Shown: in pieces, positions 1-64,000 of the stretch
How the letters are laid out: the number at the start of each line of letters is the position of its first letter
Position numbering within the stretch: position 1 is the stretch's first letter
NCBI RefSeq assembly: GCF_006546625.1
Contig: NZ_VIAR01000001.1
Span: 124,001 to 188,000, forward strand
DNA length: 64,000 nt
DNA from: Haloflavibacter putidus
Lineage (GTDB): Bacteria > Bacteroidota > Bacteroidia > Flavobacteriales > Flavobacteriaceae
Direction: 5' to 3'
Made by a program: the position numbers and the translations under genes
Notes under the pieces: model-generated
The model's database searches: none
Told to the model about the DNA's origin: nothing
The model's input: the letters and a program-made list of their open reading frames with translations, nothing else

Positions 1-882
1 GCCTTGCGCGGATTTATTGCTCGCAATTGGCGCATATTCTCCGCGACCGGCAGCCGTAAGACGCTGCGGATTTATATTGGCGTTGGCTTGCAACAAATGC
101 ACGATGGCCGTGGCACGTTTGGTAGACAAATCCCAATTATCTTTTAAAACCCCGCTTCCGCCATAGGGAACATTATCTGTATGGCCTTCTATAAGTACAT
201 TTATATCGGGGTTTTCTGCCAAAACGCTGCCCAACTGGTTTACCACGCGCCGGCCTTCTGTACCAACCGCCCAACTACCAGAACTAAATAAAAGTTTATT
301 TTCCATAGAAACATACACTTTTCCGTTGCGTTGCTCTACCGTCAAACCTTTGCCTTCAAAATCTGTTAAGGCGCGCGAAATGCTGGTTTTTAATTTGCGC
401 ATTTTAGCATCTTTGGCGGCAATTAATTTTTCTAATTCTGCCACGCGTTGCGAACGGGCTTGCAAGTCTTTTTCCAGTCTATTTAAACGGGTTTCTTTGC
501 TGCTGAGTGCATTTTGTTTTTCTTCTAAATCTGCCAATAATTCTCTATTGCGTTTAGAATTTTCGGTTAGGGCAGAAGAGCTGTTTTTCTCTAAAGCGTT
601 GTAAGCATTTTGGAGGTTTTCAAAGTTATCGCTCAAACGATTTAATTCTTCTTGCAGACTTTCCTTTTTTTCTTGGGTTTTGGCAAATTCTTCTTTTAAA
701 ATAGCATAAGCGCTATTGGTTTTGTTTTGCTCTTCTTGGCAATCTGCCAAATTTTGTTCCAATTCGTTGCTTTTCTGGCGCAAGTTTTCGTGTTCTTGCT
801 CTAACTCGTTAAACTGTTTTGCCGGCACACAAGCAACTGCTAAAGCGGCAAAAATTAGGGGATAAAATATTTTCTTTTTCAT
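1..882 (-). CDS. OmpA-family lipoprotein, 3' end outside window
   Basis: The reading frame opens at the ATG at 882 and is still open at base 1, so at least 294 codons are present and the C-terminus is missing. The N-terminus is a lipoprotein signal with an LAVAC lipobox. Residues of about 25-170 are a long Glu/Lys/Gln-rich coiled coil. After that comes an OmpA-like peptidoglycan-binding domain with the motifs EGHTDN and NWDLSTKRA. The protein is probably anchored in the outer membrane by lipid and tethers it to peptidoglycan. It lies 3 bases downstream of the exonuclease III stop, so the two are probably co-transcribed. The family is clear from the C-terminal motifs; the specific role is unknown. 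Confidence 0.88.
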   Translation of the reverse strand, partial: MKKKIFYPLIFAALAVACVPAKQFNELEQEHENLRQKSNELEQNLADCQEEQNKTNSAYAILKEEFAKTQEKKESLQEELNRLSDNFENLQNAYNALEKNSSSALTENSKRNRELLADLEEKQNALSSKETRLNRLEKDLQARSQRVAELEKLIAAKDAKMRKLKTSISRALTDFEGKGLTVEQRNGKVYVSMENKLLFSSGSWAVGTEGRRVVNQLGSVLAENPDINVLIEGHTDNVPYGGSGVLKDNWDLSTKRATAIVHLLQANANINPQRLTAAGRGEYAPIASNKSAQG

Positions 883-885
883 AAT

Positions 886-1647
886 TTATGCTATTTCCAA
901 TAATATAGGACAATGGTCGCTATGGTAAGCTTCTGATAGGATAACCGCCCTATCTATTTTTTCTTGTAATTCTTCTGAAACTAAATGATAATCTAATCGC
1001 CAGCCTTTATTTCTAGCACGCGCATTTGCACGATAACTCCACCAGGAATATTGTTCCACATCTTCGTTTAAATGCCTGAACGAGTCTGTAAAACCACTTT
1101 CTAAAAATTGCGTTAACCACTCCCGCTCTACCGGCAAAAAGCCCGAAACATTTTTTAAACGAACGGGATCGTGAATGTCTATAGGTTCGTGGCAAATATT
1201 ATAATCTCCGGAAATAACCAAATTGGGTTTTTCTAGCGTAAGCTGATTAATATATTTTTGAAAATCTGCCATATATCCCAATTTAAATTCCAAACGCTTT
1301 ATATTGGTGCCGGAGGGCAAATAAAGACTCATTACAGAAATATCGCCAAAATCTGCGCGTAGGTTGCGGCCTTCTGCATCCATATAATCTATACCAGTTC
1401 CGTAAACCACATTATCCGGTTTTTGTTTACTCAATATTGCTACGCCACTATAACCTTTTTTCTGCGCCGGATACCAGTAGCAATGTTCGTAACCCAATTC
1501 GTGAAAAACTTTTTCGTCAAATTGCTCGGGGTTGGCTTTTATCTCTTGCAGACAGAGAACATCGGGGTTGGCTTGTTTTAACCAGACTAAAAAATCTTTT
1601 CGCAAAGCGGCACGAATTCCGTTTACGTTATAAGAAATGATTCGCAT
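886..1647 (-). CDS. xth: exodeoxyribonuclease III
   Basis: 253 residues, the normal size for the ExoIII/APE1 family of Mg-dependent AP endonucleases and 3'-5' exonucleases, which act in base excision repair. Visible motifs are N-terminal YNVNGIRAA, the metal-binding glutamate in LQEIKA, the SGDYN segment, RLDYHLVS and the C-terminal catalytic histidine in SDHCPI. The ATG at 1647 gives the canonical MRIISYNVNG start. It is the first gene of a two-gene unit with the downstream OmpA-like lipoprotein. The closest alternative would be another endonuclease/exonuclease/phosphatase-fold nuclease, but the motif order fits Xth well. Confidence 0.95.
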   Translation of the reverse strand: MRIISYNVNGIRAALRKDFLVWLKQANPDVLCLQEIKANPEQFDEKVFHELGYEHCYWYPAQKKGYSGVAILSKQKPDNVVYGTGIDYMDAEGRNLRADFGDISVMSLYLPSGTNIKRLEFKLGYMADFQKYINQLTLEKPNLVISGDYNICHEPIDIHDPVRLKNVSGFLPVEREWLTQFLESGFTDSFRHLNEDVEQYSWWSYRANARARNKGWRLDYHLVSEELQEKIDRAVILSEAYHSDHCPILLEIA

Positions 1648-1662
1648 ATTGTAGTTTTGCTA

Positions 1663-1670
1663 CAAAAATA
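1663..1670 (-). promoter_or_regulatory. possible -7 promoter element of xth
   Basis: On the minus strand this reads TATTTTTG, matching the Bacteroidota -7 consensus TAnnTTTG, 15 bases before the xth ATG. No convincing TTG -33 element at 19-21 bases spacing is seen. Confidence 0.35.
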
Positions 1671-1769
1671 GAATTTTTAGCGCAAGAAACCAGTCATTCG
1701 GTAATTTGCCTAAGCAAAGAAAATGTATTTTAGTTAAAATATTTTGCCGCTTCTATAGTTTTAATTTTA

Positions 1770-4700
1770 ATGCAAGCACGTAGTCTTTTTCTTATATTTT
1801 TATGTTTTCCTTTTGCGCTACTCGCGCAAGAAAAAACTTCTGGCATAATTTCTAAAACTTTGCCCGTACAAGACACGCTAAGTATAGATACGTTAAGTAT
1901 ACAAACTGCAGATTTTAAAGTGTTTTCTAACAACAAAGAAATTACTGCTAAAAACTATACAATAGATTTTGCCGGCGGAAAACTTTTTTTAAATGCGCCT
2001 ACTCTTAAAAAAACAGATTCTGTTACCGTTTTTTACCGAAGGTATCCGGAGTTTTTAACCAAAAAGTATTTTCAATACGACCCGTCCAGTATTACTTCAC
2101 AAAATCGTACACGTAGAATTTTTGATTTGGAAGAAAAGAAAAATACAGAGAATTTTACTCCTTTTGATGGCCTAAACACCAGCGGAAGTATTTCTCGCGG
2201 TGTTACTGCCGGCACCAACCAAAACACGGTTTTAGATTCTGAATTAGACCTGCAAATTTCCGGAAAAATTTCGCCCAACGTCAGTTTGCGCGCTTCTATA
2301 CAAGATGCAAACGTGCCCATTCAAGAAAGTGGTTATTCGCAAAATTTAGATGAGTTTGACCAAGTGTTTATAGAGCTTTACGGAAAAAATTGGAACATTA
2401 GGGCCGGCGATGTAGATTTGACCCAAACCGATTCTTATTTTGGCAATTTCACCAAAAAAGTGCAAGGTCTATCGGTTGGAGCAATTTTAAATGCAGAAGC
2501 CAATCCCACCGAAATTTTTGGCGCGGCAGCTTTGGTGCGCGGCGTTTTTACGCGCAATAAATTTCAAGGCCAAGAAGGCAACCAAGGTCCGTATAAATTA
2601 AGTGGCCCCAATGGCGAATTGTATACTTTAATAGTTTCGGGTAGCGAAAGTGTTTTTGTTAACGGCATTCGTTTAGAACGCGGCGAAAACCAAGATTATA
2701 TTATAGATTATAATGCCGGGGAGATTATTTTTAATCCAACATTTCCCATTACTTCAGAAATGCGTATAACGGTAGAGTTTCAATATTCCGACAGAAATTA
2801 TTCGCGTTTGGTAGCAAGCGGCGGCGGGAAACATTCTGGCAATAATTTTGAAATTGGCGCTTTTGTATATTCCGAAAACGATTTGAAAAATCAGCCGTTG
2901 CAACAAAATCTCAGCAATGAGCAAAAAGAAGTTTTGGCCCAAGCCGGAGACGATTCTTCCCAAATGTTGGCGCCCAGCGCCGTGCCGGATAGTTTTGACG
3001 AAAACAAAGTTTTATATAAAAAAGAGTTTATAAATGGCGAAGAGGTTTTTGTTTATTCCAGCAATCCGGAAGACGATTTATTTAGGGTAAAATTTAGTTT
3101 TGTTGGTGCAAACCAAGGCAATTATATTTTGGCAGATGCCAATTTGCTTGCCAAAGTATTTGAATATGCGCCACCACAAAACGGCATTCCGCAAGGTAAT
3201 TATGCTCCGGTTACCCAGCTTTTTGCTCCCGAAAAATTACAGGTTGCCGTGGTAAACGGAAAATATGCACCCGATAAAAAAACAAAGCTTGCTTTTGAGT
3301 TAAGCGGCAGTAAAAACGATTTAAATTTATTTTCAGATTTAGACGATGAAGACAACAACGGCTATGCGGCACATATAAAAGCAGATCGCGAAATTTTTAG
3401 CAATACAAATGGAGAAAATTTACAAGCTTTCGCCGAATTTGACCACGTGGGAGAAAATTACCAAAGCATAGAACCTTTATATAACATAGAGTTTGATAGA
3501 GATTGGAATTTAACAATGCCGCGTGGCGACCAGAATTTATTAACCACCGGTTTACGCTATACAAGTTTAAATTTGGGCAGCACTACTTATCGTTTTGAAA
3601 AATTAGATTATTCTAAAAATTATTCCGGCGCGCGGCATCGTTTGAACGCTAATTTGAATTTTCAGAATTTGCGTTTAGATGTAAACGCTAGTTATTTACA
3701 AAGTGAAGGAGAAATTTTTGACTCCGAGTTTCTTCGGTTTAACCTAAACAGCGTTTACGATTTTAAAACTGCTTGGGCAGGAACGCGAATTGCTTTAGAA
3801 GATAACCAACAGAAAGAAAATGCCACCAGAAATTTGACCGGAATCAGTCAGCGATTTAAAAGTTATGAGGTGTTTACGGGCATTGGTGACAGCACCAAAG
3901 TTTATGCAGAAATAGGTTACCGTCATCGCATAAACGACAGTTTGCAGAGCAATACTTTACAAGAAGTTAGCAGCTCTAATAACTATTATTTGCGCTCGCA
4001 ATTGGTACAGACGCAAACTACAAAACTTTCGGTTTTTGCCAATTACCGTACGTTAACAAACAAAGATGCTGCAAAAGAAAAAGAACACTCGCTTAACTCC
4101 CGAATTTTGTACAATCATTTTTTTTGGGATAGGTTGCTTAATTTGAATACGGTTTACGAGACCAATAGTGGTACTTTGCCGCAGCAAGAGTTCACTTACG
4201 TGGAAGTAAACGCCGGCGAAGGCCAATACGCTTGGAACGATTATAACAATAACGGAATACAAGAACTGGACGAGTTTGAAATTTCTCCTTTTCCCGATGA
4301 GGCCAAATACATTCGGGTGCTTTTACCCAACCAAATTTATGTAAAAACGAACCAAAATAAATTTAGTCAGATAGTTACACTTAATTTCTTACAGTGGAGC
4401 GATACTGATGGAATTAAAAAATTCTTATCGCAATTTTACAACCAAACTTCCTATTTAATAGACAGGAAAATAGAACGCGAAGGCGATAATTTTAATTTGA
4501 ATCCTTTTTCGGATAAGGGAAAAGAATTGGCGGTAAACCTCAACTTTAGAAACACGCTTTACTTTAATCGCGGAAAGCAAAATTATACCAGTTCATATAC
4601 CTATATTTCTAATCGCACTAAAAATTTATTGGCTACCGGATTGCAAGAAAACAAATTGCAAAGTCACCAACTTAACTTTAACCATAAATTGCAAGAAAGC

Positions 4701-5177
4701 TGGTTGTTTACCTTAGAAAGTGCGTTAACCGATAATAAAAGCACTTCAGAAAATTTTGATTCGCGCAATTATACAATAGATAGTTATTTAATAAATCCGG
4801 AGATTTCTTATCTATTTTCCGATCAAACCCGATGGGGAATTTTTTACCGTTTACAAGAAAAAGAAAATACCATAGGTCAAAAAGAGCAATTAAGTCAGAA
4901 TAAGTTTGGCACTTCTTTTACGTTTAACAATGCTCAAAAATATTCTATAAACGGGGAGTTTAATTATATCTATAACAAATTTGAAGGCGACCCATTTTCG
5001 CCGGTTGCCTACCAAATGTTAGAGGGTTTACAACCCGATAAAAATTTTACGTGGAGTCTTTTGGCACAAAAAAAACTAACCGATTATTTAGACCTCAACC
5101 TTTCTTATTACGGTAGAAAAGGAGAAGACACGCGAGCAATTCACACGGGAAGCGTACAATTGCGAGCTTATTTTTAA
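1770..5177 (+). CDS. large SprA-like surface/outer membrane protein
   Basis: 1135 residues with a signal peptide (cleavage near LLAQEKT). Residues of about 125-330 contain segments that resemble part of the T9SS translocon/gliding protein SprA: a stretch with SGKISPNVSLRA and NVPIQESG, then GPNGELYTLIVSGSE, and RGENQDYIIDYNAGEI. The remainder is rich in alternating aromatic and polar residues and ends in a terminal aromatic (LRAYF), as expected of an outer membrane beta-barrel. An acidic loop near residues 820-835 (DYNNNGIQELDEFE) looks like a calcium-binding loop. It is much shorter than SprA, which usually has more than 2000 residues, so it is a relative rather than an orthologue. It stands alone with its own terminator. 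Function unknown. Confidence 0.8.
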   Translation: MQARSLFLIFLCFPFALLAQEKTSGIISKTLPVQDTLSIDTLSIQTADFKVFSNNKEITAKNYTIDFAGGKLFLNAPTLKKTDSVTVFYRRYPEFLTKKYFQYDPSSITSQNRTRRIFDLEEKKNTENFTPFDGLNTSGSISRGVTAGTNQNTVLDSELDLQISGKISPNVSLRASIQDANVPIQESGYSQNLDEFDQVFIELYGKNWNIRAGDVDLTQTDSYFGNFTKKVQGLSVGAILNAEANPTEIFGAAALVRGVFTRNKFQGQEGNQGPYKLSGPNGELYTLIVSGSESVFVNGIRLERGENQDYIIDYNAGEIIFNPTFPITSEMRITVEFQYSDRNYSRLVASGGGKHSGNNFEIGAFVYSENDLKNQPLQQNLSNEQKEVLAQAGDDSSQMLAPSAVPDSFDENKVLYKKEFINGEEVFVYSSNPEDDLFRVKFSFVGANQGNYILADANLLAKVFEYAPPQNGIPQGNYAPVTQLFAPEKLQVAVVNGKYAPDKKTKLAFELSGSKNDLNLFSDLDDEDNNGYAAHIKADREIFSNTNGENLQAFAEFDHVGENYQSIEPLYNIEFDRDWNLTMPRGDQNLLTTGLRYTSLNLGSTTYRFEKLDYSKNYSGARHRLNANLNFQNLRLDVNASYLQSEGEIFDSEFLRFNLNSVYDFKTAWAGTRIALEDNQQKENATRNLTGISQRFKSYEVFTGIGDSTKVYAEIGYRHRINDSLQSNTLQEVSSSNNYYLRSQLVQTQTTKLSVFANYRTLTNKDAAKEKEHSLNSRILYNHFFWDRLLNLNTVYETNSGTLPQQEFTYVEVNAGEGQYAWNDYNNNGIQELDEFEISPFPDEAKYIRVLLPNQIYVKTNQNKFSQIVTLNFLQWSDTDGIKKFLSQFYNQTSYLIDRKIEREGDNFNLNPFSDKGKELAVNLNFRNTLYFNRGKQNYTSSYTYISNRTKNLLATGLQENKLQSHQLNFNHKLQESWLFTLESALTDNKSTSENFDSRNYTIDSYLINPEISYLFSDQTRWGIFYRLQEKENTIGQKEQLSQNKFGTSFTFNNAQKYSINGEFNYIYNKFEGDPFSPVAYQMLEGLQPDKNFTWSLLAQKKLTDYLDLNLSYYGRKGEDTRAIHTGSVQLRAYF

Positions 5178-5201
5178 ACGCTGCCACTTTTACAAATAGA
5201 A

Positions 5202-5240
5202 AAACGGGGAGATTAATATTTAATCTCCCCGTTTCTTTTA
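5202..5240 (+). terminator. rho-independent terminator after the SprA-like gene
   Basis: A perfect 15-bp stem (AAACGGGGAGATTAA pairing with TTAATCTCCCCGTTT) with a 3-base loop is followed by CTTTTA. It lies 24 bases after the stop at 5177. Confidence 0.85.
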
Positions 5241-5297
5241 CAATTTATTTATACCGATAATAGTTTCTTAAAGCCAAAATAAAAGTTTAACAAATCC

Positions 5298-5320
5298 GTC
5301 TCGACTCCGCTCGACGTGAC
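5298..5320. repeat. REP-like dispersed repeat, CGACTCCGCTCGACG type
   Basis: The core TCGA-CTCCGC-TCGA is an imperfect palindrome in an otherwise AT-rich spacer. Its reverse complement, GTCGAGCGGAGTCGAGA, is a word I recognise from intergenic regions of many Flavobacteriia. Only one copy is in this window. Confidence 0.5.
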
Positions 5321-5400
5321 ATCAGGATTATTAGATTATACTATTAACAAAGTGCCTGCGCCAAAACAAAACATCCTAGTTTAAATAATTATGCTAAACT

Positions 5401-6942
5401 TTACGCCTTTTGCATCCAGGTTTTAAAATCTATTTCTTTCTTTATTATAGCTTTTAACTCGGTAATTGCTACGCGTTTTTGTTCCATTGTATCGCGATGG
5501 CGAATGGTTACTTTCTTGTCTTCTTTGGTGTCGTGATCTACGGTAATGCAAAACGGCGTTCCCGCTGCGTCTTGTCTTCTGTAACGTCTTCCTACAGCAT
5601 CTTTTTCGTCGTAAATAACGTTAAAATCCCATTGTAATTCTTCTACGATTTCCTGAGCAATTTCGGGTAAACCGTCTTTTTTCAACAAAGGAAAAACCGC
5701 CGCTTTGTAGGGCGCTAAAATTGCGGGTAATTTTAAAACCGTTCTGGTATTGCCGTCTTCTAAAGTTTCTTCTTGCAAAGAGCTGGAGAAAACCGCCAAA
5801 AACATGCGGTCTAAACCTATAGAAGTTTCGATTACGTAAGGCGTGTAATTTTTGTTCATTTCCGGATCAAAAAATTGTAAACGTTTACCGGAATGCTCTT
5901 CGTGTGCCTTTAAATCGAAATCTGTTCTGGAGTGAATGCCTTCCAACTCTTTAAACCCAAACGGAAAATCAAACTCGATATCTGTAGCGGCATTGGCATA
6001 ATGCGCCATTTTTTCGTGGTCATGAAAGCGGTATTTATCTTCTCCTAAACCTAAAGAAGCGTGCCATTTTTGTCGGGTTTCTTTCCAGTGGTCAAACCAT
6101 TTGAACTCTTCTCCCGGACGTACAAAAAATTGCATTTCCATCTGTTCAAATTCCCGTTGACGGAAGATAAACTGTCGCGCTACAATTTCGTTTCTAAAAG
6201 CTTTTCCTATTTGTGCAATTCCAAAAGGTATTTTCATCCTTCCGGTTTTTTGCACGTTAGCAAAATTTACAAAAATACCTTGCGCGGTTTCGGGACGTAA
6301 AAATAAATCTGTAGCACTGTCTGAAGAGGCGCCCAATTTGGTACCAAACATCAAGTTGAATTGTTTTACGTCTGTCCAATTTTTAGAACCGCTGGCAGGG
6401 CAAGCAATTTCCAGTTCTTCTATTAAAGCTTTTACGTCTTGTAAATCTTCGTTGGTTAAAGATTTTGCCAAGCGTTCTAAAATTTCTTTTTCTTCTTTTT
6501 TATACCGTAACACCCGCGGATTGGTGCTTACAAATTCTTCTTCGTCAAATTTATCGCCAAAGCGTTTGCGGGCTTTTTTTATTTCTTTTTGCGCTTTTTG
6601 GTTTATTTTTTCGGCGTGGTCTTCTACCAAAACATCTGCGCGGTAGCGTTTTTTAGAATCTTTATTATCTATAAGCGGATCGTTAAAGGCATCTAAATGC
6701 CCGGAAGCTGCCCAAGTTGTTGGGTGCATCAAAATTGCAGCATCTAAGCCTACAATATTTTGGTGCATTTGCACCATGCTTTTCCACCAATAATCTTTAA
6801 TGTTTTTTTTCAATTCGGCACCGTTGGGGCCATAATCGTACACGGCACTCAGGCCGTCATAAATCTCGCTCGATGAGAAAATATATCCATATTCCTTTGC
6901 ATGCGAAATTACTTGCTTAAAAGTATCTTGTTGTTTTGCCAT
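5401..6942 (-). CDS. glyS: glycine--tRNA ligase, dimeric class II type
   Basis: 513 residues, the size of the single-chain (alpha2) glycyl-tRNA synthetase. It charges tRNA-Gly in the cytoplasm. The N-terminal YGPNGAELKKN segment is family-typical. Class II motif 2 is visible as FRNEIVARQFIFRQREFEQME and motif 3 as TSIGLDRMFLAV. The C-terminal anticodon-binding domain starts near residue 410 (APYKAAVFPLLKKDG). An acidic/lysine-rich insertion of about 60 residues after residue 95 is usual in bacterial dimeric GlyRS. The ATG at 6942 gives the expected start. It is downstream of the coiled-coil gene with a 66-base gap. Confidence 0.96.
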   Translation of the reverse strand: MAKQQDTFKQVISHAKEYGYIFSSSEIYDGLSAVYDYGPNGAELKKNIKDYWWKSMVQMHQNIVGLDAAILMHPTTWAASGHLDAFNDPLIDNKDSKKRYRADVLVEDHAEKINQKAQKEIKKARKRFGDKFDEEEFVSTNPRVLRYKKEEKEILERLAKSLTNEDLQDVKALIEELEIACPASGSKNWTDVKQFNLMFGTKLGASSDSATDLFLRPETAQGIFVNFANVQKTGRMKIPFGIAQIGKAFRNEIVARQFIFRQREFEQMEMQFFVRPGEEFKWFDHWKETRQKWHASLGLGEDKYRFHDHEKMAHYANAATDIEFDFPFGFKELEGIHSRTDFDLKAHEEHSGKRLQFFDPEMNKNYTPYVIETSIGLDRMFLAVFSSSLQEETLEDGNTRTVLKLPAILAPYKAAVFPLLKKDGLPEIAQEIVEELQWDFNVIYDEKDAVGRRYRRQDAAGTPFCITVDHDTKEDKKVTIRHRDTMEQKRVAITELKAIIKKEIDFKTWMQKA

Positions 6943-7008
6943 AGCGCAAAATTATAAAATTGGGTTTGTATTTAGTATATTCTATTGTTCAAATTATTAT
7001 AAATAAGC

Positions 7009-7890
7009 TTACTGCAACTTAAAACTTGTGCTGGCAAGCCGTCGCGGACCATCAAAAATGTTTACAATGTATCTGCCTTCTAAAAGATTTTTTGGTTGCG
7101 CTTGCATAAGTATACAAACATCTACTTCTTCATTATTGTATTGCAAGTTAGTAGACTCACTATAATATAATATTTGTTTTTTATAATTTTTAGACATTTT
7201 TTTGCCCATTAAATTGTTTTTAGGATTAATTACCTGAATAAAGAAGGTTTTTTCTCCCGCATCTACGATTAAATTTTTATTTACCGTAAAGCATACTCGT
7301 ATTTTTTCTGCCTTGTTAGCTTTTTTGGTAGCGTAAATATTCCTGTTTTTTTTGAGATAAACCGCCTCTGTGTGTAAACCGCTTAGTTGCAGAACAGATG
7401 CTTTTTCAATTTTTTCATTAAGTTTAGCATTAGCTTCTAAAATAGAATCTGCTACAAAGCGTTGGTTTTCTATTTGGCTTTTGGTACTGTCTATGGTAGA
7501 AAGCAAAGCACGATTTTTTTGGGTGAGACTGTCTACGGTTTTAAGCAAACGTTTTTTTTCCATTTTTAATAAATCTGCTTGCACTCTATATTTTCTGTAG
7601 CGTTCAAAATCCAGTTCCATTGCATTTAACGAGTCTAACAAAATAATAATACGTTCTTGTTCGGTTTTTAGATTGGTACGCAAGTTACTATTAGATTCTA
7701 TTAGCTTTTGGTAATCGTCTTGCATTTCTTGCAAATCTGATTTTAGCAGGTCGTTTTGTCTTTTTAATTGGCTTGCACTGTTTACAGAATTAGTGTAGAA
7801 ATTATAGGTATAAAAAGAAAGTCCTATCAAAGAAATGCCCAAAACTATAATTAAAAGTTGCAAAACTTTCACATTCTTTTTCTCGCTCAT
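7009..7890 (-). CDS. membrane-anchored coiled-coil protein, function unknown
   Basis: 293 residues when started at the ATG at 7890 (MSEKKNVKV). An upstream in-frame extension to 8013 would cross the divergent promoter region and overlap the comF-like gene, so the shorter start is preferred. Residues of about 9-31 form one transmembrane helix, about 35-165 a long coiled coil rich in Leu, Lys, Glu and Asn, and the C-terminal 120 residues look like a globular beta-rich domain. The topology suggests an inner-membrane protein with a periplasmic domain. I do not recognise the family. It is divergent from the comF-like gene, with start codons 69 bases apart. Confidence 0.75.
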   Translation of the reverse strand: MSEKKNVKVLQLLIIVLGISLIGLSFYTYNFYTNSVNSASQLKRQNDLLKSDLQEMQDDYQKLIESNSNLRTNLKTEQERIIILLDSLNAMELDFERYRKYRVQADLLKMEKKRLLKTVDSLTQKNRALLSTIDSTKSQIENQRFVADSILEANAKLNEKIEKASVLQLSGLHTEAVYLKKNRNIYATKKANKAEKIRVCFTVNKNLIVDAGEKTFFIQVINPKNNLMGKKMSKNYKKQILYYSESTNLQYNNEEVDVCILMQAQPKNLLEGRYIVNIFDGPRRLASTSFKLQ

Positions 7891-7959
7891 AACCAACTTG
7901 TTATATTTTTTATTACTTTTAAAACATTGTTTTGCCCCTTTAACTTTATTCTTACAAAA

Positions 7960-8640
7960 ATGTTTAGGGATATTTACAATTTCGTTTTCACGGAAACTTG
8001 CGCCGGTTGTCAAAAAATATTGGTCAAAAAAGAAAAACTGTTATGCTTATTTTGCAAGCACCAACTTCCTTTGACCAATTTTCATAAACATAACGAAAAT
8101 ACGTTAAAAAATATATTTTCGGGCAGGATTCCGGTTAATTACGCCACGGCTCTTTTTTATTTCCATAAAAAGGGCATTACCCAACAAATTTTACACAATT
8201 TAAAATACAAAGACACTCCAAAACTGAGTAATTATTTTGGTCTTTGGTATGCAGAAGAACTACAGCAAACGCAATGGATTAGAGAAATAGATGTCATAAT
8301 TCCCGTACCCTTGCATGCCAAACGTTTACGCGAAAGAGGCTATAACCAGACAGAAGGTTTTGCTAAAGAACTGAGTAAAAAATTGGCAAAACCCTGTTAT
8401 TTAGATGTTTTACAAAAAACTTCGGCAGCCAGAACACAGGTTTTTAAAAGCAAAATTGCGCGCTCAAAAATAGATTTGCACTTCTTTAACCTTAAAAATC
8501 CGCAAAAAATAAAAGACAAGCATGTTTTGTTGGTAGACGACGTTATTACCACCGGATCTACAATGCAAACCTGCGTAAAAACCCTATTACAGGCTTCTTC
8601 CGTAAAGGTAAGTCTTGCCAGCATGGCGTTTACGGCTTAA
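7960..8640 (+). CDS. ComF family phosphoribosyltransferase-like protein
   Basis: 226 residues from the ATG at 7960. An N-terminal four-cysteine zinc ribbon (CAGC and CLFC, residues of about 13-36) is followed by a phosphoribosyltransferase fold. The PRPP-binding loop is VLLVDDVITTGST near residue 190, and VPLHAKRLRERGYNQ is the other ComF/GntX signature. ComF proteins support DNA uptake in transformable bacteria; in others the role is unclear. The longer frame from 7858 runs into the divergent gene and is unlikely. A CTTTACGGAA-family word lies at 8598-8607 near the 3' end. Confidence 0.9.
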   Translation: MFRDIYNFVFTETCAGCQKILVKKEKLLCLFCKHQLPLTNFHKHNENTLKNIFSGRIPVNYATALFYFHKKGITQQILHNLKYKDTPKLSNYFGLWYAEELQQTQWIREIDVIIPVPLHAKRLRERGYNQTEGFAKELSKKLAKPCYLDVLQKTSAARTQVFKSKIARSKIDLHFFNLKNPQKIKDKHVLLVDDVITTGSTMQTCVKTLLQASSVKVSLASMAFTA

Positions 8641-8679
8641 GAAAAAAATTCGTTTCTTTGTTGCAAATTTACTTTAAAA

Positions 8680-10293
8680 ATGGCGAAGCGTTTTTTCTAT
8701 ATACTTGGCAGTGTTCTCTTTCTTGCGCATTTTACACATTGCGCTAAACGCGGAATGCCTACCGGCGGACCAAAAGACACCATTCCGCCTTCTGTAATAC
8801 GCACTTTTCCAGAAAATTACAGTACCAATTTTGACAAAGAGGAAATTACCATTACTTTTAACGAGTATATTAAATTACAAAATCCGCGGCAGCAAATTAT
8901 TTTCTCGCCTCCTATGGATCCTAAACCAAGTTTACGCCCAATGGGAGGAGCCAGCAAATCTTTAGAAATTCTTATTTTAGACACGCTTGCCAAAAACACC
9001 ACCTACAGTATAAATTTTGGAAAAAGCATTGCAGACAACAATGAGGAAAATCCATTTCCTTTTTACAAATATGTATTTTCTACCGGCAGTTATATAGATT
9101 CTTTGCAAGTTACAGGAAAAGTAAGCAACGTCTTACAAAAAGAAACAGATGCTTTTATTTCTGTAATGTTATATAAAGTAGACTCTACCTATACAGACTC
9201 TGTTATCTACGAAAAAGCACCTACTTATATCGCCTACACAAAAGACAGTACAAACGTTTTTTCTTTAGAAAATTTGAAAGAAGGAAAATATAAAATGTTG
9301 GCTGTAGCCGATAAAAACGAGAATTATAAATTTGATCCAAAAACAGAAAAAATTGGGTTTGTAGAAGGTTTTGTAAACTTACCTACAGATAGCACTTTTA
9401 GCATTTCTGTTTTTCAAGAAAACTTAGATTTAAAACTAATTAGACCAAAACAAGTATCTAAAAATCATCTTATTTTTGGTTACGAAGGTCTGGCAGACAG
9501 CGTAAAAATAAATTTACTTAATGCCCAAACAAGCAGTTATGACTATCAAATTATAAAAGATAATAAAACCGATACTTTGCATTATTGGTTTAAACCATTT
9601 TTTGAAACCGACAGTCTTGTTTTTGAAGTTTCGGGAAAAAATTATAAAGACACTTTGGTAACGCGCATTAAAGATATGTTACCGGACAGCTTAGATATAA
9701 AAGCTTCTGCTCGCGGAAGCATTAATATAGACGAAGATTTTGGGTTGAGCGCTAATATTCCTTTACGGAAAGTAGACACCTCTAAAATACAATTATTTGA
9801 TAAAGACTCTGTTTTGGTAGATTTTAAAACGCGTTATGAAGCTTTATACAACAATTATTTTATAGATTTTGAAAAAGAACCAGAACAAAAATATCGTCTC
9901 AATTTACTACCCGGTGCCTTAACAGATTTTTTCGAAAACCAAAACGACAGCTTGCAATATAGGTTGCAAACCCCAAATTTGGCAGATTTGGGTATTTTGA
10001 ATTTTACGGTAAGCAACTTGAATAATTATCCGGTTTTACTACAACTAACCAACGAAAAAGACGAAGTAGTAAAAGAAAAATACCACACCCAAGAAGATGG
10101 CAATAGTTTTGAGTTATCTTATATAAAACCCGGCACCTATTATGTACGTTTAATTTTTGATGAAAACAGCAATAAAAAATGGGATCCCGGTAATTTCCTA
10201 AAAAACCAACAACCCGAAAAAGTAATTCATTACCCAAAAGCCTTAGAAATACGACCAAATTGGGATGTGGTAGAAACCTTTATTTTAAGGTAA
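8680..10293 (+). CDS. Ig-like domain lipoprotein (SbsA-type)
   Basis: 537 residues. The N-terminus is a lipoprotein signal ending at a cysteine (FTHCAKRG). The next segment, GMPTGGPKDTIPPSVIRTFPENYSTNF, is typical of Bacteroidota lipoproteins carrying an N-terminal SbsA-like Ig domain (residues of about 35-135). Two segments resemble carboxypeptidase-regulatory-like beta-sandwiches (KEGKYKMLAVADKNENYKFDPKTEKIG and KPGTYYVRLIFDENSNKKWDPG), each with an Asp/Asn-rich calcium-type loop. It is probably exposed in the periplasm or at the outer membrane; no enzymatic motif is seen. Its 3' end overlaps the convergent nitrilase-family gene by 14 bases. Confidence 0.82.
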   Translation: MAKRFFYILGSVLFLAHFTHCAKRGMPTGGPKDTIPPSVIRTFPENYSTNFDKEEITITFNEYIKLQNPRQQIIFSPPMDPKPSLRPMGGASKSLEILILDTLAKNTTYSINFGKSIADNNEENPFPFYKYVFSTGSYIDSLQVTGKVSNVLQKETDAFISVMLYKVDSTYTDSVIYEKAPTYIAYTKDSTNVFSLENLKEGKYKMLAVADKNENYKFDPKTEKIGFVEGFVNLPTDSTFSISVFQENLDLKLIRPKQVSKNHLIFGYEGLADSVKINLLNAQTSSYDYQIIKDNKTDTLHYWFKPFFETDSLVFEVSGKNYKDTLVTRIKDMLPDSLDIKASARGSINIDEDFGLSANIPLRKVDTSKIQLFDKDSVLVDFKTRYEALYNNYFIDFEKEPEQKYRLNLLPGALTDFFENQNDSLQYRLQTPNLADLGILNFTVSNLNNYPVLLQLTNEKDEVVKEKYHTQEDGNSFELSYIKPGTYYVRLIFDENSNKKWDPGNFLKNQQPEKVIHYPKALEIRPNWDVVETFILR

Positions 10294-11053
10294 AAGCATC
10301 TTGGTCTTGCAAAAAAGCAAAATCTTTTCTGGTTTGCTGCAATTTTTCTGCATCTAGTTCTACCTGAATAATTTCGTCTGTTTCCAGATTTTCTGGTGAG
10401 AGCGGTTGGCCCAAAGCATCTAAAACAATAGAATGTCCATTGTACGCATTGTTATTTTCGTCATTGCCAATCCTGTTTACGCCGGCCACATAACTCATAT
10501 TTTCTATAGCTCGCGCTTTTAAAAGATGATCCCAGGCATAAACTCTTTTTTGCGGCCAGTTGGCATTATAAAATAAAAAATCATAGTCTTCTGTATTTCT
10601 AGCCCAAACCGGAAAACGTAAATCGTAGCAAATAAGCGGACAAATTTTCCAGCCTTTATAATTTACCAATAAACGCTTTTCTCCCGCACTATATTTATGG
10701 TGTTCGCCGGCAAAAGTAAATCTATGGCGTTTATCGTAAGTCTGGTAATGCGCATCCGGAAAAACAAAAAACATACGGTTATAGTAGTTTTCGCCTTCTT
10801 TAATAATTATGCTACCGGCCAGCGCCGTGTTTTTTTCCTGCGCGGTTTGTTGCATCCACGCTAAGGTTTTTCCGCTTTCGGTTTCTGCCAAAGGCTCCGG
10901 GTGCATAGAAAAACCGGTGCTAAACATTTCGGGCAAAATAATTAAATCTGTATTTTGAATAGAAGCAATTTTTTTACTGAAATGTTCTCTGTTGCGTTCT
11001 GCATCTTCCCAAAATAATTCGGTTTGAATTAAGGCGACTTTTAAATTTTCCAT
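10280..11053 (-). CDS. nitrilase-superfamily amidohydrolase, omega-amidase-like
   Basis: 257 residues, full length for a carbon-nitrogen hydrolase. The catalytic triad is visible: Glu in LIILPEMFSTGF (near residue 42), Lys in YDKRHRF (near residue 108) and Cys in ICPLICYDLRFPVWARN (near residue 142). The closest match I know is the YafV/omega-amidase branch, which hydrolyses alpha-ketoglutaramate and related omega-amides. Its tail overlaps the convergent lipoprotein gene by 14 bases, and it is divergent from ssb across a 185-base spacer with repeated TGTAAACA-like boxes. Confidence 0.85.
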   Translation of the reverse strand: MENLKVALIQTELFWEDAERNREHFSKKIASIQNTDLIILPEMFSTGFSMHPEPLAETESGKTLAWMQQTAQEKNTALAGSIIIKEGENYYNRMFFVFPDAHYQTYDKRHRFTFAGEHHKYSAGEKRLLVNYKGWKICPLICYDLRFPVWARNTEDYDFLFYNANWPQKRVYAWDHLLKARAIENMSYVAGVNRIGNDENNNAYNGHSIVLDALGQPLSPENLETDEIIQVELDAEKLQQTRKDFAFLQDQDAFTLK

Positions 11054-11072
11054 AAAGGAAATATACTGAAAT

Positions 11073-11155
11073 TGTAAACAGAAACAAAAAACGATTATCT
11101 AATTACAAACGTTTACAAACAATTGCAAACAGATATAAATGTAAACAACTGTTTA
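11073..11155. promoter_or_regulatory. cluster of TGTAAACA-like boxes between omega-amidase-like gene and ssb
   Basis: TGTAAACA at 11073 and 11140, TGCAAACA at 11124 and the inverted GTTTACA at 11111 lie within 83 bases. The last box is part of the palindrome TAAACA-AC-TGTTTA (11142-11155). The clustering in a divergent intergenic region suggests operator sites for an unknown regulator. The bases are AT-rich, so some repetition could be chance. Confidence 0.35.
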
Positions 11156-11238
11156 AGAACCAACTAAATTTTACCAAGGCTCGCATATTTGTCCTGTTGA
11201 ATTGACCAAACGATATTCAATTAATTAAATCTTTTATT

Positions 11239-11574
11239 ATGAACGCACTTAGAAACAAAGTACAGTTAATTGGCAGATTAGGACAAGAACCTGAAATTGT
11301 AAATTTTAAAGACGGCAACAAAATTGCCAAATTCTCTATGGCTACAGACGATAGTTATAAAGACAAAAACGGCCAAAAAGTAGAACGCGCCTACTGGCAT
11401 AATGTAATAGTTCGCGGTGGTTTGGTAAATGTGGTAGAAAACTACGTTAACAAAGGCCAAGAAATTGCTATAGAAGGCAAATTAACCAACCGTAGTTGGG
11501 AAGATAAAGCCGGTAATAAAAAATATATTACCGAGGTTTTGTGCAATGAATTATTGCTTTTAAGTAAGGCATAA
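11239..11574 (+). CDS. ssb: single-stranded DNA-binding protein, short form
   Basis: 111 residues forming one OB fold: NKVQLIGRLGQEPE at the start, KIAKFSMATDDSYKD and YWHNVIVRGGLVNVVENYVNKGQEI, all typical of bacterial SSB. It ends at LLLLSKA directly after the OB fold. The Gly/Pro-rich linker and the acidic C-terminal tip (usually ending DDIPF) that recruit repair and replication partners are missing. It may be a second, short SSB paralogue with the full-length one elsewhere in the genome, but this cannot be seen here. A hairpin terminator follows at 11675. Confidence 0.93.
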   Translation: MNALRNKVQLIGRLGQEPEIVNFKDGNKIAKFSMATDDSYKDKNGQKVERAYWHNVIVRGGLVNVVENYVNKGQEIAIEGKLTNRSWEDKAGNKKYITEVLCNELLLLSKA

Positions 11575-11674
11575 ATAAGACTTTTCTTAATGTGCTTTTA
11601 ACTACGGACGAAGTAAATGCAATAGCCAGTATTTTTATTGTTTCTTAAACGATAAATAACTGCTAATTTTATAT

Positions 11675-11704
11675 AAAAGCATTCTTTACGGAATGCTTTT
11701 TTTA
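11675..11704 (+). terminator. terminator containing a CTTTACGGAA word
   Basis: AAAAGCATTC pairs with GAATGCTTTT around the loop TTTACG, and the T run continues for seven bases. The 10-mer CTTTACGGAA (11684-11693) spans the loop and the inner ends of both arms. It lies 100 bases after the ssb stop. Confidence 0.75.
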
Positions 11705-11759
11705 TGTTTATAATTATAAATTTCTTATATTTAGAAAGTTACATTATAAATTTAACATT

Positions 11760-12221
11760 ATGGGCATTAAAAACTTTCAAGGAAATCATATTGGTAAAGA
11801 ACCGGTTGCTGCAGAGAAAATAACCGTACGCGATTTTATGACCGAAGATATTACCACTTTTAAAAAAGGCGAATCTATCTTAGACGTGATGGAAACTTTG
11901 GTGAAATTAGGAATATCTGGCGGACCGGTGGTAGACTCCCACAACGAACTTATAGGAATAATTTCTGAAGGAGATTGTATAAAACAAATTGCAGAGTCCC
12001 GCTATTATAATCAACCTATGGAAGCTACAAACGTAGAAGACTATATGATAAAAGATGTAGAAACCGTAAGTCCGGATATGCATTTATTTGATTTAGCCAA
12101 CAAATTTCTAACGCTAAAAATAAGACGTTTCCCCGTTTGTCACGAAAACAAATTAATAGGATTGGTTAGTCAAAAAAGCGTGTTGAAAACCGCTTTAGCC
12201 CTTCACGGCCATAGTTGGTAA
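11760..12221 (+). CDS. tandem CBS-domain protein
   Basis: 153 residues made almost entirely of two CBS domains: residues of about 22-80 (VRDFMTEDITTF, GGPVVDSHNELIGIISEGD) and 93-150 (VEDYMIKDVETVSPD, RRFPVCHENKLIGLVSQKSVL). A CBS pair usually binds adenine nucleotides and regulates a partner. No catalytic domain is fused, so the partner is unknown. The gene is convergent with the deacetylase-like gene, only 2 bases apart, with no room for a terminator between them. Confidence 0.9.
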   Translation: MGIKNFQGNHIGKEPVAAEKITVRDFMTEDITTFKKGESILDVMETLVKLGISGGPVVDSHNELIGIISEGDCIKQIAESRYYNQPMEATNVEDYMIKDVETVSPDMHLFDLANKFLTLKIRRFPVCHENKLIGLVSQKSVLKTALALHGHSW

Positions 12222-12223
12222 AC

Positions 12224-13126
12224 TTAAAAATAAATATCTTGCACCAATCGGTAAGTATTGGCGTGGGCTTCTACAATATATTTTATTTCATTAGAGTAGC
12301 CGCCGCCCATACTTATTTCTACCGGCAAATTTTGTTCTTCTAAGCTTTGCAAAACAAATTTATCTCGCTCTTTGCAACCGGCAAGACTTAAACTAAGTTT
12401 CCCTAGTTTATCGGTTTCTAAAACATCTACTCCAGCTAAATAGAAAACAAAATCTGGCTTTACTTTTTCTAAAAGACCTGGCAATGTTTCCTTAAACTTT
12501 TTAAGATATTCTGCATCTTGAGTCTCATCAGGCAAACCAATATCTAAATCTGATTTTTCTTTTTTAAACGGATAGTTTTTTTCGCCGTGCATAGAAAAAG
12601 TAAAAACCCGGGGTTCTTCCTCAAAAATTTTTGCAGTCCCGTTGCCTTGATGCACATCTAAATCTATAATTAAAATCTGCTTTGCCAAACCTTGATCTAA
12701 CAAATATTGGGCTGCTACCGCTTGATCGTTGAGCATACAAAAACCTTCTGCACTATCGCTATAAGCGTGGTGTGTACCGCCGGCAATATTCATTCCTACG
12801 CCATTTTCTAATGCAAATTGGGCTGCTTGCACCGTACCGCCAGTAATTAAACGTTCGCGTTCTACCATAATCCGCGAAAGCGGAAAACCACTTCGTCTAA
12901 TTTGTTTTTGAGTCCATTTTAAGTTTAAAAAATCATAATAATATTCGGCATCGTGAACAGCCAAAATAGATTTATCGTTTAAAATTTCCGGCTCAAAAAA
13001 ATTATCTTTATTACACGTGCCTTCCAGTAATAATTGTTGCGGCAATAGTTCATATTTTTCCATAGGAAAACGATGCCTAGGCGGCAAAGACAAAACATAA
13101 CTAGGATGAAAACCTATTTTTAGCAC
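12224..13126 (-). CDS. histone deacetylase family protein
   Basis: 300 residues of the class I/II deacetylase (arginase-like) fold. The active-site motifs are NIAGGTHHAYSDSAEGFC (paired His), ILIIDLDVHQGNGTA (metal-binding Asp and His) and the C-terminal GGGYS. Bacterial members deacetylate acetylpolyamines, acetoin-related or other small substrates; the substrate here is not evident. The start is a GTG at 13126, giving the family-like N-terminus MLKIGFHPSYVLSLPPRHRFP; the first in-frame ATG would remove 21 conserved residues. It is 17 bases downstream of metG on the same strand, so probably co-transcribed. Confidence 0.9.
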   Translation of the reverse strand: MLKIGFHPSYVLSLPPRHRFPMEKYELLPQQLLLEGTCNKDNFFEPEILNDKSILAVHDAEYYYDFLNLKWTQKQIRRSGFPLSRIMVERERLITGGTVQAAQFALENGVGMNIAGGTHHAYSDSAEGFCMLNDQAVAAQYLLDQGLAKQILIIDLDVHQGNGTAKIFEEEPRVFTFSMHGEKNYPFKKEKSDLDIGLPDETQDAEYLKKFKETLPGLLEKVKPDFVFYLAGVDVLETDKLGKLSLSLAGCKERDKFVLQSLEEQNLPVEISMGGGYSNEIKYIVEAHANTYRLVQDIYF

Positions 13127-13143
13127 TTCCTAAAATCCGTTTT

Positions 13144-15216
13144 TTAGCTTATAATTTTTCCGCTGTTCACGGCTTTTTCATCCGGATTTACAAAAACCAA
13201 TTTTCCGTCTGCATTTTCTGTCATTAAAATCATGCCCTCGCTTTTGGTACCGCGCAGTTTTATAGGTTTTAAATTGGCAACAACGCTCACTTTTTTACCA
13301 ACAATTTCTTCGGCGGTAAAGTGCTCTGCAATTCCCGAAACAATAGTGCGTTTATCTATACCGGTATCAACAGTTAACACCATTAATTTTTTGGTTTTTG
13401 GCATTTTTTTGGCTTCCAAGATGGTTCCTACGCGTAGATCTAATTTGGTAAAATCGTCAAACTCTATCAATTCTTTTTGCGGGATCACCTCTTCTTCTTC
13501 CGTGGCATTTACTTTTTTGGTAGCTTCCAATTTATCTAACTGGGTTTGAATTTCGTTGTCTTCTACTTTGCTAAACAACAATTCGGTTTTGCCTATTTGG
13601 TGTCCGGCTTCTAGTAAAGCTTCCGCGGAAGCGATTGCCCTCCACTCCGAATTATTTTCGCTCTTATTAGAAGTGATGTTTAGCATTTTACTAAGCTTGG
13701 CAGCGGTAAACGGCAAAAATGGTTTGCTCAAAGTAGCCAAGGCAGCCGCTATTTGAAGTGCCACATACATTACAGTTTTTGTACGCTCTTCATCTGTTTT
13801 AATGGTTTTCCAAGGCTCTTCGTCTGCTAAATATTTATTTCCCAATCGTGCCAAATTCATCATTTCTGCCTGAGCTTCCCTAAAGCGATATTTTTCTATA
13901 GAGCTTGCAATTACGGCAGGATAGGCTTTTAACTCTTCTATGGTTTTTTTATCTATTTCTTTTAATTCCGCGAAAGCGGGAACTTTTCCGTCATAGTATT
14001 TATGCGTCAAAACTGCCACGCGGTTTATAAAATTACCAAAAATACCCACCAATTCGCTATTGTTGCGCTGCTGAAAATCTTTCCACGTAAAGTCGTTGTC
14101 TTTGGTTTCTGGTGCGTTTGCGGTTAAAACATAGCGCAAAACATCTTCTTTGCCGGGAAAATCTTCGAGATATTCATGCAACCAAACCGCCCAATTTCTG
14201 GAAGTAGAAAGTTTGTTACCTTCTAAATTTAAAAATTCGTTGGCCGGCACGTTATCCGGCAAAATATAGTCGCCGTGGGCTTTTAACATACACGGAAAAA
14301 TAATACAGTGAAAAACAATATTGTCTTTTCCTATAAAATGTACCAATTTGGTATCATCGTTTTTCCAATAAGGTTCCCAATCTTTATTTTGACGTTCTGC
14401 CCATTCTTTGGTGGCAGAAATATAGCCAATTGGCGCATCAAACCAAACGTAAAGAACCTTACCGTCGCCGCCTTCTACGGGAACGGGAATTCCCCAATCG
14501 AGATCGCGGGTTACGGCGCGCGGGCGCAAACCATCGTCTATCCAGGATTTACATTGGCCGTAAACGTTAGATTTCCAATCTTTTTTATGTTGGTCTAAAA
14601 TCCACTCTTTTAGCCAAGGTTCGTATTGGTCTAAAGGTAAAAACCAGTGTCGGGTTTCTTTTAAAGTTGGCACGTTGCCGGTTATGGCAGATTTTGGATT
14701 AATTAAATCTGTTGCGTTGTGCGATGTTCCGCATTTTTCACATTGATCGCCATAACTTTCTTCAAAACCACATTTTGGGCAAGTACCAACCACAAATCTA
14801 TCTGCCAGAAATTGTTTTGCTTCCTCGTCGTAGAGTTGCTGAGTTACTTCTTCAATAAATTTACCTTCTTCGTATAATTTTTTAAAAAAAGCAGAAGCGG
14901 TTTCGTGGTGTGTTTTTCCGGAAGTTCTGGAATAATTATCAAATTCAATTCCGAAATCTTGAAAAGATTTACGGATAATAGCATCGTATTTATCTACCAC
15001 ATCTTGCGGACTAACCCCTTCTTTTTTCGCTTTAAGCGTAATTGGCACACCGTGCTCGTCACTACCGCAAACAAATAAAACATCTTCGCCACGCATTTTT
15101 TGGTAGCGCGCATAAATATCTGCAGGAACGTAAACGCCCGCCAAATGACCAATATGAATAGGACCATTGGTATATGGCAAAGCGGCGGTAATGGTATATC
15201 TTTTTGGTGTGCTCAT
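13144..15216 (-). CDS. metG: methionine--tRNA ligase
   Basis: 690 residues. The class I signature HIGH is in [13 protein letters not shown] (near residue 20). A four-cysteine zinc knuckle lies near residues 145-165 (CPKCG and CEKCG). The KMSKS loop appears as KLSTS near residue 337. After a Lys/Glu-rich linker, residues of about 585-690 form a C-terminal EMAPII-like tRNA-binding domain ([24 protein letters not shown]). The enzyme charges initiator and elongator tRNA-Met in the cytoplasm. Length and order match the full MetG1 type with an appended tRNA-binding domain. Confidence 0.97.
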
Positions 15217-15238
15217 TGTTTTTAATTTTATTAAGCTG

Positions 15239-15246
15239 CAAAGGTA
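15239..15246 (-). promoter_or_regulatory. -7 promoter element of metG
   Basis: On the minus strand this reads TACCTTTG, a full match to TAnnTTTG, 22 bases before the metG ATG. No clear TTG is seen at the usual -33 spacing. Confidence 0.5.
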
Positions 15247-15322
15247 CGGAAAGCAGACAATTTATAAATTTTTGCAATGTGAAATTATTTCTATATTCAC
15301 ATCCTAAATAACTAAACTTAAA

Positions 15323-15907
15323 ATGATGAAAAAAACAAATCAAATTTTGCTCTTTTTTATCTTGAGCCTGAGCTTGATTGCCTGTAGTAGCAATGATGAC
15401 AGCACGCCTACGCCAACTCCTGAACCGTCGAGTGACAATTATCTTAAAATTGGAGAAAACACCTATGATTTAAAATTTGGAAGACTAGAATATTTTGAAG
15501 AATATAATGGTGTTCACAGCTTTGATTTGGAATTACTAAATGAGGGAATTAGCTCAGAAAATGGCGAGCCAACAACAGAGAACCTTCACGGCATTATTTT
15601 TGAAATTAACACCAGCACTCCCGCTGATATTAATACCGGCACCTATACAGCCAGTACAGATTATATAGATTATTCTTTCAACGGCGCGACAACAGTAGAG
15701 AATTATAATATAGATACCGAAGAAGGACATTATAGAGGAATTAACTCCGGAGAACTGGAAGTTTTACAAAATGGTAATGTTTATGAATTTTCTTTTGAAG
15801 GAAGCACTACAAACGACATACCGGTATCGCTTTATTATAAAGGCGGTTTGATTTGTCCAGATTTGGAGAAAACCAGTAATTCTTCCATAAAGTTTCACAA
15901 AAAATAA
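15323..15907 (+). CDS. small lipoprotein, function unknown
   Basis: 194 residues with a clear lipoprotein signal (LSLSLIACSSNDDS) followed by a Thr/Pro linker (TPTPTPEPSS). The acidic mature part is predicted to be mostly beta strand (YTASTDYIDYSF, GELEVLQNGNVYEFSFEG). The SSNDD after the lipidated cysteine is common in Bacteroidetes lipoproteins and may act as an acidic surface-export signal. I recognise no family. It is a single gene divergent from metG, with a terminator right after. Confidence 0.75.
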   Translation: MMKKTNQILLFFILSLSLIACSSNDDSTPTPTPEPSSDNYLKIGENTYDLKFGRLEYFEEYNGVHSFDLELLNEGISSENGEPTTENLHGIIFEINTSTPADINTGTYTASTDYIDYSFNGATTVENYNIDTEEGHYRGINSGELEVLQNGNVYEFSFEGSTTNDIPVSLYYKGGLICPDLEKTSNSSIKFHKK

Positions 15908-15932
15908 CACATAGTTAAACTTTAATACAATC

Positions 15933-15968
15933 AATCCCTCCTTTTTTTAAATTGGAGGGATTTTTTTA
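15933..15968 (+). terminator. rho-independent terminator after the lipoprotein gene
   Basis: AATCCCTCC pairs with GGAGGGATT around a 12-base T-rich loop and is followed by TTTTTT. It lies 25 bases after the stop at 15907. Confidence 0.8.
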
Positions 15969-15994
15969 TCTTCCCATATTACTAAAAAGCCTTT

Positions 15995-16897
15995 ATGAAC
16001 ATTCCTAAAAAACTTCAAAAAAACGACAAAGTAGCAATAATTGCCACTGCAAGAAAAGTAAAAAAAGAAGACTTACAACCCGCAATTAACCTATTAGAAT
16101 CTTGGAACCTGGTTACTGTAATTGGTTCTAGTATTGGTTTGGAAAACAATCAATTTGCCGGCAGTGATAAAGAGCGCGCAGCAGATTTGCAACAACAACT
16201 AGACAACCCTGAAATTAAAGCCATTTGGTGTGCCAAAGGCGGTTATGGCACGGTGCGTATTTTAGATTTACTCGATTTTTCTAAATTTAAAAAATATCCA
16301 AAATGGTTAATTGGCTATAGCGATGTTACCGCTTTACATAGTCATTTAAACACTTTAAGAATTGCCACTTTACACGGCCCAATTGCTTTAGATATAGAAA
16401 AAAAACCACAAAAAACAAGAGATATTCTTCGAAAAGCACTTTTTCAAGAAGACTTAAATTACCAATTTAAAAGCGATAGTTTAAACCGAAACGGAACCGC
16501 TAAAGGAGAGCTCGTAGGCGGAAATCTTTCGGTTTTATATTCGCTTATGGGAAGTAAAACAGATCTTGACCTTAACGGAAAAATCTTATTCTTAGAAGAT
16601 TTAGACGAATACCTTTACCATATTGATAGAATGCTGCAAAACCTAAAACGCAACGGCTGGTTTAAACAACTTAACGGTCTTATAATTGGCGGAATGAGCA
16701 ATATGAACGATAACAACATACCCTTTGGTAAAACCGCCAAAGAAATAATTGCAGAAACCGTAGCAGAATATGATTTTCCCGTAGCGTTTAATTTCCCCGC
16801 CGGACATATAGACGACAACTGCACCCTCCTATTGGGACAAAAAGTAAACTTACAGGTAGAAGCAAAAGGAAGTGCTTTAAAATATTCTGGTTTTTAA
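15995..16897 (+). CDS. LD-carboxypeptidase (peptidase S66)
   Basis: 300 residues. The catalytic triad of S66 murein LD-carboxypeptidases is visible: Ser in IGYSDVTALHSH (near residue 110), Glu in LEDLDEYLYHIDRML (near residue 205) and His in PAGHIDDNCTL (near residue 272). AKGGYGTVRILD is a further family motif. The enzyme removes the terminal D-Ala from tetrapeptides during peptidoglycan recycling, and LdcA-type members are cytoplasmic. No signal peptide is present, as expected. Confidence 0.93.
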   Translation: MNIPKKLQKNDKVAIIATARKVKKEDLQPAINLLESWNLVTVIGSSIGLENNQFAGSDKERAADLQQQLDNPEIKAIWCAKGGYGTVRILDLLDFSKFKKYPKWLIGYSDVTALHSHLNTLRIATLHGPIALDIEKKPQKTRDILRKALFQEDLNYQFKSDSLNRNGTAKGELVGGNLSVLYSLMGSKTDLDLNGKILFLEDLDEYLYHIDRMLQNLKRNGWFKQLNGLIIGGMSNMNDNNIPFGKTAKEIIAETVAEYDFPVAFNFPAGHIDDNCTLLLGQKVNLQVEAKGSALKYSGF

Positions 16898-16976
16898 ACC
16901 AATTCTAAATTAGATTTTTACTGAATTTACTTCCAGAAAACCCGTATTTTAGACGTCAATTTAAAATTACGCGCTT

Positions 16977-17642
16977 GTGTGGTTTATCAAAAATGCAATT
17001 ACCCGCAAAAACTTAATGGCCTTAACCGGTCTTTTTCTCTGTTTTTTCCTAATTATACATTTGTTGGGAAATTTACAATTATTGCTACCGCAGGAAAAAG
17101 CACAGCTGCAATACAATGCGTATAGCGCATTCTTATCTGGTAACATTCTTATTAAAATGGTTTCCTATGTTTTGTATGCTACAATAATCTTGCATAGTAT
17201 AGATGCTGTTTACCTTAGCATAAAAGCCAAAAAAGCTGCCGGAAAATCGTATGCAAAAGATAGGCGAAATCGTGCAAGCACTTGGTACTCGCGCCAAATG
17301 ATGCTCTTAGGACTTATTGTTTTTGCTTTTTTGGTAATTCATTTTAAAGACTTTTGGTTTCCGTATAAGTTCACAAAAATGCCAACCGATCTTCAAGGAA
17401 ACAAAGATTTATACACGTTGGTTGTTCTTGCTTTTCAAGAATTATGGTATGTAATTTTGTATACTGTTGCTATTTTGGCTTTGGGTTTTCATTTATTACA
17501 CGGTTTTTTTAGCGCCCACAGAAGTTTGGGTTTGTACCACCCGTATTACAATAAAATAATAAAATTTATAGGAGTTGTTTTTGCAGTTGTTATGACTTTT
17601 GGCTACCTCATCATTCCGTTTTACCTCTATTTAAATCTATAA
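16977..17642 (+). CDS. sdhC: succinate dehydrogenase cytochrome b subunit
   Basis: 221 residues with five hydrophobic segments, the single fused diheme cytochrome b558 type found in type B succinate:quinone oxidoreductases. Histidines in the membrane helices (FLIIHLLGN, ATIILHSIDA, FLVIHFKDF, GFHLLHGFFSAHRSLG) are candidate heme ligands. The start is a GTG at 16977; no usable upstream ATG is seen, and a later ATG would cut into the first helix. It is the first gene of sdhCAB, with 3 bases to sdhA. Confidence 0.93.
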   Translation: MWFIKNAITRKNLMALTGLFLCFFLIIHLLGNLQLLLPQEKAQLQYNAYSAFLSGNILIKMVSYVLYATIILHSIDAVYLSIKAKKAAGKSYAKDRRNRASTWYSRQMMLLGLIVFAFLVIHFKDFWFPYKFTKMPTDLQGNKDLYTLVVLAFQELWYVILYTVAILALGFHLLHGFFSAHRSLGLYHPYYNKIIKFIGVVFAVVMTFGYLIIPFYLYLNL

Positions 17643-17645
17643 ATT

Positions 17646-19568
17646 ATGGCACAAAATATTTACGCCAATATTCCCGAAGGCGATTTAAAAGATAAATGGA
17701 GTACTTATAAAAACAAGGCAAAACTGGTAAGTCCCAACAATCGTAAAAAGCTAGAAATAATTGTTGTAGGAACCGGCTTGGCGGGAGCTTCGGCCGCAGC
17801 TTCTCTTGCCGAAATGGGTTACAACATAAAAAGTTTCTGTTTTCAAGATTCGCCAAGACGCGCACATTCTGTTGCCGCGCAAGGTGGCGTTAATGCCATG
17901 AAAAACTATAAAAACGATGGCGACAGCGTTTACCGCATGTTTTATGACACCTTAAAAGGAGGCGATTTTAGAGCTAGAGAAGCAAATACCTATAGATTGG
18001 CAGAATGTTCTGCCAGTTTAATAGATCAAGCAGTGGCGCAAGGCGTTCCTTTTGGTAGAGAATACAGCGGTTATTTACGCAACCGTTCTTTTGGCGGCGT
18101 GCAGGTTTCCAGAACATTTTATGCGCGCGGACAAACGGGACAACAATTACTTTTGGGTTCTTACCAAGCTTTAATGCGGCAAAAAGAAGCCGGCAAAGTA
18201 CAGTTATTTGCCCGCCACGAAATGCTGGAATTAATTACCATAGATGGCAAAGCAAAAGGAATAATTGCCCGTAATTTAGACACGGGAAAATTAGAACCTC
18301 ACAGCGCACACGCCGTAGTTTTGGCTACCGGCGGTTTTGGAAAAATCTATTATCTTTCTACGCTGGCAATGGGTTGTAACGCTTCGGCAATTTGGCGCGC
18401 CCATAAAAAAGGAGCTTGGATGGCCAATCCCAGCTGGACGCAAATTCACCCAACAAGTTTGCCACAAAGCGGCACTTACCAATCTAAACTAACCTTAATG
18501 TCTGAATCTTTACGGAATGATGGCAGGATCTGGGTACCAAAAGATAAAAACGAAACCAGAAAACCAAACGAAATCCCGGAAGAAGAACGCGATTACTATT
18601 TGGAGCGTAAATATCCAGCTTTCGGAAATTTGGCACCTAGAGATATTGCTTCGCGTTCTGCCAAAGAACAAATTGATGCCGGAAAAGGCGTTGGCCCCTT
18701 AAAAAATGCCGTTTATTTAGATTTTAAACACGCGTTAAAAGAATATGGTAAAGAAATTATTAGCGAGCGTTATGGTAACTTATTTAAAATGTACGAAAAA
18801 ATTACAGGTGTAAATGCCTACAAAGAACCTATGAAAATTTCTCCCGCGGCTCATTTTTCTATGGGCGGACTTTGGGTAGATTATGATTTACAAACCAACA
18901 TTCCCGGTCTTTTTGCCATTGGCGAAGCAAATTTTTCAGATCATGGCGCCAATCGGTTGGGTGCAAATTCTTTATTGCAGGCTTGTGTAGATGGGTACTA
19001 CATTTTGCCTTATACTCTGCAAAATTATTTGGCAGACCAAATTCAAGTAGAAAAACCAGCTATTAATCATCCAGCCTTTACCACTTCCGTAAAGGAAATA
19101 AAAGCGCAGCTACAAGAATTTATTCAGAATAAAGGCAACAAAACCGCCGAAGAATACCACCGCGAATTAGGGAAAATACTCTACGACAAATGTGGTTTAT
19201 CGCGCTCCAAAAAAGGATTGGAAGAGGCAATTGCTTCTATAAAAACTTTACGGAAAGATTTTTCGGAAAATTTATTAGTTCCCGGCAAAGAAGAAGAAAT
19301 TAACAGCGAATTGGAAAAAGCAGGTCGGGTAAAAGATTATTTAGAACTGGCAGAACTTATGTGCTTAGACGCGTTAAACCGAGACGAGTCTTGCGGCGCA
19401 CATTTTAGGGAAGAATACCAAAGTGATGAAGGCGAGGCAGAACGCAACGATCAAGATTTCTGTTATTCTGCCGCTTGGGAATGGCACAAAACCGCCTCAA
19501 CACCCGTTTTACATAAAGAACCGCTGGTATTTGAATTTGTGAAACCTACCAAAAGGAACTATAAATAG
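17646..19568 (+). CDS. sdhA: succinate dehydrogenase/fumarate reductase flavoprotein subunit
   Basis: 640 residues. The FAD-binding dinucleotide motif is [18 protein letters not shown] near residue 40, the covalent flavin histidine lies in the [15 protein letters not shown] region, and the C-terminal [14 protein letters not shown] motif is intact. Substrate-binding residues appear in HPTSLP and in the RDIASR motif. With sdhB and sdhC it forms Complex II on the inner membrane, linking succinate oxidation to menaquinone. Three CTTTACGGAA-family words lie in this gene (18508, 19085, 19246). Confidence 0.97.
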
Positions 19569-19575
19569 CAAGGTT

Positions 19576-20331
19576 ATGGAGATACATCTTAAAATATGGC
19601 GACAAAAAAACCAAGAAAGTAAGGGGGCGTTAAAAAATTATACCTTGACGGAAGTAAATCCTGCAATGTCTTTTTTGGAAATGCTGGATATGCTTAATTT
19701 AAAACTAGCCAAAAAAGGCGAGCAGCCCGTAGAATTTGGTCACGATTGTAGAGAAGGTATTTGCGGGCAATGCGGGATGATGATAAATGGTATTGCACAC
19801 GGACCGTTAAAAAATACCACCACTTGCCAATTACATATGCGCACATTTAAAGATGGCGATACGATTTATATTGAACCTTTTAGGGCAAAAGCTTTTCCTG
19901 TAATTAGAGATTTAAAAGTAGATAGAACTGGTTTGGATGCTATTATTGCTGCCGGCGGCTATATTGCTGTTAACACCGGCCAGGCGCCAGAAGCCAATAG
20001 TATTCCGGTAACGCATTATGAAGCAGAAAATGCTTTTGATGCCGCAGCGTGTATTGGTTGCGGGGCTTGTGTGGCATCGTGCAAAAACGCCAGCGCAGCA
20101 CTTTTTACAGCATCTAAAATTTCTCATTTTGCCAATTTACCCCAAGGTAAAAAAGAAAGTGCCCAGCGGACTGTAAAAATGGTAAACCGAATGGAAGAAC
20201 TGGAATTTGGTCATTGCACCAACACAGAAGCCTGCCAAGTAGAATGTCCACAAGATATTTCTGTATTGCATATTGGCCGTATGAATTATGAATATAACAA
20301 GGCTAAATTAAAGAAAAAAAAGAAGTTGTAA
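19576..20331 (+). CDS. sdhB: succinate dehydrogenase iron-sulfur subunit
   Basis: 251 residues. The N-terminal plant-type ferredoxin domain has the [2Fe-2S] cysteines in CREGICGQCG and the later CQLHM. The C-terminal domain has CIGCGACVASC for [4Fe-4S] and CTNTEACQVECP for the third cluster. It passes electrons from the SdhA flavin to the quinone site in SdhC. The gap to sdhA is 7 bases. The protein ends in a lysine run (KLKKKKKL). Confidence 0.96.
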   Translation: MEIHLKIWRQKNQESKGALKNYTLTEVNPAMSFLEMLDMLNLKLAKKGEQPVEFGHDCREGICGQCGMMINGIAHGPLKNTTTCQLHMRTFKDGDTIYIEPFRAKAFPVIRDLKVDRTGLDAIIAAGGYIAVNTGQAPEANSIPVTHYEAENAFDAAACIGCGACVASCKNASAALFTASKISHFANLPQGKKESAQRTVKMVNRMEELEFGHCTNTEACQVECPQDISVLHIGRMNYEYNKAKLKKKKKL

Positions 20332-20447
20332 AATATACACTATTTAATACATATTATACATTTCTAGAATCAGATCATACATTTTAAGAACTTAATTCAA
20401 ATTTTATTCATAAATTAGTAGTTGTTTAACACTAAAACTATAAAATT

Positions 20448-21425
20448 ATGAAGAATAATTTACCGAAATTAGGATTATTATTATTGATTGGTGTATTTGG
20501 CGCTTGCAGCAGTGACGACAGTAACAGCGAGCAACAAATAGATGCCACCGTTAATGATTTATTTCAGGTGCAAAATGCTAATCTTCAGCACAAAGAATTT
20601 CCTACCGCTACCTCAGATGCTACATTAGAGATAGTAAGTATAAACACCAATGTAATTCCCGGCGGAACTTCGTATGCTACCATTCAAACCAGTACTCCTG
20701 CACAAAAAATTTATGTAGGTGCTGTTGAAGAAGCTGGTTATTATGAAATACAACCGGAAAACAGTGCAGAATTAGATCAAAACTTTATTTTAAAAATCAA
20801 CCAGTTAAACGAGGAAGAAAGTTTTACGGTTAGATTGGCCTATTTAGATGAAAACAATCAAGTGAGCCAGACCGTATATGCAGATCTTTTAGTAACCAAC
20901 GTAGGCACGGGAACTTTGCAGGTAAGTCTTTCTTTTGATAACGACAAAGACGTAGATTTACACCTAATAGAGCCAGATGGCGAACATATTTTTTACGCTA
21001 GTATGAGCAGTAGTAACGGAGGAGAATTAGATTTAGATTCTAACCCAGGCTGTTCTATTGACGGTATTAATAACGAAAACATTTTTTACCCGGAAGATGC
21101 AGAATTAGATGCCGGAACCTATTCTGTATACGTAGATATGTATTCCAATTGCGACGAAACTATTGCTACTAATTTTGTAGTTTCGGTTTATCTAGATGGG
21201 GTAGAAATTACTACTTCAGGAAACAATCCTTACAGCGGTAATTTTCCGGTAGGTTTCCCAAGTAATCATGGCGGCTCAGGTATAGAAAATGACATAGCTC
21301 CTGTTCTAACTTTTGATATTACAGAAGATCCGGCTAGAGCAGTTTCGGCAGCCAAAAAAGTGTTTGAGCCAAAACCTTTAACGCAAAGTGCTAAAGATAA
21401 ATTAGAAATTTCTAATCAACGATAA
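20448..21425 (+). CDS. DUF2135 (YfaP-like) lipoprotein
   Basis: 325 residues with a lipoprotein signal (LLLIGVFGACSSDDSNSE). Residues of about 160-265 resemble the YfaP/DUF2135 beta-sandwich: LQVSLSFDNDKDVDLHLIEPDGEHIFY, then GGELDLDSNPGC and GTYSVYVDMYSNC. The Asp-rich LDLDSN and DKDVDLH loops may bind calcium. The region before it looks like another beta domain. Position after the acidic SSDDS suggests surface or outer membrane location. It is a single gene with its own terminator; the function is unknown. Confidence 0.78.
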   Translation: MKNNLPKLGLLLLIGVFGACSSDDSNSEQQIDATVNDLFQVQNANLQHKEFPTATSDATLEIVSINTNVIPGGTSYATIQTSTPAQKIYVGAVEEAGYYEIQPENSAELDQNFILKINQLNEEESFTVRLAYLDENNQVSQTVYADLLVTNVGTGTLQVSLSFDNDKDVDLHLIEPDGEHIFYASMSSSNGGELDLDSNPGCSIDGINNENIFYPEDAELDAGTYSVYVDMYSNCDETIATNFVVSVYLDGVEITTSGNNPYSGNFPVGFPSNHGGSGIENDIAPVLTFDITEDPARAVSAAKKVFEPKPLTQSAKDKLEISNQR

Positions 21426-21449
21426 TTGCTTAACCAAAGCTAAGTTGTT

Positions 21450-21488
21450 AAGGCAGGCGCAATTTATTTTGTACCTGCCTTATTTTTT
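21450..21488 (+). terminator. rho-independent terminator after the DUF2135 gene
   Basis: AAGGCAGG pairs with CCTGCCTT around a 16-base loop and is followed by ATTTTTTT. It lies 25 bases after the stop at 21425. Confidence 0.75.
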
Positions 21489-21588
21489 TATAAGCCATTT
21501 AAGGATTTCTTGTAAAAATAATGCGATGTATCGGAATATGTACAAATGCACCAAATGTTGTATCTTAGTAAGCATAATTTGTAAACAA

Positions 21589-21948
21589 ATGGCAGCACAC
21601 AACGATTTAGGCCAAATTGGCGAAGCAATGGCAGCCGAACACCTGCTTAAAAACGGCTATAAAATTTTAGAACGCAATTACCGTTACCTAAAAGCCGAAG
21701 TAGATATAATTGCCCAAATGGGCAACACGCTTTGCGCGGTAGAGGTAAAAACCAGAAGTACGCCAGATTTTGGCAATCCGCAAGATTTTGTAAAACCGAA
21801 GCAAATTCAGCTTTTGGTAAAAGCCATAGACCATTACGTTAGCAGCAAAGATTTAGATGTAGAAGTGCGTTTTGATATTGTAGCCATAATTAAAAACAAA
21901 AGTGGCACGCGCTTAGAGCATTTAAAAAATGCTTTTTATCATTTTTAA
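21589..21948 (+). CDS. YraN family (UPF0102) protein
   Basis: 119 residues from the ATG at 21589 (MAAHNDLGQIGEAMAAEHL), matching the usual length of about 120. The open frame extends to 21445, but that part covers the terminator of the gene before and has no family similarity. The fold is a restriction-endonuclease-like core with motifs YLKAEVDIIAQ and LCAVEVKTR, which supply the Asp and the ExK pair of PD-(D/E)XK nucleases. The in vivo role of the family is not settled; a link to DNA metabolism is likely. Confidence 0.9.
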   Translation: MAAHNDLGQIGEAMAAEHLLKNGYKILERNYRYLKAEVDIIAQMGNTLCAVEVKTRSTPDFGNPQDFVKPKQIQLLVKAIDHYVSSKDLDVEVRFDIVAIIKNKSGTRLEHLKNAFYHF

Positions 21949-22030
21949 GCAGTCAAAATCTTAAAAAAATTAACATTTTTAAAGTTTTTTATAGAGTAAG
22001 TCGTTATATTGCGGTTAAACCTTTCTAACC

Positions 22031-25000
22031 ATGCAAAAACTTTACTTACTTCTAGTTTTCTCTTTCTTCTTTTCTTTTTCTAATGCTCAGGATGCGCCAT
22101 TTATTACTACTTGGGAGGTAGAGGCGAATGATTTGGAAATAACTATTCCTACTACAGGAAGCGGATATGATTATACAATTGACTTTGGCGATGGAACTGT
22201 CGAGAATAACGTATCTGGGAATATTTCTCATACTTATGATTCTCCGGGAACATATACCGTAAGTATTACTGGTGATTTTCCTAGGATATATTTTCTTGCA
22301 TCTCCATATCGTCATAGGATACAAAGTGTTGAGCAATGGGGGGACATAGAATGGGCATCAATGCAAGGAGCATTTTTATTTTGCAAAAATCTTATCCTTA
22401 ATGCCAATGATACTCCAGATTTAAGTCAAGTTACTGATATGAGTAAAATGTTTTATAATGCTGAGTCGTTGAATCAATCTCTAAATAATTGGGATGTTTC
22501 TAATGTTACTAATATGAATGGAATGTTTTACGGAACAACTACTTTCAATCAATCCCTAAATAATTGGGATGTTTCTAATGTCACTAATATGGGCGGGATG
22601 TTCAGTTATACGGATGCTTTTAACCAACCATTAAATGAATGGGATGTTTCAAGTGTTAATGATATGAGTAAAATGTTTTATAAAGCAGAGTCCTTTGATC
22701 AACCTCTTAATAATTGGAATGTTTCGAGTGTTACTGATATGAAGGAAATGTTTTTCCACGCAACTTCTTTTAATCAATCCTTAAGTGATTGGGACGTTTC
22801 TAATGTTATAAATATGAATTCTTTGTTTAGCGGGGCTGTAAAATTCAATAAACCTTTAAATAATTGGGATGTATCTAATGTTTCAGATATGGGTCGTATG
22901 TTCAGTTATACACGTAAATTTAATCAATCAATTAATAATTGGAATATTCTTAGCGTAACCGACATGAACAGTATGTTTAAAAATGCAAGTTCTTTCAACC
23001 AACCATTAAATAGTTGGGATGTTTCTAATGTGAGCTTTATGGCTAAAATGTTTTCTAACGCTATATTATTTAATCAGCCTTTAAGTAATTGGGATGTTTC
23101 CAATATTACTAATCTAGAAAGTATGTTCTTAGATGCTTGGAATTTTAATCAAGACTTATCGAATTGGAATTTTAATGGAAATGTTGATTTATCTAATTTT
23201 TTAAATAACTCTGGTTTAGATATAGCAAACTACGATTTACTTCTTTCAAGATTTCAAGATCTAAACCTTCAAAACGTAAATTTATCTGCTTGGAATTTGA
23301 TTTATTGTGATGCTACTACACACAACTATCTTACCGAAGATTTAGGTTGGTCTATAGATGGAGACGCTTTATTGGTAAATTGCAATACGTCAATACCTGA
23401 AGATGCCTTCGTAACACGATGGGAAGTATCAAATGCAGATTTAAGTATCACTATTCCTGCTAATTTTTCGCAAAATTATAATTACTCTATTGATTTTGGT
23501 GACGGTACCTTATTTAATAATCAAACCGGAAGTATTACCCACACTTATGGTGCGCCAGGAATATATGTTATAAGTATAACTGGACAATTCCCACATATTA
23601 TTTTAGGTGCAGAGCAAGGCTATAAACTTAGAAGTATTGAGCAATGGGGAAATATTGAATGGGAATCTATGAGAAAGACGTTTGAATCTTGCATTAGAAT
23701 GGTTATTAATGCAACTGATACACCAGATTTAAGTCAAGTAACAAACCTAAGTTTTATGTTTCACAATGCACGAATTTTTAATAGATCAATAAATAATTGG
23801 GATGTATCTAATATTACTAATATGAACGCTATGTTTAGTGGAGCTACTAGATTCAATAAGCCTTTAAATGAATGGAATGTTTCAAATGTTACCAATATGA
23901 AAGGAATGTTTGAGGAAGCTGAGTTTTTTGATCAGCCCTTAAATAATTGGGATGTTTCTAGTGTTACAGATATGAGTTTAATGTTTTACGGGGGGACATT
24001 TAATCCTAAATCATCATTTAATCAACCTATAGGCAATTGGAATGTTTCAAATGTAACAAATATGGCACAAATGTTTCACAATTCACCCTACTTCAATCAG
24101 CCATTAAACAACTGGGATGTTTCAAATGTTACAAACATGGAACGGATGTTTCAATTTTATGATTCAGATAATACTTCGGGAACAAATTCCTTCAATCAGC
24201 CACTTAATAATTGGAACACTAGTAATGTTACAGATATGGATTGGATGTTTCTTAACAATAAACTATTTAATCAACCATTAAATAATTGGCTTGTAGACAA
24301 TGTAACGAATATGAGAGGTATGTTTAGTAATACTACAAATTTCAACCAGAACCTATCCAATTGGAGTTTTAACAATGAGGTGACTCTTAATAGTATCGAT
24401 GATTATGGCTTTATAGAAAACAGCGGTTTAGATCCTTTCAACTATGATGCTTTACTGGCACGTTTTGAAGAATTGGGTATAGAAAATAAAACCCTAATCG
24501 CAGACAATCTAGAATATTGCAATGCGGGGGTTAGAAACGAATTGATAGACAATCTTGGTTGGACAATAAGCGGCGATAGCGTTTCGGAAGATTGTGCTTT
24601 CAATTATGTATCTGGAAATCTTCATTATGATGATAATAACGACGGTTGCGACAATAACGATATACCTGCAGAAGGTTTTCTTATAAATGCCAATGACGGC
24701 ACCTACGATTTTGGTACTTTTAGTTTGGCAGACGGAACTTACAATTTGAATTTACTTGAAGGTAATTATACCATTACATTAAACAACCTGCCTCAATATT
24801 ATACTGTAAACCCAGAAACCACAACATTTAATTTCACAGGTGCCGGCGAGCAGGAACAACTAGATTTCTGCCTTACCGCCAATCAAACAGTAGAAGATCT
24901 AAACATAACACTATTACCAACATCAGAAGCCCGGCCCGGTTTTGAAGCAGATTACCAATTGGTAGTAGAAAATATAGGAACGCAGAGTCTTGCTACGGCC

Positions 25001-25942
25001 AACATCAGCTTGATATTCGACGACACCAAACAAAGTTTTGTAAGCGCAACTCCGGCAGAAACTTCCAGTACAAACAATCAATTAAATTTTGAAGTAAATA
25101 ATTTACCGCCTTTTGGGCAGCAGGTAATAGATTTTACCATGCAAACCTTTCAGCCGCCAACAGTAAACGGAGACGACATTTTAAATTTTACCGCTACTAT
25201 TAGTCCAAATGCTAACGATTATACACCGGAAGATAATACATTTATTTACGAACAAACCGTGGTAAACTCTTTTGACCCTAACGACAAGCAGGTTTTACAA
25301 GGCGAACAAGTGCATATAGACAAAGCCGACCAATATTTAGATTATCTTATCCGTTTTCAAAATACCGGAACAGCAAGCGCCATCAACGTGCGTATTTTAG
25401 ATACTTTACATCCAGATTTAGATTACAGCACCATAAAACTCATAAGTGCCAGCGCAGATTATCGCGTAGAAATAACCAATGGCAACGAAGTCGAGTTTAT
25501 TTTTGATGATATTTATTTACCGCACGCGGACGAAAACGAACCCGAAAGTCACGGTTTTGTAGCTTATAAAATCAAACCAAAAGCAGGCGTTGCAATTGGC
25601 GATGTAATAACCGGCGATGCCAGTATTTTCTTCGATTTTAACGCGCCTATTATTACCAATACCGTTTCCACGGAATTTGTTGACGATCTCAACACAGATA
25701 GTTACAGCTTAGAAAACCTGGTACGCATTTACCCAAATCCGGTAACTGACTTGCTTAATATAGAAACCGCAGAGAATATCCAGTTAAAAAGTTTAAAATT
25801 ATATAATCTGCAAGGACAAGAATTGCTTCAATTTCCGCAAAGCACAAAAAGAATTAATTTATCGCAACTAAGCGCAGGAATGTATATTTTAAAAGTGCAA
25901 ACAAACCAAGGTTCTATTAATCAACAGATTCTTAAACAATAA
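22031..25942 (+). CDS. T9SS-secreted BspA-type repeat protein with duplicated module
   Basis: 1303 residues with a signal peptide. Two homologous modules follow each other. Each has a PKD-like domain (DYTIDFGDGTVENN near residue 47; NYSIDFGDGTLFNN near residue 485) and then a run of 25-residue BspA/DUF285 repeats (consensus FNQPLNNWDVSNVTNMxxMF): 10 units at about residues 126-400 and 8 units at about 563-785. Next come a CnaB-like region (NLHYDDNNDGCDNND), a DUF11-like beta domain (FDPNDKQVLQG) and a C-terminal type A sorting domain (VRIYPNPVTDLLNIE, ending LKVQTNQGSINQQIL). It is probably secreted and attached to the cell surface, where such repeats often mediate adhesion. The repeat half is more AT-rich than the C-terminal half. 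Confidence 0.92.
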   Translation: MQKLYLLLVFSFFFSFSNAQDAPFITTWEVEANDLEITIPTTGSGYDYTIDFGDGTVENNVSGNISHTYDSPGTYTVSITGDFPRIYFLASPYRHRIQSVEQWGDIEWASMQGAFLFCKNLILNANDTPDLSQVTDMSKMFYNAESLNQSLNNWDVSNVTNMNGMFYGTTTFNQSLNNWDVSNVTNMGGMFSYTDAFNQPLNEWDVSSVNDMSKMFYKAESFDQPLNNWNVSSVTDMKEMFFHATSFNQSLSDWDVSNVINMNSLFSGAVKFNKPLNNWDVSNVSDMGRMFSYTRKFNQSINNWNILSVTDMNSMFKNASSFNQPLNSWDVSNVSFMAKMFSNAILFNQPLSNWDVSNITNLESMFLDAWNFNQDLSNWNFNGNVDLSNFLNNSGLDIANYDLLLSRFQDLNLQNVNLSAWNLIYCDATTHNYLTEDLGWSIDGDALLVNCNTSIPEDAFVTRWEVSNADLSITIPANFSQNYNYSIDFGDGTLFNNQTGSITHTYGAPGIYVISITGQFPHIILGAEQGYKLRSIEQWGNIEWESMRKTFESCIRMVINATDTPDLSQVTNLSFMFHNARIFNRSINNWDVSNITNMNAMFSGATRFNKPLNEWNVSNVTNMKGMFEEAEFFDQPLNNWDVSSVTDMSLMFYGGTFNPKSSFNQPIGNWNVSNVTNMAQMFHNSPYFNQPLNNWDVSNVTNMERMFQFYDSDNTSGTNSFNQPLNNWNTSNVTDMDWMFLNNKLFNQPLNNWLVDNVTNMRGMFSNTTNFNQNLSNWSFNNEVTLNSIDDYGFIENSGLDPFNYDALLARFEELGIENKTLIADNLEYCNAGVRNELIDNLGWTISGDSVSEDCAFNYVSGNLHYDDNNDGCDNNDIPAEGFLINANDGTYDFGTFSLADGTYNLNLLEGNYTITLNNLPQYYTVNPETTTFNFTGAGEQEQLDFCLTANQTVEDLNITLLPTSEARPGFEADYQLVVENIGTQSLATANISLIFDDTKQSFVSATPAETSSTNNQLNFEVNNLPPFGQQVIDFTMQTFQPPTVNGDDILNFTATISPNANDYTPEDNTFIYEQTVVNSFDPNDKQVLQGEQVHIDKADQYLDYLIRFQNTGTASAINVRILDTLHPDLDYSTIKLISASADYRVEITNGNEVEFIFDDIYLPHADENEPESHGFVAYKIKPKAGVAIGDVITGDASIFFDFNAPIITNTVSTEFVDDLNTDSYSLENLVRIYPNPVTDLLNIETAENIQLKSLKLYNLQGQELLQFPQSTKRINLSQLSAGMYILKVQTNQGSINQQILKQ
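22408..23190 (+). repeat. BspA/DUF285 repeat block 1, about 10 units of 75 bases
   Basis: Each unit encodes a variant of NNWDVSNVTNM-xx-MF with a 25-residue period. Near-identical stretches such as AATTGGGATGTTTCTAATGT recur, so the array is liable to slippage or unequal recombination. Confidence 0.85.
23718..24375 (+). repeat. BspA/DUF285 repeat block 2, about 8 units
   Basis: Same consensus as block 1 and also introduced by an ATDTPDLSQVT segment. Two units are lengthened by insertions (FNPKSS and YDSDNTSGTN), so this copy has drifted more in length. Confidence 0.83.
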
Positions 25943-25954
25943 ATTTTATAATTG

Positions 25955-25984
25955 AATATCGCCTCAAATAAAGAGGCGATATTT
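25955..25984. terminator. bidirectional terminator between BspA-type gene and mfd
   Basis: An 11-bp perfect stem AATATCGCCTC/GAGGCGATATT with a 7-base loop lies between convergent genes. Downstream T runs are modest on the plus strand. Confidence 0.7.
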
Positions 25985-26027
25985 GGTTGTAGTTTGTTAT
26001 TTTTCATTTTTCTCTAGAAAGAATAAA

Positions 26028-29000
26028 TCAAGAATTTTCCGCTACAGCTTTACCTTTTTCTTGTTTTTCCACCTTTAATGGCTGCAATACTTCTAGCGCT
26101 CTATCTACCGTGGTAATTTTTCCAAACGTGAGCAATAAGCGTAAACCGTTGCGGGTTTTCTTTTCTTTCATAACGCATTGGTGCGGATGCGTTTGTACAA
26201 ATTGCAATACTTTGGTAAAGGTTTTGGTCTGGTAAAAAGCAGATTGCTGGTCGGCTATAAAATAACCTATCATCTTGCCTTGCTTTAATATTATTTTTTC
26301 AATTCCTATTTGTGCGGCAATCCATTTTATACGTACGCTATTGAGCAAATCTACCGCTTCTGCCGGCAACTCGCCAAACCGGTCTTCTAATTCGGTTTCA
26401 AATTTTTGTAATTCTGCTTCGGTGCTTAGCTCGTTTAGTTTGGTATATAAATTTAAGCGTTCTGTAATATTATTGATATAATCGTCTGGAAAGAGAATTT
26501 CAAAATCGGTATCAATCTGGGTTTCTTTTACAAAAATCTTGTCTTCTGCTTTTTCCTGATTGGCATATAAATCTTTAAACTCGTTTTCTTTAAGCTCTTC
26601 AATAGCTTCGTTTAAGATTTTTTGGTAGGTATCAAAACCAATTTCGTTAATAAAGCCGCTTTGTTCCCCACCTAACAAATCGCCGGCCCCGCGAATTTCT
26701 AAATCTTTCATCGCAATATTAAATCCGCTGCCAAGCGCAGAAAACTGCTCTAAAGCGCTTATTCTTTTTCTGGCATCTTCTGTCATTACAGAATGTGGTG
26801 GCGTGATAAAATAAGCAAAAGCTTTTTTATTGCTTCGGCCAACCCTACCACGCATTTGGTGCAAATCTGACAACCCGAAATTGTTGGCGTTATTAATAAA
26901 TATCGTATTGGCGTTGCTTACATCCAGACCACTTTCTACAATGGTGGTAGAAACCAGCACGTCAAATTCGCCATTGATAAAGCTTAGCATTAACTTTTCT
27001 AATTTTTTGCCTTCCATCTGGCCGTGCCCTATGCCAATTTTTGCATCGGGTACTAAACGCTGCAACATTCCGGCAACTTCTTTAATGTTTTCTATGCGGT
27101 TATGAATAAAAAACACTTGTCCGCCACGTTGTATTTCATACAAAATTGCGTCGCGTATACTCTCTTCCGAAAACCTAATTACGTGACTTTCTATAGGATA
27201 TCTATTGGGCGGCGGCGTGGTAATAGTGCTCAAGTCGCGTGCGGCCATCAAACTAAACTGCAAGGTACGCGGTATTGGTGTTGCCGTTAAGGTAAGCGTA
27301 TCTACGTTTTCTTTAATGGTTTTTAGTTTATCTTTTACCGAAACGCCAAATTTTTGCTCTTCATCAACTATTAATAAGCCCAAATCTTTAAATTTCACAC
27401 TTTTATTGACTAATTGATGCGTGCCAATTACAATGTCTATCCTACCGTTTTCCAACTCTTCTAAAACCTGCCGTTTCTCTTTTGCCGTTCTAAAACGATT
27501 TAAATAATCTACCGTTACGGGCAAATCTTTTAGTCGTTCTGTAAAGGTTTGCTGGTGCTGAAAAGCCAAAATGGTGGTTGGCACTAAAACTGCTACTTGT
27601 TTGCCATTATCTACCGCTTTAAACGCGGCACGAATAGCAACTTCGGTTTTACCAAAACCAACATCACCACAAACCAGTCTATCCATTGGTCTCTGGTTCT
27701 CCATATCTTCTTTTACCGCCTGTGTGGCCGTGCTTTGGTCTGGTGTGTCTTCATAAATAAAAGAGGCTTCCAACTCGTGTTGCAAATGGCTGTCGGGCCC
27801 AAAAGCAAAACCTTTTTCTAAGCGCCTTTTGGCATATAATTCTATCAAATTATAGGCAATGTGTTTTACACGGGCTTTGGTTTTTGTTTTTAGCTTTTTC
27901 CAAGCTTTGCTGCCTAACTTATAAATTTTAGGTGCTTTCCCTTCCTTACCGTTATACCGCGAAATTTTATGTAAGGAATGAATACTTACGTATAAAATAT
28001 CTCTTTCGCCATAAAAAAGCTTAATGGCTTCTTGTTTTTTTCCCTCAACATCTATCTTTTGCAAGCCGCCAAATTTTCCAATCCCGTGGTCTATATGCGT
28101 TACATAATCGCCTACATCCAAATTGGTCAACTCCTTTAAAGTTATTGCTTGTTTTTTGGCATAACCATTTTTTAAGTGGAATTTATGATAACGTTCAAAA
28201 ATTTGATGATCTGTATAGCAAACCGTTTTTGCATCTTCTTCAATAAAACCTTGAAACATAGGAAAAACCACGGTTTTATAATGCACTTCTTCTTCCTTAT
28301 CCTTAAAAATATCCCGAAAACGCTTGGCTTGTTGCTCGCTACCACAAAAAATATAATTGGTAAAACCAGCCGCATGGTTTTTGTGAAGGTTTTCTATAAG
28401 TAAATCAAAATTCTTATTAAAAGAAGGTTGTGGTTTGGTGTGAAATTCTATACGCTGCTGCGGATTTAAAAACGCCTGACTACCAACTTCTACCGCCGAA
28501 AAACTTACAAGTTGCTTCTTGAATTCTGTTGCATTGCAAAATAATTCTTGCGGACTTTGGTGCCGAATATCTTCTGATAATTTCTTGAAAGCTTCTTCTG
28601 CTTTTTCAAACAATTTATCGAGTTGTGCGCCTAATAAATCAAGATTTTTTACAAAAACTACCGTTTTACCGGCTACGTATTCTAAAAAACCAGCCCTTAC
28701 TTCTTCCAAACGTTTATTTTCTACATTTGGCATCACCGAAATTTTCTTCACTTTGTCTGTAGAAAGTTGCGTTTCTACATCAAAACTACGAATGCTATCT
28801 ACCTCATCGCCAAAAAACTCTATACGGTAAGGTTCGTCGTTGCTAAAAGAAAACACATCAATAATGCCCCCCCGCACCGAAAAATCTCCAGGTTCTGTTA
28901 CAAAATCTACTCGCTTAAATTTGTATTCAAACAAGACTTCGTTTACAAAATCTATAGAAAGTTCATCGCCCAGATTGATTTTTAAGGTACTGCGATCCAG

Positions 29001-29420
29001 CTCTTTTCTGGTAACCACTTTTTCAAACAAAGCATCCGGATAGGTCACAATAAGCGCAGGTTTTTTTCGCGAGTTGATGCGATTAAGCACTTCCGCACGA
29101 AGCAGAACATTAGCATTATCTGTTTCTTCTAATTGATACGGCCGCCGGTAACTACCGGGGTAAAACAACACGTTTTTCTCACCGACCAATTGCTCTAAAT
29201 CATTAAGATGATAGGCAGCTTCTTCTTTGTCGTTAAACACCAACAAAAATGGTTTTTCTGTTGTTTTAAAAGCTTGGGCTATTGCAAAAGAAAGGGCAGA
29301 ACCTACCAGTCCTTTGGCGTGTATTTTGGCGGTAAGTTCTTTGGGTTGGGCAATAGCTTTTTCCAGTTCCTGCTGTTGCGGGAGCTGTGAAAATTTTTCG
29401 GTAATTTTAGATAAACTCAT
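26028..29420 (-). CDS. mfd: transcription-repair coupling factor
   Basis: 1130 residues from the ATG at 29420. The N-terminal UvrB-like region has FYPGSYRRPYQ and DRSTLKI. The RNA polymerase-interaction region follows (DVGDYVTHIDHGIGKF). The SF2 translocase motor has Walker A GDVGFGKTEVAIRAA near residue 585, the Walker B variant DEEQ (LIVDEEQKFGV) near 687 and motif III TATPIPRTLQ. The C-terminal TRCF domain is complete. Mfd removes stalled RNA polymerase at lesions and recruits UvrA. An in-frame ATG at 29456 exists, but the promoter lies between it and 29420, so it is not the start. Confidence 0.97.
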   Translation of the reverse strand: MSLSKITEKFSQLPQQQELEKAIAQPKELTAKIHAKGLVGSALSFAIAQAFKTTEKPFLLVFNDKEEAAYHLNDLEQLVGEKNVLFYPGSYRRPYQLEETDNANVLLRAEVLNRINSRKKPALIVTYPDALFEKVVTRKELDRSTLKINLGDELSIDFVNEVLFEYKFKRVDFVTEPGDFSVRGGIIDVFSFSNDEPYRIEFFGDEVDSIRSFDVETQLSTDKVKKISVMPNVENKRLEEVRAGFLEYVAGKTVVFVKNLDLLGAQLDKLFEKAEEAFKKLSEDIRHQSPQELFCNATEFKKQLVSFSAVEVGSQAFLNPQQRIEFHTKPQPSFNKNFDLLIENLHKNHAAGFTNYIFCGSEQQAKRFRDIFKDKEEEVHYKTVVFPMFQGFIEEDAKTVCYTDHQIFERYHKFHLKNGYAKKQAITLKELTNLDVGDYVTHIDHGIGKFGGLQKIDVEGKKQEAIKLFYGERDILYVSIHSLHKISRYNGKEGKAPKIYKLGSKAWKKLKTKTKARVKHIAYNLIELYAKRRLEKGFAFGPDSHLQHELEASFIYEDTPDQSTATQAVKEDMENQRPMDRLVCGDVGFGKTEVAIRAAFKAVDNGKQVAVLVPTTILAFQHQQTFTERLKDLPVTVDYLNRFRTAKEKRQVLEELENGRIDIVIGTHQLVNKSVKFKDLGLLIVDEEQKFGVSVKDKLKTIKENVDTLTLTATPIPRTLQFSLMAARDLSTITTPPPNRYPIESHVIRFSEESIRDAILYEIQRGGQVFFIHNRIENIKEVAGMLQRLVPDAKIGIGHGQMEGKKLEKLMLSFINGEFDVLVSTTIVESGLDVSNANTIFINNANNFGLSDLHQMRGRVGRSNKKAFAYFITPPHSVMTEDARKRISALEQFSALGSGFNIAMKDLEIRGAGDLLGGEQSGFINEIGFDTYQKILNEAIEELKENEFKDLYANQEKAEDKIFVKETQIDTDFEILFPDDYINNITERLNLYTKLNELSTEAELQKFETELEDRFGELPAEAVDLLNSVRIKWIAAQIGIEKIILKQGKMIGYFIADQQSAFYQTKTFTKVLQFVQTHPHQCVMKEKKTRNGLRLLLTFGKITTVDRALEVLQPLKVEKQEKGKAVAENS

Positions 29421-29425
29421 TCTTG

Positions 29426-29456
29426 CAAAGATAATTGCTTCCGGTTTGGTTCGCAA
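29426..29456 (-). promoter_or_regulatory. mfd: mfd promoter (-33 TTG, -7 TATCTTTG)
   Basis: On the minus strand, TTG (29456-29454), a 20-base spacer and TATCTTTG (29433-29426) match the Bacteroidota promoter. The -7 element ends 5 bases before the ATG at 29420, so the transcript should be almost leaderless. Confidence 0.75.
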
Positions 29457-29533
29457 TAGGCAGAATTATTTTAACGCTTTATAAGTATTTTTTTAATTGA
29501 AATAGAATTATTTAGAGGTAGTAATCTGCAAAA

Positions 29534-29560
29534 TTATTTACCGCAATGGTAACGGCAATT
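29534..29560 (-). pseudogene. remnant of the 3' end of a YoeB-type toxin gene
   Basis: The minus strand reads N-C-R-Y-H-C-G-K-stop. Txe/YoeB RNase toxins typically end in a short motif such as RYHY, with the last histidine and tyrosine important for activity. Here the final tyrosine codon TAC would have become TGC. All upstream toxin sequence is missing, and the remnant lies 14 bases after the antitoxin remnant, the usual gene order. The match is very short, so it rests mainly on its position. Confidence 0.45.
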
Positions 29561-29574
29561 TGGTTATAGCAAGA

Positions 29575-29807
29575 TTATTTTAAGCATTTACCAGACTCTA
29601 ATTCTTTAATCGATTTTAATAAAACATCTCTGTTTTTACCCGTTAATAAGTAATTGGTTTCTTTTAAAGAATTGTATTTATCCATAGATATAAGAACGAG
29701 GTTTTTGCCGCCTTACGTTTAATGATAGCTTCGCTCATATCGTCTATAACTACATCAAACCAATGTTTTAGCTTGGAGCGAAAATTGGTCTAATTTACTG
29801 TCTCCAT
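29575..29807 (-). pseudogene. decayed YefM/Phd-type antitoxin gene
   Basis: Read on the minus strand from the ATG at 29807, the sequence is METVN-stop-TNFRSKLKHWFDVVIDDMSEAIIKRKAAK. It then continues in the next frame as NLVLISMDKYNSLKETNYLL and TGKNRDVLLKSIKELESGK. This is the standard YefM antitoxin layout: an N-terminal DNA-binding fold and a C-terminal toxin-binding helix. A TAG replaces what is usually a Tyr codon at position 6, and one base is missing from the A run near 29710. Two independent lesions make a sequencing error alone unlikely. In type II systems the antitoxin precedes the toxin, as the remnants do here. Confidence 0.75.
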
Positions 29808-29927
29808 AAAATTAAGGTAATAAATAATGTACTTTTTTATACTAACCTATCTGTCTTTATATTTTACCATTTTACTAACAGCCTAAATTTACAAATACCT
29901 GTATCTTTTTAGCCTAAAAAGGAAATT

Positions 29928-31283
29928 ATGAGTATTGAAGCGTATGATGTTTTTGTAATAGGAACCGGAACTGCAGGAAAAACCGTAGCCAAAGCTTGCG
30001 CGGAAGCTGGTAAAAAAGTAGCTATTACAGACAACAGAGAGTTTGGCGGTACTTGCCCCAATAGAGGTTGTGACCCTAAAAAAGTCTTGGTTGGTCTTTC
30101 TGAAATTATCGATCGTTCCCAAAAAATGAAGGGAAAAGGAATTACCAAAATGCCTGAATTTAGTTGGGAAGAATTACAGGACTACAAAAAGCAATTTGTA
30201 GATGCCGTTCCCGCTGCAACCGAAAAAGATTTAAAGAAGCTAGGTATTAAAATGTACCACCAATCGCCCAAGTTTTTAGATGAAAATTCCCTTTCGGTGG
30301 AAGGAAAAACCGTACGTGCCAAAAAAATCGTGATTGCTACCGGTAATAAACCCTTAGAATTAAAAATTCCCGGAAGGGATCTCGCATTAGTGAGCGACGA
30401 CTTTTTAGACTTGTCCAAACTCCCGGAGAGTATGCTCTTTATCGGTGCGGGTTATATTGGAATGGAGTTTGCTCACCTAGCTGCCAGTCTTGGCGTAAAA
30501 GTAACTATGATGGATATGGCCGAAAGACCACTTACCAATTTTGAAAAAGCCATTGTAAACCCTTTAGTAGAATCTTTTGAAGAATTGGGTGTCGATTTTA
30601 TATTTAACGCCGGAGTAAATAAGATTGAAAAACTGCAAAAATATTTCCGCGTAAGTGCAAAACAGGGCGATAAAATAATAGAAGCTAAAGCCGAAATGGT
30701 TTTTAATACTGCCGGCCGAGTACCTTCTATAGACGAATTAAATTTGGAAAAAGGTAACGTAAGTTTTACCAAAAAAGGAATAAGCGTTAATAAATACCTA
30801 CAAAACCCTGGCAATAAAAGTGTTTATGCCTGTGGCGATGTTTCGGATAGTGATGGTTTGCCGCTAACGCCCTTATCGTCGCAAGAAGCTAAAGTGGTTG
30901 TTTCGCAACTGGTTGGCAATAGCGTTAAAGAGAAAGCTACCTACCCGCCGCAACCATCTGTGGTGTTTACCAATCCGCAATTGGCTTCTGTAGGTTTGAC
31001 GGAAGAAGAAGCCAAAGCAAAAGGTTATGATGTAGTTGTAGAAGAGAAGCAAAATTTAGATTGGTACAATGCAAAACGCATTAACGAAAAGCATTATGGC
31101 TATAAAACCATTGTAGATAAAAAGACCAAAAAGATTTTGGGCGCTCATATTATAAGTCCGCAAGCTGCCGAAATGATTAATCTTTTTACCGTAGCTATGT
31201 GCGGACAATTAACCTGCGAAGATTTAAAAGCGATGATTTTTGCCTATCCAACCTGGGGCAATGATATTAAGGGAATGGTTTGA
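29928..31283 (+). CDS. FAD-dependent pyridine nucleotide-disulfide oxidoreductase-like protein
   Basis: 451 residues of the glutathione reductase/lipoamide dehydrogenase fold. FAD-binding VFVIGTGTAGKTVA is at the N-terminus, the redox disulfide is in GGTCPNRGC (CX4C, residues of about 43-48), the NAD(P)H motif is GAGYIGMEFA near residue 167, and VYACGDVSDSDGLPLTP is the second FAD motif. The dimerisation domain is complete. The C-terminal catalytic motif, normally HPTxxE, reads FAYPTWGND, so the proton-relay histidine is a tyrosine. The enzyme may use a different substrate or mechanism, or act as an NAD(P)H oxidase; the substrate is unknown. Confidence 0.88.
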   Translation: MSIEAYDVFVIGTGTAGKTVAKACAEAGKKVAITDNREFGGTCPNRGCDPKKVLVGLSEIIDRSQKMKGKGITKMPEFSWEELQDYKKQFVDAVPAATEKDLKKLGIKMYHQSPKFLDENSLSVEGKTVRAKKIVIATGNKPLELKIPGRDLALVSDDFLDLSKLPESMLFIGAGYIGMEFAHLAASLGVKVTMMDMAERPLTNFEKAIVNPLVESFEELGVDFIFNAGVNKIEKLQKYFRVSAKQGDKIIEAKAEMVFNTAGRVPSIDELNLEKGNVSFTKKGISVNKYLQNPGNKSVYACGDVSDSDGLPLTPLSSQEAKVVVSQLVGNSVKEKATYPPQPSVVFTNPQLASVGLTEEEAKAKGYDVVVEEKQNLDWYNAKRINEKHYGYKTIVDKKTKKILGAHIISPQAAEMINLFTVAMCGQLTCEDLKAMIFAYPTWGNDIKGMV

Positions 31284-31290
31284 TAGATTT

Positions 31291-31546
31291 TAGTGGTTAG
31301 TATTGAGTAGTTAGAGATGAGTGAAGGTGAAATCGAAATTGAAGATAAAGCAGTAGCGAGGTTTTAAAAACTAGACAAAAGCTTGTATTTCTAGTCACCT
31401 AAGGTTTCCAGCGACCTGTCATCCTGAATTTATTTCAGGATCTCTTGCTCGAGTTGTTTCAAATTCTATTTCTAAAATAATGAAACAGGTTTATGATGTC
31501 AGAAAAATCTCAATGCTCAAGACTAAATACTAACTACTCACCACTA
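31291..31546. repeat. imperfect inverted words TAGTGGT..AGTAGTTAG flanking a spacer
   Basis: TAGTGGTTAG..GAGTAGTTAG at 31291-31314 matches, in reverse complement, CTAACTACTCACCACTA at 31530-31546. The right arm also supplies the stop codon and last residues of the TspO-like gene. The two words are built from short repeated steps and are only partly alike. Confidence 0.45.
31419..31445. repeat. REP-like hairpin, ATCCTGAA/TTCAGGAT type
   Basis: An 8-bp perfect stem with a TTTAT loop in the sequence GTCATCCTGAATTTATTTCA and onward. This word is frequent between genes in Flavobacteriia as I know them. It lies in the convergent spacer after the oxidoreductase gene. Confidence 0.55.
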
Positions 31547-32337
31547 TTCATCATCCTAAACATCGGGTTGGTTTTTCTATTTTTAAAACCGTGGTAAGCG
31601 GCGTACAATCCAATGATAATTGCTCCAATCAAAGCAGTGTAAGCCACGCTTTGTACATTTTCTTGTTGTTTTACATAAATGGCGATGAATGCCCAAATAC
31701 CAACGGCGGAAAATTCGCGCATATTTCTAAAATAAATCACTGCCAGGTTAACCAGTGTAGCAATAACTACCATTATAATTGTCCATTGTATTTCTGTAAA
31801 CAAAAAAGGTTGCCAGTCAATTTTTACCAAATAAGCAGATATATTAGCAATAGTTGCAACGGCAATCCACCCAGAATACAAACAAATTGGCCACCAATTA
31901 AAAGCGATGGTCTTTAAGGGCGCCTCCCAACGTTCCATATTTGTATTCAGAATAATTTTGAGTAGAGAAACCAAAGCCAATAGCATAAATAGCACAGATA
32001 AGCCAGTATATTCATACAACCAAGCAATTACCCAAGCCGAGGTTGCCAAATTGGCCACCACCAACCAAAATCCAGTTTGTTGTAAAAAAGTTTTTACTTC
32101 TTTTTTCTTAAATACTTGGTATAAGTGATAAAAACTAAATGCCAATAAAGCCAAATAAATAATGCCCCAAATGGCAAAAGCATAACCCGCCGGCGTAAAT
32201 AAATTGGCATATTCTGGTTGTTTGCTTAAACTGCCAATAGTGTTTCCGTTAAGCTGAAATGCTTGCGTAACGTAACTGGTGGCAATTGCGATAAGCACCG
32301 AAATAAAATTAAGGACAGCGAGTATTTTTGGTTTCAT
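31534..32337 (-). CDS. TspO/MBR-like tryptophan-rich membrane protein
   Basis: 267 residues from the ATG at 32337 (MKPKILAVL). About eight hydrophobic segments are visible, with Trp- and Pro-rich motifs (GYAFAIWGIIYLAL, NWWPICLYSGWIAVA) reminiscent of the TspO/MBR-related tryptophan-rich sensory proteins seen in plants and bacteria; the protein is longer than classical TspO (about 160 residues). The start overlaps the pdeM stop (ATGA), suggesting translational coupling. The ligand is unknown. The last residues are encoded by a repetitive word shared with the other side of the spacer. Confidence 0.78.
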   Translation of the reverse strand: MKPKILAVLNFISVLIAIATSYVTQAFQLNGNTIGSLSKQPEYANLFTPAGYAFAIWGIIYLALLAFSFYHLYQVFKKKEVKTFLQQTGFWLVVANLATSAWVIAWLYEYTGLSVLFMLLALVSLLKIILNTNMERWEAPLKTIAFNWWPICLYSGWIAVATIANISAYLVKIDWQPFLFTEIQWTIIMVVIATLVNLAVIYFRNMREFSAVGIWAFIAIYVKQQENVQSVAYTALIGAIIIGLYAAYHGFKNRKTNPMFRMMNSGE

Positions 32338-32975
32338 AGTTTTGGCGGTATAGGTATTACTTCGGTTTCTGTGCAAACGTAAATTTGGTCACTTTCTGAT
32401 TGTTGCATCAAATATTTCCCTGTAAAGGTACCAAAAGCGGGAAGAATTAATTGTTGTTTGCTTTTAAAAAAACACGGCAATTTTTCGTGCTGCTTTCCCA
32501 TTCCGCGTAAGCGAAACCCAGGATGTATATGACCGCAAATAGTAAAAAAACCTTCGCGTATTTCCGGGTGATGGGTAAGGAGAAAATTTTCGAGATAAAT
32601 TTCTTTTTCGACTTTAATTCCTAAATTTTCAAAATGTGTTGGCGCAATAATATCGTGGTTCCCCACTATTAACGTTAAATCTGCTTGCTGCTTTTGCACC
32701 CAAGTTTTAAAATAAGTAAACTCGGTATTAAAAGCGCTATGAAATAAATCTCCCAAAAAGTAGATTTTCTCCGGTTTAAACGTGTTTACCACTTTTTTAA
32801 GCTGCTGAAAATTCTTTAAAATCGCTTTTTGAGGAATCGCACTGCCGTGTTTTCTAAAATGCGCAATTTTTCCTAAATGTACATCTGCGATAAGCAATGT
32901 TTGCAAACGTTTGCAGTATAAAGCGCCACTAGGATGAAAAATAAAAGCTTCTTCTTGCAAATTTACCTCTAGCAT
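32334..32975 (-). CDS. pdeM: ligase-associated DNA damage response phosphoesterase/endonuclease PdeM
   Basis: 213 residues of the calcineurin-like metallophosphoesterase family. Metal-binding motifs in order are LLIADVHLGK, YFLGDLFHS, LIVGNHD and ICGHIHPG. PdeM is the family that occurs next to an ATP-dependent ligase, an Lhr-like helicase and an MBL exonuclease, which is also the context here. It is thought to be an accessory nuclease in DNA repair. The ATG at 32975 overlaps the stop of the PrcB-like gene (TGATG), and its own stop overlaps the TspO-like start. Confidence 0.9.
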   Translation of the reverse strand: MLEVNLQEEAFIFHPSGALYCKRLQTLLIADVHLGKIAHFRKHGSAIPQKAILKNFQQLKKVVNTFKPEKIYFLGDLFHSAFNTEFTYFKTWVQKQQADLTLIVGNHDIIAPTHFENLGIKVEKEIYLENFLLTHHPEIREGFFTICGHIHPGFRLRGMGKQHEKLPCFFKSKQQLILPAFGTFTGKYLMQQSESDQIYVCTETEVIPIPPKL

Positions 32976-33436
32976 CAATTTAATTTTATAAAACGTACCT
33001 TTTTGTTAGTTTTCGGGGTTTTCGCTACAAAAAATGGTTGTGTCATTACGGTAGTGGCAATTCCGTCGGGAGATTTTTCGCGGTAAACAATTTCGATTTG
33101 TTTTTGGGTTTCTTCAATTTTTTCAATTATAATGCTGTGTCCGCCGCTACTTTTCAAATCACTTATCAAAACCAACACCATCTCGTGTTGAAAATTTACC
33201 GGTAGATTTTTAAAGTTTTTGGTAGTGGGATTTACGGCATCTAATTTCCTCTTCATTTTTTGCCATTCTTCGGCAGAATCAATCATTTTTTGCTGTGCCC
33301 GAAGTTTTTCATCGCCCACGCCGTGTAAATTTCCTTGGCCTATTTTCACCAAAGATTCTTTGGTAATTTCCTGCTGCTGCAGGGTGCTGCAAGCCGTAAA
33401 AACCAAAATTAGTAAGAAGCTTATAGACGTCTTCAT
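32975..33436 (-). CDS. PrcB-like lipoprotein
   Basis: 153 residues from the ATG at 33436. It has a lipoprotein signal (LLILVFTACSTLQQQ). The mature part resembles the PrcB C-terminal domain of protease-complex subunits: DSAEEWQKMKRKL, FQHEMVLVLISDLKSSGGHSI and ATTVMTQPFFVAKTPKT. The periplasmic or outer membrane location makes it unlikely to be part of DNA repair, although it is placed directly before pdeM and its stop overlaps the pdeM start. The coupling may only reflect shared transcription. Confidence 0.8.
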   Translation of the reverse strand: MKTSISFLLILVFTACSTLQQQEITKESLVKIGQGNLHGVGDEKLRAQQKMIDSAEEWQKMKRKLDAVNPTTKNFKNLPVNFQHEMVLVLISDLKSSGGHSIIIEKIEETQKQIEIVYREKSPDGIATTVMTQPFFVAKTPKTNKKVRFIKLN

Positions 33437-33504
33437 TTTATTCAAACTTTGTTACAAGATAAAATCTTCTGAAGGCTTAACAGATAGGATTAACAGAATT
33501 TTTA

Positions 33505-33544
33505 AACTTCTTTTTTCGCTTCCGCGAATTTTTAAAAAGAAGTT
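33505..33544 (-). terminator. hairpin after the Lhr-like helicase gene
   Basis: AACTTCTTTTT pairs with AAAAAGAAGTT (11 bp), with CGC/GCG pairing further inside around TTCC. On the minus strand it follows the helicase stop at 33609 by 64 bases. The inner CGCTTCCGCGAA is similar to the dispersed TTCCGCGAAAGCGGAA word. Terminator function is a guess. Confidence 0.5.
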
Positions 33545-33608
33545 ACCCAAGCCGGTTTTCTTGCAAATCACAATTTTTATATTTCCGCATTTTCGTAAGA
33601 AAAACGAA

Positions 33609-36089
33609 TTAGAGTTTTTTAATCATCCTTCTAATACGATCTTCCAATTTTTCTGAAGATAGTTTTTCGCGCAACCTATCAGTAATAATAGGAAACGAAA
33701 AAGGTGTGGGTTTTTCACATTTTTTCCAAACTATCTTTTGCTGCTCAATACGTTCTAAAGCCAATCGTAACCTACCTTCTTCTAATTGATGCTCAAAAGT
33801 TTCCGTAAAGGCTTGTTGGAATAATAAATTTTCGGGTTCGTAATCCCGAAACACATCAAACAATAATTGCGAGCTGGACTGTAAGTGTTTGCTTTTAATG
33901 AGCTTATTGGGATAACCGGTAAAAACCAAACCGGCAATTACGGCAATATCCCTAAATTTTCTACGCGCCATTTCGGTTGCATTTAGACTTTTGTATAAAT
34001 CGTCCATCACAAATTTGTTAGAAAATAGGTTGTTATCCAATACTTGTTGCATATTTAATTCTTGGTCAGAAAGCAATTCAAAACCATAATCGTTAAAGGC
34101 AATACTAAACGAAATGGGACTCAATAAACTAATTCTATACGCCAGTAAACTTCCCAAAGCTTCATGCACAAATCTGCCTTCAAACGGATAAAACACCGCG
34201 TGGTAACCTTCGCGGGTTTTAAAGGTTTCTATTAAAAATTCATTTTGTGTAGGAATAATAGATTCTAACAATTGTCGCTCAAAAATAGGTTGTAAAGCTT
34301 TTAACTCTTTAGATGCTTTAAGCTTTTTATCTTTTGCTGTTTGCAAACCTACACTGGCCGCAGCCGCGTACATTTCTTCGCGAAGCAAGGCACTCATTTG
34401 CGCAGAAAAGCTCATCCTGCCTCCTGCCCAACTAGGTACTTTAGCAGTTTTTTGTTTTGATTTTCTTACTTGCACTTGCATACCTTTTATGCGTACAAAT
34501 TCTAAATTCCTTCCGGCAAACATAAATACGTCTCCCGGTTTAAGTTTAGAAACAAAAAACTCTTCAATACTGCCAATAAAACCTCCTTTTATATATTTTA
34601 CACTTAAAACGGCATCGCTAACAATAGTGCCAATTTGCAAACGGTGCCGCATAGCAACGCCGCGATTATTTACCTTAAACTTGCCATCTTCTTCTATAGC
34701 AACTTTTTGGTATTCGTCGTAGGTATGCAGACTTTTGCCGCCGGTGCTAATAAAACTTAAACACCACTCCCATTGTTCTGCGGTTAATGCTTGGTAGCAA
34801 AAGCTAGAACGCACTTCCGGATAAATTTCTTTCGGATAAAATCCATCGGAAACCGCCAAAGTAGTTAGATATTGCAACAACACATCAAAACTTTGTACAT
34901 ACGGAACGCGATCTTCTACAGCTTGTTTTTTTACCGCTTTTTGTAAGGCAGAAGCTTCAATAAGCTCCATAGCGTGGGTGGGTAAAAAATGAATAACGCT
35001 GGTTTTTTTAGGTTGGTGGCCGCTTCTTCCTGCCCGTTGAAGAAACCTAGCCACGCCTTTTGGACTTCCTATTTGCACAATAGTTTCTACCGGGGCAAAA
35101 TCTACTCCCAAATCTAAGCTGGAAGTACACACTACAGCTTTTAAGGTTTCATTTCTAATAGCTTGTTCTACCCACAACCGGGTTTCTTTATTTATGCTGC
35201 CGTGATGCATGGCTATTTCTCCGGCAAATTCAGGATATTTTTCTAGTAGTTTTTGAAACCACAATTCGCATTGCGAGCGCGTATTGGTAAATAGTAAAGT
35301 GGTTTTAGAATTTTTAATAATTGGTACCACCTCATCGAGCAGATGCAAGCCCAGATGTCCCCGCCAGGGAAATTTTTCCATTTTTTTAGGAATGACCGAC
35401 TGTACCTTTATTTTCTTAGCAAGCTTGGCTTTTATTAAAACCGAATTTTCAAACTGTGGCGTTTGCGGTCCCAGCAAAACTTCTCGGGCTTGTTGCAAAT
35501 TGCCAATAGTTGCAGAAATGCCCCAAATTTTTAGATTATTTGCAACAGATTTTAATCGGCTTAAAGCCAGTTCCATTTGTACGCCACGTTTACTGCCCAA
35601 CAATTCGTGCCACTCATCTACCACCACGGCATTTAGATTTTTAAAGGTTTTATCATATTTTTTGGAAGAAAGTAAAAGTTGCAAACTTTCTGGTGTGGTA
35701 ATAAGTAAATCTGGCATTTTGCGCTTTTGCGCAGCACGTACTTTTTGTGGCGTATCTCCTGTACGAATGCCAATTTTAATTTCGGGGTCTATGTCTTGTG
35801 CAAAATTATTGGCTGCTTGTTCAATTTCTACCGAAAGGGCTCGTAGCGGTGTAATCCAAATCGCTTTTAAACCTTTACCCGTCTTTTTCTTTTTACTTTT
35901 TTGATGCAAAATTTCTAAAACAATAGGCACCCAAAGGGCGTAAGTTTTTCCGCTTCCTGTAGGAGCGTTTAATAAACCGTTTTTTCCTTTTAAGTAAGCC
36001 TCCCAAGTGTCTTTTTGAAACTTGAAAGCTTTCCAATTTTGCTGTTTAAACCAGGTATTGGCAGTATTTAAAAGTTGTTTTTTATGCAT
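33609..36089 (-). CDS. ligase-associated DNA damage response DEXH box helicase (Lhr-like)
   Basis: 826 residues. SF2 helicase motifs: Walker A NAPTGSGKTYALW near residue 43, DEXH box VVDEWHELLGS near 158, SAT motif WGISATIGNL, and motif VI QRAGRSGHQPKKTS. A winged-helix and the Lhr-type C-terminal region follow (GGRMSFSAQMSALLREEMY). Family members unwind DNA/RNA hybrids and are found with an ATP-dependent ligase and an MBL exonuclease. It is 87 bases downstream of the ligase gene on the same strand. Two proteins sharing only the helicase domain would lack the LALERIEQQ tail seen here. Confidence 0.92.
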   Translation of the reverse strand: MHKKQLLNTANTWFKQQNWKAFKFQKDTWEAYLKGKNGLLNAPTGSGKTYALWVPIVLEILHQKSKKKKTGKGLKAIWITPLRALSVEIEQAANNFAQDIDPEIKIGIRTGDTPQKVRAAQKRKMPDLLITTPESLQLLLSSKKYDKTFKNLNAVVVDEWHELLGSKRGVQMELALSRLKSVANNLKIWGISATIGNLQQAREVLLGPQTPQFENSVLIKAKLAKKIKVQSVIPKKMEKFPWRGHLGLHLLDEVVPIIKNSKTTLLFTNTRSQCELWFQKLLEKYPEFAGEIAMHHGSINKETRLWVEQAIRNETLKAVVCTSSLDLGVDFAPVETIVQIGSPKGVARFLQRAGRSGHQPKKTSVIHFLPTHAMELIEASALQKAVKKQAVEDRVPYVQSFDVLLQYLTTLAVSDGFYPKEIYPEVRSSFCYQALTAEQWEWCLSFISTGGKSLHTYDEYQKVAIEEDGKFKVNNRGVAMRHRLQIGTIVSDAVLSVKYIKGGFIGSIEEFFVSKLKPGDVFMFAGRNLEFVRIKGMQVQVRKSKQKTAKVPSWAGGRMSFSAQMSALLREEMYAAAASVGLQTAKDKKLKASKELKALQPIFERQLLESIIPTQNEFLIETFKTREGYHAVFYPFEGRFVHEALGSLLAYRISLLSPISFSIAFNDYGFELLSDQELNMQQVLDNNLFSNKFVMDDLYKSLNATEMARRKFRDIAVIAGLVFTGYPNKLIKSKHLQSSSQLLFDVFRDYEPENLLFQQAFTETFEHQLEEGRLRLALERIEQQKIVWKKCEKPTPFSFPIITDRLREKLSSEKLEDRIRRMIKKL

Positions 36090-36176
36090 TAATGGTGTTT
36101 CGTATTTTTTTACGTTTCCGTCATCGGCAAACTGATGTAATACTTTGTTTTCACAGGTGAAAACGGTGTGGTTATA

Positions 36177-37769
36177 TCACGGAATCAGCGCTTTTAAATC
36201 TTCTAATGTATTTGCTTCCTCAATTTTTTTATCTTTTCTCCAGCGTAAAATTCTTGGAAACCTGGTAGCAACTCCACTTTTATGTCTTTTCGACTCGGCT
36301 ATGCCCTCAAAAGCAATTTCAAAAACATGGTGTGGCGTTACGCTTCTTACCGGACCAAAACGTTCTAAAGTGTTTTTTTTAATCCACGCATCTACCTTTC
36401 TAAACTCTGCATCGGTTAGACCGGAATAAGCTTTGGCAAAAGTTACTAACTCCTTTTTTTCTTTATCCCACAAACCAAAAGTATAATCTGTAAATAAGTT
36501 ACTACGTCTGCCGTGACCGCGCATTGCGTAGGTTAATACTGCATCTATAGTAAGCGGATCTACCTTCCATTTCCACCAATCGCCTTTTTTTCTACCTATT
36601 AAATAAGGAGAATCCCAGCGTTTAAGCATTAAGCCTTCAGATTTTACTTTTCTACTACGATCGCGTTCTTGCGCTGCCGCTTCCCAACTGGAAAAAGATA
36701 TAGTTTTAGAAAGATGAAGCGGAATATTTAGATTTTTTACTTGGTGGTATAAATTTTCTAAAATCTGTATTCTTTCTTTAAAAGAACGCTGCCGGATATC
36801 TTCCCCTTTCCATTCTAAAATATCGTAAACCTTCAAAATACAAGGTATTTTCTCAAGTAATTTTTTACTGATGTTTTTTCGGCCAATACGTGTTTGTAAA
36901 TCTTTAAAAGTACCTATCTCTCCGTTAGGAAAGGGTAGAATTTCGCCATCTAAAACCGTCCCGTCCGGAATTACTTCCGTAAAGGCATCAAACTCAGGAT
37001 ATTTATCGGTTACCAACTCTTCTCCTCTACTCCAAACAAACAATTCGCTTTCGCGGATGATTACCTGCGAGCGGATACCATCCCACTTGTGCTCTGCTGC
37101 CCATTCTTGCACAGGACCTAAATCTTCCGGAGCATTTTCTATAGCATAAGCCAAATAAAAAGGATAAGGTTTGGAGAGATAATCCGATTTATTTTCTTCT
37201 AAAACCAAACGTTTAAAACTGGTTTTGGCCGGATTCCAATTACCCATCAGTTTATAGGCTAAAATATCTTCGTCTATTTGAGTAGCTTTGGCCAAAGCAC
37301 GCGTCATTAATTTTTGACTAACGCCAATACGAAAACTGCCGGTTATGAGTTTAGTAAACACAAAACGTTCGTAATAATTCAGGCTAAGCCAATTCTCGAA
37401 CAAATATTCTTTTTTCTCTTGGTCCGATCTTATTTTAAGACGAATAATCTCATCTAAAAATTGATGCAAACTCTTTTCGGAAGATTCTTCGGAAGGCGGG
37501 ATTATCAAGGCAATGGTTTCTGCCAAATCGCCTACAATATGGTAAGATTCTTCAAACAACCAAAGTGGTATTTTTGCCAATTCTGACGCCCACTCTCGCA
37601 TAAGCCTTGTATTTACAGGTCGTGGCGGTCTTCTATGCGATAAGATTGCAATTGTCCAGACCTTATCTTTTGGCTGTGCTTGCTCAAAATACTTACTTAG
37701 GGCATTTACTTTTAGCGTAGTTTTATTGGTGCTGTCTAATTTTTTTATGAGGCTTGCAAATTGTTTCAT
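36177..37769 (-). CDS. ATP-dependent DNA ligase, ligase-associated repair type
   Basis: 530 residues. The N-terminal DNA-binding domain covers about residues 1-210. The nucleotidyltransferase motif I is AEHKWDGIRSQV (adenylated Lys near residue 227). Motifs III-V are visible as VLDGEILPF, GLMLKRWDSPYLIGRKKGDWWKWK. The OB fold is at the C-terminus (TPHHVFEIAFEGIA, RFPRILRWRKDK). This is a LigB/archaeal-like ATP enzyme, distinct from the essential NAD-dependent LigA, probably used in repair. The start overlaps the exonuclease stop (ATGA). Confidence 0.95.
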   Translation of the reverse strand: MKQFASLIKKLDSTNKTTLKVNALSKYFEQAQPKDKVWTIAILSHRRPPRPVNTRLMREWASELAKIPLWLFEESYHIVGDLAETIALIIPPSEESSEKSLHQFLDEIIRLKIRSDQEKKEYLFENWLSLNYYERFVFTKLITGSFRIGVSQKLMTRALAKATQIDEDILAYKLMGNWNPAKTSFKRLVLEENKSDYLSKPYPFYLAYAIENAPEDLGPVQEWAAEHKWDGIRSQVIIRESELFVWSRGEELVTDKYPEFDAFTEVIPDGTVLDGEILPFPNGEIGTFKDLQTRIGRKNISKKLLEKIPCILKVYDILEWKGEDIRQRSFKERIQILENLYHQVKNLNIPLHLSKTISFSSWEAAAQERDRSRKVKSEGLMLKRWDSPYLIGRKKGDWWKWKVDPLTIDAVLTYAMRGHGRRSNLFTDYTFGLWDKEKKELVTFAKAYSGLTDAEFRKVDAWIKKNTLERFGPVRSVTPHHVFEIAFEGIAESKRHKSGVATRFPRILRWRKDKKIEEANTLEDLKALIP

Positions 37770-38794
37770 GCGTTTTCTTTTTTAGATAAAGTTGTTTTTG
37801 CCTGCTCTGCGCTTTCTTCTTCAAATTGCGTTTGCTCTGTGCGCGCGTCATAACCTTGCTCGCATAAAAAGCGTGAAAAAATATCGGTATAACCGTGGGT
37901 ACAAATTATTTTTTCTGCGCCGGTTGCTTTTATAGAAGAAAGCAAAGCTTGCCAGTCGCAATGGTCTGAAAGTACAAAACCTCTATCTACAGCCCTGCGC
38001 CTACGCGCGCCACGAAACGTCATCCAACCACTTGCCGATGCCGTAACAAATGGCACCATTTTTCTTATCCACGGAGAACCGTGTGCACTTGGTGGTGCCA
38101 AAACCATATTACCTTTTACCTCTTCTTTTTTGGTATCTTTAGTAATTCTAATGGTTTCCGGCAAAGTAACGATTTCTCTCACTACCTCGTTCATATTTTC
38201 TATAGCGCCGTGCGTATATATTTTGCCAATAGAAGTATCTAAGTGTTTAAGCAAGCGTTGCGCCTTTCCTAAAGAATAGCCAAACAAAACAGAGGTATTG
38301 CCGTCTTGTTTATTTTGCTGCCACCAGTTATTTATCTCGCTAAAAACTTCTTGTTGAGGTTGCCATTTAAAAGCCGGTAAACCAAAAGTACATTCGGTTA
38401 TAAAGCTGTGGCATTTTACCACTTCGTACGGCTTGGCCAGACCATCATCTTCGGTTTTATAATCTCCTGTAAAAACCCAGATTTCTCCTTTATATTCTAC
38501 TCTAATTTGTGCCGAGCCAATTATATGACCGGCAGGATGTAACGAAAACTTCACGCCGTTTATACTAAATGTTTCTCCCCATTCTACTCCCGAAACATTA
38601 ATATCTCCTAAACGATGTTTAATAATTGGCACGTTGGTACGGTGCGTAATATATTGCTGATGCCCCCAGCGCGAATGGTCTGCGTGCCCGTGCGAAATGA
38701 TTGCTTTTTTTACCGGTTTCCACGGGTCTAAATAAACATCGGCTTGTTGGCAATAGATGCCTTTTTGGTTAAAATGAAGTAAGGGTGTTTTCAT
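37766..38794 (-). CDS. ligase-associated DNA damage response exonuclease (MBL fold)
   Basis: 342 residues of the metallo-beta-lactamase/beta-CASP nuclease class related to SNM1/Pso2 and CPSF73. The metal motif HxHxDH is in ISHGHADHSRWG near residue 36; further ligands are in HPAGHIIGSAQ, FTGDYKTEDDG and VLSDHCDW. The beta-CASP region contains GYSLGKAQRLL. The ATG at 38794 is preferred over a TTG 9 bases upstream. It is the first gene of the exonuclease-ligase-helicase unit, and its TGA overlaps the ligase ATG. Confidence 0.92.
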   Translation of the reverse strand: MKTPLLHFNQKGIYCQQADVYLDPWKPVKKAIISHGHADHSRWGHQQYITHRTNVPIIKHRLGDINVSGVEWGETFSINGVKFSLHPAGHIIGSAQIRVEYKGEIWVFTGDYKTEDDGLAKPYEVVKCHSFITECTFGLPAFKWQPQQEVFSEINNWWQQNKQDGNTSVLFGYSLGKAQRLLKHLDTSIGKIYTHGAIENMNEVVREIVTLPETIRITKDTKKEEVKGNMVLAPPSAHGSPWIRKMVPFVTASASGWMTFRGARRRRAVDRGFVLSDHCDWQALLSSIKATGAEKIICTHGYTDIFSRFLCEQGYDARTEQTQFEEESAEQAKTTLSKKENA

Positions 38795-38927
38795 AACCAA
38801 CAATTTAAAGAAAAATATGTTTAGGCTTTTTGCTTTACGGAAATCTTAGCGGAAATTTAAGAGATGGTAGATGGAGAATGGTGAAATGGTGAAATGGGGA
38901 TTGGAAAATAGAAATTTTGCAAAATTT

Positions 38928-38958
38928 AACCTGCAGGGTTTCTAAAACCCTGTAGGTT
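38928..38958. repeat. hairpin repeat AACCTGCAGGGTTT type
   Basis: AACCTGCAGGGTTT pairs with AAACCCTGTAGGTT (14 bp, one G-T wobble) with a 3-base loop. I recognise this word as a common intergenic element in Flavobacteriia. Confidence 0.55.
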
Positions 38959-39016
38959 TTCTTAGCGTGAAGAATAAAAAAATATTCTTTTCTTGAAGGC
39001 AGCACTTTTGAAGATA

Positions 39017-39079
39017 CCTACAAGGTTGCAAAAAACTTGCAGGATAATTGGAAGTGCAGAAAAAACCTTGCAGGATAAT
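39017..39079. repeat. related repeat ACCTACAAGGTT with two direct CTTGCAGGATAAT copies
   Basis: CTTGCAGGATAAT occurs at 39036-39048 and 39067-39079. ACCTACAAGGTT (39017-39028) is nearly complementary to AACCTTGCAGGA of the second copy. The sequence resembles the hairpin repeat 60 bases upstream, so this is probably a decayed pair. Confidence 0.5.
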
Positions 39080-39162
39080 AAATTTCCTTTTTGCTATAAG
39101 TTGTAGAAATTAAACCTTAGGTGTTAGGTGAGAAATAAATTGGTAAACTATCCAATTTTTTT

Positions 39163-39265
39163 CGCGTGAGGGATTGAATGGCGTGTTTGAGCTCTTGCAA
39201 CGGCGGTAGCCGGTGAAAAGCGAGTAATGAAAGCCCGACCCCGATTTTATGAGGGGGCACGCCCA
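39163..39265 (+). ncRNA. structured RNA candidate, Flavo-1-like
   Basis: The stretch begins CGCGTGAGGGATTGAA and ends AAGCCCGACCCCGATT..GGGGGCACGCCC. The outer stem can pair GCGTG (39164-39168) with CACGC (39258-39262), and CCCC/GGGG forms a terminal hairpin near 39239-39257. The words AGGGATTGAA and AGCCCGACC followed by a CGCCC end are, as far as I recall, features of the Flavo-1 RNA motif, but I cannot confirm that name. It is convergent with recO, whose stop codon ends at 39268. Confidence 0.55.
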
Positions 39266-39267
39266 TA

Positions 39268-39984
39268 TTAAAATAACTGGTGTAAAACTTCTATAGATTT
39301 TGGTTTTTTAAAACCCTGTAAATGCAATTGGTAGTATAAAATAAGCATTTCTAAAAAGTCTTTTCTTTTGGTTTGATTGAGTTTTATGTGGTGTAATTGC
39401 TCAAAATTGGTTTGCAAAAATTGTTTGAGCAATTCTGAATTTGGGTTGCTAATGCAATATTTGTTAATTTCTTCGTACTGAAAGTTGCCGTCAAGTAAAT
39501 TAAAATAAGGCAAATCTATTTTTGTATAGTTGGGATAAAAACCCAAATATTGGGTTAGTTGGACTAAGAATAACAAATGAAAATTGGCAAATTTTTCTGC
39601 TTGGTCTAACCAATTTAAATTCTCTTCTAAATACTTAAATAAGGCTTGATTTTCCTCTTCTTCCTGAATGGAATTGCGCAAAATTTCTGCTAGAAAAAGC
39701 AAGATTGAGGCTTTGTACATATTGGTTTGCAAAGAGGCATAAGGTCGGGCCACTTTTGCATCTTTTAGGTAATCTAAGCCTTCTTTGTCTTTATGATTGG
39801 CTTCTATTTCTAATTGGGTTAAGGGCTGAAACATTGCAGCGCGAAATTTACCCTTTTTTGATTTTAAAATGCCGCGTAGAAGGTAAGATTTTATGCCGCT
39901 TTTTTGGGTATAACAACGAACAATCAAATCGTTGTCGCGGTATTTTATGGCTTGTAAGACAATGGCTTTTGTTTTTACCAACAT
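39268..39984 (-). CDS. recO: DNA repair protein RecO
   Basis: 238 residues: N-terminal OB fold (MLVKTKAIVLQAIKYRDNDLIVRCYT, then GILKSKKGKFRAAMFQPLTQLEIE) and the helical C-terminal domain. No zinc-finger cysteines are seen in the C-terminal half, as in many RecO proteins. RecO anneals ssDNA and loads RecA with RecR at gaps. The ATG at 39984 overlaps the porZ stop (TAATG), suggesting coupled translation. Confidence 0.92.
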   Translation of the reverse strand: MLVKTKAIVLQAIKYRDNDLIVRCYTQKSGIKSYLLRGILKSKKGKFRAAMFQPLTQLEIEANHKDKEGLDYLKDAKVARPYASLQTNMYKASILLFLAEILRNSIQEEEENQALFKYLEENLNWLDQAEKFANFHLLFLVQLTQYLGFYPNYTKIDLPYFNLLDGNFQYEEINKYCISNPNSELLKQFLQTNFEQLHHIKLNQTKRKDFLEMLILYYQLHLQGFKKPKSIEVLHQLF

Positions 39985-42281
39985 TAGCGAACAATCATTA
40001 TTTTGGTGATTTTGGTTTCGGTTTGGTCTTGAGAGGTTATTAAAACCATATATACGCCAGAGGCTACTTTATGCTTTCCGAAGGCGCGTGTATCCCATTG
40101 TATGCTGCCACCTTGAGCGGTAGTTTCGTACACCAAGTTACCTTCTATATCTGTTATTTTTATGTTGGCGCCGGTTTGCAAACCGTCTATAGTTACTGCG
40201 CCGTGATACTGCGGTCGCACCGGATTGGGATAGGCTCTTACTTTGCTAAAATCTTCTGCAGAAGCGGTGGCTTTGCCTCTAAATTTTAATAAGCCATTTA
40301 TTGTTCCTATATAAACCTCTCCCGAAGCTTGGTCTATGGCAATATCTGTAATTATATTAGAAGGCAAAGGGGAGTTTTCTTTAGTAAAACGATAAATAGT
40401 TTCTTGTCCGTTAGCAGATAAATAAAAGGCGCCGGCCTCTGTACCCACCCATTTGTTGTTGTTGCCATCTACCCGAATTACAGCAATATTGGTATTAGCC
40501 AATAGTTCTTGCGCCACGCCATCGTCGTCTAAAATAATAATTTGATCGGTTTGTAAATTGGGCTCTTCAAACATGGCGGCGGGGTTGTATAATACGCGTA
40601 TACCGCGGTTAGTGCCTATCCAGAGTTGGTTGTTGTTATCTAACGCCAAGGTGTTAACTTGGTTAGATGGTAAGTTTCCTGCGCCTTCGTCGCCGCTTAC
40701 TTTGGCAAAGCTTTCTGTCTGGATGTTAAAACCAATGATGCCATCTAAGTAACTTCCTAAAAATAAATTATTTCGATTATCACTAATAATATCGGGGAAA
40801 CCGGCATTTCGGTTAGGCGGATCTTGAATGACTTCTGAAACATCAAACATTTCGAAGTTAGTAGATTCGGGTGCTTTTTTTAGCAAACCTTTGGTATATA
40901 AAGCTTCGGTAAACCAAAGATTGCCGGCGTTATCAAAAACACTACTTCCTATTCTAAGATCGTCAGGACTTGCTTCTGCATTGTCTATAGGTTCTAAATT
41001 AGAATTATTCTCATCATACAAAAATACTTGCTCGTCGTTTACTATTTCTAACAACCCGTCAAAATAAGAGCTAAAGAACACTTGTTCTGTTCGGTTAGGA
41101 TTTATAGTAACATCTACAATAGAACGTGCTTGTGGCAAATCTTGGTAACGAAAATTTATCCACTGCTCATTTTTTAAATGGCTTAAGCCACGTTTATTTA
41201 ACGGAAAAGGATTTAAGTAAAGAGAATATTCGCCAAAGGTAAGCCAAAGCTCGTTTGGAATAGCTTCCATGGCAAAAATTCTATTCATTAAAGGTCCCGG
41301 CGGACTCAAATATTCATAATTTCCAGCCACAGCGGTATTGGCTTTTAGCAAACCTTCGTTTTGGTCGCCAATAAAAATACGCTCTCCTGCCAAAAGTGCT
41401 GTATTAAAATTGGCAGTAAAATCTTGTGTGCCGCCAAAACTCGCCAATTGCGACATAGAAGCATCTAATACTAACACTTCATTTTGTAAACTGACTACCA
41501 ATTTATCGTCAAAACTTCTAAAATCGCGTACATCTGAATTGTATTGGTTTGCAAAAACAAACGCATTATTTACAATTTGAAACTGCCTGTTATCTAAAGT
41601 AAGTACGTATAATTTGTCTTGCAGACGGGTAATTTCTTTTAAATAATTAGACCCAATACTTTGCCAAACCTGATAATCTATAAGGTTAGGGTTATCTATA
41701 TTGGCGTATCTAAGGCCGCCTCCTTGTGTTGCAGCATAAATTTTATTTTGAAAAATTTCTATACCTGCTACTGCCAATTGGCTGCCGTTATTACCAATAT
41801 AAAAAGTATCGCCAAACTCTAAGTTGGCAAGATTTAGCACAGAAATGCCATAATTTGTAGCAATGTAAATTTTGTTTTGTCCTTCTTTAAATTGATTAAT
41901 ACGCTTGTTATCTGGCGCTATGGTTTGTTTTTCTAAGATGTCAATAAATGAATACACTTTTCCGGTTTGTGTATTAAAGGTTTCTATAAGACCATTTTCG
42001 TATCCAAGCACTATATAAGGTAAATTTTCTGCATAATGAATAGTAGAAATTTTCTCGCCAGAAAGACCTTTTACAGAAGATATTTTTTCTATTTCGCCAG
42101 AAGATAAATTGTATGCTATTACCGCATTTTGAGCAGCCGCATAGATTTTATTATTACCTGCCGTAATATCTTTTACTTGATAATAAGAATATAAATCTGA
42201 CCAAGAGTCTGAAAAATCTTGTTGTTCTTGGGCAAAAAGAAATCCGGAAAAAAGAAAGAAAATTACTGTAAAAAATTTCAT
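39984..42281 (-). CDS. porZ: T9SS protein PorZ, beta-propeller with sorting domain
   Basis: 765 residues from the ATG at 42281 (MKFFTVIFFLFSGFLFAQ), a clear signal peptide; the 13 residues upstream are not conserved-looking. The body is WD-like two-component-regulator propeller repeats (NQLWIGTNRGIRVLYN, NKWVGTEAGAFYLS, GEVYIGTINGLLKFRG). The C-terminus is a type A sorting domain (VRAYPNPVRPQYHGAV, ending ITKIMIVR). PorZ is part of the outer membrane attachment complex that handles T9SS cargo. It precedes recO with a 1-base overlap. Confidence 0.92.
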   Translation of the reverse strand: MKFFTVIFFLFSGFLFAQEQQDFSDSWSDLYSYYQVKDITAGNNKIYAAAQNAVIAYNLSSGEIEKISSVKGLSGEKISTIHYAENLPYIVLGYENGLIETFNTQTGKVYSFIDILEKQTIAPDNKRINQFKEGQNKIYIATNYGISVLNLANLEFGDTFYIGNNGSQLAVAGIEIFQNKIYAATQGGGLRYANIDNPNLIDYQVWQSIGSNYLKEITRLQDKLYVLTLDNRQFQIVNNAFVFANQYNSDVRDFRSFDDKLVVSLQNEVLVLDASMSQLASFGGTQDFTANFNTALLAGERIFIGDQNEGLLKANTAVAGNYEYLSPPGPLMNRIFAMEAIPNELWLTFGEYSLYLNPFPLNKRGLSHLKNEQWINFRYQDLPQARSIVDVTINPNRTEQVFFSSYFDGLLEIVNDEQVFLYDENNSNLEPIDNAEASPDDLRIGSSVFDNAGNLWFTEALYTKGLLKKAPESTNFEMFDVSEVIQDPPNRNAGFPDIISDNRNNLFLGSYLDGIIGFNIQTESFAKVSGDEGAGNLPSNQVNTLALDNNNQLWIGTNRGIRVLYNPAAMFEEPNLQTDQIIILDDDGVAQELLANTNIAVIRVDGNNNKWVGTEAGAFYLSANGQETIYRFTKENSPLPSNIITDIAIDQASGEVYIGTINGLLKFRGKATASAEDFSKVRAYPNPVRPQYHGAVTIDGLQTGANIKITDIEGNLVYETTAQGGSIQWDTRAFGKHKVASGVYMVLITSQDQTETKITKIMIVR

Positions 42282-42333
42282 TTGGTAGATATATGGCTTA
42301 TAACTAAAAATACCGCGCAATATTATTTTTTTG

Positions 42334-42341
42334 CAAAGGTA
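42334..42341 (-). promoter_or_regulatory. -7 promoter element of porZ-recO
   Basis: On the minus strand this reads TACCTTTG, 52 bases before the porZ ATG. A CTTTACGGAA word (42384) lies 42 bases upstream of it, near where an activator might sit. Confidence 0.5.
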
Positions 42342-42407
42342 TGCTTTTCTTAAAAAGCGCTTTAAATAGATTAATAAAAAGAGCTTTACGGAATTAATTA
42401 CGCCTAT

Positions 42408-43751
42408 CTATACAGCTCCTTGCGCCAACATAGCATCTGCTACCTTTTTAAATCCGGCAATATTTGCACCTTTTATATAGTCTATTTCACCATTTTCTAA
42501 TGTACCATATTCTACGCAGGCTTGGTGAATTTCTTTCATGATCTTTTTAAGTTCCTCGTTTACTTTTTCGGCAGACCAACGAACGCCCATTGCATTTTGT
42601 GACATTTCTAATCCGGAAACCGCTACTCCGCCGGCGTTAGCTGCCTTTCCTATTCCGTAAAGTATTTTTGCTTCTTGCAGAATATCTACAGCATCTTTGG
42701 TACACGGCATATTTGCACCTTCGCCAATAGCTAAACAGCCATTTTTAACCAATGTTTTCGCGGCTGTGGCGTTGAGCTCATTTTCTGTAGCACAAGGCAA
42801 AGCAACTTCACATTTTTCTTCCCAAGGTGCTTTATTAGCGTGATAGACAGCGTGCGGATATTCTTCTACATAAGATTTAATCCTGCCACGTTTGCCATTT
42901 TTAAGCTCTTTTACATAATCGAGTTTTTCTTGGTCTATACCCTCTTTATCGTGAATATAGCCGGAAGAATCAGAAAGTGTAATAACTTTCGCTCCATATT
43001 CTATCGCTTTTTCTGCTGCGTATTGCGCCACGTTGCCAGAGCCGGAAATGCATACTTGCTTGCCTTTTATACTTTTGTTTTGGCCTTGCAACATATGTTC
43101 TACAAAATAAACCGTGCCGTAGCCGGTAGCTTCCGGCCGAATTAAGGAGCCGCCATAAGCAATCTCTTTTCCGGTAAGTACACCCGTAAAATTGTTTTGT
43201 AGTTTTTTATATTGCCCAAATAAATAACCAATTTCCCGATTGCCAACGCCAATATCGCCAGCCGGAATATCTGTTTGCGCCCCAATGTGTTTGGCCAATT
43301 CTGTCATAAAATTTTGACAAAAACGCATCACTTCGGCATCAGATTTACCTTTCGGATTAAAATCTGAACCTCCTTTTGCGCCGCCTAAAGCTAAGGTTGT
43401 TAGGCTGTTTTTTAAAACTTGCTCAAAAGCTAGAAATTTTAAAATATTAAGATTTACCGTTGGGTGAAAACGCAAACCGCCTTTGTATGGCCCGATAGCC
43501 GAATTCATTTGCACCCGATAACCGCGGTTTACCCGAATGGCACCAGAATCGTCTGTCCAGGCTACTCTAAAAATTATAATACGCTCTGCCTCTACCATGC
43601 GCTCTAAAATTGCTTGGTTTTGGTATTTTTTATTTTCTTCTATGAAAGGAAAGATATTTTCGGCAGCTTCTGAAACAGCTTGTAGAAATTCTGGTTGATT
43701 TGGGTTTTTATTTTCTACTTCTTTCAGAAAATCTTGTAAAGTTTGACGCAT
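42408..43751 (-). CDS. gdhA: NADP-type glutamate dehydrogenase
   Basis: 447 residues, the length of hexameric glutamate dehydrogenases of the GdhA branch. Conserved motifs are GPYKGGLRFHPTVN, GGAKGGSDFNPKGKSD (catalytic lysine) and PAGDIGVGNREIGYLFGQYKKL. The nucleotide-binding GxGNVA motif is at SGSGNVAQYAAEKA. It makes glutamate from 2-oxoglutarate and ammonia; NADP use is the family norm and is inferred. A TTCCGTAAAG word is at 42653. Confidence 0.96.
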   Translation of the reverse strand: MRQTLQDFLKEVENKNPNQPEFLQAVSEAAENIFPFIEENKKYQNQAILERMVEAERIIIFRVAWTDDSGAIRVNRGYRVQMNSAIGPYKGGLRFHPTVNLNILKFLAFEQVLKNSLTTLALGGAKGGSDFNPKGKSDAEVMRFCQNFMTELAKHIGAQTDIPAGDIGVGNREIGYLFGQYKKLQNNFTGVLTGKEIAYGGSLIRPEATGYGTVYFVEHMLQGQNKSIKGKQVCISGSGNVAQYAAEKAIEYGAKVITLSDSSGYIHDKEGIDQEKLDYVKELKNGKRGRIKSYVEEYPHAVYHANKAPWEEKCEVALPCATENELNATAAKTLVKNGCLAIGEGANMPCTKDAVDILQEAKILYGIGKAANAGGVAVSGLEMSQNAMGVRWSAEKVNEELKKIMKEIHQACVEYGTLENGEIDYIKGANIAGFKKVADAMLAQGAV

Positions 43752-43793
43752 ATTTTATAAAGTTAGGTTTAAATTTTCAATAAACTATTTCCC

Positions 43794-43801
43794 CAAAGAT
43801 A
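43794..43801 (-). promoter_or_regulatory. -7 promoter element of gdhA
   Basis: TATCTTTG on the minus strand, 42 bases before the gdhA ATG. Confidence 0.5.
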
Positions 43802-43958
43802 TCTTTTATTGTTTTTTAATGCTTTTATTATCAAAATTTTAATATAATTTAATATTTTTTATGAAGTAAGAAATCATTTTTCCAAGCTTTGCTCCATATT
43901 TATTTCGTTGTACGCTCTATTTTTATATATTTGCTTTACCAGAAAAAACAACCATTCT

Positions 43959-44747
43959 ATGAAAATTAAAAACCTTATTTTGGTTTTCCTTTTTGCAATA
44001 GCCGGTCACCAAAGTGTGAAAGCTCAGGCTTTTTCGCAAGAATTGGGTTTAGTAGCCGGACCGCTCCAATTTAAATCTGATTATGGTTTGCGCGGTAACA
44101 GCGAAACCAATTTTGGGAATGTTGGATTAGGAATCGCTCTTGCTCATTTTATCAACTTCTCTTATCGAGATGACTGTGAGTGCTTTGCAAAAGACACCTA
44201 TTTTAACGATCATTTTAAAGTAAGAACAGAGCTTAGTTACCACGTAACCGCTTTAGATCATTACGGGAAAGAAGCAGAATCTAACAGTTTAGCCGGCAAA
44301 CAACTACGTGCCATGCACGGAAAAGCAAGGGTTTTTGAATTAGGCTCGCATTTAGAATGGTACCCAAGAAGTATTATAGATTTTGACGGCGGTTCTTTTA
44401 ACTTTGCGCCCTTTTTAGGTATTGGTATTCATTATGTAAACTTTAATCCTTCGGCCGAAACAGACTTGTCCGGTAGACTTGGGTATGATGAGGAGGTTAC
44501 TTTTTACGATTTTTTAGCTCCTCCGGGAGAAGCTCCGTACATTGATACTTCTGGCGGTTCTACGTTTGCACTTGCTTTAGGCGCAGGAACAAGATACCGT
44601 TTAAACGCTACAGGTGATTTAATTTTAGAACTTAGAGCACATTATTATGGTTCTGATTTTGTAGACGGTTTAAACCACGATAAACCACAAAATAAGCACA
44701 ACGATTGGATTGCTTGGATTAATTTTGGTTACGTTTATTATTTTTAA
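43959..44747 (+). CDS. outer membrane beta-barrel protein, THC0290_0291-like
   Basis: 262 residues from the ATG at 43959, giving the signal peptide MKIKNLILVFLFAIAGHQSVKAQ. The 17 residues upstream in frame are not used. The rest is alternating hydrophobic/polar strands ending in an aromatic residue (FGYVYYF), as in outer membrane barrels. Family-like motifs are ELGLVAGPLQFKSDYGLRGNSETNFGN and HYVNFNP. I know such proteins from Flavobacteriaceae genomes as a T9SS-associated family, but the role is unknown. A terminator follows. Confidence 0.75.
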   Translation: MKIKNLILVFLFAIAGHQSVKAQAFSQELGLVAGPLQFKSDYGLRGNSETNFGNVGLGIALAHFINFSYRDDCECFAKDTYFNDHFKVRTELSYHVTALDHYGKEAESNSLAGKQLRAMHGKARVFELGSHLEWYPRSIIDFDGGSFNFAPFLGIGIHYVNFNPSAETDLSGRLGYDEEVTFYDFLAPPGEAPYIDTSGGSTFALALGAGTRYRLNATGDLILELRAHYYGSDFVDGLNHDKPQNKHNDWIAWINFGYVYYF

Positions 44748-44773
44748 ATGAACAACAATATTTATAAATATAA

Positions 44774-44800
44774 AAGCCTCGATTTTTCGAGGCTTCTTTT
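44774..44800. terminator. bidirectional terminator
   Basis: AAGCCTCGA/TCGAGGCTT 9-bp stem with a TTTT loop and T/A runs on both sides lies between convergent genes. Confidence 0.85.
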
Positions 44801-44823
44801 ATGCGCGAGTTTAATTTAGAATT

Positions 44824-45966
44824 TCAACCAATAGCTTGTTTTAAATCTTCTATCAAATCTTCTTTATCTTCTACGCCAACACTCAACCGGATTAACGAGT
44901 CTACAATTCCTAACTTTTCCCGCTCTTCTTTAGGAACAGAAGCGTGTGTCATACTTGCCGGATGCCCTGCCAAAGACTCTACACCACCTAAAGATTCCGC
45001 TAAGGTAAAAATCTTTAAATTTTCTAGTATTTTCATAGCATCTGCTTTTTTATTACTGCGGGTAGAGAAAGAAACCATTCCGCCAAAATCTTTCATCTGT
45101 TCTTTGGCTATTTCATGATTTGGATGTTTTTTTAATCCCGGCCAATATACATTTTCTACCTTAGGGTGATTTGCTAAAAACTCTGCTACCTCTTTAGCAT
45201 TTTCGCAATGGCGTTGCACACGCAAATGCAGTGTTTTAATGCCGCGCAATACCAAAAAACAGTCTTGCGGACCGGCAATAGGGCCACTTGCTTTTTGTAT
45301 AAAATACAGTTTCTCTGCCAAGTCTTTTTCTTTTACTGCCAGAAGGCCCAAAACCACATCGCTATGACCACCCAGATATTTTGTAGCGCTGTGCATCACA
45401 ATATCTGCTCCCAAATCTAAAGGTGTTTGCAAATAAGGGGTTGCAAAAGTGTTATCTACTCCTAAAAGTAGATTATGCTTTTTAGCAATTTTCGCCACTG
45501 CCTTAATATCTATAATATTCATCATAGGATTGGTAGGTGTTTCTACCCAAAGCAATTTGGTAGCGCTACTTATATGTTGTTCAATTTCTTGCGCTTTTTC
45601 CATTCCCACGAATTTGAATTTGATTCCGAAATCTTTATAAATTTCGGTAAATAAACGATAAGAACCGCCGTACAAATCGTTGGTAGAAATTACTTCATCT
45701 CCGGGTTTTAGTAGTTTTAAAATAGCATCTATAGCGGCAATACCAGAACCAAATGCCAAACCGTAATTGGCATTTTCTAAACTGACAATAGCTTTTTCTA
45801 AAGCAGAACGAGTAGGATTACCACTTCGCGAATAGGCAAAACCTTTGTGTTGGCCAGGCGTCTTTTGCCCAAAGGTAGAAGTTTGGTAAATTGGCGGCAT
45901 AACAGATGCGTATGCCGGATCTATATTTTCTTGGCCACCGTGAATTGTTTTGGTATTAAATTTCAT
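44824..45966 (-). CDS. cystathionine gamma-synthase/transsulfuration PLP enzyme
   Basis: 380 residues of the Cys/Met metabolism PLP family. Motifs: YSRSGNPTRSALEKAIVSLE, the PLP-lysine in MHSATKYLGGHSDVV near residue 195, and GGVESLAGHPASMTHA near the C-terminus. The family covers cystathionine gamma-synthase (MetB), cystathionine gamma-lyase and related enzymes; sequence alone does not separate them here, so the substrate is open. It has a well-formed promoter overlapping the one of the divergent lipoprotein gene. Confidence 0.92.
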   Translation of the reverse strand: MKFNTKTIHGGQENIDPAYASVMPPIYQTSTFGQKTPGQHKGFAYSRSGNPTRSALEKAIVSLENANYGLAFGSGIAAIDAILKLLKPGDEVISTNDLYGGSYRLFTEIYKDFGIKFKFVGMEKAQEIEQHISSATKLLWVETPTNPMMNIIDIKAVAKIAKKHNLLLGVDNTFATPYLQTPLDLGADIVMHSATKYLGGHSDVVLGLLAVKEKDLAEKLYFIQKASGPIAGPQDCFLVLRGIKTLHLRVQRHCENAKEVAEFLANHPKVENVYWPGLKKHPNHEIAKEQMKDFGGMVSFSTRSNKKADAMKILENLKIFTLAESLGGVESLAGHPASMTHASVPKEEREKLGIVDSLIRLSVGVEDKEDLIEDLKQAIG

Positions 45967-45989
45967 AATAAAGAGAATCCTATTTTAAA

Positions 45990-46020
45990 CAAAAGTAGCA
46001 TTCCCGTTGTGCATATACAA
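45990..46020 (-). promoter_or_regulatory. promoter of the transsulfuration gene
   Basis: On the minus strand, TTG (46020-46018), 20-base spacer, TACTTTTG (45997-45990) match the -33/-7 consensus. It overlaps the divergent promoter on the plus strand. Confidence 0.7.
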
Positions 46021-46037
46021 AATGTCGCTTATCTTTA
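46007..46037 (+). promoter_or_regulatory. promoter of the DUF3298 lipoprotein gene
   Basis: TTG (46007-46009), 20-base spacer, TATCTTTA (46030-46037, one mismatch to TAnnTTTG). Confidence 0.6.
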
Positions 46038-46061
46038 AACGATGTTTAACACGCCCGCCTT

Positions 46062-46859
46062 ATGATTAAAAAGACCTGCTTCTTACTTTTATTTTTTAGC
46101 ATTTTTTGGAGTTGTAAAGAAGACCCAAAATCACAGCCGGAACCGCAACCACACACCGAAGAAAAAGAGAGTTTTAGTTTGATTCCTAAAAATTTATCGG
46201 TGCAGGATTTTGCAGCTTGTAAAGACAAAGCTTGTCCTGAAATTAGGATTACGTATGCAGAAGTAAAAGGCAATTATACCCACGCCGCAGAGCTGAACCA
46301 AGCTTTAAAAAGACATTTAGTTGGTATTGTAGATGCCAACTTACAGATGGATTTAAACAATGCTGACCTCAAAAAAGCTGTAAATTATTTTATTGAAGAT
46401 TATTTTAAGTTTAAAACTGAATTTGACGCCACCAATATTGGTTACGAATTAGAAATGGAACAAAGCCTTTTGGCAGAAACGCCCCAGCTTCTTTCTTTTA
46501 AAACTAAGTTTTATATTTTTACCGGCGGCGCACACGGATACGGAGCTACAAATTATTTGAATTTTGACCGGGAAAGCGGTAAAATTCTTACCAAAAAAGA
46601 TTTGTTTACAGATATAGATGCTTTTCAAGAGTATGCTGAGGAAAAATTCCGTGAAAAATACCATATTGCAAAGGGAGAATCTATTAACGCAACCGGGTTT
46701 CTATTTGAAGAAAATGAGTTTAAATTACCCCAAAATATTGGCTTTACGGAAGATGAAGTATTGCTGCTATATCATCCTTACGAAGCCGCCAGTTATGCCG
46801 AAGGTAGTTTGAAGTTGCGTTTCCGTAAAGATAAAATACAGCAATGGTTAGCCTATTAA
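46062..46859 (+). CDS. DUF3298/DUF4163 domain lipoprotein
   Basis: 265 residues with lipoprotein signal (FSIFWSCKEDPKS) and an acidic linker. The core matches the RsiV-like layout: a DUF4163-like N-terminal part (CPEIRITYAEVKG) followed by DUF3298 with FYIFTGGAHGYGATNYLNFD and GKILTKKDLFTD. In other bacteria this fold appears in anti-sigma factor RsiV, but here no transmembrane anchor or sigma gene is present, so the role is unknown. Two CTTTACGGAA-family words lie near the 3' end. The ArsC-like gene follows 17 bases later. Confidence 0.85.
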   Translation: MIKKTCFLLLFFSIFWSCKEDPKSQPEPQPHTEEKESFSLIPKNLSVQDFAACKDKACPEIRITYAEVKGNYTHAAELNQALKRHLVGIVDANLQMDLNNADLKKAVNYFIEDYFKFKTEFDATNIGYELEMEQSLLAETPQLLSFKTKFYIFTGGAHGYGATNYLNFDRESGKILTKKDLFTDIDAFQEYAEEKFREKYHIAKGESINATGFLFEENEFKLPQNIGFTEDEVLLLYHPYEAASYAEGSLKLRFRKDKIQQWLAY

Positions 46860-46876
46860 AAACCCTTTAAAAAAAT

Positions 46877-47227
46877 ATGAAAAAAGCTTATTACCTTTCT
46901 ACTTGCGATACCTGCAAAAAAATATTTAAAACAATAAATCTGCCGGAAAGTTTCCCTAAACAAGATTTGAAAAAAGAAAATATCAGCGCAAAAGAACTCG
47001 AGCAGTTAAAAGAACTTTGCGGAAGTTATGAAGCTTTGTTTAATAAGCGCGCCAGACTTTACAGAGAACGTAACCTAAAAGCACAAAATTTACAAGAAGA
47101 AGATTATAAAGCACTTATTTTAGAACACTATACTTTTTTAAAACGACCGGTAATTGTAAACGGCGAAAAGATTTTTGTTGGCAACAGTAAAAAAACTGTT
47201 GCGCAATTGCAAGCACAACAGTTTTAG
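46877..47227 (+). CDS. ArsC/Spx-family thioredoxin-fold protein
   Basis: 116 residues, full length for the ArsC/YffB/Spx family. The N-terminal STCDTCKK gives a CXXC motif at the usual position, and KRPVIVNGEKIFVGN is the family C-terminal segment (KRPxxV with following Gly). The typical arsenate reductase arginines are not clear, so reduction of arsenate is not implied; many members have unknown substrates. It follows the DUF3298 gene by 17 bases and is convergent with a thioesterase. Confidence 0.87.
   Translation: MKKAYYLSTCDTCKKIFKTINLPESFPKQDLKKENISAKELEQLKELCGSYEALFNKRARLYRERNLKAQNLQEEDYKALILEHYTFLKRPVIVNGEKIFVGNSKKTVAQLQAQQF
47192..47225 (+). terminator. hairpin overlapping the end of the ArsC-like gene
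   Basis: AAAACTGTTG pairs with CAACAGTTTT (10 bp, 14-base loop). The stem includes the last codons of the gene, ending two bases before its last base. A run of T is weak on the plus strand, so this may be chance in Gln-rich codons. Confidence 0.35.
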
Positions 47228-47233
47228 TATATT

Positions 47234-47725
47234 TTATTCTATTTTTAAAGAAGGTTGGTCTTTTGGCATTCTGCCGTATTTACGGGTATCTTCTTTTGTT
47301 AAAACTCTAAAATCGTCTGTTTTTTCGAGATTATTTAAGCTTTGCAACATACTTTCAGGAAGCGCGGTTACTTTTCTTTTTTTCAAGTCTATCCAAGCGC
47401 CCATCATTTCGCATTGGGCAGAATGCTTGCCGTTTTTATCGTAAATATCGTGTATAAATTCAAAATATTTACCGTCTTCTGAGAGACCTTTTAGCTGTAA
47501 AGTAACTGTAACGGGTTCGTTAGAAAAAACTTCTTTAAAATAATAGATGTGCTCGTAAAAAACCACCGGCCCAATATTATGCTTTGCCAAATCGTTTTGT
47601 CCTAAACCGTTTTCTACCAAATAGCTCATTCTGGTATGGCTCATAAAATTCATATAGGCAGAATTTGCCAGATGCCGGTTAGCATCTATATCGCTCCATC
47701 TAATTTCAAATTGCTTTGTATACAT
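47234..47725 (-). CDS. acyl-CoA thioesterase, 4HBT hotdog family
   Basis: 163 residues with the hotdog-fold motif IRWSDIDANRHLANSAYMNFM at the N-terminus, the 4-hydroxybenzoyl-CoA thioesterase/YbgC-like signature with the catalytic Asp. It likely hydrolyses acyl-CoA. It is convergent with the ArsC-like gene, leaving 6 bases between the stops. Confidence 0.88.
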   Translation of the reverse strand: MYTKQFEIRWSDIDANRHLANSAYMNFMSHTRMSYLVENGLGQNDLAKHNIGPVVFYEHIYYFKEVFSNEPVTVTLQLKGLSEDGKYFEFIHDIYDKNGKHSAQCEMMGAWIDLKKRKVTALPESMLQSLNNLEKTDDFRVLTKEDTRKYGRMPKDQPSLKIE

Positions 47726-47833
47726 TTTTTATTTTTTGGTTAAAACTACTAAAATTATAATATGCACGCATAATAAATAAGGCAATTTTAACGCAGAACA
47801 GCCAAAGACTTCGGCTGCAAACATTGTTTTTAT

Positions 47834-47841
47834 TACCTTTG
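47834..47841 (+). promoter_or_regulatory. -7 promoter element of yicC-gmk-nadD
   Basis: TACCTTTG, a full match to TAnnTTTG, lies 21 bases before the yicC ATG. Confidence 0.6.
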
Positions 47842-47862
47842 CACAACTTTTAATTTAGGCCT

Positions 47863-48738
47863 ATGATCAAGTCAATGACCGGTTTTGGAAAAAGCACTTT
47901 AGAGCTTTCCGGCAAAAAGATAACAATAGAAATAAAATCTTTAAACAGTAAAAATTTAGATGTAAACGCGCGGATGCCTTCGCAATACAGAGAAAAAGAA
48001 TTAATTTTTAGAAACCGTATTGCTAAAAGTTTAGAACGCGGGAAAGTAGATTTTTCTTTAAATACCGAATTGATTGGAGAAAACACGTCTACCGTAGTTA
48101 ACAAACCTGTGGTTACAAATTATATAGAGCAATTTAGAGATTTAAATTTAAGCGGAATAGGTTCTTCTTCTTCTGACGCCCAGTTGTTAGAAATTGCCAT
48201 GAAATTACCGGATGCGCTAAAAACGCAAAAAGAAACCATAGGCCAAGACGAGTTTTTGCATATAGAAAATGCTTTACAAGAAGCTTTGGTGGCTATAAAC
48301 CAATACCGTTTAGACGAAGGCGAAGCTTTAGAAAAAGATTTCCTTTTGCGTATAAAAAACTTGCAAGAACTTCTAAAAAAAGTTAGCGCAATAGATGCTA
48401 ACCGCATAGATGCCGTAAAAGAACGCCTAACAAAAGCCATAAGCGATTTGATCGAAAAAGTAGACGAAAACCGCTTTGAGCAAGAATTGGTATATTATAT
48501 TGAAAAGTATGACATTACCGAAGAAAAAACCAGATTAGACAACCACCTTAATTATTTTTTAGAAACCTTATCCTCTCCCGATAGTAATGGTAAAAAGTTA
48601 GGTTTTATTGGTCAGGAAATTGGCAGAGAAATAAATACCATTGGCAGCAAATCTAACCACGCACCAATGCAAAAATTGGTGGTACAAATGAAAGACGAAT
48701 TAGAAAAAATTAAAGAGCAACTCCTAAACGTACTCTAA
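47863..48738 (+). CDS. yicC: YicC family endoribonuclease
   Basis: 291 residues. The N-terminal MIKSMTGFGKS and the C-terminal GRAINTIGSKSNHAPMQKLVVQMKDELEKIKEQLLNVL-like ending (here GREINTIGSKSNHAP) are the YicC signature. Members degrade structured RNA in E. coli and are often next to gmk, as here. The stop overlaps the gmk start (TAATG). Confidence 0.93.
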   Translation: MIKSMTGFGKSTLELSGKKITIEIKSLNSKNLDVNARMPSQYREKELIFRNRIAKSLERGKVDFSLNTELIGENTSTVVNKPVVTNYIEQFRDLNLSGIGSSSSDAQLLEIAMKLPDALKTQKETIGQDEFLHIENALQEALVAINQYRLDEGEALEKDFLLRIKNLQELLKKVSAIDANRIDAVKERLTKAISDLIEKVDENRFEQELVYYIEKYDITEEKTRLDNHLNYFLETLSSPDSNGKKLGFIGQEIGREINTIGSKSNHAPMQKLVVQMKDELEKIKEQLLNVL

Positions 48739-49316
48739 TGATAGAAGGCAAATTAATTGTATTTTCGGCACCTTCGGGGTCTGGAAAAACCACCATCGTA
48801 CAGCATTTATTAAAGCAAGAAGAGCTTAATTTAGACTTTTCTATTTCTGCAACTTCCCGAGAGCCGCGTGAAGGCGAAGAGCACGGTAAAGATTATTATT
48901 TTATGTCGTTAAGTGAGTTTAAACAACACATAAAAAACGATGATTTTTTAGAATGGGAAGAAGTTTACCGCGATAATTTTTACGGCACTTTAAAACGCGA
49001 AGTAGAGCGCATCTGGGCCAATGGCAAACACGTAGTTTTTGATATTGATGTAGTTGGTGGTTTAGACATAAAACATATTTATCCTGAAAGAACTTTGGCT
49101 GTTTTTGTAGAACCACCCAGCATAGAAGAGCTAAAAATAAGGCTAAAAAAACGAAAAACAGAAACAGAAGACCGCATAAACATGCGAGTAGCCAAAGCCT
49201 CTATAGAAATGGCAACCGCCCCACAATTTGATTTTATAATTGTAAACAATAATTTGCAGGAAGCCCTGGACGAATCGTATAAACTGGTAAAAGAATTTAC
49301 ACAAAACCAATTGTAG
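48738..49316 (+). CDS. gmk: guanylate kinase
   Basis: 192 residues. The P-loop is SAPSGSGKTTIV, followed by SATSREPREGEEHGKDYYF, a clear GMP-binding motif, and the lid region RKTETEDRINMRV. It makes GDP from GMP and ATP. The gene overlaps yicC upstream and shares one base with nadD downstream (TAGTG). Confidence 0.97.
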   Translation: MIEGKLIVFSAPSGSGKTTIVQHLLKQEELNLDFSISATSREPREGEEHGKDYYFMSLSEFKQHIKNDDFLEWEEVYRDNFYGTLKREVERIWANGKHVVFDIDVVGGLDIKHIYPERTLAVFVEPPSIEELKIRLKKRKTETEDRINMRVAKASIEMATAPQFDFIIVNNNLQEALDESYKLVKEFTQNQL

Positions 49317-49900
49317 TGAAAAAGAAAATAGGTCTCTATTTTGGCACCTTTAACCCCATACATATTGGGCATTTGGTTATTGCCAACCATATGGTAGAAT
49401 TTAGCGAGTTAGACGAAGTTTGGCTTGTAGTAACGCCACACAATCCGTTTAAAAAAAAGAAATCTTTGTTAGAAGATTACCATCGTTTGGAAATGGTTTT
49501 TCGCGCTACAGAAAATTATTTTAACCTCAAGCCAAGTAATATAGAGTTTAATCTTCCGCAGCCTAATTATACTGTAAATACCTTAGCTCATTTGGAAGAA
49601 AAATATCCCGAAAAAGATTTTGCTTTACTTATTGGGGAAGACAACCTAAAAACTTTCCATAAATGGAAAAATCACGAGGTTATTTTAGAACGGCATCCAA
49701 TTTACGTTTATCCCAGAATAACCAACAAAAGTCCTAAAACCGAACTTTACGAACACGAAAAAATTAAGAAAATAGATGCCCCAATAATGGAAATTTCTTC
49801 TAGTTTTATTCGTAAAGCCATAAAAGAAGGCAAAAATATAGAGCCTTTACTTTCTGAAAAAGTTTGGCAGTATATAGACGAGATGAATTTTTATAAATAA
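49316..49900 (+). CDS. nadD: nicotinate-nucleotide adenylyltransferase
   Basis: 194 residues starting at GTG 49316, which overlaps the gmk TAG by one base. The nucleotidyltransferase motif is YFGTFNPIHIGHL and the C-terminal motif is EISSSFIRKAIKEGK. It makes deamido-NAD in NAD synthesis. Gene order yicC-gmk-nadD is a single transcript by spacing. Confidence 0.94.
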   Translation: MKKKIGLYFGTFNPIHIGHLVIANHMVEFSELDEVWLVVTPHNPFKKKKSLLEDYHRLEMVFRATENYFNLKPSNIEFNLPQPNYTVNTLAHLEEKYPEKDFALLIGEDNLKTFHKWKNHEVILERHPIYVYPRITNKSPKTELYEHEKIKKIDAPIMEISSSFIRKAIKEGKNIEPLLSEKVWQYIDEMNFYK

Positions 49901-50091
49901 AAAAGCCGCTCGCACCTTTGCAGAATAACGAACGACTTTTCTTAAATAACCAACCAAAAATTATACTATAATAACGCACACAAGCGTCCTAAATTGTATT
50001 TATAAGCAACTATGCTGTGTTAAAAGTTTCTTAGTGTGGTAAAGAGTCATGCTTGAAATTTTATGTAATTTTGAAAGGAAAATGATTTTGT

Positions 50092-51093
50092 ATGGAAAAA
50101 GAGCCAAAATTTGCAGTAATTGGAGGCGGTAGTTGGGCTACGGCCATTGTAAAAATGCTAACCGAAAACCTGTCGGAACTTGCTTGGTATATGCGCAACC
50201 AAAATGCGGTAGAGCATATACAGCAAGAAGATCATAACCCCAATTATCTGAGCTCGGTATCTTTTGACACCAAGCAATTAAAGCTAACCAGCAATATTAA
50301 CGAAGCGGTAGCCTATGCAGATTATATAATTTTTGCTATACCTTCTGCTTTTTTAAAAAGCGAGCTCGATAAATTAGAATTACCACTAAAAGATAAAATA
50401 ATTTTTAGTGCCATTAAGGGAATTGTACCGGAGAGTGGACTAATAGTAGGCGATCATTTTAATAAATTTTACGACATTCCGTTTGAAAATATTGGTGTTA
50501 TAACCGGACCTTGCCACGCCGAGGAAGTAGCTTTAGAACGACTCTCGTATATTACCATTGCTTGCGCCAAAGAAGAAAACGCTAATTTTTTGGTAAAATA
50601 CCTGAGCAGCTCTTATATAAATTGCAAAACCAGCGAAGATGTAATTGGTACAGAATATGCCGCAATGCTTAAAAATATTTATGCTATTGCAGCCGGAATA
50701 GCACACGGATTGGGTTATGGCGATAACTTTCAAAGTGTTTTGATGAGCAATGCTATTAGAGAAATGAAGCGTTTTATTAAAAAGACCTATAAAATGAAGC
50801 GTAACATTAACGATTCTGCTTATCTGGGAGATTTGCTGGTTACCGGTTATTCGGTTTTTAGTCGCAACCGGATGTTTGGTAATATGATTGGTAAAGGCTA
50901 TACCGTAAAAAGCGCCCAGATGGAAATGAGCATGGTTGCAGAAGGTTATTATGCCACCAAAAGTGCTTATAAGATTAATAAGAATCGAGAAAAGAAAGCT
51001 AAAATGCCAATAATTAATGCTGTTTATGCTATTTTATATGAACATAAAAATCCTAAAAAAGTATTTCTAAAATTGGTGGAAAAATTAGACTAA
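50092..51093 (+). CDS. gpsA: glycerol-3-phosphate dehydrogenase [NAD(P)+]
   Basis: 333 residues with the N-terminal Rossmann motif GGGSWATAIVKML and the C-terminal motif GTEYAAMLKNIYAIAAGIAHGLGYGDN. It supplies glycerol-3-phosphate for phospholipids. The protein has a longer Lys-rich loop (KKTYKMKRNIND) than typical GpsA. It is preceded by a 191-base spacer in which I see no gene. Confidence 0.93.
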   Translation: MEKEPKFAVIGGGSWATAIVKMLTENLSELAWYMRNQNAVEHIQQEDHNPNYLSSVSFDTKQLKLTSNINEAVAYADYIIFAIPSAFLKSELDKLELPLKDKIIFSAIKGIVPESGLIVGDHFNKFYDIPFENIGVITGPCHAEEVALERLSYITIACAKEENANFLVKYLSSSYINCKTSEDVIGTEYAAMLKNIYAIAAGIAHGLGYGDNFQSVLMSNAIREMKRFIKKTYKMKRNINDSAYLGDLLVTGYSVFSRNRMFGNMIGKGYTVKSAQMEMSMVAEGYYATKSAYKINKNREKKAKMPIINAVYAILYEHKNPKKVFLKLVEKLD

Positions 51094-51153
51094 GTTTACA
51101 TAATTTCTCCGCTTAAATATGCATCTTGCAGCTTCGTAAAACATCTCTTAATT

Positions 51154-52059
51154 TTGAAAAATTCTGCTTTAAAAGGAGGCATCCTAGTAGCTTTTGGTGC
51201 GTCTAGTTATGGTGTGCTTACCACTTTTGTAAAAATGTCTTATGAAGAAGGGTTTACCATTTTTGAAGTAACCTTTGCTCAAGTACTTTTAGGTTTTTTA
51301 GGCTTGGTACTGCTTGATTTTTTTAGAAAGAAAAAACCGGTAAACCAACAAAAAACAGCTACTAAGAAAAATATTCTTCATTTGGCCTTGGCGGGTACTT
51401 CTTTAGGTCTTACCAGTACGTTTTATTATTTGGCCGTGCAATATATTAGCGTTTCTATTGGTATAGTTTTATTAATGCAAAGCGTTTGGATGGGCGTAGT
51501 AGCAGATTCTATTCTTAATAAACAACGCCCGGGTAAATTAAAAATATTAGCGGTTTTTATTGTAATAATAGGTACACTATTGGCTACTAACGTACTTTTT
51601 GAAAATATAACCGTAGATTTACGCGGTATTGGTTTTGGGCTACTTGCTGCAACTTCGTACACAGTAACTATTTATACTTCTAATAGTGTTGCGTTGCATT
51701 TACCCTCTATTAAACGCAGCAAATGGATGCTTTTAGGAGCATTAACTATAGTAAGTATTCTTGCCCTACCAACTCTTATAGAAGGCATAGATTTTAGTGT
51801 TTTTTATAAATGGGGAATTATCTTAGCCCTTTTCGGAACTATTTTACCGCCTTTATTTTTAACCACAGGAATGCCAAAAGTAAATGTGGGATTGGGTGCT
51901 ATTATTACTTCTATAGAGTTGCCGGTTGCCGTTAGTATGGCCTATTTTCTTTTGGGAGAGCGCGTTAATATTTACCAATGGTTAGGTATAATTTTAATTT
52001 TAACGGCAATTGTGGTAATGAATTTAAAGAAGCTAAAGCGGAAAAAACAAACAGCTTAA
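51154..52059 (+). CDS. DMT-family (EamA) transporter
   Basis: 301 residues with ten hydrophobic segments arranged as two EamA repeats (GILVAFGASSYGVLTTFVKM and LRGIGFGLLAATSYTVTIYTSN, each followed by further helices). The start is a TTG at 51154; the first in-frame ATG (51235) would remove the first helix. It exports or imports an unknown small molecule. The 3' end overlaps the convergent hypothetical gene by 4 bases. Confidence 0.87.
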   Translation: MKNSALKGGILVAFGASSYGVLTTFVKMSYEEGFTIFEVTFAQVLLGFLGLVLLDFFRKKKPVNQQKTATKKNILHLALAGTSLGLTSTFYYLAVQYISVSIGIVLLMQSVWMGVVADSILNKQRPGKLKILAVFIVIIGTLLATNVLFENITVDLRGIGFGLLAATSYTVTIYTSNSVALHLPSIKRSKWMLLGALTIVSILALPTLIEGIDFSVFYKWGIILALFGTILPPLFLTTGMPKVNVGLGAIITSIELPVAVSMAYFLLGERVNIYQWLGIILILTAIVVMNLKKLKRKKQTA

Positions 52060-52451
52060 TCTGCCAATATACCTTTCTCCTTTATTAGTGGCAATGTTTT
52101 TACCGCGCTTTCTGCAATTGTATTTTTCTTAAATACGAAATCTTTATGCAGCATACCCTCTTCCGTAAAGAAAGAAACAGAAAATCGGTTGTTCAATTTT
52201 AAAACGTCCGGTTGTAGCAATTCTATTTTAGCAAAAGATTTTGCCGGCAAAACTTTTAATTTATGCCGCATAACAGAAGTGGTATCTTTTTTATCGTAAC
52301 CTTTAGATACTATTAGAACGGTTTCTAACGCGTAATTATTTTCATTTATAAGATAAACATGCCAATCGTGCGTTCTAAAGTCTTGGTTGTAACTACGCAC
52401 AGCGGCCATATAAACTTTTTTTACCGGAGGTATGTTAATGTCTTTTTTCAA
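52056..52451 (-). CDS. conserved hypothetical protein
   Basis: 131 residues starting at a TTG at 52451, which gives MKKDINIPPVKKVYMAAVRS. I recall flavobacterial proteins with a similar start, often mislabelled as a phenylalanyl-tRNA synthetase subunit because of their place near pheS. The protein looks beta-rich with no signal peptide and no known motif. It overlaps the transporter gene by 4 bases at the 3' end and follows a 56-residue membrane protein gene by 3 bases. Confidence 0.78.
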   Translation of the reverse strand: MKKDINIPPVKKVYMAAVRSYNQDFRTHDWHVYLINENNYALETVLIVSKGYDKKDTTSVMRHKLKVLPAKSFAKIELLQPDVLKLNNRFSVSFFTEEGMLHKDFVFKKNTIAESAVKTLPLIKEKGILAD

Positions 52452-52454
52452 AAC

Positions 52455-52625
52455 TTAATCGTGTGTTTTTTTCTTCCAAGTAATCCAAAGGGCAATAATT
52501 GCAATTGCCATAATGCCCAAAAAGACACTACCAATAGCAATTTTTAGCATTGCAATTACAAAAGTTAGATATATAACCACCGCTATACCAATAAGAAGCA
52601 GAACCAAAAAAACGTATTTTTTCAT
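52455..52625 (-). CDS. small membrane protein, 56 residues
   Basis: ATG at 52625, stop at 52455-52457. The protein begins MKKYVFLVLLLIGIAVVIYL and ends ITWKKKTHD, with two hydrophobic segments and a basic C-terminal tail. It is likely an inner-membrane protein of unknown role. It lies 3 bases before the next gene and is probably co-transcribed with it. It is too small to be picked up by length-filtered ORF calls. Confidence 0.72.
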   Translation of the reverse strand: MKKYVFLVLLLIGIAVVIYLTFVIAMLKIAIGSVFLGIMAIAIIALWITWKKKTHD

Positions 52626-52681
52626 AGAGTAATCTTTTAATTTTAAGTTATTTCATGCTTCCTAAACTTGCACTAACTTGG

Positions 52682-53704
52682 TTACAAAACCGTTTTAAAT
52701 TGCTTTAAAAAGCGCAAATCGTTTTCATAAAACATACGAATATCGCCAATTTGGTAAAGCAACATTGCTATACGCTCTATGCCCATACCAAAAGCAAAGC
52801 CGGAGTATTCTTCCGGATCTATATTGCAATTTCTTAGTACGTTGGGATCTACCATACCGCAACCCATAATTTCTAACCAGCCGGTTCCTTTTGTAATACG
52901 ATAATCGGTTTCGGTTTCTAAACCCCAGTAAATATCTACTTCTGCGCTAGGTTCCGTAAAGGGAAAATAAGAAGGTCGTAAACGAATTTCTGATTTCCCG
53001 AAAAGCTGTTTGGTAAAATACAGCAAAGTTTGTTTTAAATCTGCAAAGCTTACATTCTTGTCTATATACAAACCTTCTACCTGATGAAAAATACAATGCG
53101 AACGCGAAGAAATTGCTTCGTTTCTAAAAACACGCCCGGGAGAAATTGTTCTAATGGGCGGTTGGTTGTTTTCCATATACCGCACTTGCACGCTAGAAGT
53201 GTGCGTTCTCAACAAAATTTCTTCGGGGTTGGTTTGTATAAAAAACGTGTCTTGCATATCTCTGGCAGGATGATATTCTGGCAAATTTAATGCGGTAAAG
53301 TTATGCCAGTCGTCTTCCATTTCCGGGCCTTCAGAAACATCAAAACCAATGTTAGAAAACACTTGGGTAATTTGGTTTTTTACGATAGAAATAGGATGTC
53401 TTGCGCCAATTTCTACAGGTTCTGCAGGTCTTGTCAAATCGCCATAAACGCCTTTTTCTTCGCGCTGATTCTCTAAAGCTTCTTGCAGTTCTTTAACTTT
53501 GTTCTGCGCAGCGGTTTTAAGCCGATTTATCTTTTGTCCGTATTCTTTTTTTTCTTCGTTAGGAACGTTTTTAAATTCTGCAAAAAAATCGTTTAAAATA
53601 CCTTTTTTGCCTAAATATTTTATTCGGAATTCTTCTATTTCCTTTTCCTTATCAGTAAAAAAATCTTCTACTTCTACAATATAACTCGTAAGCTTATCTA
53701 TCAT
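52682..53704 (-). CDS. pheS: phenylalanine--tRNA ligase alpha subunit
   Basis: 340 residues: N-terminal coiled coil (EKEIEEFRIKYLGKKGILNDFF), motif 2 (GRVFRNEAISSRSHCIFHQVEGLYID) and motif 3 (GFAFGMGIERIAMLLYQI) of class II synthetases. It works as a heterotetramer with PheT, which is not in the window. A -7 element is placed 24 bases upstream. A CTTTACGGAA-family word is at 52952. Confidence 0.96.
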   Translation of the reverse strand: MIDKLTSYIVEVEDFFTDKEKEIEEFRIKYLGKKGILNDFFAEFKNVPNEEKKEYGQKINRLKTAAQNKVKELQEALENQREEKGVYGDLTRPAEPVEIGARHPISIVKNQITQVFSNIGFDVSEGPEMEDDWHNFTALNLPEYHPARDMQDTFFIQTNPEEILLRTHTSSVQVRYMENNQPPIRTISPGRVFRNEAISSRSHCIFHQVEGLYIDKNVSFADLKQTLLYFTKQLFGKSEIRLRPSYFPFTEPSAEVDIYWGLETETDYRITKGTGWLEIMGCGMVDPNVLRNCNIDPEEYSGFAFGMGIERIAMLLYQIGDIRMFYENDLRFLKQFKTVL

Positions 53705-53727
53705 AATTATTAGCTTGTTTGCAACGG

Positions 53728-53735
53728 CAAAGTTA
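53728..53735 (-). promoter_or_regulatory. -7 promoter element of pheS
   Basis: TAACTTTG on the minus strand, a full match to TAnnTTTG, 23 bases before the pheS ATG. Confidence 0.55.
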
Positions 53736-53758
53736 GTAATTTTTAAAACGTAACTTTA

Positions 53759-54433
53759 CTAGTTTGCTTGGTTCTTTTTGTGCAAAAAAATATAATTCAT
53801 TAAAAAAAACACGGCCGTTGCACCAAATAAATGCCATAACCAATGCGTACCCATAGAAAATATATGTAGGTTTTTATCTAAAATTCTAAACCCGATGGCG
53901 GCACTAAAACTTAACACAGCCCATAAAATATTGTAAGCATAGTTAGCTTTAAAATACCAAATATGTAAAGTTAGCGGTAACAATATTGCAATTGCAGATG
54001 CGATATAACCTAATGAAATACTTAAACTTTTTGGAAGCTCTATTAAACGAACAATAATTTGAAAAAGTAATAATCCTACAATAAAAATCCATTTAAAAAG
54101 AATTTTTATAGGTAGCGAAAAGCAAAAATAAACCGCTGTGGCAAAACACAACAAAACAATAGGCACCCAATCTAAAAGCAACCAAATTTCTGCACTTCGG
54201 GTGGCGTGGTATATCGTGCCGCCCACAAAACCCAAAGTTAAAATAGGTAGACAAAAAGCCAAAAAAAGATGTTGCCGATAGTTAGGATATATCTTTCTGC
54301 CAAAATAGAGAATAACCACCAAAAATAGCAAATTGCTAAAGGTATTAAACGGTTCTACAGGAAATCTCCCGGCAAGGGTTTCTTGATAAATTGGACCGCT
54401 ATCGTGCGGAAAATTTTGTAAATCACTAAACAT
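53759..54433 (-). CDS. ceramidase-like (CREST superfamily) membrane protein
   Basis: 224 residues with about seven hydrophobic segments. The motifs EPFNTFSNLLFL, GGTIYHATRS, LLLDWVPI and THWLWHLFGA look like the conserved Ser, His, Asp and paired His of the CREST hydrolase family (alkaline ceramidases and relatives). The substrate is probably a lipid amide; sphingolipids are made by many Bacteroidota, but this is inference. The gene is 6 bases downstream of the gene before it. Confidence 0.8.
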   Translation of the reverse strand: MFSDLQNFPHDSGPIYQETLAGRFPVEPFNTFSNLLFLVVILYFGRKIYPNYRQHLFLAFCLPILTLGFVGGTIYHATRSAEIWLLLDWVPIVLLCFATAVYFCFSLPIKILFKWIFIVGLLLFQIIVRLIELPKSLSISLGYIASAIAILLPLTLHIWYFKANYAYNILWAVLSFSAAIGFRILDKNLHIFSMGTHWLWHLFGATAVFFLMNYIFLHKKNQAN

Positions 54434-54439
54434 CGCGGT

Positions 54440-54796
54440 TTAGGAAATGTATTCTTTTTCCAAAAAGTAATTTACAATAGCTTCTTTCATCATTATGCTT
54501 TGCTCGCCAGCTTTTAAATGTGGTAACTGGTCTAAGGTTTTATAATGCGGCCAACCTTCTTCATCATAATAATCAAATTCATAATAGCCGTAAGGCTCTA
54601 ATAGCCTACAAATAGCTATATGAATCAAATCTATTTTTTGATCTTTTTTAAATTTTCTGTGCAATTGTCCTAACTCTTGCACACCAACCAGATAAATAAT
54701 AGCATCCAGCTCTAAAGTATCGCCATCTGCAAACTGTGCTGACAGTTTTTGCGATAGCATTTCCCAACGTTGTTTTAATTCTTCATCTCTTGCCAT
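54440..54796 (-). CDS. conserved hypothetical protein
   Basis: 118 residues, acidic and helical with no signal peptide (MARDEELKQRWEMLSQKLSAQF; ELDAIIYLVGVQELGQLHRKF). I recognise no function. It is first in a unit with the CREST-like gene, and its promoter element lies almost on its start codon. Confidence 0.72.
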   Translation of the reverse strand: MARDEELKQRWEMLSQKLSAQFADGDTLELDAIIYLVGVQELGQLHRKFKKDQKIDLIHIAICRLLEPYGYYEFDYYDEEGWPHYKTLDQLPHLKAGEQSIMMKEAIVNYFLEKEYIS

Positions 54797-54800
54797 GCTG

Positions 54801-54808
54801 CAAAGATA
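54801..54808 (-). promoter_or_regulatory. -7 element of the 54440-54796 gene
   Basis: TATCTTTG on the minus strand, ending 4 bases before the ATG at 54796. The transcript would be leaderless or nearly so. Confidence 0.55.
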
Positions 54809-54832
54809 ATAGTTTGATTTTTGAAATTGACG

Positions 54833-54840
54833 TATATTTG
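54833..54840 (+). promoter_or_regulatory. -7 element of the CvpA-family gene
   Basis: TATATTTG, ending 4 bases before the ATG at 54845. It is the mirror image of the divergent promoter at 54801. A TTG lies at 54814 with a 16-base spacer, shorter than usual. Confidence 0.5.
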
Positions 54841-54844
54841 AAAT

Positions 54845-55363
54845 ATGAATGTAATAGATATCATCTTAATCGTGCTTCTAACTTTTGGTCTAATACGCGG
54901 CTTTATAAAAGGTTTTATAATAGAAGTAGCTTCGCTCATTGCTATAATAGCAGGCATTTATGGCGCAATTTATTTTTCGCACCTAATGGTAGGTTGGCTT
55001 GCCGGCAATTTAGATTGGCAAACAGATAATATACGATTATTGGCCTACGCGCTAACCTTTCTTCTTATAGTAATAGGTATTTTAATTTTAGGAAAACTCT
55101 TGACCAAGTTTGCTAATGTTTTAGCTCTAGGAATTGTAAATCGTATTTTAGGCGGAATTTTTGGCGTGGTAAAAGTTGCTCTAGTGTGCAGTACATTAAT
55201 ATGGTTTACTAATAATTGGCTAGAAGACGATAATTTCTTTACGGAAGAAAAACAGCAGCAATCTGTTTTATATATTCCTATAAAACAAATTGCTCCTATA
55301 GTTTTACCGGGAATTATAGAGGAAGTAAACCAAACCACCGATAAATTGTTTAGCGCTAAGTGA
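54845..55363 (+). CDS. CvpA family membrane protein
   Basis: 172 residues with four hydrophobic helices and the CvpA motif DIILIVLLTFGLIRGFIKGFI at the N-terminus. CvpA is linked to colicin V production and to envelope stress in E. coli; in other phyla the role is unclear. A CTTTACGGAA word is at 55237. It is convergent with the carbonic anhydrase gene, with 2 bases between the stops. Confidence 0.88.
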   Translation: MNVIDIILIVLLTFGLIRGFIKGFIIEVASLIAIIAGIYGAIYFSHLMVGWLAGNLDWQTDNIRLLAYALTFLLIVIGILILGKLLTKFANVLALGIVNRILGGIFGVVKVALVCSTLIWFTNNWLEDDNFFTEEKQQQSVLYIPIKQIAPIVLPGIIEEVNQTTDKLFSAK

Positions 55364-55365
55364 TT

Positions 55366-56004
55366 TTAAAAGTCTAACTTAGAAACATCTTCTAAATCTT
55401 CGTTACTGCTTAAGCTTACGTTCAAATCGTTTACCAAACCGGTACCTACGCCATAAGCCCAACCGTGCACGGTAAGTTTTTGGTTGTTGTTCCAGGCATT
55501 TTGTACGATACTGGTTTCGGCCAAATCAAAGGCTTGTTCTTGCACATTTAGCTCTACATAACGATCCCAGCGTTTGTTGAAATCTTCTATTGCGTTTAGC
55601 TCACTTTTGTGCATTTTATAAACTTCTTTTATATGCCTAACCCAATTATCTATCAAACCAATAGATTTATTTTCCATTGCTGCTTTTATACCACCGCAAC
55701 CATAATGACCGCAAACAATAACGTGCTCTATCTTTAACGCATTTACGGCAAAGTCTAAAACGCTTAGCATATTCATATCTGTATGAATTACCATATTGGC
55801 AATGTTTCTATGTACAAAAACTTCGCCTGGTTGGGCGTTTATAATCTGGTTTGCCGGCACGCGACTATCTGCGCAACCAATCCAAAGTAATGGTGGTTTT
55901 TGACCGTTTTCCAGACGTTTAAAAAACTCTGGATCATTTTCCAATTTTTCGGAAACCCATTTTTTGTTGTTTTCTAAAATTTGCTTATAAAATTCTTGTC
56001 CCAT
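55366..56004 (-). CDS. can: beta-class carbonic anhydrase
   Basis: 212 residues. Zinc ligands and the Asp/Arg dyad lie in IGCADSRVPANQIINAQPGEVFVHRN and CGHYGCGGIKAAM. It converts CO2 to bicarbonate in the cytoplasm. No signal peptide is seen. Upstream (56005-56176) there are T/A-rich runs and hairpins such as TTTTTTTTCAAAAAAAA, plus a copy of the CTTTACGGAA word at 56156. Confidence 0.94.
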   Translation of the reverse strand: MGQEFYKQILENNKKWVSEKLENDPEFFKRLENGQKPPLLWIGCADSRVPANQIINAQPGEVFVHRNIANMVIHTDMNMLSVLDFAVNALKIEHVIVCGHYGCGGIKAAMENKSIGLIDNWVRHIKEVYKMHKSELNAIEDFNKRWDRYVELNVQEQAFDLAETSIVQNAWNNNQKLTVHGWAYGVGTGLVNDLNVSLSSNEDLEDVSKLDF

Positions 56005-56176
56005 CCTGTTTTACTTTTTTCTTCTGAATGTAAAAGTGCATTTTTTTTAGAAGACACTTTTTAAATTTGCTGTTTTTTTTTCAAAAAAAAGTTTGGTTCT
56101 TTTTCTTCTTTTTTGAGCGTAAATAGCAACACACCAGGTTGAAAAGAAGAATATATTCCGTAAAGGAAAATTTTTA

Positions 56177-56935
56177 CTACAACTTTTTTAAAGCCTTCTC
56201 GGGCATCCAGCCTTGCTTTTTGTCTGCCAATTCTATTTTTGTATAGTTATTAAAGTTGTCTAGAACTTTTACTTTGGTGCCTTCGTGCAAGGTAAAAACT
56301 TCTTCTGCTTTACTGTTAGGCTCTGCTTTTACAGCTATTTCTTCCGTAAAGATAATGGCAAACTCTTTAGATTCCTGCCAGCCAAATTGTAAATAAGCAA
56401 AGCTAACACTCACAATTAAAAAAATTATGCTCAGCAAACCAGTAACAAAAAACAAGCGTTTTTTTACGGTAGAAGTGGCAAAATAATACAGCAAAGCAGA
56501 TGCAGCAAACAACACCGAAAACACAATGCTTAGCCACGCCCAACTGTCATAATCAAAAAAAGAAATTACATTTTTAAAGCTTTTGGATATTCCTGTTTGC
56601 GGCGCTTTTTCTATGGCGTCTAAGGTCATATTTTGCGCAAAAGACAAGTTGTTTTTTACATCTTCGTCGTTTGGCGAAAGCTGCAAAGCTTTTTCGTAGT
56701 TATAAATACTGGGCGCAATATGGTTCAATTTATAGTGCGCGTTGGCCAAATTATAATAAACCGCCGTAGATACTTGGTCGTTTTCTATAATTTGCTCGTA
56801 CTTTTTTATGGCTTGCTCAAATTTACCGTCGGCGTATAATTGGGTGGCTTCTTCAAACAGTTTTTCGCCGTTTTGCGCGGTAACCGGCAAACTTGCAATC
56901 AGCAATAAAAGCAGGAAATAAAATATCTTTTTCAT
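56177..56935 (-). CDS. batE: BatE, tetratricopeptide and SH3-like membrane protein
   Basis: 252 residues with a signal peptide. TPR-like helices at about residues 25-95 (LYADGKFEQAIKKYEQII, AVYYNLANAHYKLN), two transmembrane helices at about 130-180, and a bacterial SH3-like domain at the C-terminus (VKAEPNSKAEEVFTLHEGTKVKVLDNF). It is the last gene of the Bat operon, 2 bases after batD. Its function is unknown. Confidence 0.87.
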   Translation of the reverse strand: MKKIFYFLLLLLIASLPVTAQNGEKLFEEATQLYADGKFEQAIKKYEQIIENDQVSTAVYYNLANAHYKLNHIAPSIYNYEKALQLSPNDEDVKNNLSFAQNMTLDAIEKAPQTGISKSFKNVISFFDYDSWAWLSIVFSVLFAASALLYYFATSTVKKRLFFVTGLLSIIFLIVSVSFAYLQFGWQESKEFAIIFTEEIAVKAEPNSKAEEVFTLHEGTKVKVLDNFNNYTKIELADKKQGWMPEKALKKL

Positions 56936-56937
56936 CT

Positions 56938-58701
56938 TTAAAGTTGTTTATCTAATTCTGCCAATACGTTTACTGCTTTATCATAATCTTGTTGCATAGC
57001 GGTAGAAGATGCGGCGGCATATCTTGCCAGCTCGCAACTTTGCAGCAAGCTTATAAATTGTTCTATATTCTCTTGGGCCACATTTTTTTCTTTTAATATA
57101 GTAGCAATGCGGTCTTTGCTCATTTCTGCGGTTTGCAAATGCAATTTGGCGCGTAAATAATTATGCAAGGCTTTTTCTAAAGCTACATAAAAAGCATTTT
57201 TATCGCCCAAAGCATTTTTGGCTTTAGACAAGTATTTTTTAGCCAATTTATTGGCTCTTTTTATCCGTTTGCCTTCTACATCGCCGGCTTTTTCCCGTTG
57301 TTTGTTTCCCTTAAAAACAACTATAGGAATTAACAAGAGCGGTAGCGTTAAACCCGTCCAATATAAGGTGCTTTTAAAGAATTTATGTTTGCCCGCGGGT
57401 TTTAAATTAGGTTCTAATTTAATATATCTAAACTGCTCTGCCTTTGCCACAACGGGTTGTTTGGCAGAAGAAGTTGTTGTAATTACCTGATTGCCGGCAG
57501 AACCGGGCGCAGCTTCTACTTCTAGTAAAATTTCTTGCGAAGAAAGGGTTTTATAGGTTTTGGCATTCGGGTCAAAATAGGAAAAACTTAAACCGCTAAT
57601 TGGATATTTTCCTTTGCTTTGCGGAATAATAGTATACGTATCTAAAGTACTGCCCCGCATACCACCCAAATTGGTAGAAACTTTTTCTATATGCTCCGGC
57701 TCATAAACCTCTAAAGAAGCCGGGGTTTCTAATTTTGGCAAACTAAAGAGTTTTAAATTTCCGTTTCCAGAAACTTTCACCTCGGCTTGTAAAGATTCTG
57801 ATGCTTTTAAATTAGTTTTATTTACGTTTACTTCAAAATTAAAATCGCCTACCGCGCCGGTAAAATTGGCCGGTTTTCCTTGGGTAGGTAATTCTTTTAC
57901 GTTTATCGTGCGATTATTGGCCGCGATGGTTTTATCTACGGTTTCGTATAATCTTCTACCAAAAATATCGCGTCTGTCCGTTGGCACATCTACGGCCACA
58001 GAAAGCGTTAAAGGTTCTACGGTTAACTCGCCGGTTTTTTGTGGATAAAGCACCGTTTTCCGTAAAGTTACATACCGGTAAGGTTCTCCTTTATACGTAC
58101 CGTTTTTTACATTGAGTTGTTGAATATCTATATTCTGACTCCAAAAATTGGTGAATTTAGGATTATCAATTGGTCGCCAGTTGGTGACATTTATACGCGG
58201 ACTAACATACAGCTTATATTGCACGGTTATACCCTCGTTTAAATACGGATTGGTGTTAGAAACCTCTGCCACCAAATGTATATTTTCTGCAGCGGTTAAT
58301 GCCGCATTGTTGCCGTCTGTTGGTTTATCTACGGCGGCTACAACCTCAACTTTTAGCGGTGTGGTTTTATATACTTCGCCGTCTACGGTAATTTCTGCTT
58401 GTCCAATTTGAAATGTTCCCCTGCTGTAAGGTTTTAAAAAATAAGAATATTTTTTCTGATAGGTTTTCTGGCCGTTCATGTAGCTATAGCTAATTGATTG
58501 ATTTGGACCACCAACTACCTGAAAATTTTTAAACTGGGGGGGTTTAAAATTATCGCCATCTTCATTCATTGTAAAATCGATGCGTAAACGCTCGTTTATA
58601 CCTAACTTTTTACGGCTTGCTTCTGCTTCAAATTTTACTTGCGAAAAGCCTAAAGCCCCAATCAAAAAAAACATGCATGTTATTAATAACTTTCGTTTCA
58701 T
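56938..58701 (-). CDS. batD: BatD (oxygen tolerance protein)
   Basis: 587 residues. Signal peptide, then repeated Ig-like beta domains (about residues 20-430), one transmembrane helix near residue 440, and a cytoplasmic helical tail rich in Lys. BatD-type proteins are thought to be periplasmic parts of the Bat complex that aids aerotolerance. A copy of the CTTTACGGAA word is at 58058. It directly adjoins batC with no intervening base. Confidence 0.9.
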   Translation of the reverse strand: MKRKLLITCMFFLIGALGFSQVKFEAEASRKKLGINERLRIDFTMNEDGDNFKPPQFKNFQVVGGPNQSISYSYMNGQKTYQKKYSYFLKPYSRGTFQIGQAEITVDGEVYKTTPLKVEVVAAVDKPTDGNNAALTAAENIHLVAEVSNTNPYLNEGITVQYKLYVSPRINVTNWRPIDNPKFTNFWSQNIDIQQLNVKNGTYKGEPYRYVTLRKTVLYPQKTGELTVEPLTLSVAVDVPTDRRDIFGRRLYETVDKTIAANNRTINVKELPTQGKPANFTGAVGDFNFEVNVNKTNLKASESLQAEVKVSGNGNLKLFSLPKLETPASLEVYEPEHIEKVSTNLGGMRGSTLDTYTIIPQSKGKYPISGLSFSYFDPNAKTYKTLSSQEILLEVEAAPGSAGNQVITTTSSAKQPVVAKAEQFRYIKLEPNLKPAGKHKFFKSTLYWTGLTLPLLLIPIVVFKGNKQREKAGDVEGKRIKRANKLAKKYLSKAKNALGDKNAFYVALEKALHNYLRAKLHLQTAEMSKDRIATILKEKNVAQENIEQFISLLQSCELARYAAASSTAMQQDYDKAVNVLAELDKQL

Positions 58702-59583
58702 CTACCAATCTTTTTCTACGTTAGATCTTTGACCTTTTGCCTTTTTAGCATTTATTTTATCTTGAATTTTTTTCTCTTGATTTTCCATCGCTTCCAACAA
58801 ATTTTTTATTTGTTGTTTAGATAACTCGCCTTTTCTGGGTTGTGGTTGCTGGTCTGCTTTGTTTTTACCATCTTTTTCCTGTTCTGGCTGTTGTTCTTTT
58901 TCATCTTTTTTATCGCCTTGCTTGTCTTTATCTTTTTTGTCTTTTTGATTTTCTTTATCGCTAGGCTTTTCGTTTTTATCTTTATTCTCGCCGTCGCCAG
59001 ATTTGTCTTTTTTATCTTGCTCTCCGTCTTTGTTTTGTTTGTTTTTATCTTGCTTGTCCTGCTGGTCTTTTTTATCTTTTTTGTCTTTGTCTTTTTGCTT
59101 CTGCTTCTCTTTTTCCAATTTTTCTTTAGCAACTGCCAAATTATAACGGGTTTGATCGTCTGAGGGTCTATTCCGTAAAGCATTTTTATAAGCTTCTACC
59201 GCTTTTTGATAATTTTTTTGCGCCATAAAAGCATTACCTTGATTATGAAAAGCTTTGTGTTTTAAAGCTTTTTCTTTTGCTACCGTAGCCGATTCTTGCA
59301 AACGCTCTGAAGATTCTTCTGCTATATTATTTTTATAGTAAAGATTCCCCAAATTATAATTTGCATCTGCCAAATTTGGATCTTTGGCAATTGCCTCGCG
59401 GTATTTTGCTTCGGCCAGGGCAAAATTATCATTAGCCAGAGCTTCTTCGGCCTCAGCCATAAAAAGCTTAGCTTCTTTGGTAGCTTTTTTCTCTTTTTCT
59501 TGCGCAGAAAGTGTTCCGAAAAAACTTAGAAAAAACAAGCCCAAAAATGCTATTTTAAAATATGTATTTTTATTTACTCTCAT
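58702..59583 (-). CDS. batC: BatC, TPR protein with Lys/Asp-rich tail
   Basis: 293 residues with a signal peptide, TPR repeats at about residues 40-150 (NDNFALAEAKYREAIAKDPN, NYQKAVEAYKNALRNRPSDDQ) and a low-complexity Lys/Asp/Gln/Glu-rich tail (about 155-265). The tail resembles a charged linker. A coding overlap of 14 bases with batB (59570-59583) suggests coupled translation. Long ORFs in other frames through the tail are artefacts of the repeated codons. Confidence 0.87.
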   Translation of the reverse strand: MRVNKNTYFKIAFLGLFFLSFFGTLSAQEKEKKATKEAKLFMAEAEEALANDNFALAEAKYREAIAKDPNLADANYNLGNLYYKNNIAEESSERLQESATVAKEKALKHKAFHNQGNAFMAQKNYQKAVEAYKNALRNRPSDDQTRYNLAVAKEKLEKEKQKQKDKDKKDKKDQQDKQDKNKQNKDGEQDKKDKSGDGENKDKNEKPSDKENQKDKKDKDKQGDKKDEKEQQPEQEKDGKNKADQQPQPRKGELSKQQIKNLLEAMENQEKKIQDKINAKKAKGQRSNVEKDW

Positions 59584-60619
59584 TTTTACTCCTTTCGTTG
59601 AATAAATTTAAACGTTTTACCCAAGCTGTTTTTCTCTCTAATACAAACATATTTACTACTAGAAAAAGTATGCCAAACCCAACAAACCATTGAAATTGAT
59701 CTTTATAATCTGCAAATTTCTTGGTTTCGAATTCTGTTTTCTCAATATTCTCTAAAACTTCTTGTACTTGGTTTACTACTTCTTGTGTATTTACGCCGTG
59801 AATGTACTTGCCATCGCTTTCTTCTGCTATAGTTTTTAACGTGGTAGGATCTAATTTTGTTATTACCGTTTCGTTATTTCTGTCTTTTTTATAACGTACG
59901 GTTCGACCGTTTTGTTTTATAGGAATTGGTCCGCCTTTTTGCGTTCCTACTCCAATACCAATAATCTTAATTCCTTCTTTGGCGGCTTCTTTTGTAATAT
60001 CTTCCAACCTTCCACCGTGATCTTCGCCATCGCTAATAATTACCAAAACCCTATTGGTTTCTGCATTCTTATCGTAGAAAGTCTTGGCTAATTCTATGGC
60101 TTCATAAATTGCCGTACCTTGACTAGAAACCATATCTGTATTCATAGCTTGCAAAAATACTTTTGCAGAACCATAATCTGTAGTGATTGGTAATTGCGGA
60201 AAAGCGCTACCGGCATAGGCAATAATTCCAATTCTGTCTGATGCTAAATTATTGATAATTTGGTTAACCAATTGCTTAGATTTTTCCAATCGGTTGGGCG
60301 CAATATCTTCTGCCAACATAGATTTAGAAACATCTATAGCAAAGACAATATCTACGCCTTCGCGTTTTACGGTTTCTAATTTAGAACCCACCATGGGGTT
60401 TACCAAAGCAACAATTAAACAACTTAAAGCCAAAAACAAAAGCACTAGTTTGACCCACGGTTTAAAACGTGATTTATTAGGACTTAGTTGTTGCAATAAT
60501 TTTTGAGAGGCAAATTTTTTCTGAGCACTTTTTCGCCACCAAAGCATTGCTAGAAATACCAGTAAAATAAATGGTAAAACCAGGAACAGCCAAAAATATA
60601 TTTTTTCTTCTAAAATCAT
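59570..60619 (-). CDS. batB: BatB, von Willebrand A domain protein
   Basis: 349 residues with a N-terminal transmembrane helix, a second near residue 60, a VWA domain with MIDAS motif FAIDVSKSMLAED near residue 95 and a C-terminal transmembrane helix. It is a paralogue of BatA. The 3' end overlaps batC. Confidence 0.93.
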   Translation of the reverse strand: MILEEKIYFWLFLVLPFILLVFLAMLWWRKSAQKKFASQKLLQQLSPNKSRFKPWVKLVLLFLALSCLIVALVNPMVGSKLETVKREGVDIVFAIDVSKSMLAEDIAPNRLEKSKQLVNQIINNLASDRIGIIAYAGSAFPQLPITTDYGSAKVFLQAMNTDMVSSQGTAIYEAIELAKTFYDKNAETNRVLVIISDGEDHGGRLEDITKEAAKEGIKIIGIGVGTQKGGPIPIKQNGRTVRYKKDRNNETVITKLDPTTLKTIAEESDGKYIHGVNTQEVVNQVQEVLENIEKTEFETKKFADYKDQFQWFVGFGILFLVVNMFVLERKTAWVKRLNLFNERSKNESK

Positions 60620-60622
60620 TAT

Positions 60623-61642
60623 TTATACAAAACTTCTAAATATAGTATAGCGTAAAACCACTTGAATTATAAGTAACAAACCGGCTAATAAAACCAAAGG
60701 CCTGTATTTTTCGTCGTAATTATAATATTTAAATTCTTCTATATCGCTTTTTTCGAGTTTATCTATTTCGTCGTAAATGGCTTGCAATTTATCTGTATCT
60801 GTGGCTCTAAAATATTGTGCGTTTGTCTTTTCTGAAATTTCTCTCAATAAAGCTTCGTCTATTTCTACTTGCACATTTCTATAACGAATGCGTCCGTTAG
60901 GCGCAATTGCCACCGGACTCAAAGCCATACCATTTGTACCAATACCAATAGTATAGGTTTTTATGCCATATTCTATAGCCAAATCCATCGCAGTTTGCGG
61001 GTCTATAACGCCGGCATTATTTACACCATCTGTAAGCAGAATTATCACCTTACTTTCTGCCTTGCTATCTTTTATTCGGTTTACCGAAGTTGCCAAACCC
61101 ATTCCTATTGCGGTACCGCTTTCCATAATCTCACTAATCTCTTCGTAATTTATGTCGCGTAAACCATTTTTTACAATAGACTTATCGCTGGTTATGGGTA
61201 TTTTGGTAAAGCTTTCGCCGGCAAAAAGCACCAATCCAAACCTGTCGTTAGGCCTACCGTCTATAAAATCTGCCGCTACTTCTTTCAAAGCTTCCAAACG
61301 GTTTGGCTCTAAATCTTTGGCCAACATACTTGCCGAAACATCTATGGCCATCATAATATCTATACCTTGCGTCGTGCTGGTTTGGGTAGTTACATCTACC
61401 GTTCTGGGTCGCGTCATTGCCAAAATTAACAAGCTTAAAGCCAGAAGTTGTAAAACCCATAAAACCGGTCGTAATTTGGGCAATAAACCTTGTTTTACTT
61501 TAAAACCTTTAATGCTCGAAATTTCAACTTCGGGGGTTTGCTTATGGCGCTTTACAATAAACCAAACCAATAAAACCGGCAGCAACAAAAACAACCAAAA
61601 CCACTGCGGATGCTCGAACGTTATGTTGTTGAAATCTAGCAT
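60623..61642 (-). CDS. batA: BatA, von Willebrand A domain protein
   Basis: 339 residues with helices at about residues 14-32 and 58-75 before the VWA domain (MIDAS motif MAIDVSASMLAKD near residue 93), and a C-terminal transmembrane helix. Like BatB, its VWA domain is expected on the periplasmic side. The start overlaps the stop of the gene before it (TAATG). Confidence 0.94.
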   Translation of the reverse strand: MLDFNNITFEHPQWFWLFLLLPVLLVWFIVKRHKQTPEVEISSIKGFKVKQGLLPKLRPVLWVLQLLALSLLILAMTRPRTVDVTTQTSTTQGIDIMMAIDVSASMLAKDLEPNRLEALKEVAADFIDGRPNDRFGLVLFAGESFTKIPITSDKSIVKNGLRDINYEEISEIMESGTAIGMGLATSVNRIKDSKAESKVIILLTDGVNNAGVIDPQTAMDLAIEYGIKTYTIGIGTNGMALSPVAIAPNGRIRYRNVQVEIDEALLREISEKTNAQYFRATDTDKLQAIYDEIDKLEKSDIEEFKYYNYDEKYRPLVLLAGLLLIIQVVLRYTIFRSFV

Positions 61643-63291
61643 TAATCTTCGGTTTTAAATTTTACTGAATTGGCAATTCTTCCTACCATTTCTTCCGCGT
61701 AAGCGTCTTTTTGATTATAAATCAAGATAATTTGTTCCATCCCGCCTTTTTCGCTAAAGTTTAAAATAGCATATTCTTTACGGATGGCGCCTTTGGTAAT
61801 TGGATTTTCTAAACTAAAGCTACCAAAAGCTTTTATGCCCTCGGCGCCTTCTGGGGTTATAAATTCTTCGTTTTTCACTAAGATATTTGTGGCACCTTTA
61901 TCTTCTAAAAATTCGTAAATCTTATCTATTGTTTTGTTTAAATCTACTTCTGTAGTGTTTTTAAAGCTTACGGTGTTTAATTGTATATGAAAATCTCCCA
62001 ATAAAGGTCCAAAAGCAAAACTGGTTACTTTGGCGTCTTTTTGTTGCAACTGCGGAATTTGAATTATAGAATCTAATTCTTGTCTAACCAAGACTTTGGG
62101 AGTGGTAATTTTTACACTTGGCGTACCGTACGAGCTCGTAATCCAATCGCCGTGCAATAATTCTTTGGACGGATGCCCAAAAATTAAATCTTTGGTATAG
62201 CTAAAACCTTTTTCGCCAATAAAGATTCCGACTGCGACCAAAATAATAACAACACCGGAAACGCCGGTAATAATCCATTGTTTTTTGCGTCTTTTTTGGC
62301 GTTTTTCTTCCAAATAAGCAGCATCTTTTTCTGTGTCTTTTTCGGTTGGTTCCGGTATTGCTTGTTGCAAAGAATCTAAATGCTCTTCTATTGTTTTGCG
62401 ATCTTCTTTGGCTGTTAACCGGTCTGGTTTTATACCGGCAAATTTTGCCAAATCTGCCCGATTTAAAATCGCCGTAAGGCTACCAATCAAACTGTCTTTT
62501 ACGTAAAGTTTATTTTCGTTTTTCGCATTTTTAAGGTAGGCAATCAACTCGTTTGTGGTGCTTTCTAAGGCGCGACCGTCTACTTTTTTGTCTAAATATC
62601 TTCGTATCGCTTCGGTTAAAACCGAATAATATTTTTTCACCTCGCCTTGCTCTAAAGTTTGGCTTTTATCTAATTCTTCTAATGTCTTTTTAGCCTGTTC
62701 GTAAGGTGGCAATTGGCGTTGGGCTTCTTTTCTTTTTTTACGGGTTTTTAGCAACCAATACGTTAGTAACCCAAGAATTAACAAAGCTGCCAAAGTATAC
62801 CAAAGCCAAGTTGGCACCCGAAATGGTTTTTCTACTTCTACAGATGGTTTTATGGGAAATAATTGTTGTTTGGTAGTATCTACCGCTACATTTCTTACTT
62901 CTACTTGCAAAGAATCTGCATAAAAAGTTTGGTTGTTTATTAAAATACGCTGCCGCGGAATGGTATACGAACCAGAGTCAAATTGGGTTAAAGCATAACG
63001 CCGCATAAAGCTATAATCTGCAGCATTTTTAACCGTATCTGTGGGCGAAACTTCAAATGCTTCTAAAGGAAGAAAATCTTTTTTCTCCGGGAATTTTATA
63101 ACCGCAGAAGCCTCTGCAGATACTTTTATAGTATAATTTATTTGTTCCCCAATTTTTATGGTTGTGGTGTCTACTTCTGTTTTTACCTGTTGCCCGAAAA
63201 CCGTTTGCCCCAATAAAAAAAGACAAAACGTTGGCAACCAAAACCAATATTTGGCAAAATCTGTAGTATGTTTACATTTTGCCTTCATCAT
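61642..63291 (-). CDS. BatD-like membrane protein of the Bat operon
   Basis: 549 residues with a signal peptide and a beta-domain resembling the first Ig domain of BatD (VDTTTIKIGEQINYTIKVSAE), a transmembrane helix near residue 170, a cytoplasmic Lys/Glu-rich region (about 180-330), a second transmembrane helix near residue 345 and a C-terminal globular domain. It precedes batA with a 1-base overlap and overlaps the DUF58 stop (either ATG at 63291 or 63288 fits). Its specific role is unknown. Confidence 0.8.
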   Translation of the reverse strand: MMKAKCKHTTDFAKYWFWLPTFCLFLLGQTVFGQQVKTEVDTTTIKIGEQINYTIKVSAEASAVIKFPEKKDFLPLEAFEVSPTDTVKNAADYSFMRRYALTQFDSGSYTIPRQRILINNQTFYADSLQVEVRNVAVDTTKQQLFPIKPSVEVEKPFRVPTWLWYTLAALLILGLLTYWLLKTRKKRKEAQRQLPPYEQAKKTLEELDKSQTLEQGEVKKYYSVLTEAIRRYLDKKVDGRALESTTNELIAYLKNAKNENKLYVKDSLIGSLTAILNRADLAKFAGIKPDRLTAKEDRKTIEEHLDSLQQAIPEPTEKDTEKDAAYLEEKRQKRRKKQWIITGVSGVVIILVAVGIFIGEKGFSYTKDLIFGHPSKELLHGDWITSSYGTPSVKITTPKVLVRQELDSIIQIPQLQQKDAKVTSFAFGPLLGDFHIQLNTVSFKNTTEVDLNKTIDKIYEFLEDKGATNILVKNEEFITPEGAEGIKAFGSFSLENPITKGAIRKEYAILNFSEKGGMEQIILIYNQKDAYAEEMVGRIANSVKFKTED

Positions 63292-64000
63292 GCCCTGTTT
63301 TTAAAATATCCTAATAACTTTTTTACGTAGCTTTCACCTACTTCGGTATGTAAACGTCCGGCACCGCTTAAATTGAAAGTGGTGTCAAAATACCTAACTT
63401 GGTCTTGGTAGTTTTTTGCATAATTATTTCGTACGCTCTTAGAACTTGTATTTACAATAATAGCTTGATTGGTTTCCGCGTCAAGCATATTTACCATTCC
63501 TACATTGGGCATTTCTTTTTCGCGCTCATCATAAACCCTGATACCGGTAAGGTCGTGTTTGTTGGCTAAAATTTTTAAAGGTTTTTCATAATCTTCTGTC
63601 ATAAAATCTGACAAAATAAAAACTATGGCTTTCTTTTTAAGCATATTCTGCAAAAATTTAAGTGCTGTGTCCAAATTGGTGTTTTTGCTTTTGGGTTTAA
63701 ACTCCAATAACTCCCGAATAATACGTAAAACGTGCGATCTGCCTTTCTTTGGCGGAATAAAAAGTTCTACCTGATCTGAAAAAAGTAATAACCCAATTTT
63801 ATCGTTATTCTGGGTAGCCGAAAAAGCCAAAGTAGCGGCAATTTCTGTAACAATATCTTTTTTAAAAGCTTGGGAAGTACCAAAAAATTCGGAGCCGGAA
63901 ATATCTACCGCCAACATCATGGTGAGTTCGCGTTCTTCTTCAAAAACCTTAACAAAAGGTTCGTTGTAGCGCGCGGTAACATTCCAATCTATGCTTCTAA
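63288..64000 (-). CDS. DUF58 domain protein, 5' end outside window
   Basis: The frame is open past base 64000. The visible 237 residues include RSIDWNVTARYNEPFVKVFEEERELT before the VWA-like segment LAVDISGSEFFGTSQA, which is the DUF58 signature. An internal ATG at 63920 gives a truncated product and is not the start. DUF58 proteins typically follow a MoxR ATPase in this operon, and both are likely beyond the right edge. They are thought to insert or activate VWA partners. The 3' end overlaps the BatD-like gene. Confidence 0.9.
   Translation of the reverse strand, partial: RSIDWNVTARYNEPFVKVFEEERELTMMLAVDISGSEFFGTSQAFKKDIVTEIAATLAFSATQNNDKIGLLLFSDQVELFIPPKKGRSHVLRIIRELLEFKPKSKNTNLDTALKFLQNMLKKKAIVFILSDFMTEDYEKPLKILANKHDLTGIRVYDEREKEMPNVGMVNMLDAETNQAIIVNTSSKSVRNNYAKNYQDQVRYFDTTFNLSGAGRLHTEVGESYVKKLLGYFKNRA

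Follow-up and report, generated by a model that had tools for sequence, protein, structure and literature searches.

The 64-kb window (the whole stretch of DNA analyzed here) carries 21 exact copies of the 10-bp word CTTTACGGAA, 9 on the forward strand and 12 on the reverse, and no other 10-mer in the window shows a greater excess. An earlier sequence-only reading had listed 20 copies; all 20 of its coordinates are correct, and our exact search added the overlooked copy at 2376. That reading also put the chance expectation well below one, in agreement with our estimates of 0.24 (largest of 100 shuffles, 2) and, from an order-3 Markov model, 0.40. The mixed codon phasings that it described hold at the 16 of 21 sites that lie in called genes, where the word is read as TTT-ACG-GAA (7 sites), TTA-CGG (5), CTT-TAC-GGA (2), or in one of two antisense phasings (1 each). 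The other five sites fall in no called gene (Table 1); four of them had been recognized as intergenic, but the fifth, at 8598, had been taken as genic, and it lies within an open reading frame (7858-8640) that the crude gene caller used for the window did not accept.

Table 1. Copies of CTTTACGGAA in the 64-kb window, with their reading phase or setting and their state in two related sequences (L001 and L004)
Feature	Position	Strand	Setting	Relatives
CTTTACGGAA copy	2376..2385	+	sense CTT-TAC-GGA in gene 1770-5177	L001, kept; M. profundi L004, CTTTACGGCA
CTTTACGGAA copy	8598..8607	-	outside called genes, within ORF 7858-8640	kept in L001
CTTTACGGAA copy	9761..9770	+	sense TTA-CGG	kept in L001
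CTTTACGGAA copy	11684..11693	+	outside called genes, within terminator-like hairpin	kept in L001
CTTTACGGAA copy	18508..18517	+	sense TTA-CGG	
CTTTACGGAA copy	19085..19094	-	antisense TCC-GTA-AAG, gene 17646-19568	
CTTTACGGAA copy	19246..19255	+	sense TTA-CGG	
CTTTACGGAA copy	33801..33810	-	sense TTT-ACG-GAA	
CTTTACGGAA copy	36975..36984	-	sense TTT-ACG-GAA	
CTTTACGGAA copy	38833..38842	+	outside called genes	
CTTTACGGAA copy	42384..42393	+	outside called genes	
CTTTACGGAA copy	42653..42662	-	sense CTT-TAC-GGA	
CTTTACGGAA copy	46742..46751	+	sense TTT-ACG-GAA	
CTTTACGGAA copy	46821..46830	-	antisense TTC-CGT-AAA	
CTTTACGGAA copy	52161..52170	-	sense TTT-ACG-GAA	
CTTTACGGAA copy	52952..52961	-	sense TTT-ACG-GAA	
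CTTTACGGAA copy	55237..55246	+	sense TTT-ACG-GAA	
CTTTACGGAA copy	56156..56165	-	outside called genes	
CTTTACGGAA copy	56342..56351	-	sense TTT-ACG-GAA	
CTTTACGGAA copy	58058..58067	-	sense TTA-CGG	
CTTTACGGAA copy	59171..59180	-	sense TTA-CGG	

Across the 2.92-Mb Mesonia genome (G000) there are 746 copies, 376 forward and 370 reverse, while the reversed-pattern control occurs 8 times (4 on each strand); the genome-wide count, proposed earlier as the check on the excess, thus left the claim standing. As with the known uptake words (DUS and USS), this is a short word enriched genome-wide far above expectation, present on both strands and in coding and noncoding DNA, with no long flank shared between copies. 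Copies are spaced randomly rather than evenly in the sampled contig pieces, and seven such pieces, none longer than 120 kb and each expected to fall largely within a single replichore, showed no marked strand bias. A Chi-like hotspot for a recombination enzyme of the RecBCD/AddAB type, one of the roles suggested by the sequence-only reading, would likewise be a short over-represented word in coding and noncoding DNA. Chi sites are, however, strand-oriented, and because CTTTACGGAA is balanced both genome-wide and in the seven pieces, and is found at background level or in altered form elsewhere in Mesonia (see below), we consider a Chi-like role very unlikely.

Two gaps aside, the copies showed no regional clustering in the pieces sampled. 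The idea that word-free gaps mark islands was rejected for one of the two, the C4 gap being a cluster of EF-G, ribosomal protein, SecY, RpoA, and enolase genes; the C2 gap holds mostly short unknown genes (the gene content of both was read from protein starts). A 36-kb cluster of conserved genes lacks any copy, for which coding constraint may be the cause.

Several lines of evidence indicate that the word is maintained as DNA. In 582 kb of G000, 140 sites comprise 66 in sense, 25 in antisense, and 49 outside called genes, so the 18% of DNA outside coding calls holds 35% of the sites. Genic sites number 15, 17, 34, 7, and 18 in the five stop-free frames, where codon usage predicts 0.08 to 0.55 for each, and the sixth frame, which would carry TAA, has none of the 91. 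We compared G000 with G014, one close genome pair, over 238,812 aligned columns at 89.0% identity (blocks of at least 500 columns at at least 78%), and found the word kept at 71 of 79 sites, against a background retention of 36% for 10-mers of the same composition and 38% for all 10-mers. Retention was 30/40 for other words of the looser pattern CTTNNCGGAA, 33/51 for words with one mismatch outside the central pair, 149/369 for two-mismatch words, and 0/7 for reversed CTTNNCGGAA. Identity is 0.96 to 1.00 at the ten word positions and mostly 0.70 to 0.90 in the flanks (73 sites). Both the use of five frames and the conservation peak at the ten bases uphold the earlier proposal of selection on the DNA rather than a protein motif.

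Where the two genomes differ at a site they do so without a gap in 17 of 18 cases, and the word resembles DUS and USS in differing by point substitution and in being kept up against drift, the conservation coming from one close pair. No long flank common to the copies was found; weak AT-rich flanks extend from -6 to -2 and from +10 to +15, less so from +16 to +20, and then rise again, in two samples that have most sites in common. For an origin as a mobile repeat scattered over the genome, as a codon or protein motif, or by chance of composition, we found nothing in favor beyond the excess itself, and we give such origins practically no weight given the lack of a long common flank, the change by substitution rather than insertion, the use of five stop-free frames, and the low counts expected by the Markov model in the window and observed for the reversed pattern in the genome. 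Mobile repeats of the REP or MITE kind were rejected, as the sites show no insertion of a longer common element. The data show CTTTACGGAA to be a genuine 10-bp word, balanced between strands and spread over the genome, that selection or drive acting on the DNA preserves.

Between relatives the word differs by substitution, and it is strongly represented in some members of a single genus only. Four of 16 Mesonia genomes are rich in it (G000, 746 copies; G014, 804; G002, 255; G008, 263), and two of these four use the looser dialect CTTNNCGGAA, which occurs 1,176, 1,261, 914, and 794 times in G000, G014, G002, and G008, respectively, against 107, 113, 74, and 117 for its reverse. The dialects share a bipartite core, CTT-N2-CGGAA. 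Three further genomes (G009, G011, and G015) hold about 70 copies, 4 to 5 times control, and seven of the 16 (G001, G004, G005, G006, G007, G012, and G013) are at or below control, with 4 to 17 copies against 8 to 18; G004, M. hippocampi, has 9 copies, and G001 has 5, below its own control of 10. Among 394 genomes of the family outside Mesonia the highest count is 59. Relatives thus share the word or its dialects, as with DUS and USS, with the exact word at background in 7/16 Mesonia.

A search for alternative words in the less word-rich Mesonia, with exact 8- to 12-mers as well as gapped word pairs and on 60 to 148 kb per genome, found no comparably strong dispersed word in G001, G003, G004, G005, G006, G009, G010, or G011; the pieces sampled from G007, G012, G013, and G015 covered only 7 to 28 kb. 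High-count words in G004 and G009 left the top of the list once duplicated 24-mers were masked, and CTAACGGAA in G001 (8 versus 0.8 expected) and CTTCGGAA in G005 (16 versus 2.8) were set aside as weak. CTTTACGGAT in G011 may be a dialect, with small numbers (6 versus 0.4). Separately, we observed a second, family-wide word, TTCCGCGNAAGCG (read the other way, CGCTT-N-CGCGGAA), in 107 of 235 genera sampled. Its copy number tracks that of CTTTACGGAA over the 16 Mesonia genomes (Spearman 0.93, uncorrected for kinship). In 200-kb samples of two other genomes of the family that are rich in TTCCGCGNAAGCG, G098 and G167, no strong word was found beyond repeats, and the G098 sample did not contain TTCCGCGNAAGCG itself.

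This distribution bears on two further explanations. Binding sites, spread over the chromosome, of a cytoplasmic protein that organizes or segregates DNA (a nucleoid protein, an SMC loader, or an occlusion factor) could by themselves yield a genome-wide, strand-balanced, DNA-conserved, and partly bipartite word. Members of one genus would nevertheless be expected to share the sites of such a protein, and with seven of 16 Mesonia at or below control, others using a different dialect, and copies not clustered regionally in the pieces sampled, the two gaps aside, we regard this explanation as unlikely, if the least so of the rivals. A self-mark, methylated or otherwise protected and read by a modification or defense system, would fit a fixed word whose two central bases are loose in some species, and species-specific turnover is common in such systems. 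Restriction recognition words tend to be avoided, however, whereas CTTTACGGAA is enriched about 90-fold, and a spacer of two bases is at odds with type I recognition; we judge a self-mark somewhat less probable still.

Among the roles that the sequence-only reading offered, an uptake sequence fits best. We propose that CTTTACGGAA is probably a DNA uptake sequence for natural transformation in this Mesonia lineage, where it looks like a tag for recognizing DNA of the cell's own kind. Outside the cell, double-stranded DNA would be bound at the word by a surface receptor belonging to the flavobacterial transformation machinery, which would favor the passage of word-bearing DNA through the outer membrane; ComEC, DprA, and RecA would then import and recombine it. 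Tagged fragments would be taken up and recombined more often, so that mutations toward the word would spread and mutations away from it would be repaired, and a change of receptor would bring a change of word. Preferential uptake would in this way let the word build up through point mutations, stay conserved beyond background, and be replaced along with the receptor.

To our knowledge, uptake words have so far been described in only two unrelated bacterial families. The sequence-only reading knew of no description of this word, and our topic searches of a limited collection of papers listed none that treats a comparable word in Bacteroidota; searches on the letters of CTTTACGGAA and of the other words returned unrelated titles among the matches listed. 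In Neisseriaceae the minor pilin ComP reads the DUS, likewise a 10-bp, high-copy word with dialects: the passages of PMC3630211 used here describe hundreds to thousands of copies (943 to 5,918 per genome) and dialects that differ at few positions between related species. It is a different word in a different phylum, and the density in Mesonia is below that of most Neisseriaceae in those passages. The USS of Pasteurellaceae (consensus aAAGTGCGGTnrwttttnnnnnnrwtttw) resembles CTTTACGGAA in its point-mutational origin, its drive-like accumulation, and its core with weak AT-rich flanks, with site change by point substitution described in the relevant part of PMC1939737, but it has another core, and here the flank signal is weak and the word-rich genomes show no sign of a type IV pilus. 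Riemerella columbina prefers its own DNA (excerpt of PMC7965970), but Riemerella has no comparable reported word in the k-mer table passage of that study, where the 10-mers are A/T-rich and their function is left open by the authors.

The Mesonia genomes encode candidate parts of a transformation machinery. ComEC, an open frame of 289 to 308 residues with two HHH matches, and a DUF5689 lipoprotein are present in all 16 genomes, word-poor ones included. A type IV pilus ATPase (T2SSE) scored above cutoff in four of the 16 drafts (G006, G007, G012, and G015) and in none of the word-rich drafts (G000, G014, G002, and G008). In this the word-rich Mesonia differ from the two known families, with their type IV pilus machinery; reading by a ComP-type pilin is thus unlikely, as is any involvement of an ordinary type IV pilus. 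Our literature search found no report of Mesonia competence, the words "Mesonia" and "natural transformation" occurring together in one paper, a study of a brine microbiome.

Given uptake, the leading candidate for the receptor, though one we put at somewhat short of even chances, is the DUF5689 lipoprotein together with its upstream neighbor. In G000 the lipoprotein also carries DUF5017 (Pfam), and we favor the pair because its domain makeup and gene order match a pair needed for transformation in Riemerella anatipestifer, which likewise has ComEC and the HHH protein: in the sections of PMC8459023 cited here, RA0C_RS04920, of the same DUF5689-DUF5017 makeup, and its operon neighbor RS04915 are both essential for transformation. 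The 433 residues available for the neighbor in G000 have no Pfam match, and the protein is a putative beta barrel. A structure model of the DUF5689 part (pLDDT 91.4) gave 31 PDB matches in Foldseek at E values up to 0.001, which we take to be HIN-200, Teb1, RPA, and telomere-end OB-fold proteins, some presumably so where the title is silent; TM-scores are low (0.22 to 0.40 by query among the best 50 rows), and the predicted likeness is to DNA-binding domains of the tandem OB-fold type.

One lipoprotein allele type is common to all four word-rich genomes, across two clades. The DUF5689 domains of G014, G002, G008, and G001 are 59 to 91% identical to that of G000 and those of the other 11 genomes 30 to 38%, while housekeeping identity to G000 is 71 to 79% for all except G014. 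The five-genome allele group has support of 97 in the lipoprotein tree and 61 in the neighbor's; both alignments reject the ComEC and species topologies, and they reject each other's tree by the AU test (p 0.0003 and 0.0002) but not by SH. Word richness goes with the allele in 4/5 versus 0/11 genomes (Fisher p 0.0027, kinship ignored), an association that rests on two events at most, since the word-rich genomes form two clades only. Because G001 is poor in the word despite having this receptor type, along with a ComEC whose 678 residues are an ordinary length, we do not accept receptor type as a full explanation; the genomes with about 70 copies have a different type.

We hypothesize, tentatively and as a possibility we hold to be well short of probable, that Flavobacteriaceae possess a pilus-independent uptake-word system in which a lipoprotein at the surface, with a tandem OB-fold like that of HIN proteins, and an outer-membrane partner together read a bipartite word. 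In part of Mesonia this word would be CTT-N2-CGGAA; receptor alleles would pass from lineage to lineage and take the dialect along, and TTCCGCGNAAGCG would belong to the same process as a word either older or parallel. If CTTTACGGAA is an uptake word, it would add a third origin, this one in another phylum and apparently independent of type IV pili, and would show that self-recognizing uptake evolves repeatedly with different machines. The drive model of uptake-word evolution could then be tested within one genus, whose species have the word, a changed form of it, or none, and the unexplained outer-membrane step of flavobacterial transformation would gain a named, testable receptor. Such a word could also help to make marine Bacteroidota transformable in the laboratory.

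The excess of the 10-base word CTTTACGGAA is real and strong. The sequence-only reading had counted 20 exact copies in the window; all 20 are present, and another at 2376 brings the total to 21, against 0.24 expected from dinucleotide shuffles and 0.40 under an order-3 Markov model, the largest excess of any 10-mer there. A 1,135-residue protein encoded in the window matches an uncultured Mesonia at 92%, M. oceanica and M. profundi at 65-66% and a strain labelled Salegentibacter sp. R32 at 67%, which places the source in Mesonia (Flavobacteriaceae). The over-representation extends to the whole 2.92-Mb genome carrying the window (G000; 53 contigs, the window being contig 11, 124001-188000), with 376 forward and 370 reverse copies, or one per 3.9 kb, against 4 + 4 for the same pattern read backwards, which serves as the control in each genome.

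The copies are scattered with respect to genes, frames and strands. Across 582 kb of G000, 82% of it covered by genes from a simple gene caller, 140 sites divide into 66 sense, 25 antisense and 49 outside genes, the last about twice the expectation, a figure inflated by uncalled genes. From codon usage, each of the five stop-free frames should hold 0.08 to 0.55 sites; the observed numbers are 15, 17, 34, 7 and 18, and the frame giving an in-frame TAA holds none. Uptake sequences also prefer one orientation in reading frames, according to PMC2346458, but for CTTTACGGAA a codon model accounts for this likeness, its sense-to-antisense prediction of 0.92 to 0.26 being close to the observed bias. 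Strand counts over seven contig pieces are 10/15, 7/8, 12/9, 5/11, 2/2, 19/19 and 9/12, and spacing is exponential (KS p 0.63, 131 intervals) once two word-free gaps of ∼36 kb are excluded; judged by eye from protein starts, one gap is a ribosomal protein and elongation factor region and the other, with 33.7% GC, holds mainly short unknown genes. Hairpins below -8 kcal/mol contain 8 of the 49 sites outside genes, as a raw count. The flanks are weakly AT-rich at -6 to -2 and again from +10 to +15, after which AT content drops, in 140 sites of G000 and 119 of its close relative G014, two sets that are not independent. Some copies form converging inverted pairs 28-79 bases apart (see the table). 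Such close inverted pairs are reminiscent of paired uptake sequences.

Selection on the word as DNA, which the sequence-only reading had proposed from codon phasing, is backed by its retention between G000 and G014 and is close to certain. In 238,812 aligned columns (44 blocks, 89.0% identity), 71 of 79 G000 sites are identical in G014, which itself has 81, against a background of 36% for same-composition 10-mers and 38% for all 10-mers. Retention falls from 90% for exact copies to 30/40 for other matches to the looser form CTTNNCGGAA, 33/51 with one mismatch outside the central pair and 149/369 with two mismatches; reversed CTTNNCGGAA is retained at 0/7. Over 73 sites, each of the ten bases has an identity of 0.96-1.00, compared with mostly 0.70-0.90 in the flanks on both sides, where a few columns reach 0.96 and 1.00. 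Sites found in just one of the two genomes differ without gaps in 17 of 18 cases. At 2376, the sole window site to align well with more distant species, M. profundi has CTTTACGGCA and M. oceanica CTCTACGGAG; alignment with M. profundi is poor at 8598, where it contains gaps, and at 9761.

Among 16 Mesonia genomes (G000 to G015), CTTTACGGAA is abundant in four, G014 (804), G000 (746), G008 (263) and G002 (255), followed by G009 and G011 (70 each), G015 (69), G010 (27), G003 (18) and G006 (17); the remaining six have 4-11 copies, and controls across the 16 range from 5 to 18. No other genus approaches the Mesonia counts in 397 Flavobacteriaceae genomes from 237 genera (three genomes being Mesonia), the highest values elsewhere being 59, 56 and 46 against controls of 29, 16 and 21, respectively. 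A mild excess outside Mesonia (31-59 against 12-29) was seen in G310 and G108, both of genus g94, and in G128, G091 and G394, and may reflect composition or a weak related word. The looser CTTNNCGGAA occurs 1,261, 1,176, 914 and 794 times in G014, G000, G002 and G008 (controls 113, 107, 74 and 117), 319 times in G010 (control 92) and 205 times in G003 (control 120); it lies at 0.7 to 1.4 times control in the other ten Mesonia and reaches at most ∼2.4 times control beyond the genus (249 genomes sampled, two of them Mesonia). Together with the raised variants in samples of G002 (CTTAACGGAA, CTTGACGGAA and CTTAGCGGAA) and G008 (CTTAACGGAA and CTTAGCGGAA), these counts give a core of CTT-N2-CGGAA with a clade-dependent middle: one clade has the central TA mostly fixed, while a second clade has it loose.

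A second word, TTCCGCGNAAGCG, tracks the CTTTACGGAA count over the 16 Mesonia (Spearman 0.93), with 94 matches in G000, 107 in G014, 191 each in G002 and G008, 41-53 in G009, G010, G011 and G015, 16 in G003 and 0-1 in the other seven; palindromic copies are counted on both strands, so true sites are somewhat fewer. It is present in 115 of 249 Flavobacteriaceae genomes (107 of 235 genera; reversed-pattern controls 0-2), from single copies up to 94 (G098) outside Mesonia. Orthologous sites differ mostly by substitution; in two comparisons a gap lies next to the word or inside it. Because 8 of 17 sites in G000 share one frame and 4 lie outside genes, the case against a protein contribution is weaker than it is for CTTTACGGAA. 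A literature search by its letters returned matches unrelated by title. Other repeats include a CRISPR-like array, in which a repeat that includes TCAATCGCACCTCATTGGA recurs 40 times at ∼67-base spacing, and a 1,303-residue protein (window 22031-25942) with many NWDVSNVTNM-like repeats, within whose gene all 7 copies of TGGGATGTTTC (22490-24113) code for repeated W-D-V-S.

Positions of individual words, word pairs and the repeat array in G000
Feature	Location	Strand	Remark
CTTTACGGAA	window 11684		terminator-like stem; among the 8 hairpin sites
Inverted CTTTACGGAA pair	window 46742/46821		
Inverted CTTTACGGAA pair	contig 1, 53067/53106		
Inverted CTTTACGGAA pair	contig 11, 27852/27880		
Inverted CTTTACGGAA pair	contig 11, 65071/65101		
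TTCCGCGNAAGCG	window 13621-13633	+	
TTCCGCGNAAGCG	window 13966-13978	+	
TTCCGCGNAAGCG	window 32501-32513	+	
TTCCGCGNAAGCG	window 61693-61705	+	
CRISPR-like array	contig 1, ∼114.8-117.5 kb		sequence piece L052:14833-17506

With reasonable confidence, we favor a DNA uptake sequence as the best reading of CTTTACGGAA. Short length, strand balance, conservation at the DNA level, variation through substitution and turnover within a single genus together make up the profile of such sequences. PMC3630211 and PMC1939737 describe, respectively, dialects of the uptake sequence in Neisseriaceae and accumulation of uptake sequences through point mutation and drive.

Transposon mutagenesis in R. anatipestifer found ComEC, DprA, ComF, RecA, an HHH protein and a DUF1343 protein to be essential, along with two proteins of one operon, RS04915, predicted to sit in the outer membrane, and RS04920, with DUF5689 + DUF5017 (PMC8459023). 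All 16 Mesonia, word-poor genomes included, encode ComEC and have a 289-308-residue open frame containing two HHH matches. The ComEC frame of G006 (piece L221) is short, at 474 residues as translated here and 535 in the tool's frame, compared with 669-684 elsewhere; this gene may be broken or misassembled. Full-length type II/IV secretion ATPases exceed the cutoff only in G006, G007, G012 and G015 (E 3e-118 to 2e-127), and none does so in the draft genomes of the four word-rich Mesonia, where an ordinary type IV pilus bearing a ComP-type receptor is therefore unlikely.

A DUF5689 protein is likewise encoded in every Mesonia genome; that of G000, the one scanned with Pfam, carries DUF5689 + DUF5017, and those of the remaining 15 genomes can be aligned to it, the G004 and G006 versions being longer. 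C22, after a signal-like start, is invariant, predicting a lipoprotein. Each genome has a 442-452-residue open frame upstream, placed as RS04915 is; it putatively encodes a barrel, and a piece of it from G000 had no Pfam match. The DUF5689 domain is modeled with a pLDDT of 91.4 (whole protein, 80.3), and its best Foldseek matches are HIN-200 domains, several complexed with double-stranded DNA, and other OB-fold DNA binders (Teb1, RPA and telomere-end proteins); 31 matches reach E of up to 0.001, with low TM-scores by query (0.23-0.38). A PDB sequence search gave nothing below E 0.19, and whole-protein Foldseek placed carbohydrate-binding and gingipain cleaved-adhesin folds on top.

The lipoprotein is far more variable in Mesonia than the three housekeeping proteins used. 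In DUF5689, its identity to G000 is 90.7% in G014, 59.3% in G002, 60.6% in G008, 59.7% in G001 and 30-38% in the other eleven, and that of the neighbor is 95.5, 79.3, 77.7, 76.4 and 56-69%, respectively. The shared type comprises all four word-rich genomes plus G001, the latter without CTTTACGGAA enrichment, a group with support of 97 in the lipoprotein tree and 61 in the neighbor tree. ComEC, at 34.6-41.9% for all but G014, lacks this grouping, and a second DUF5689 protein used as a control (14 genomes) has no such split, at 35-60% for all but G014. The topologies of ComEC and of the three-protein species tree are both rejected by the lipoprotein and neighbor alignments (AU p 1.2e-5 or less), and ComEC rejects theirs. 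Under AU, though not under SH, ComEC also rejects the three-protein tree, and lipoprotein and neighbor each reject the tree of the other. The allele grouping offers a lead to the receptor, not proof; granting uptake, naming the lipoprotein as its receptor is a considered guess with somewhat less than even chances.

According to PMC12616744, Neisseriaceae and Pasteurellaceae are the sole families known for such uptake sequences, and the type IV pilus of their systems was not encountered in word-rich Mesonia by the ATPase family search of drafts. On our reading, CTTTACGGAA works like the DUS and USS of those families and is a candidate member.
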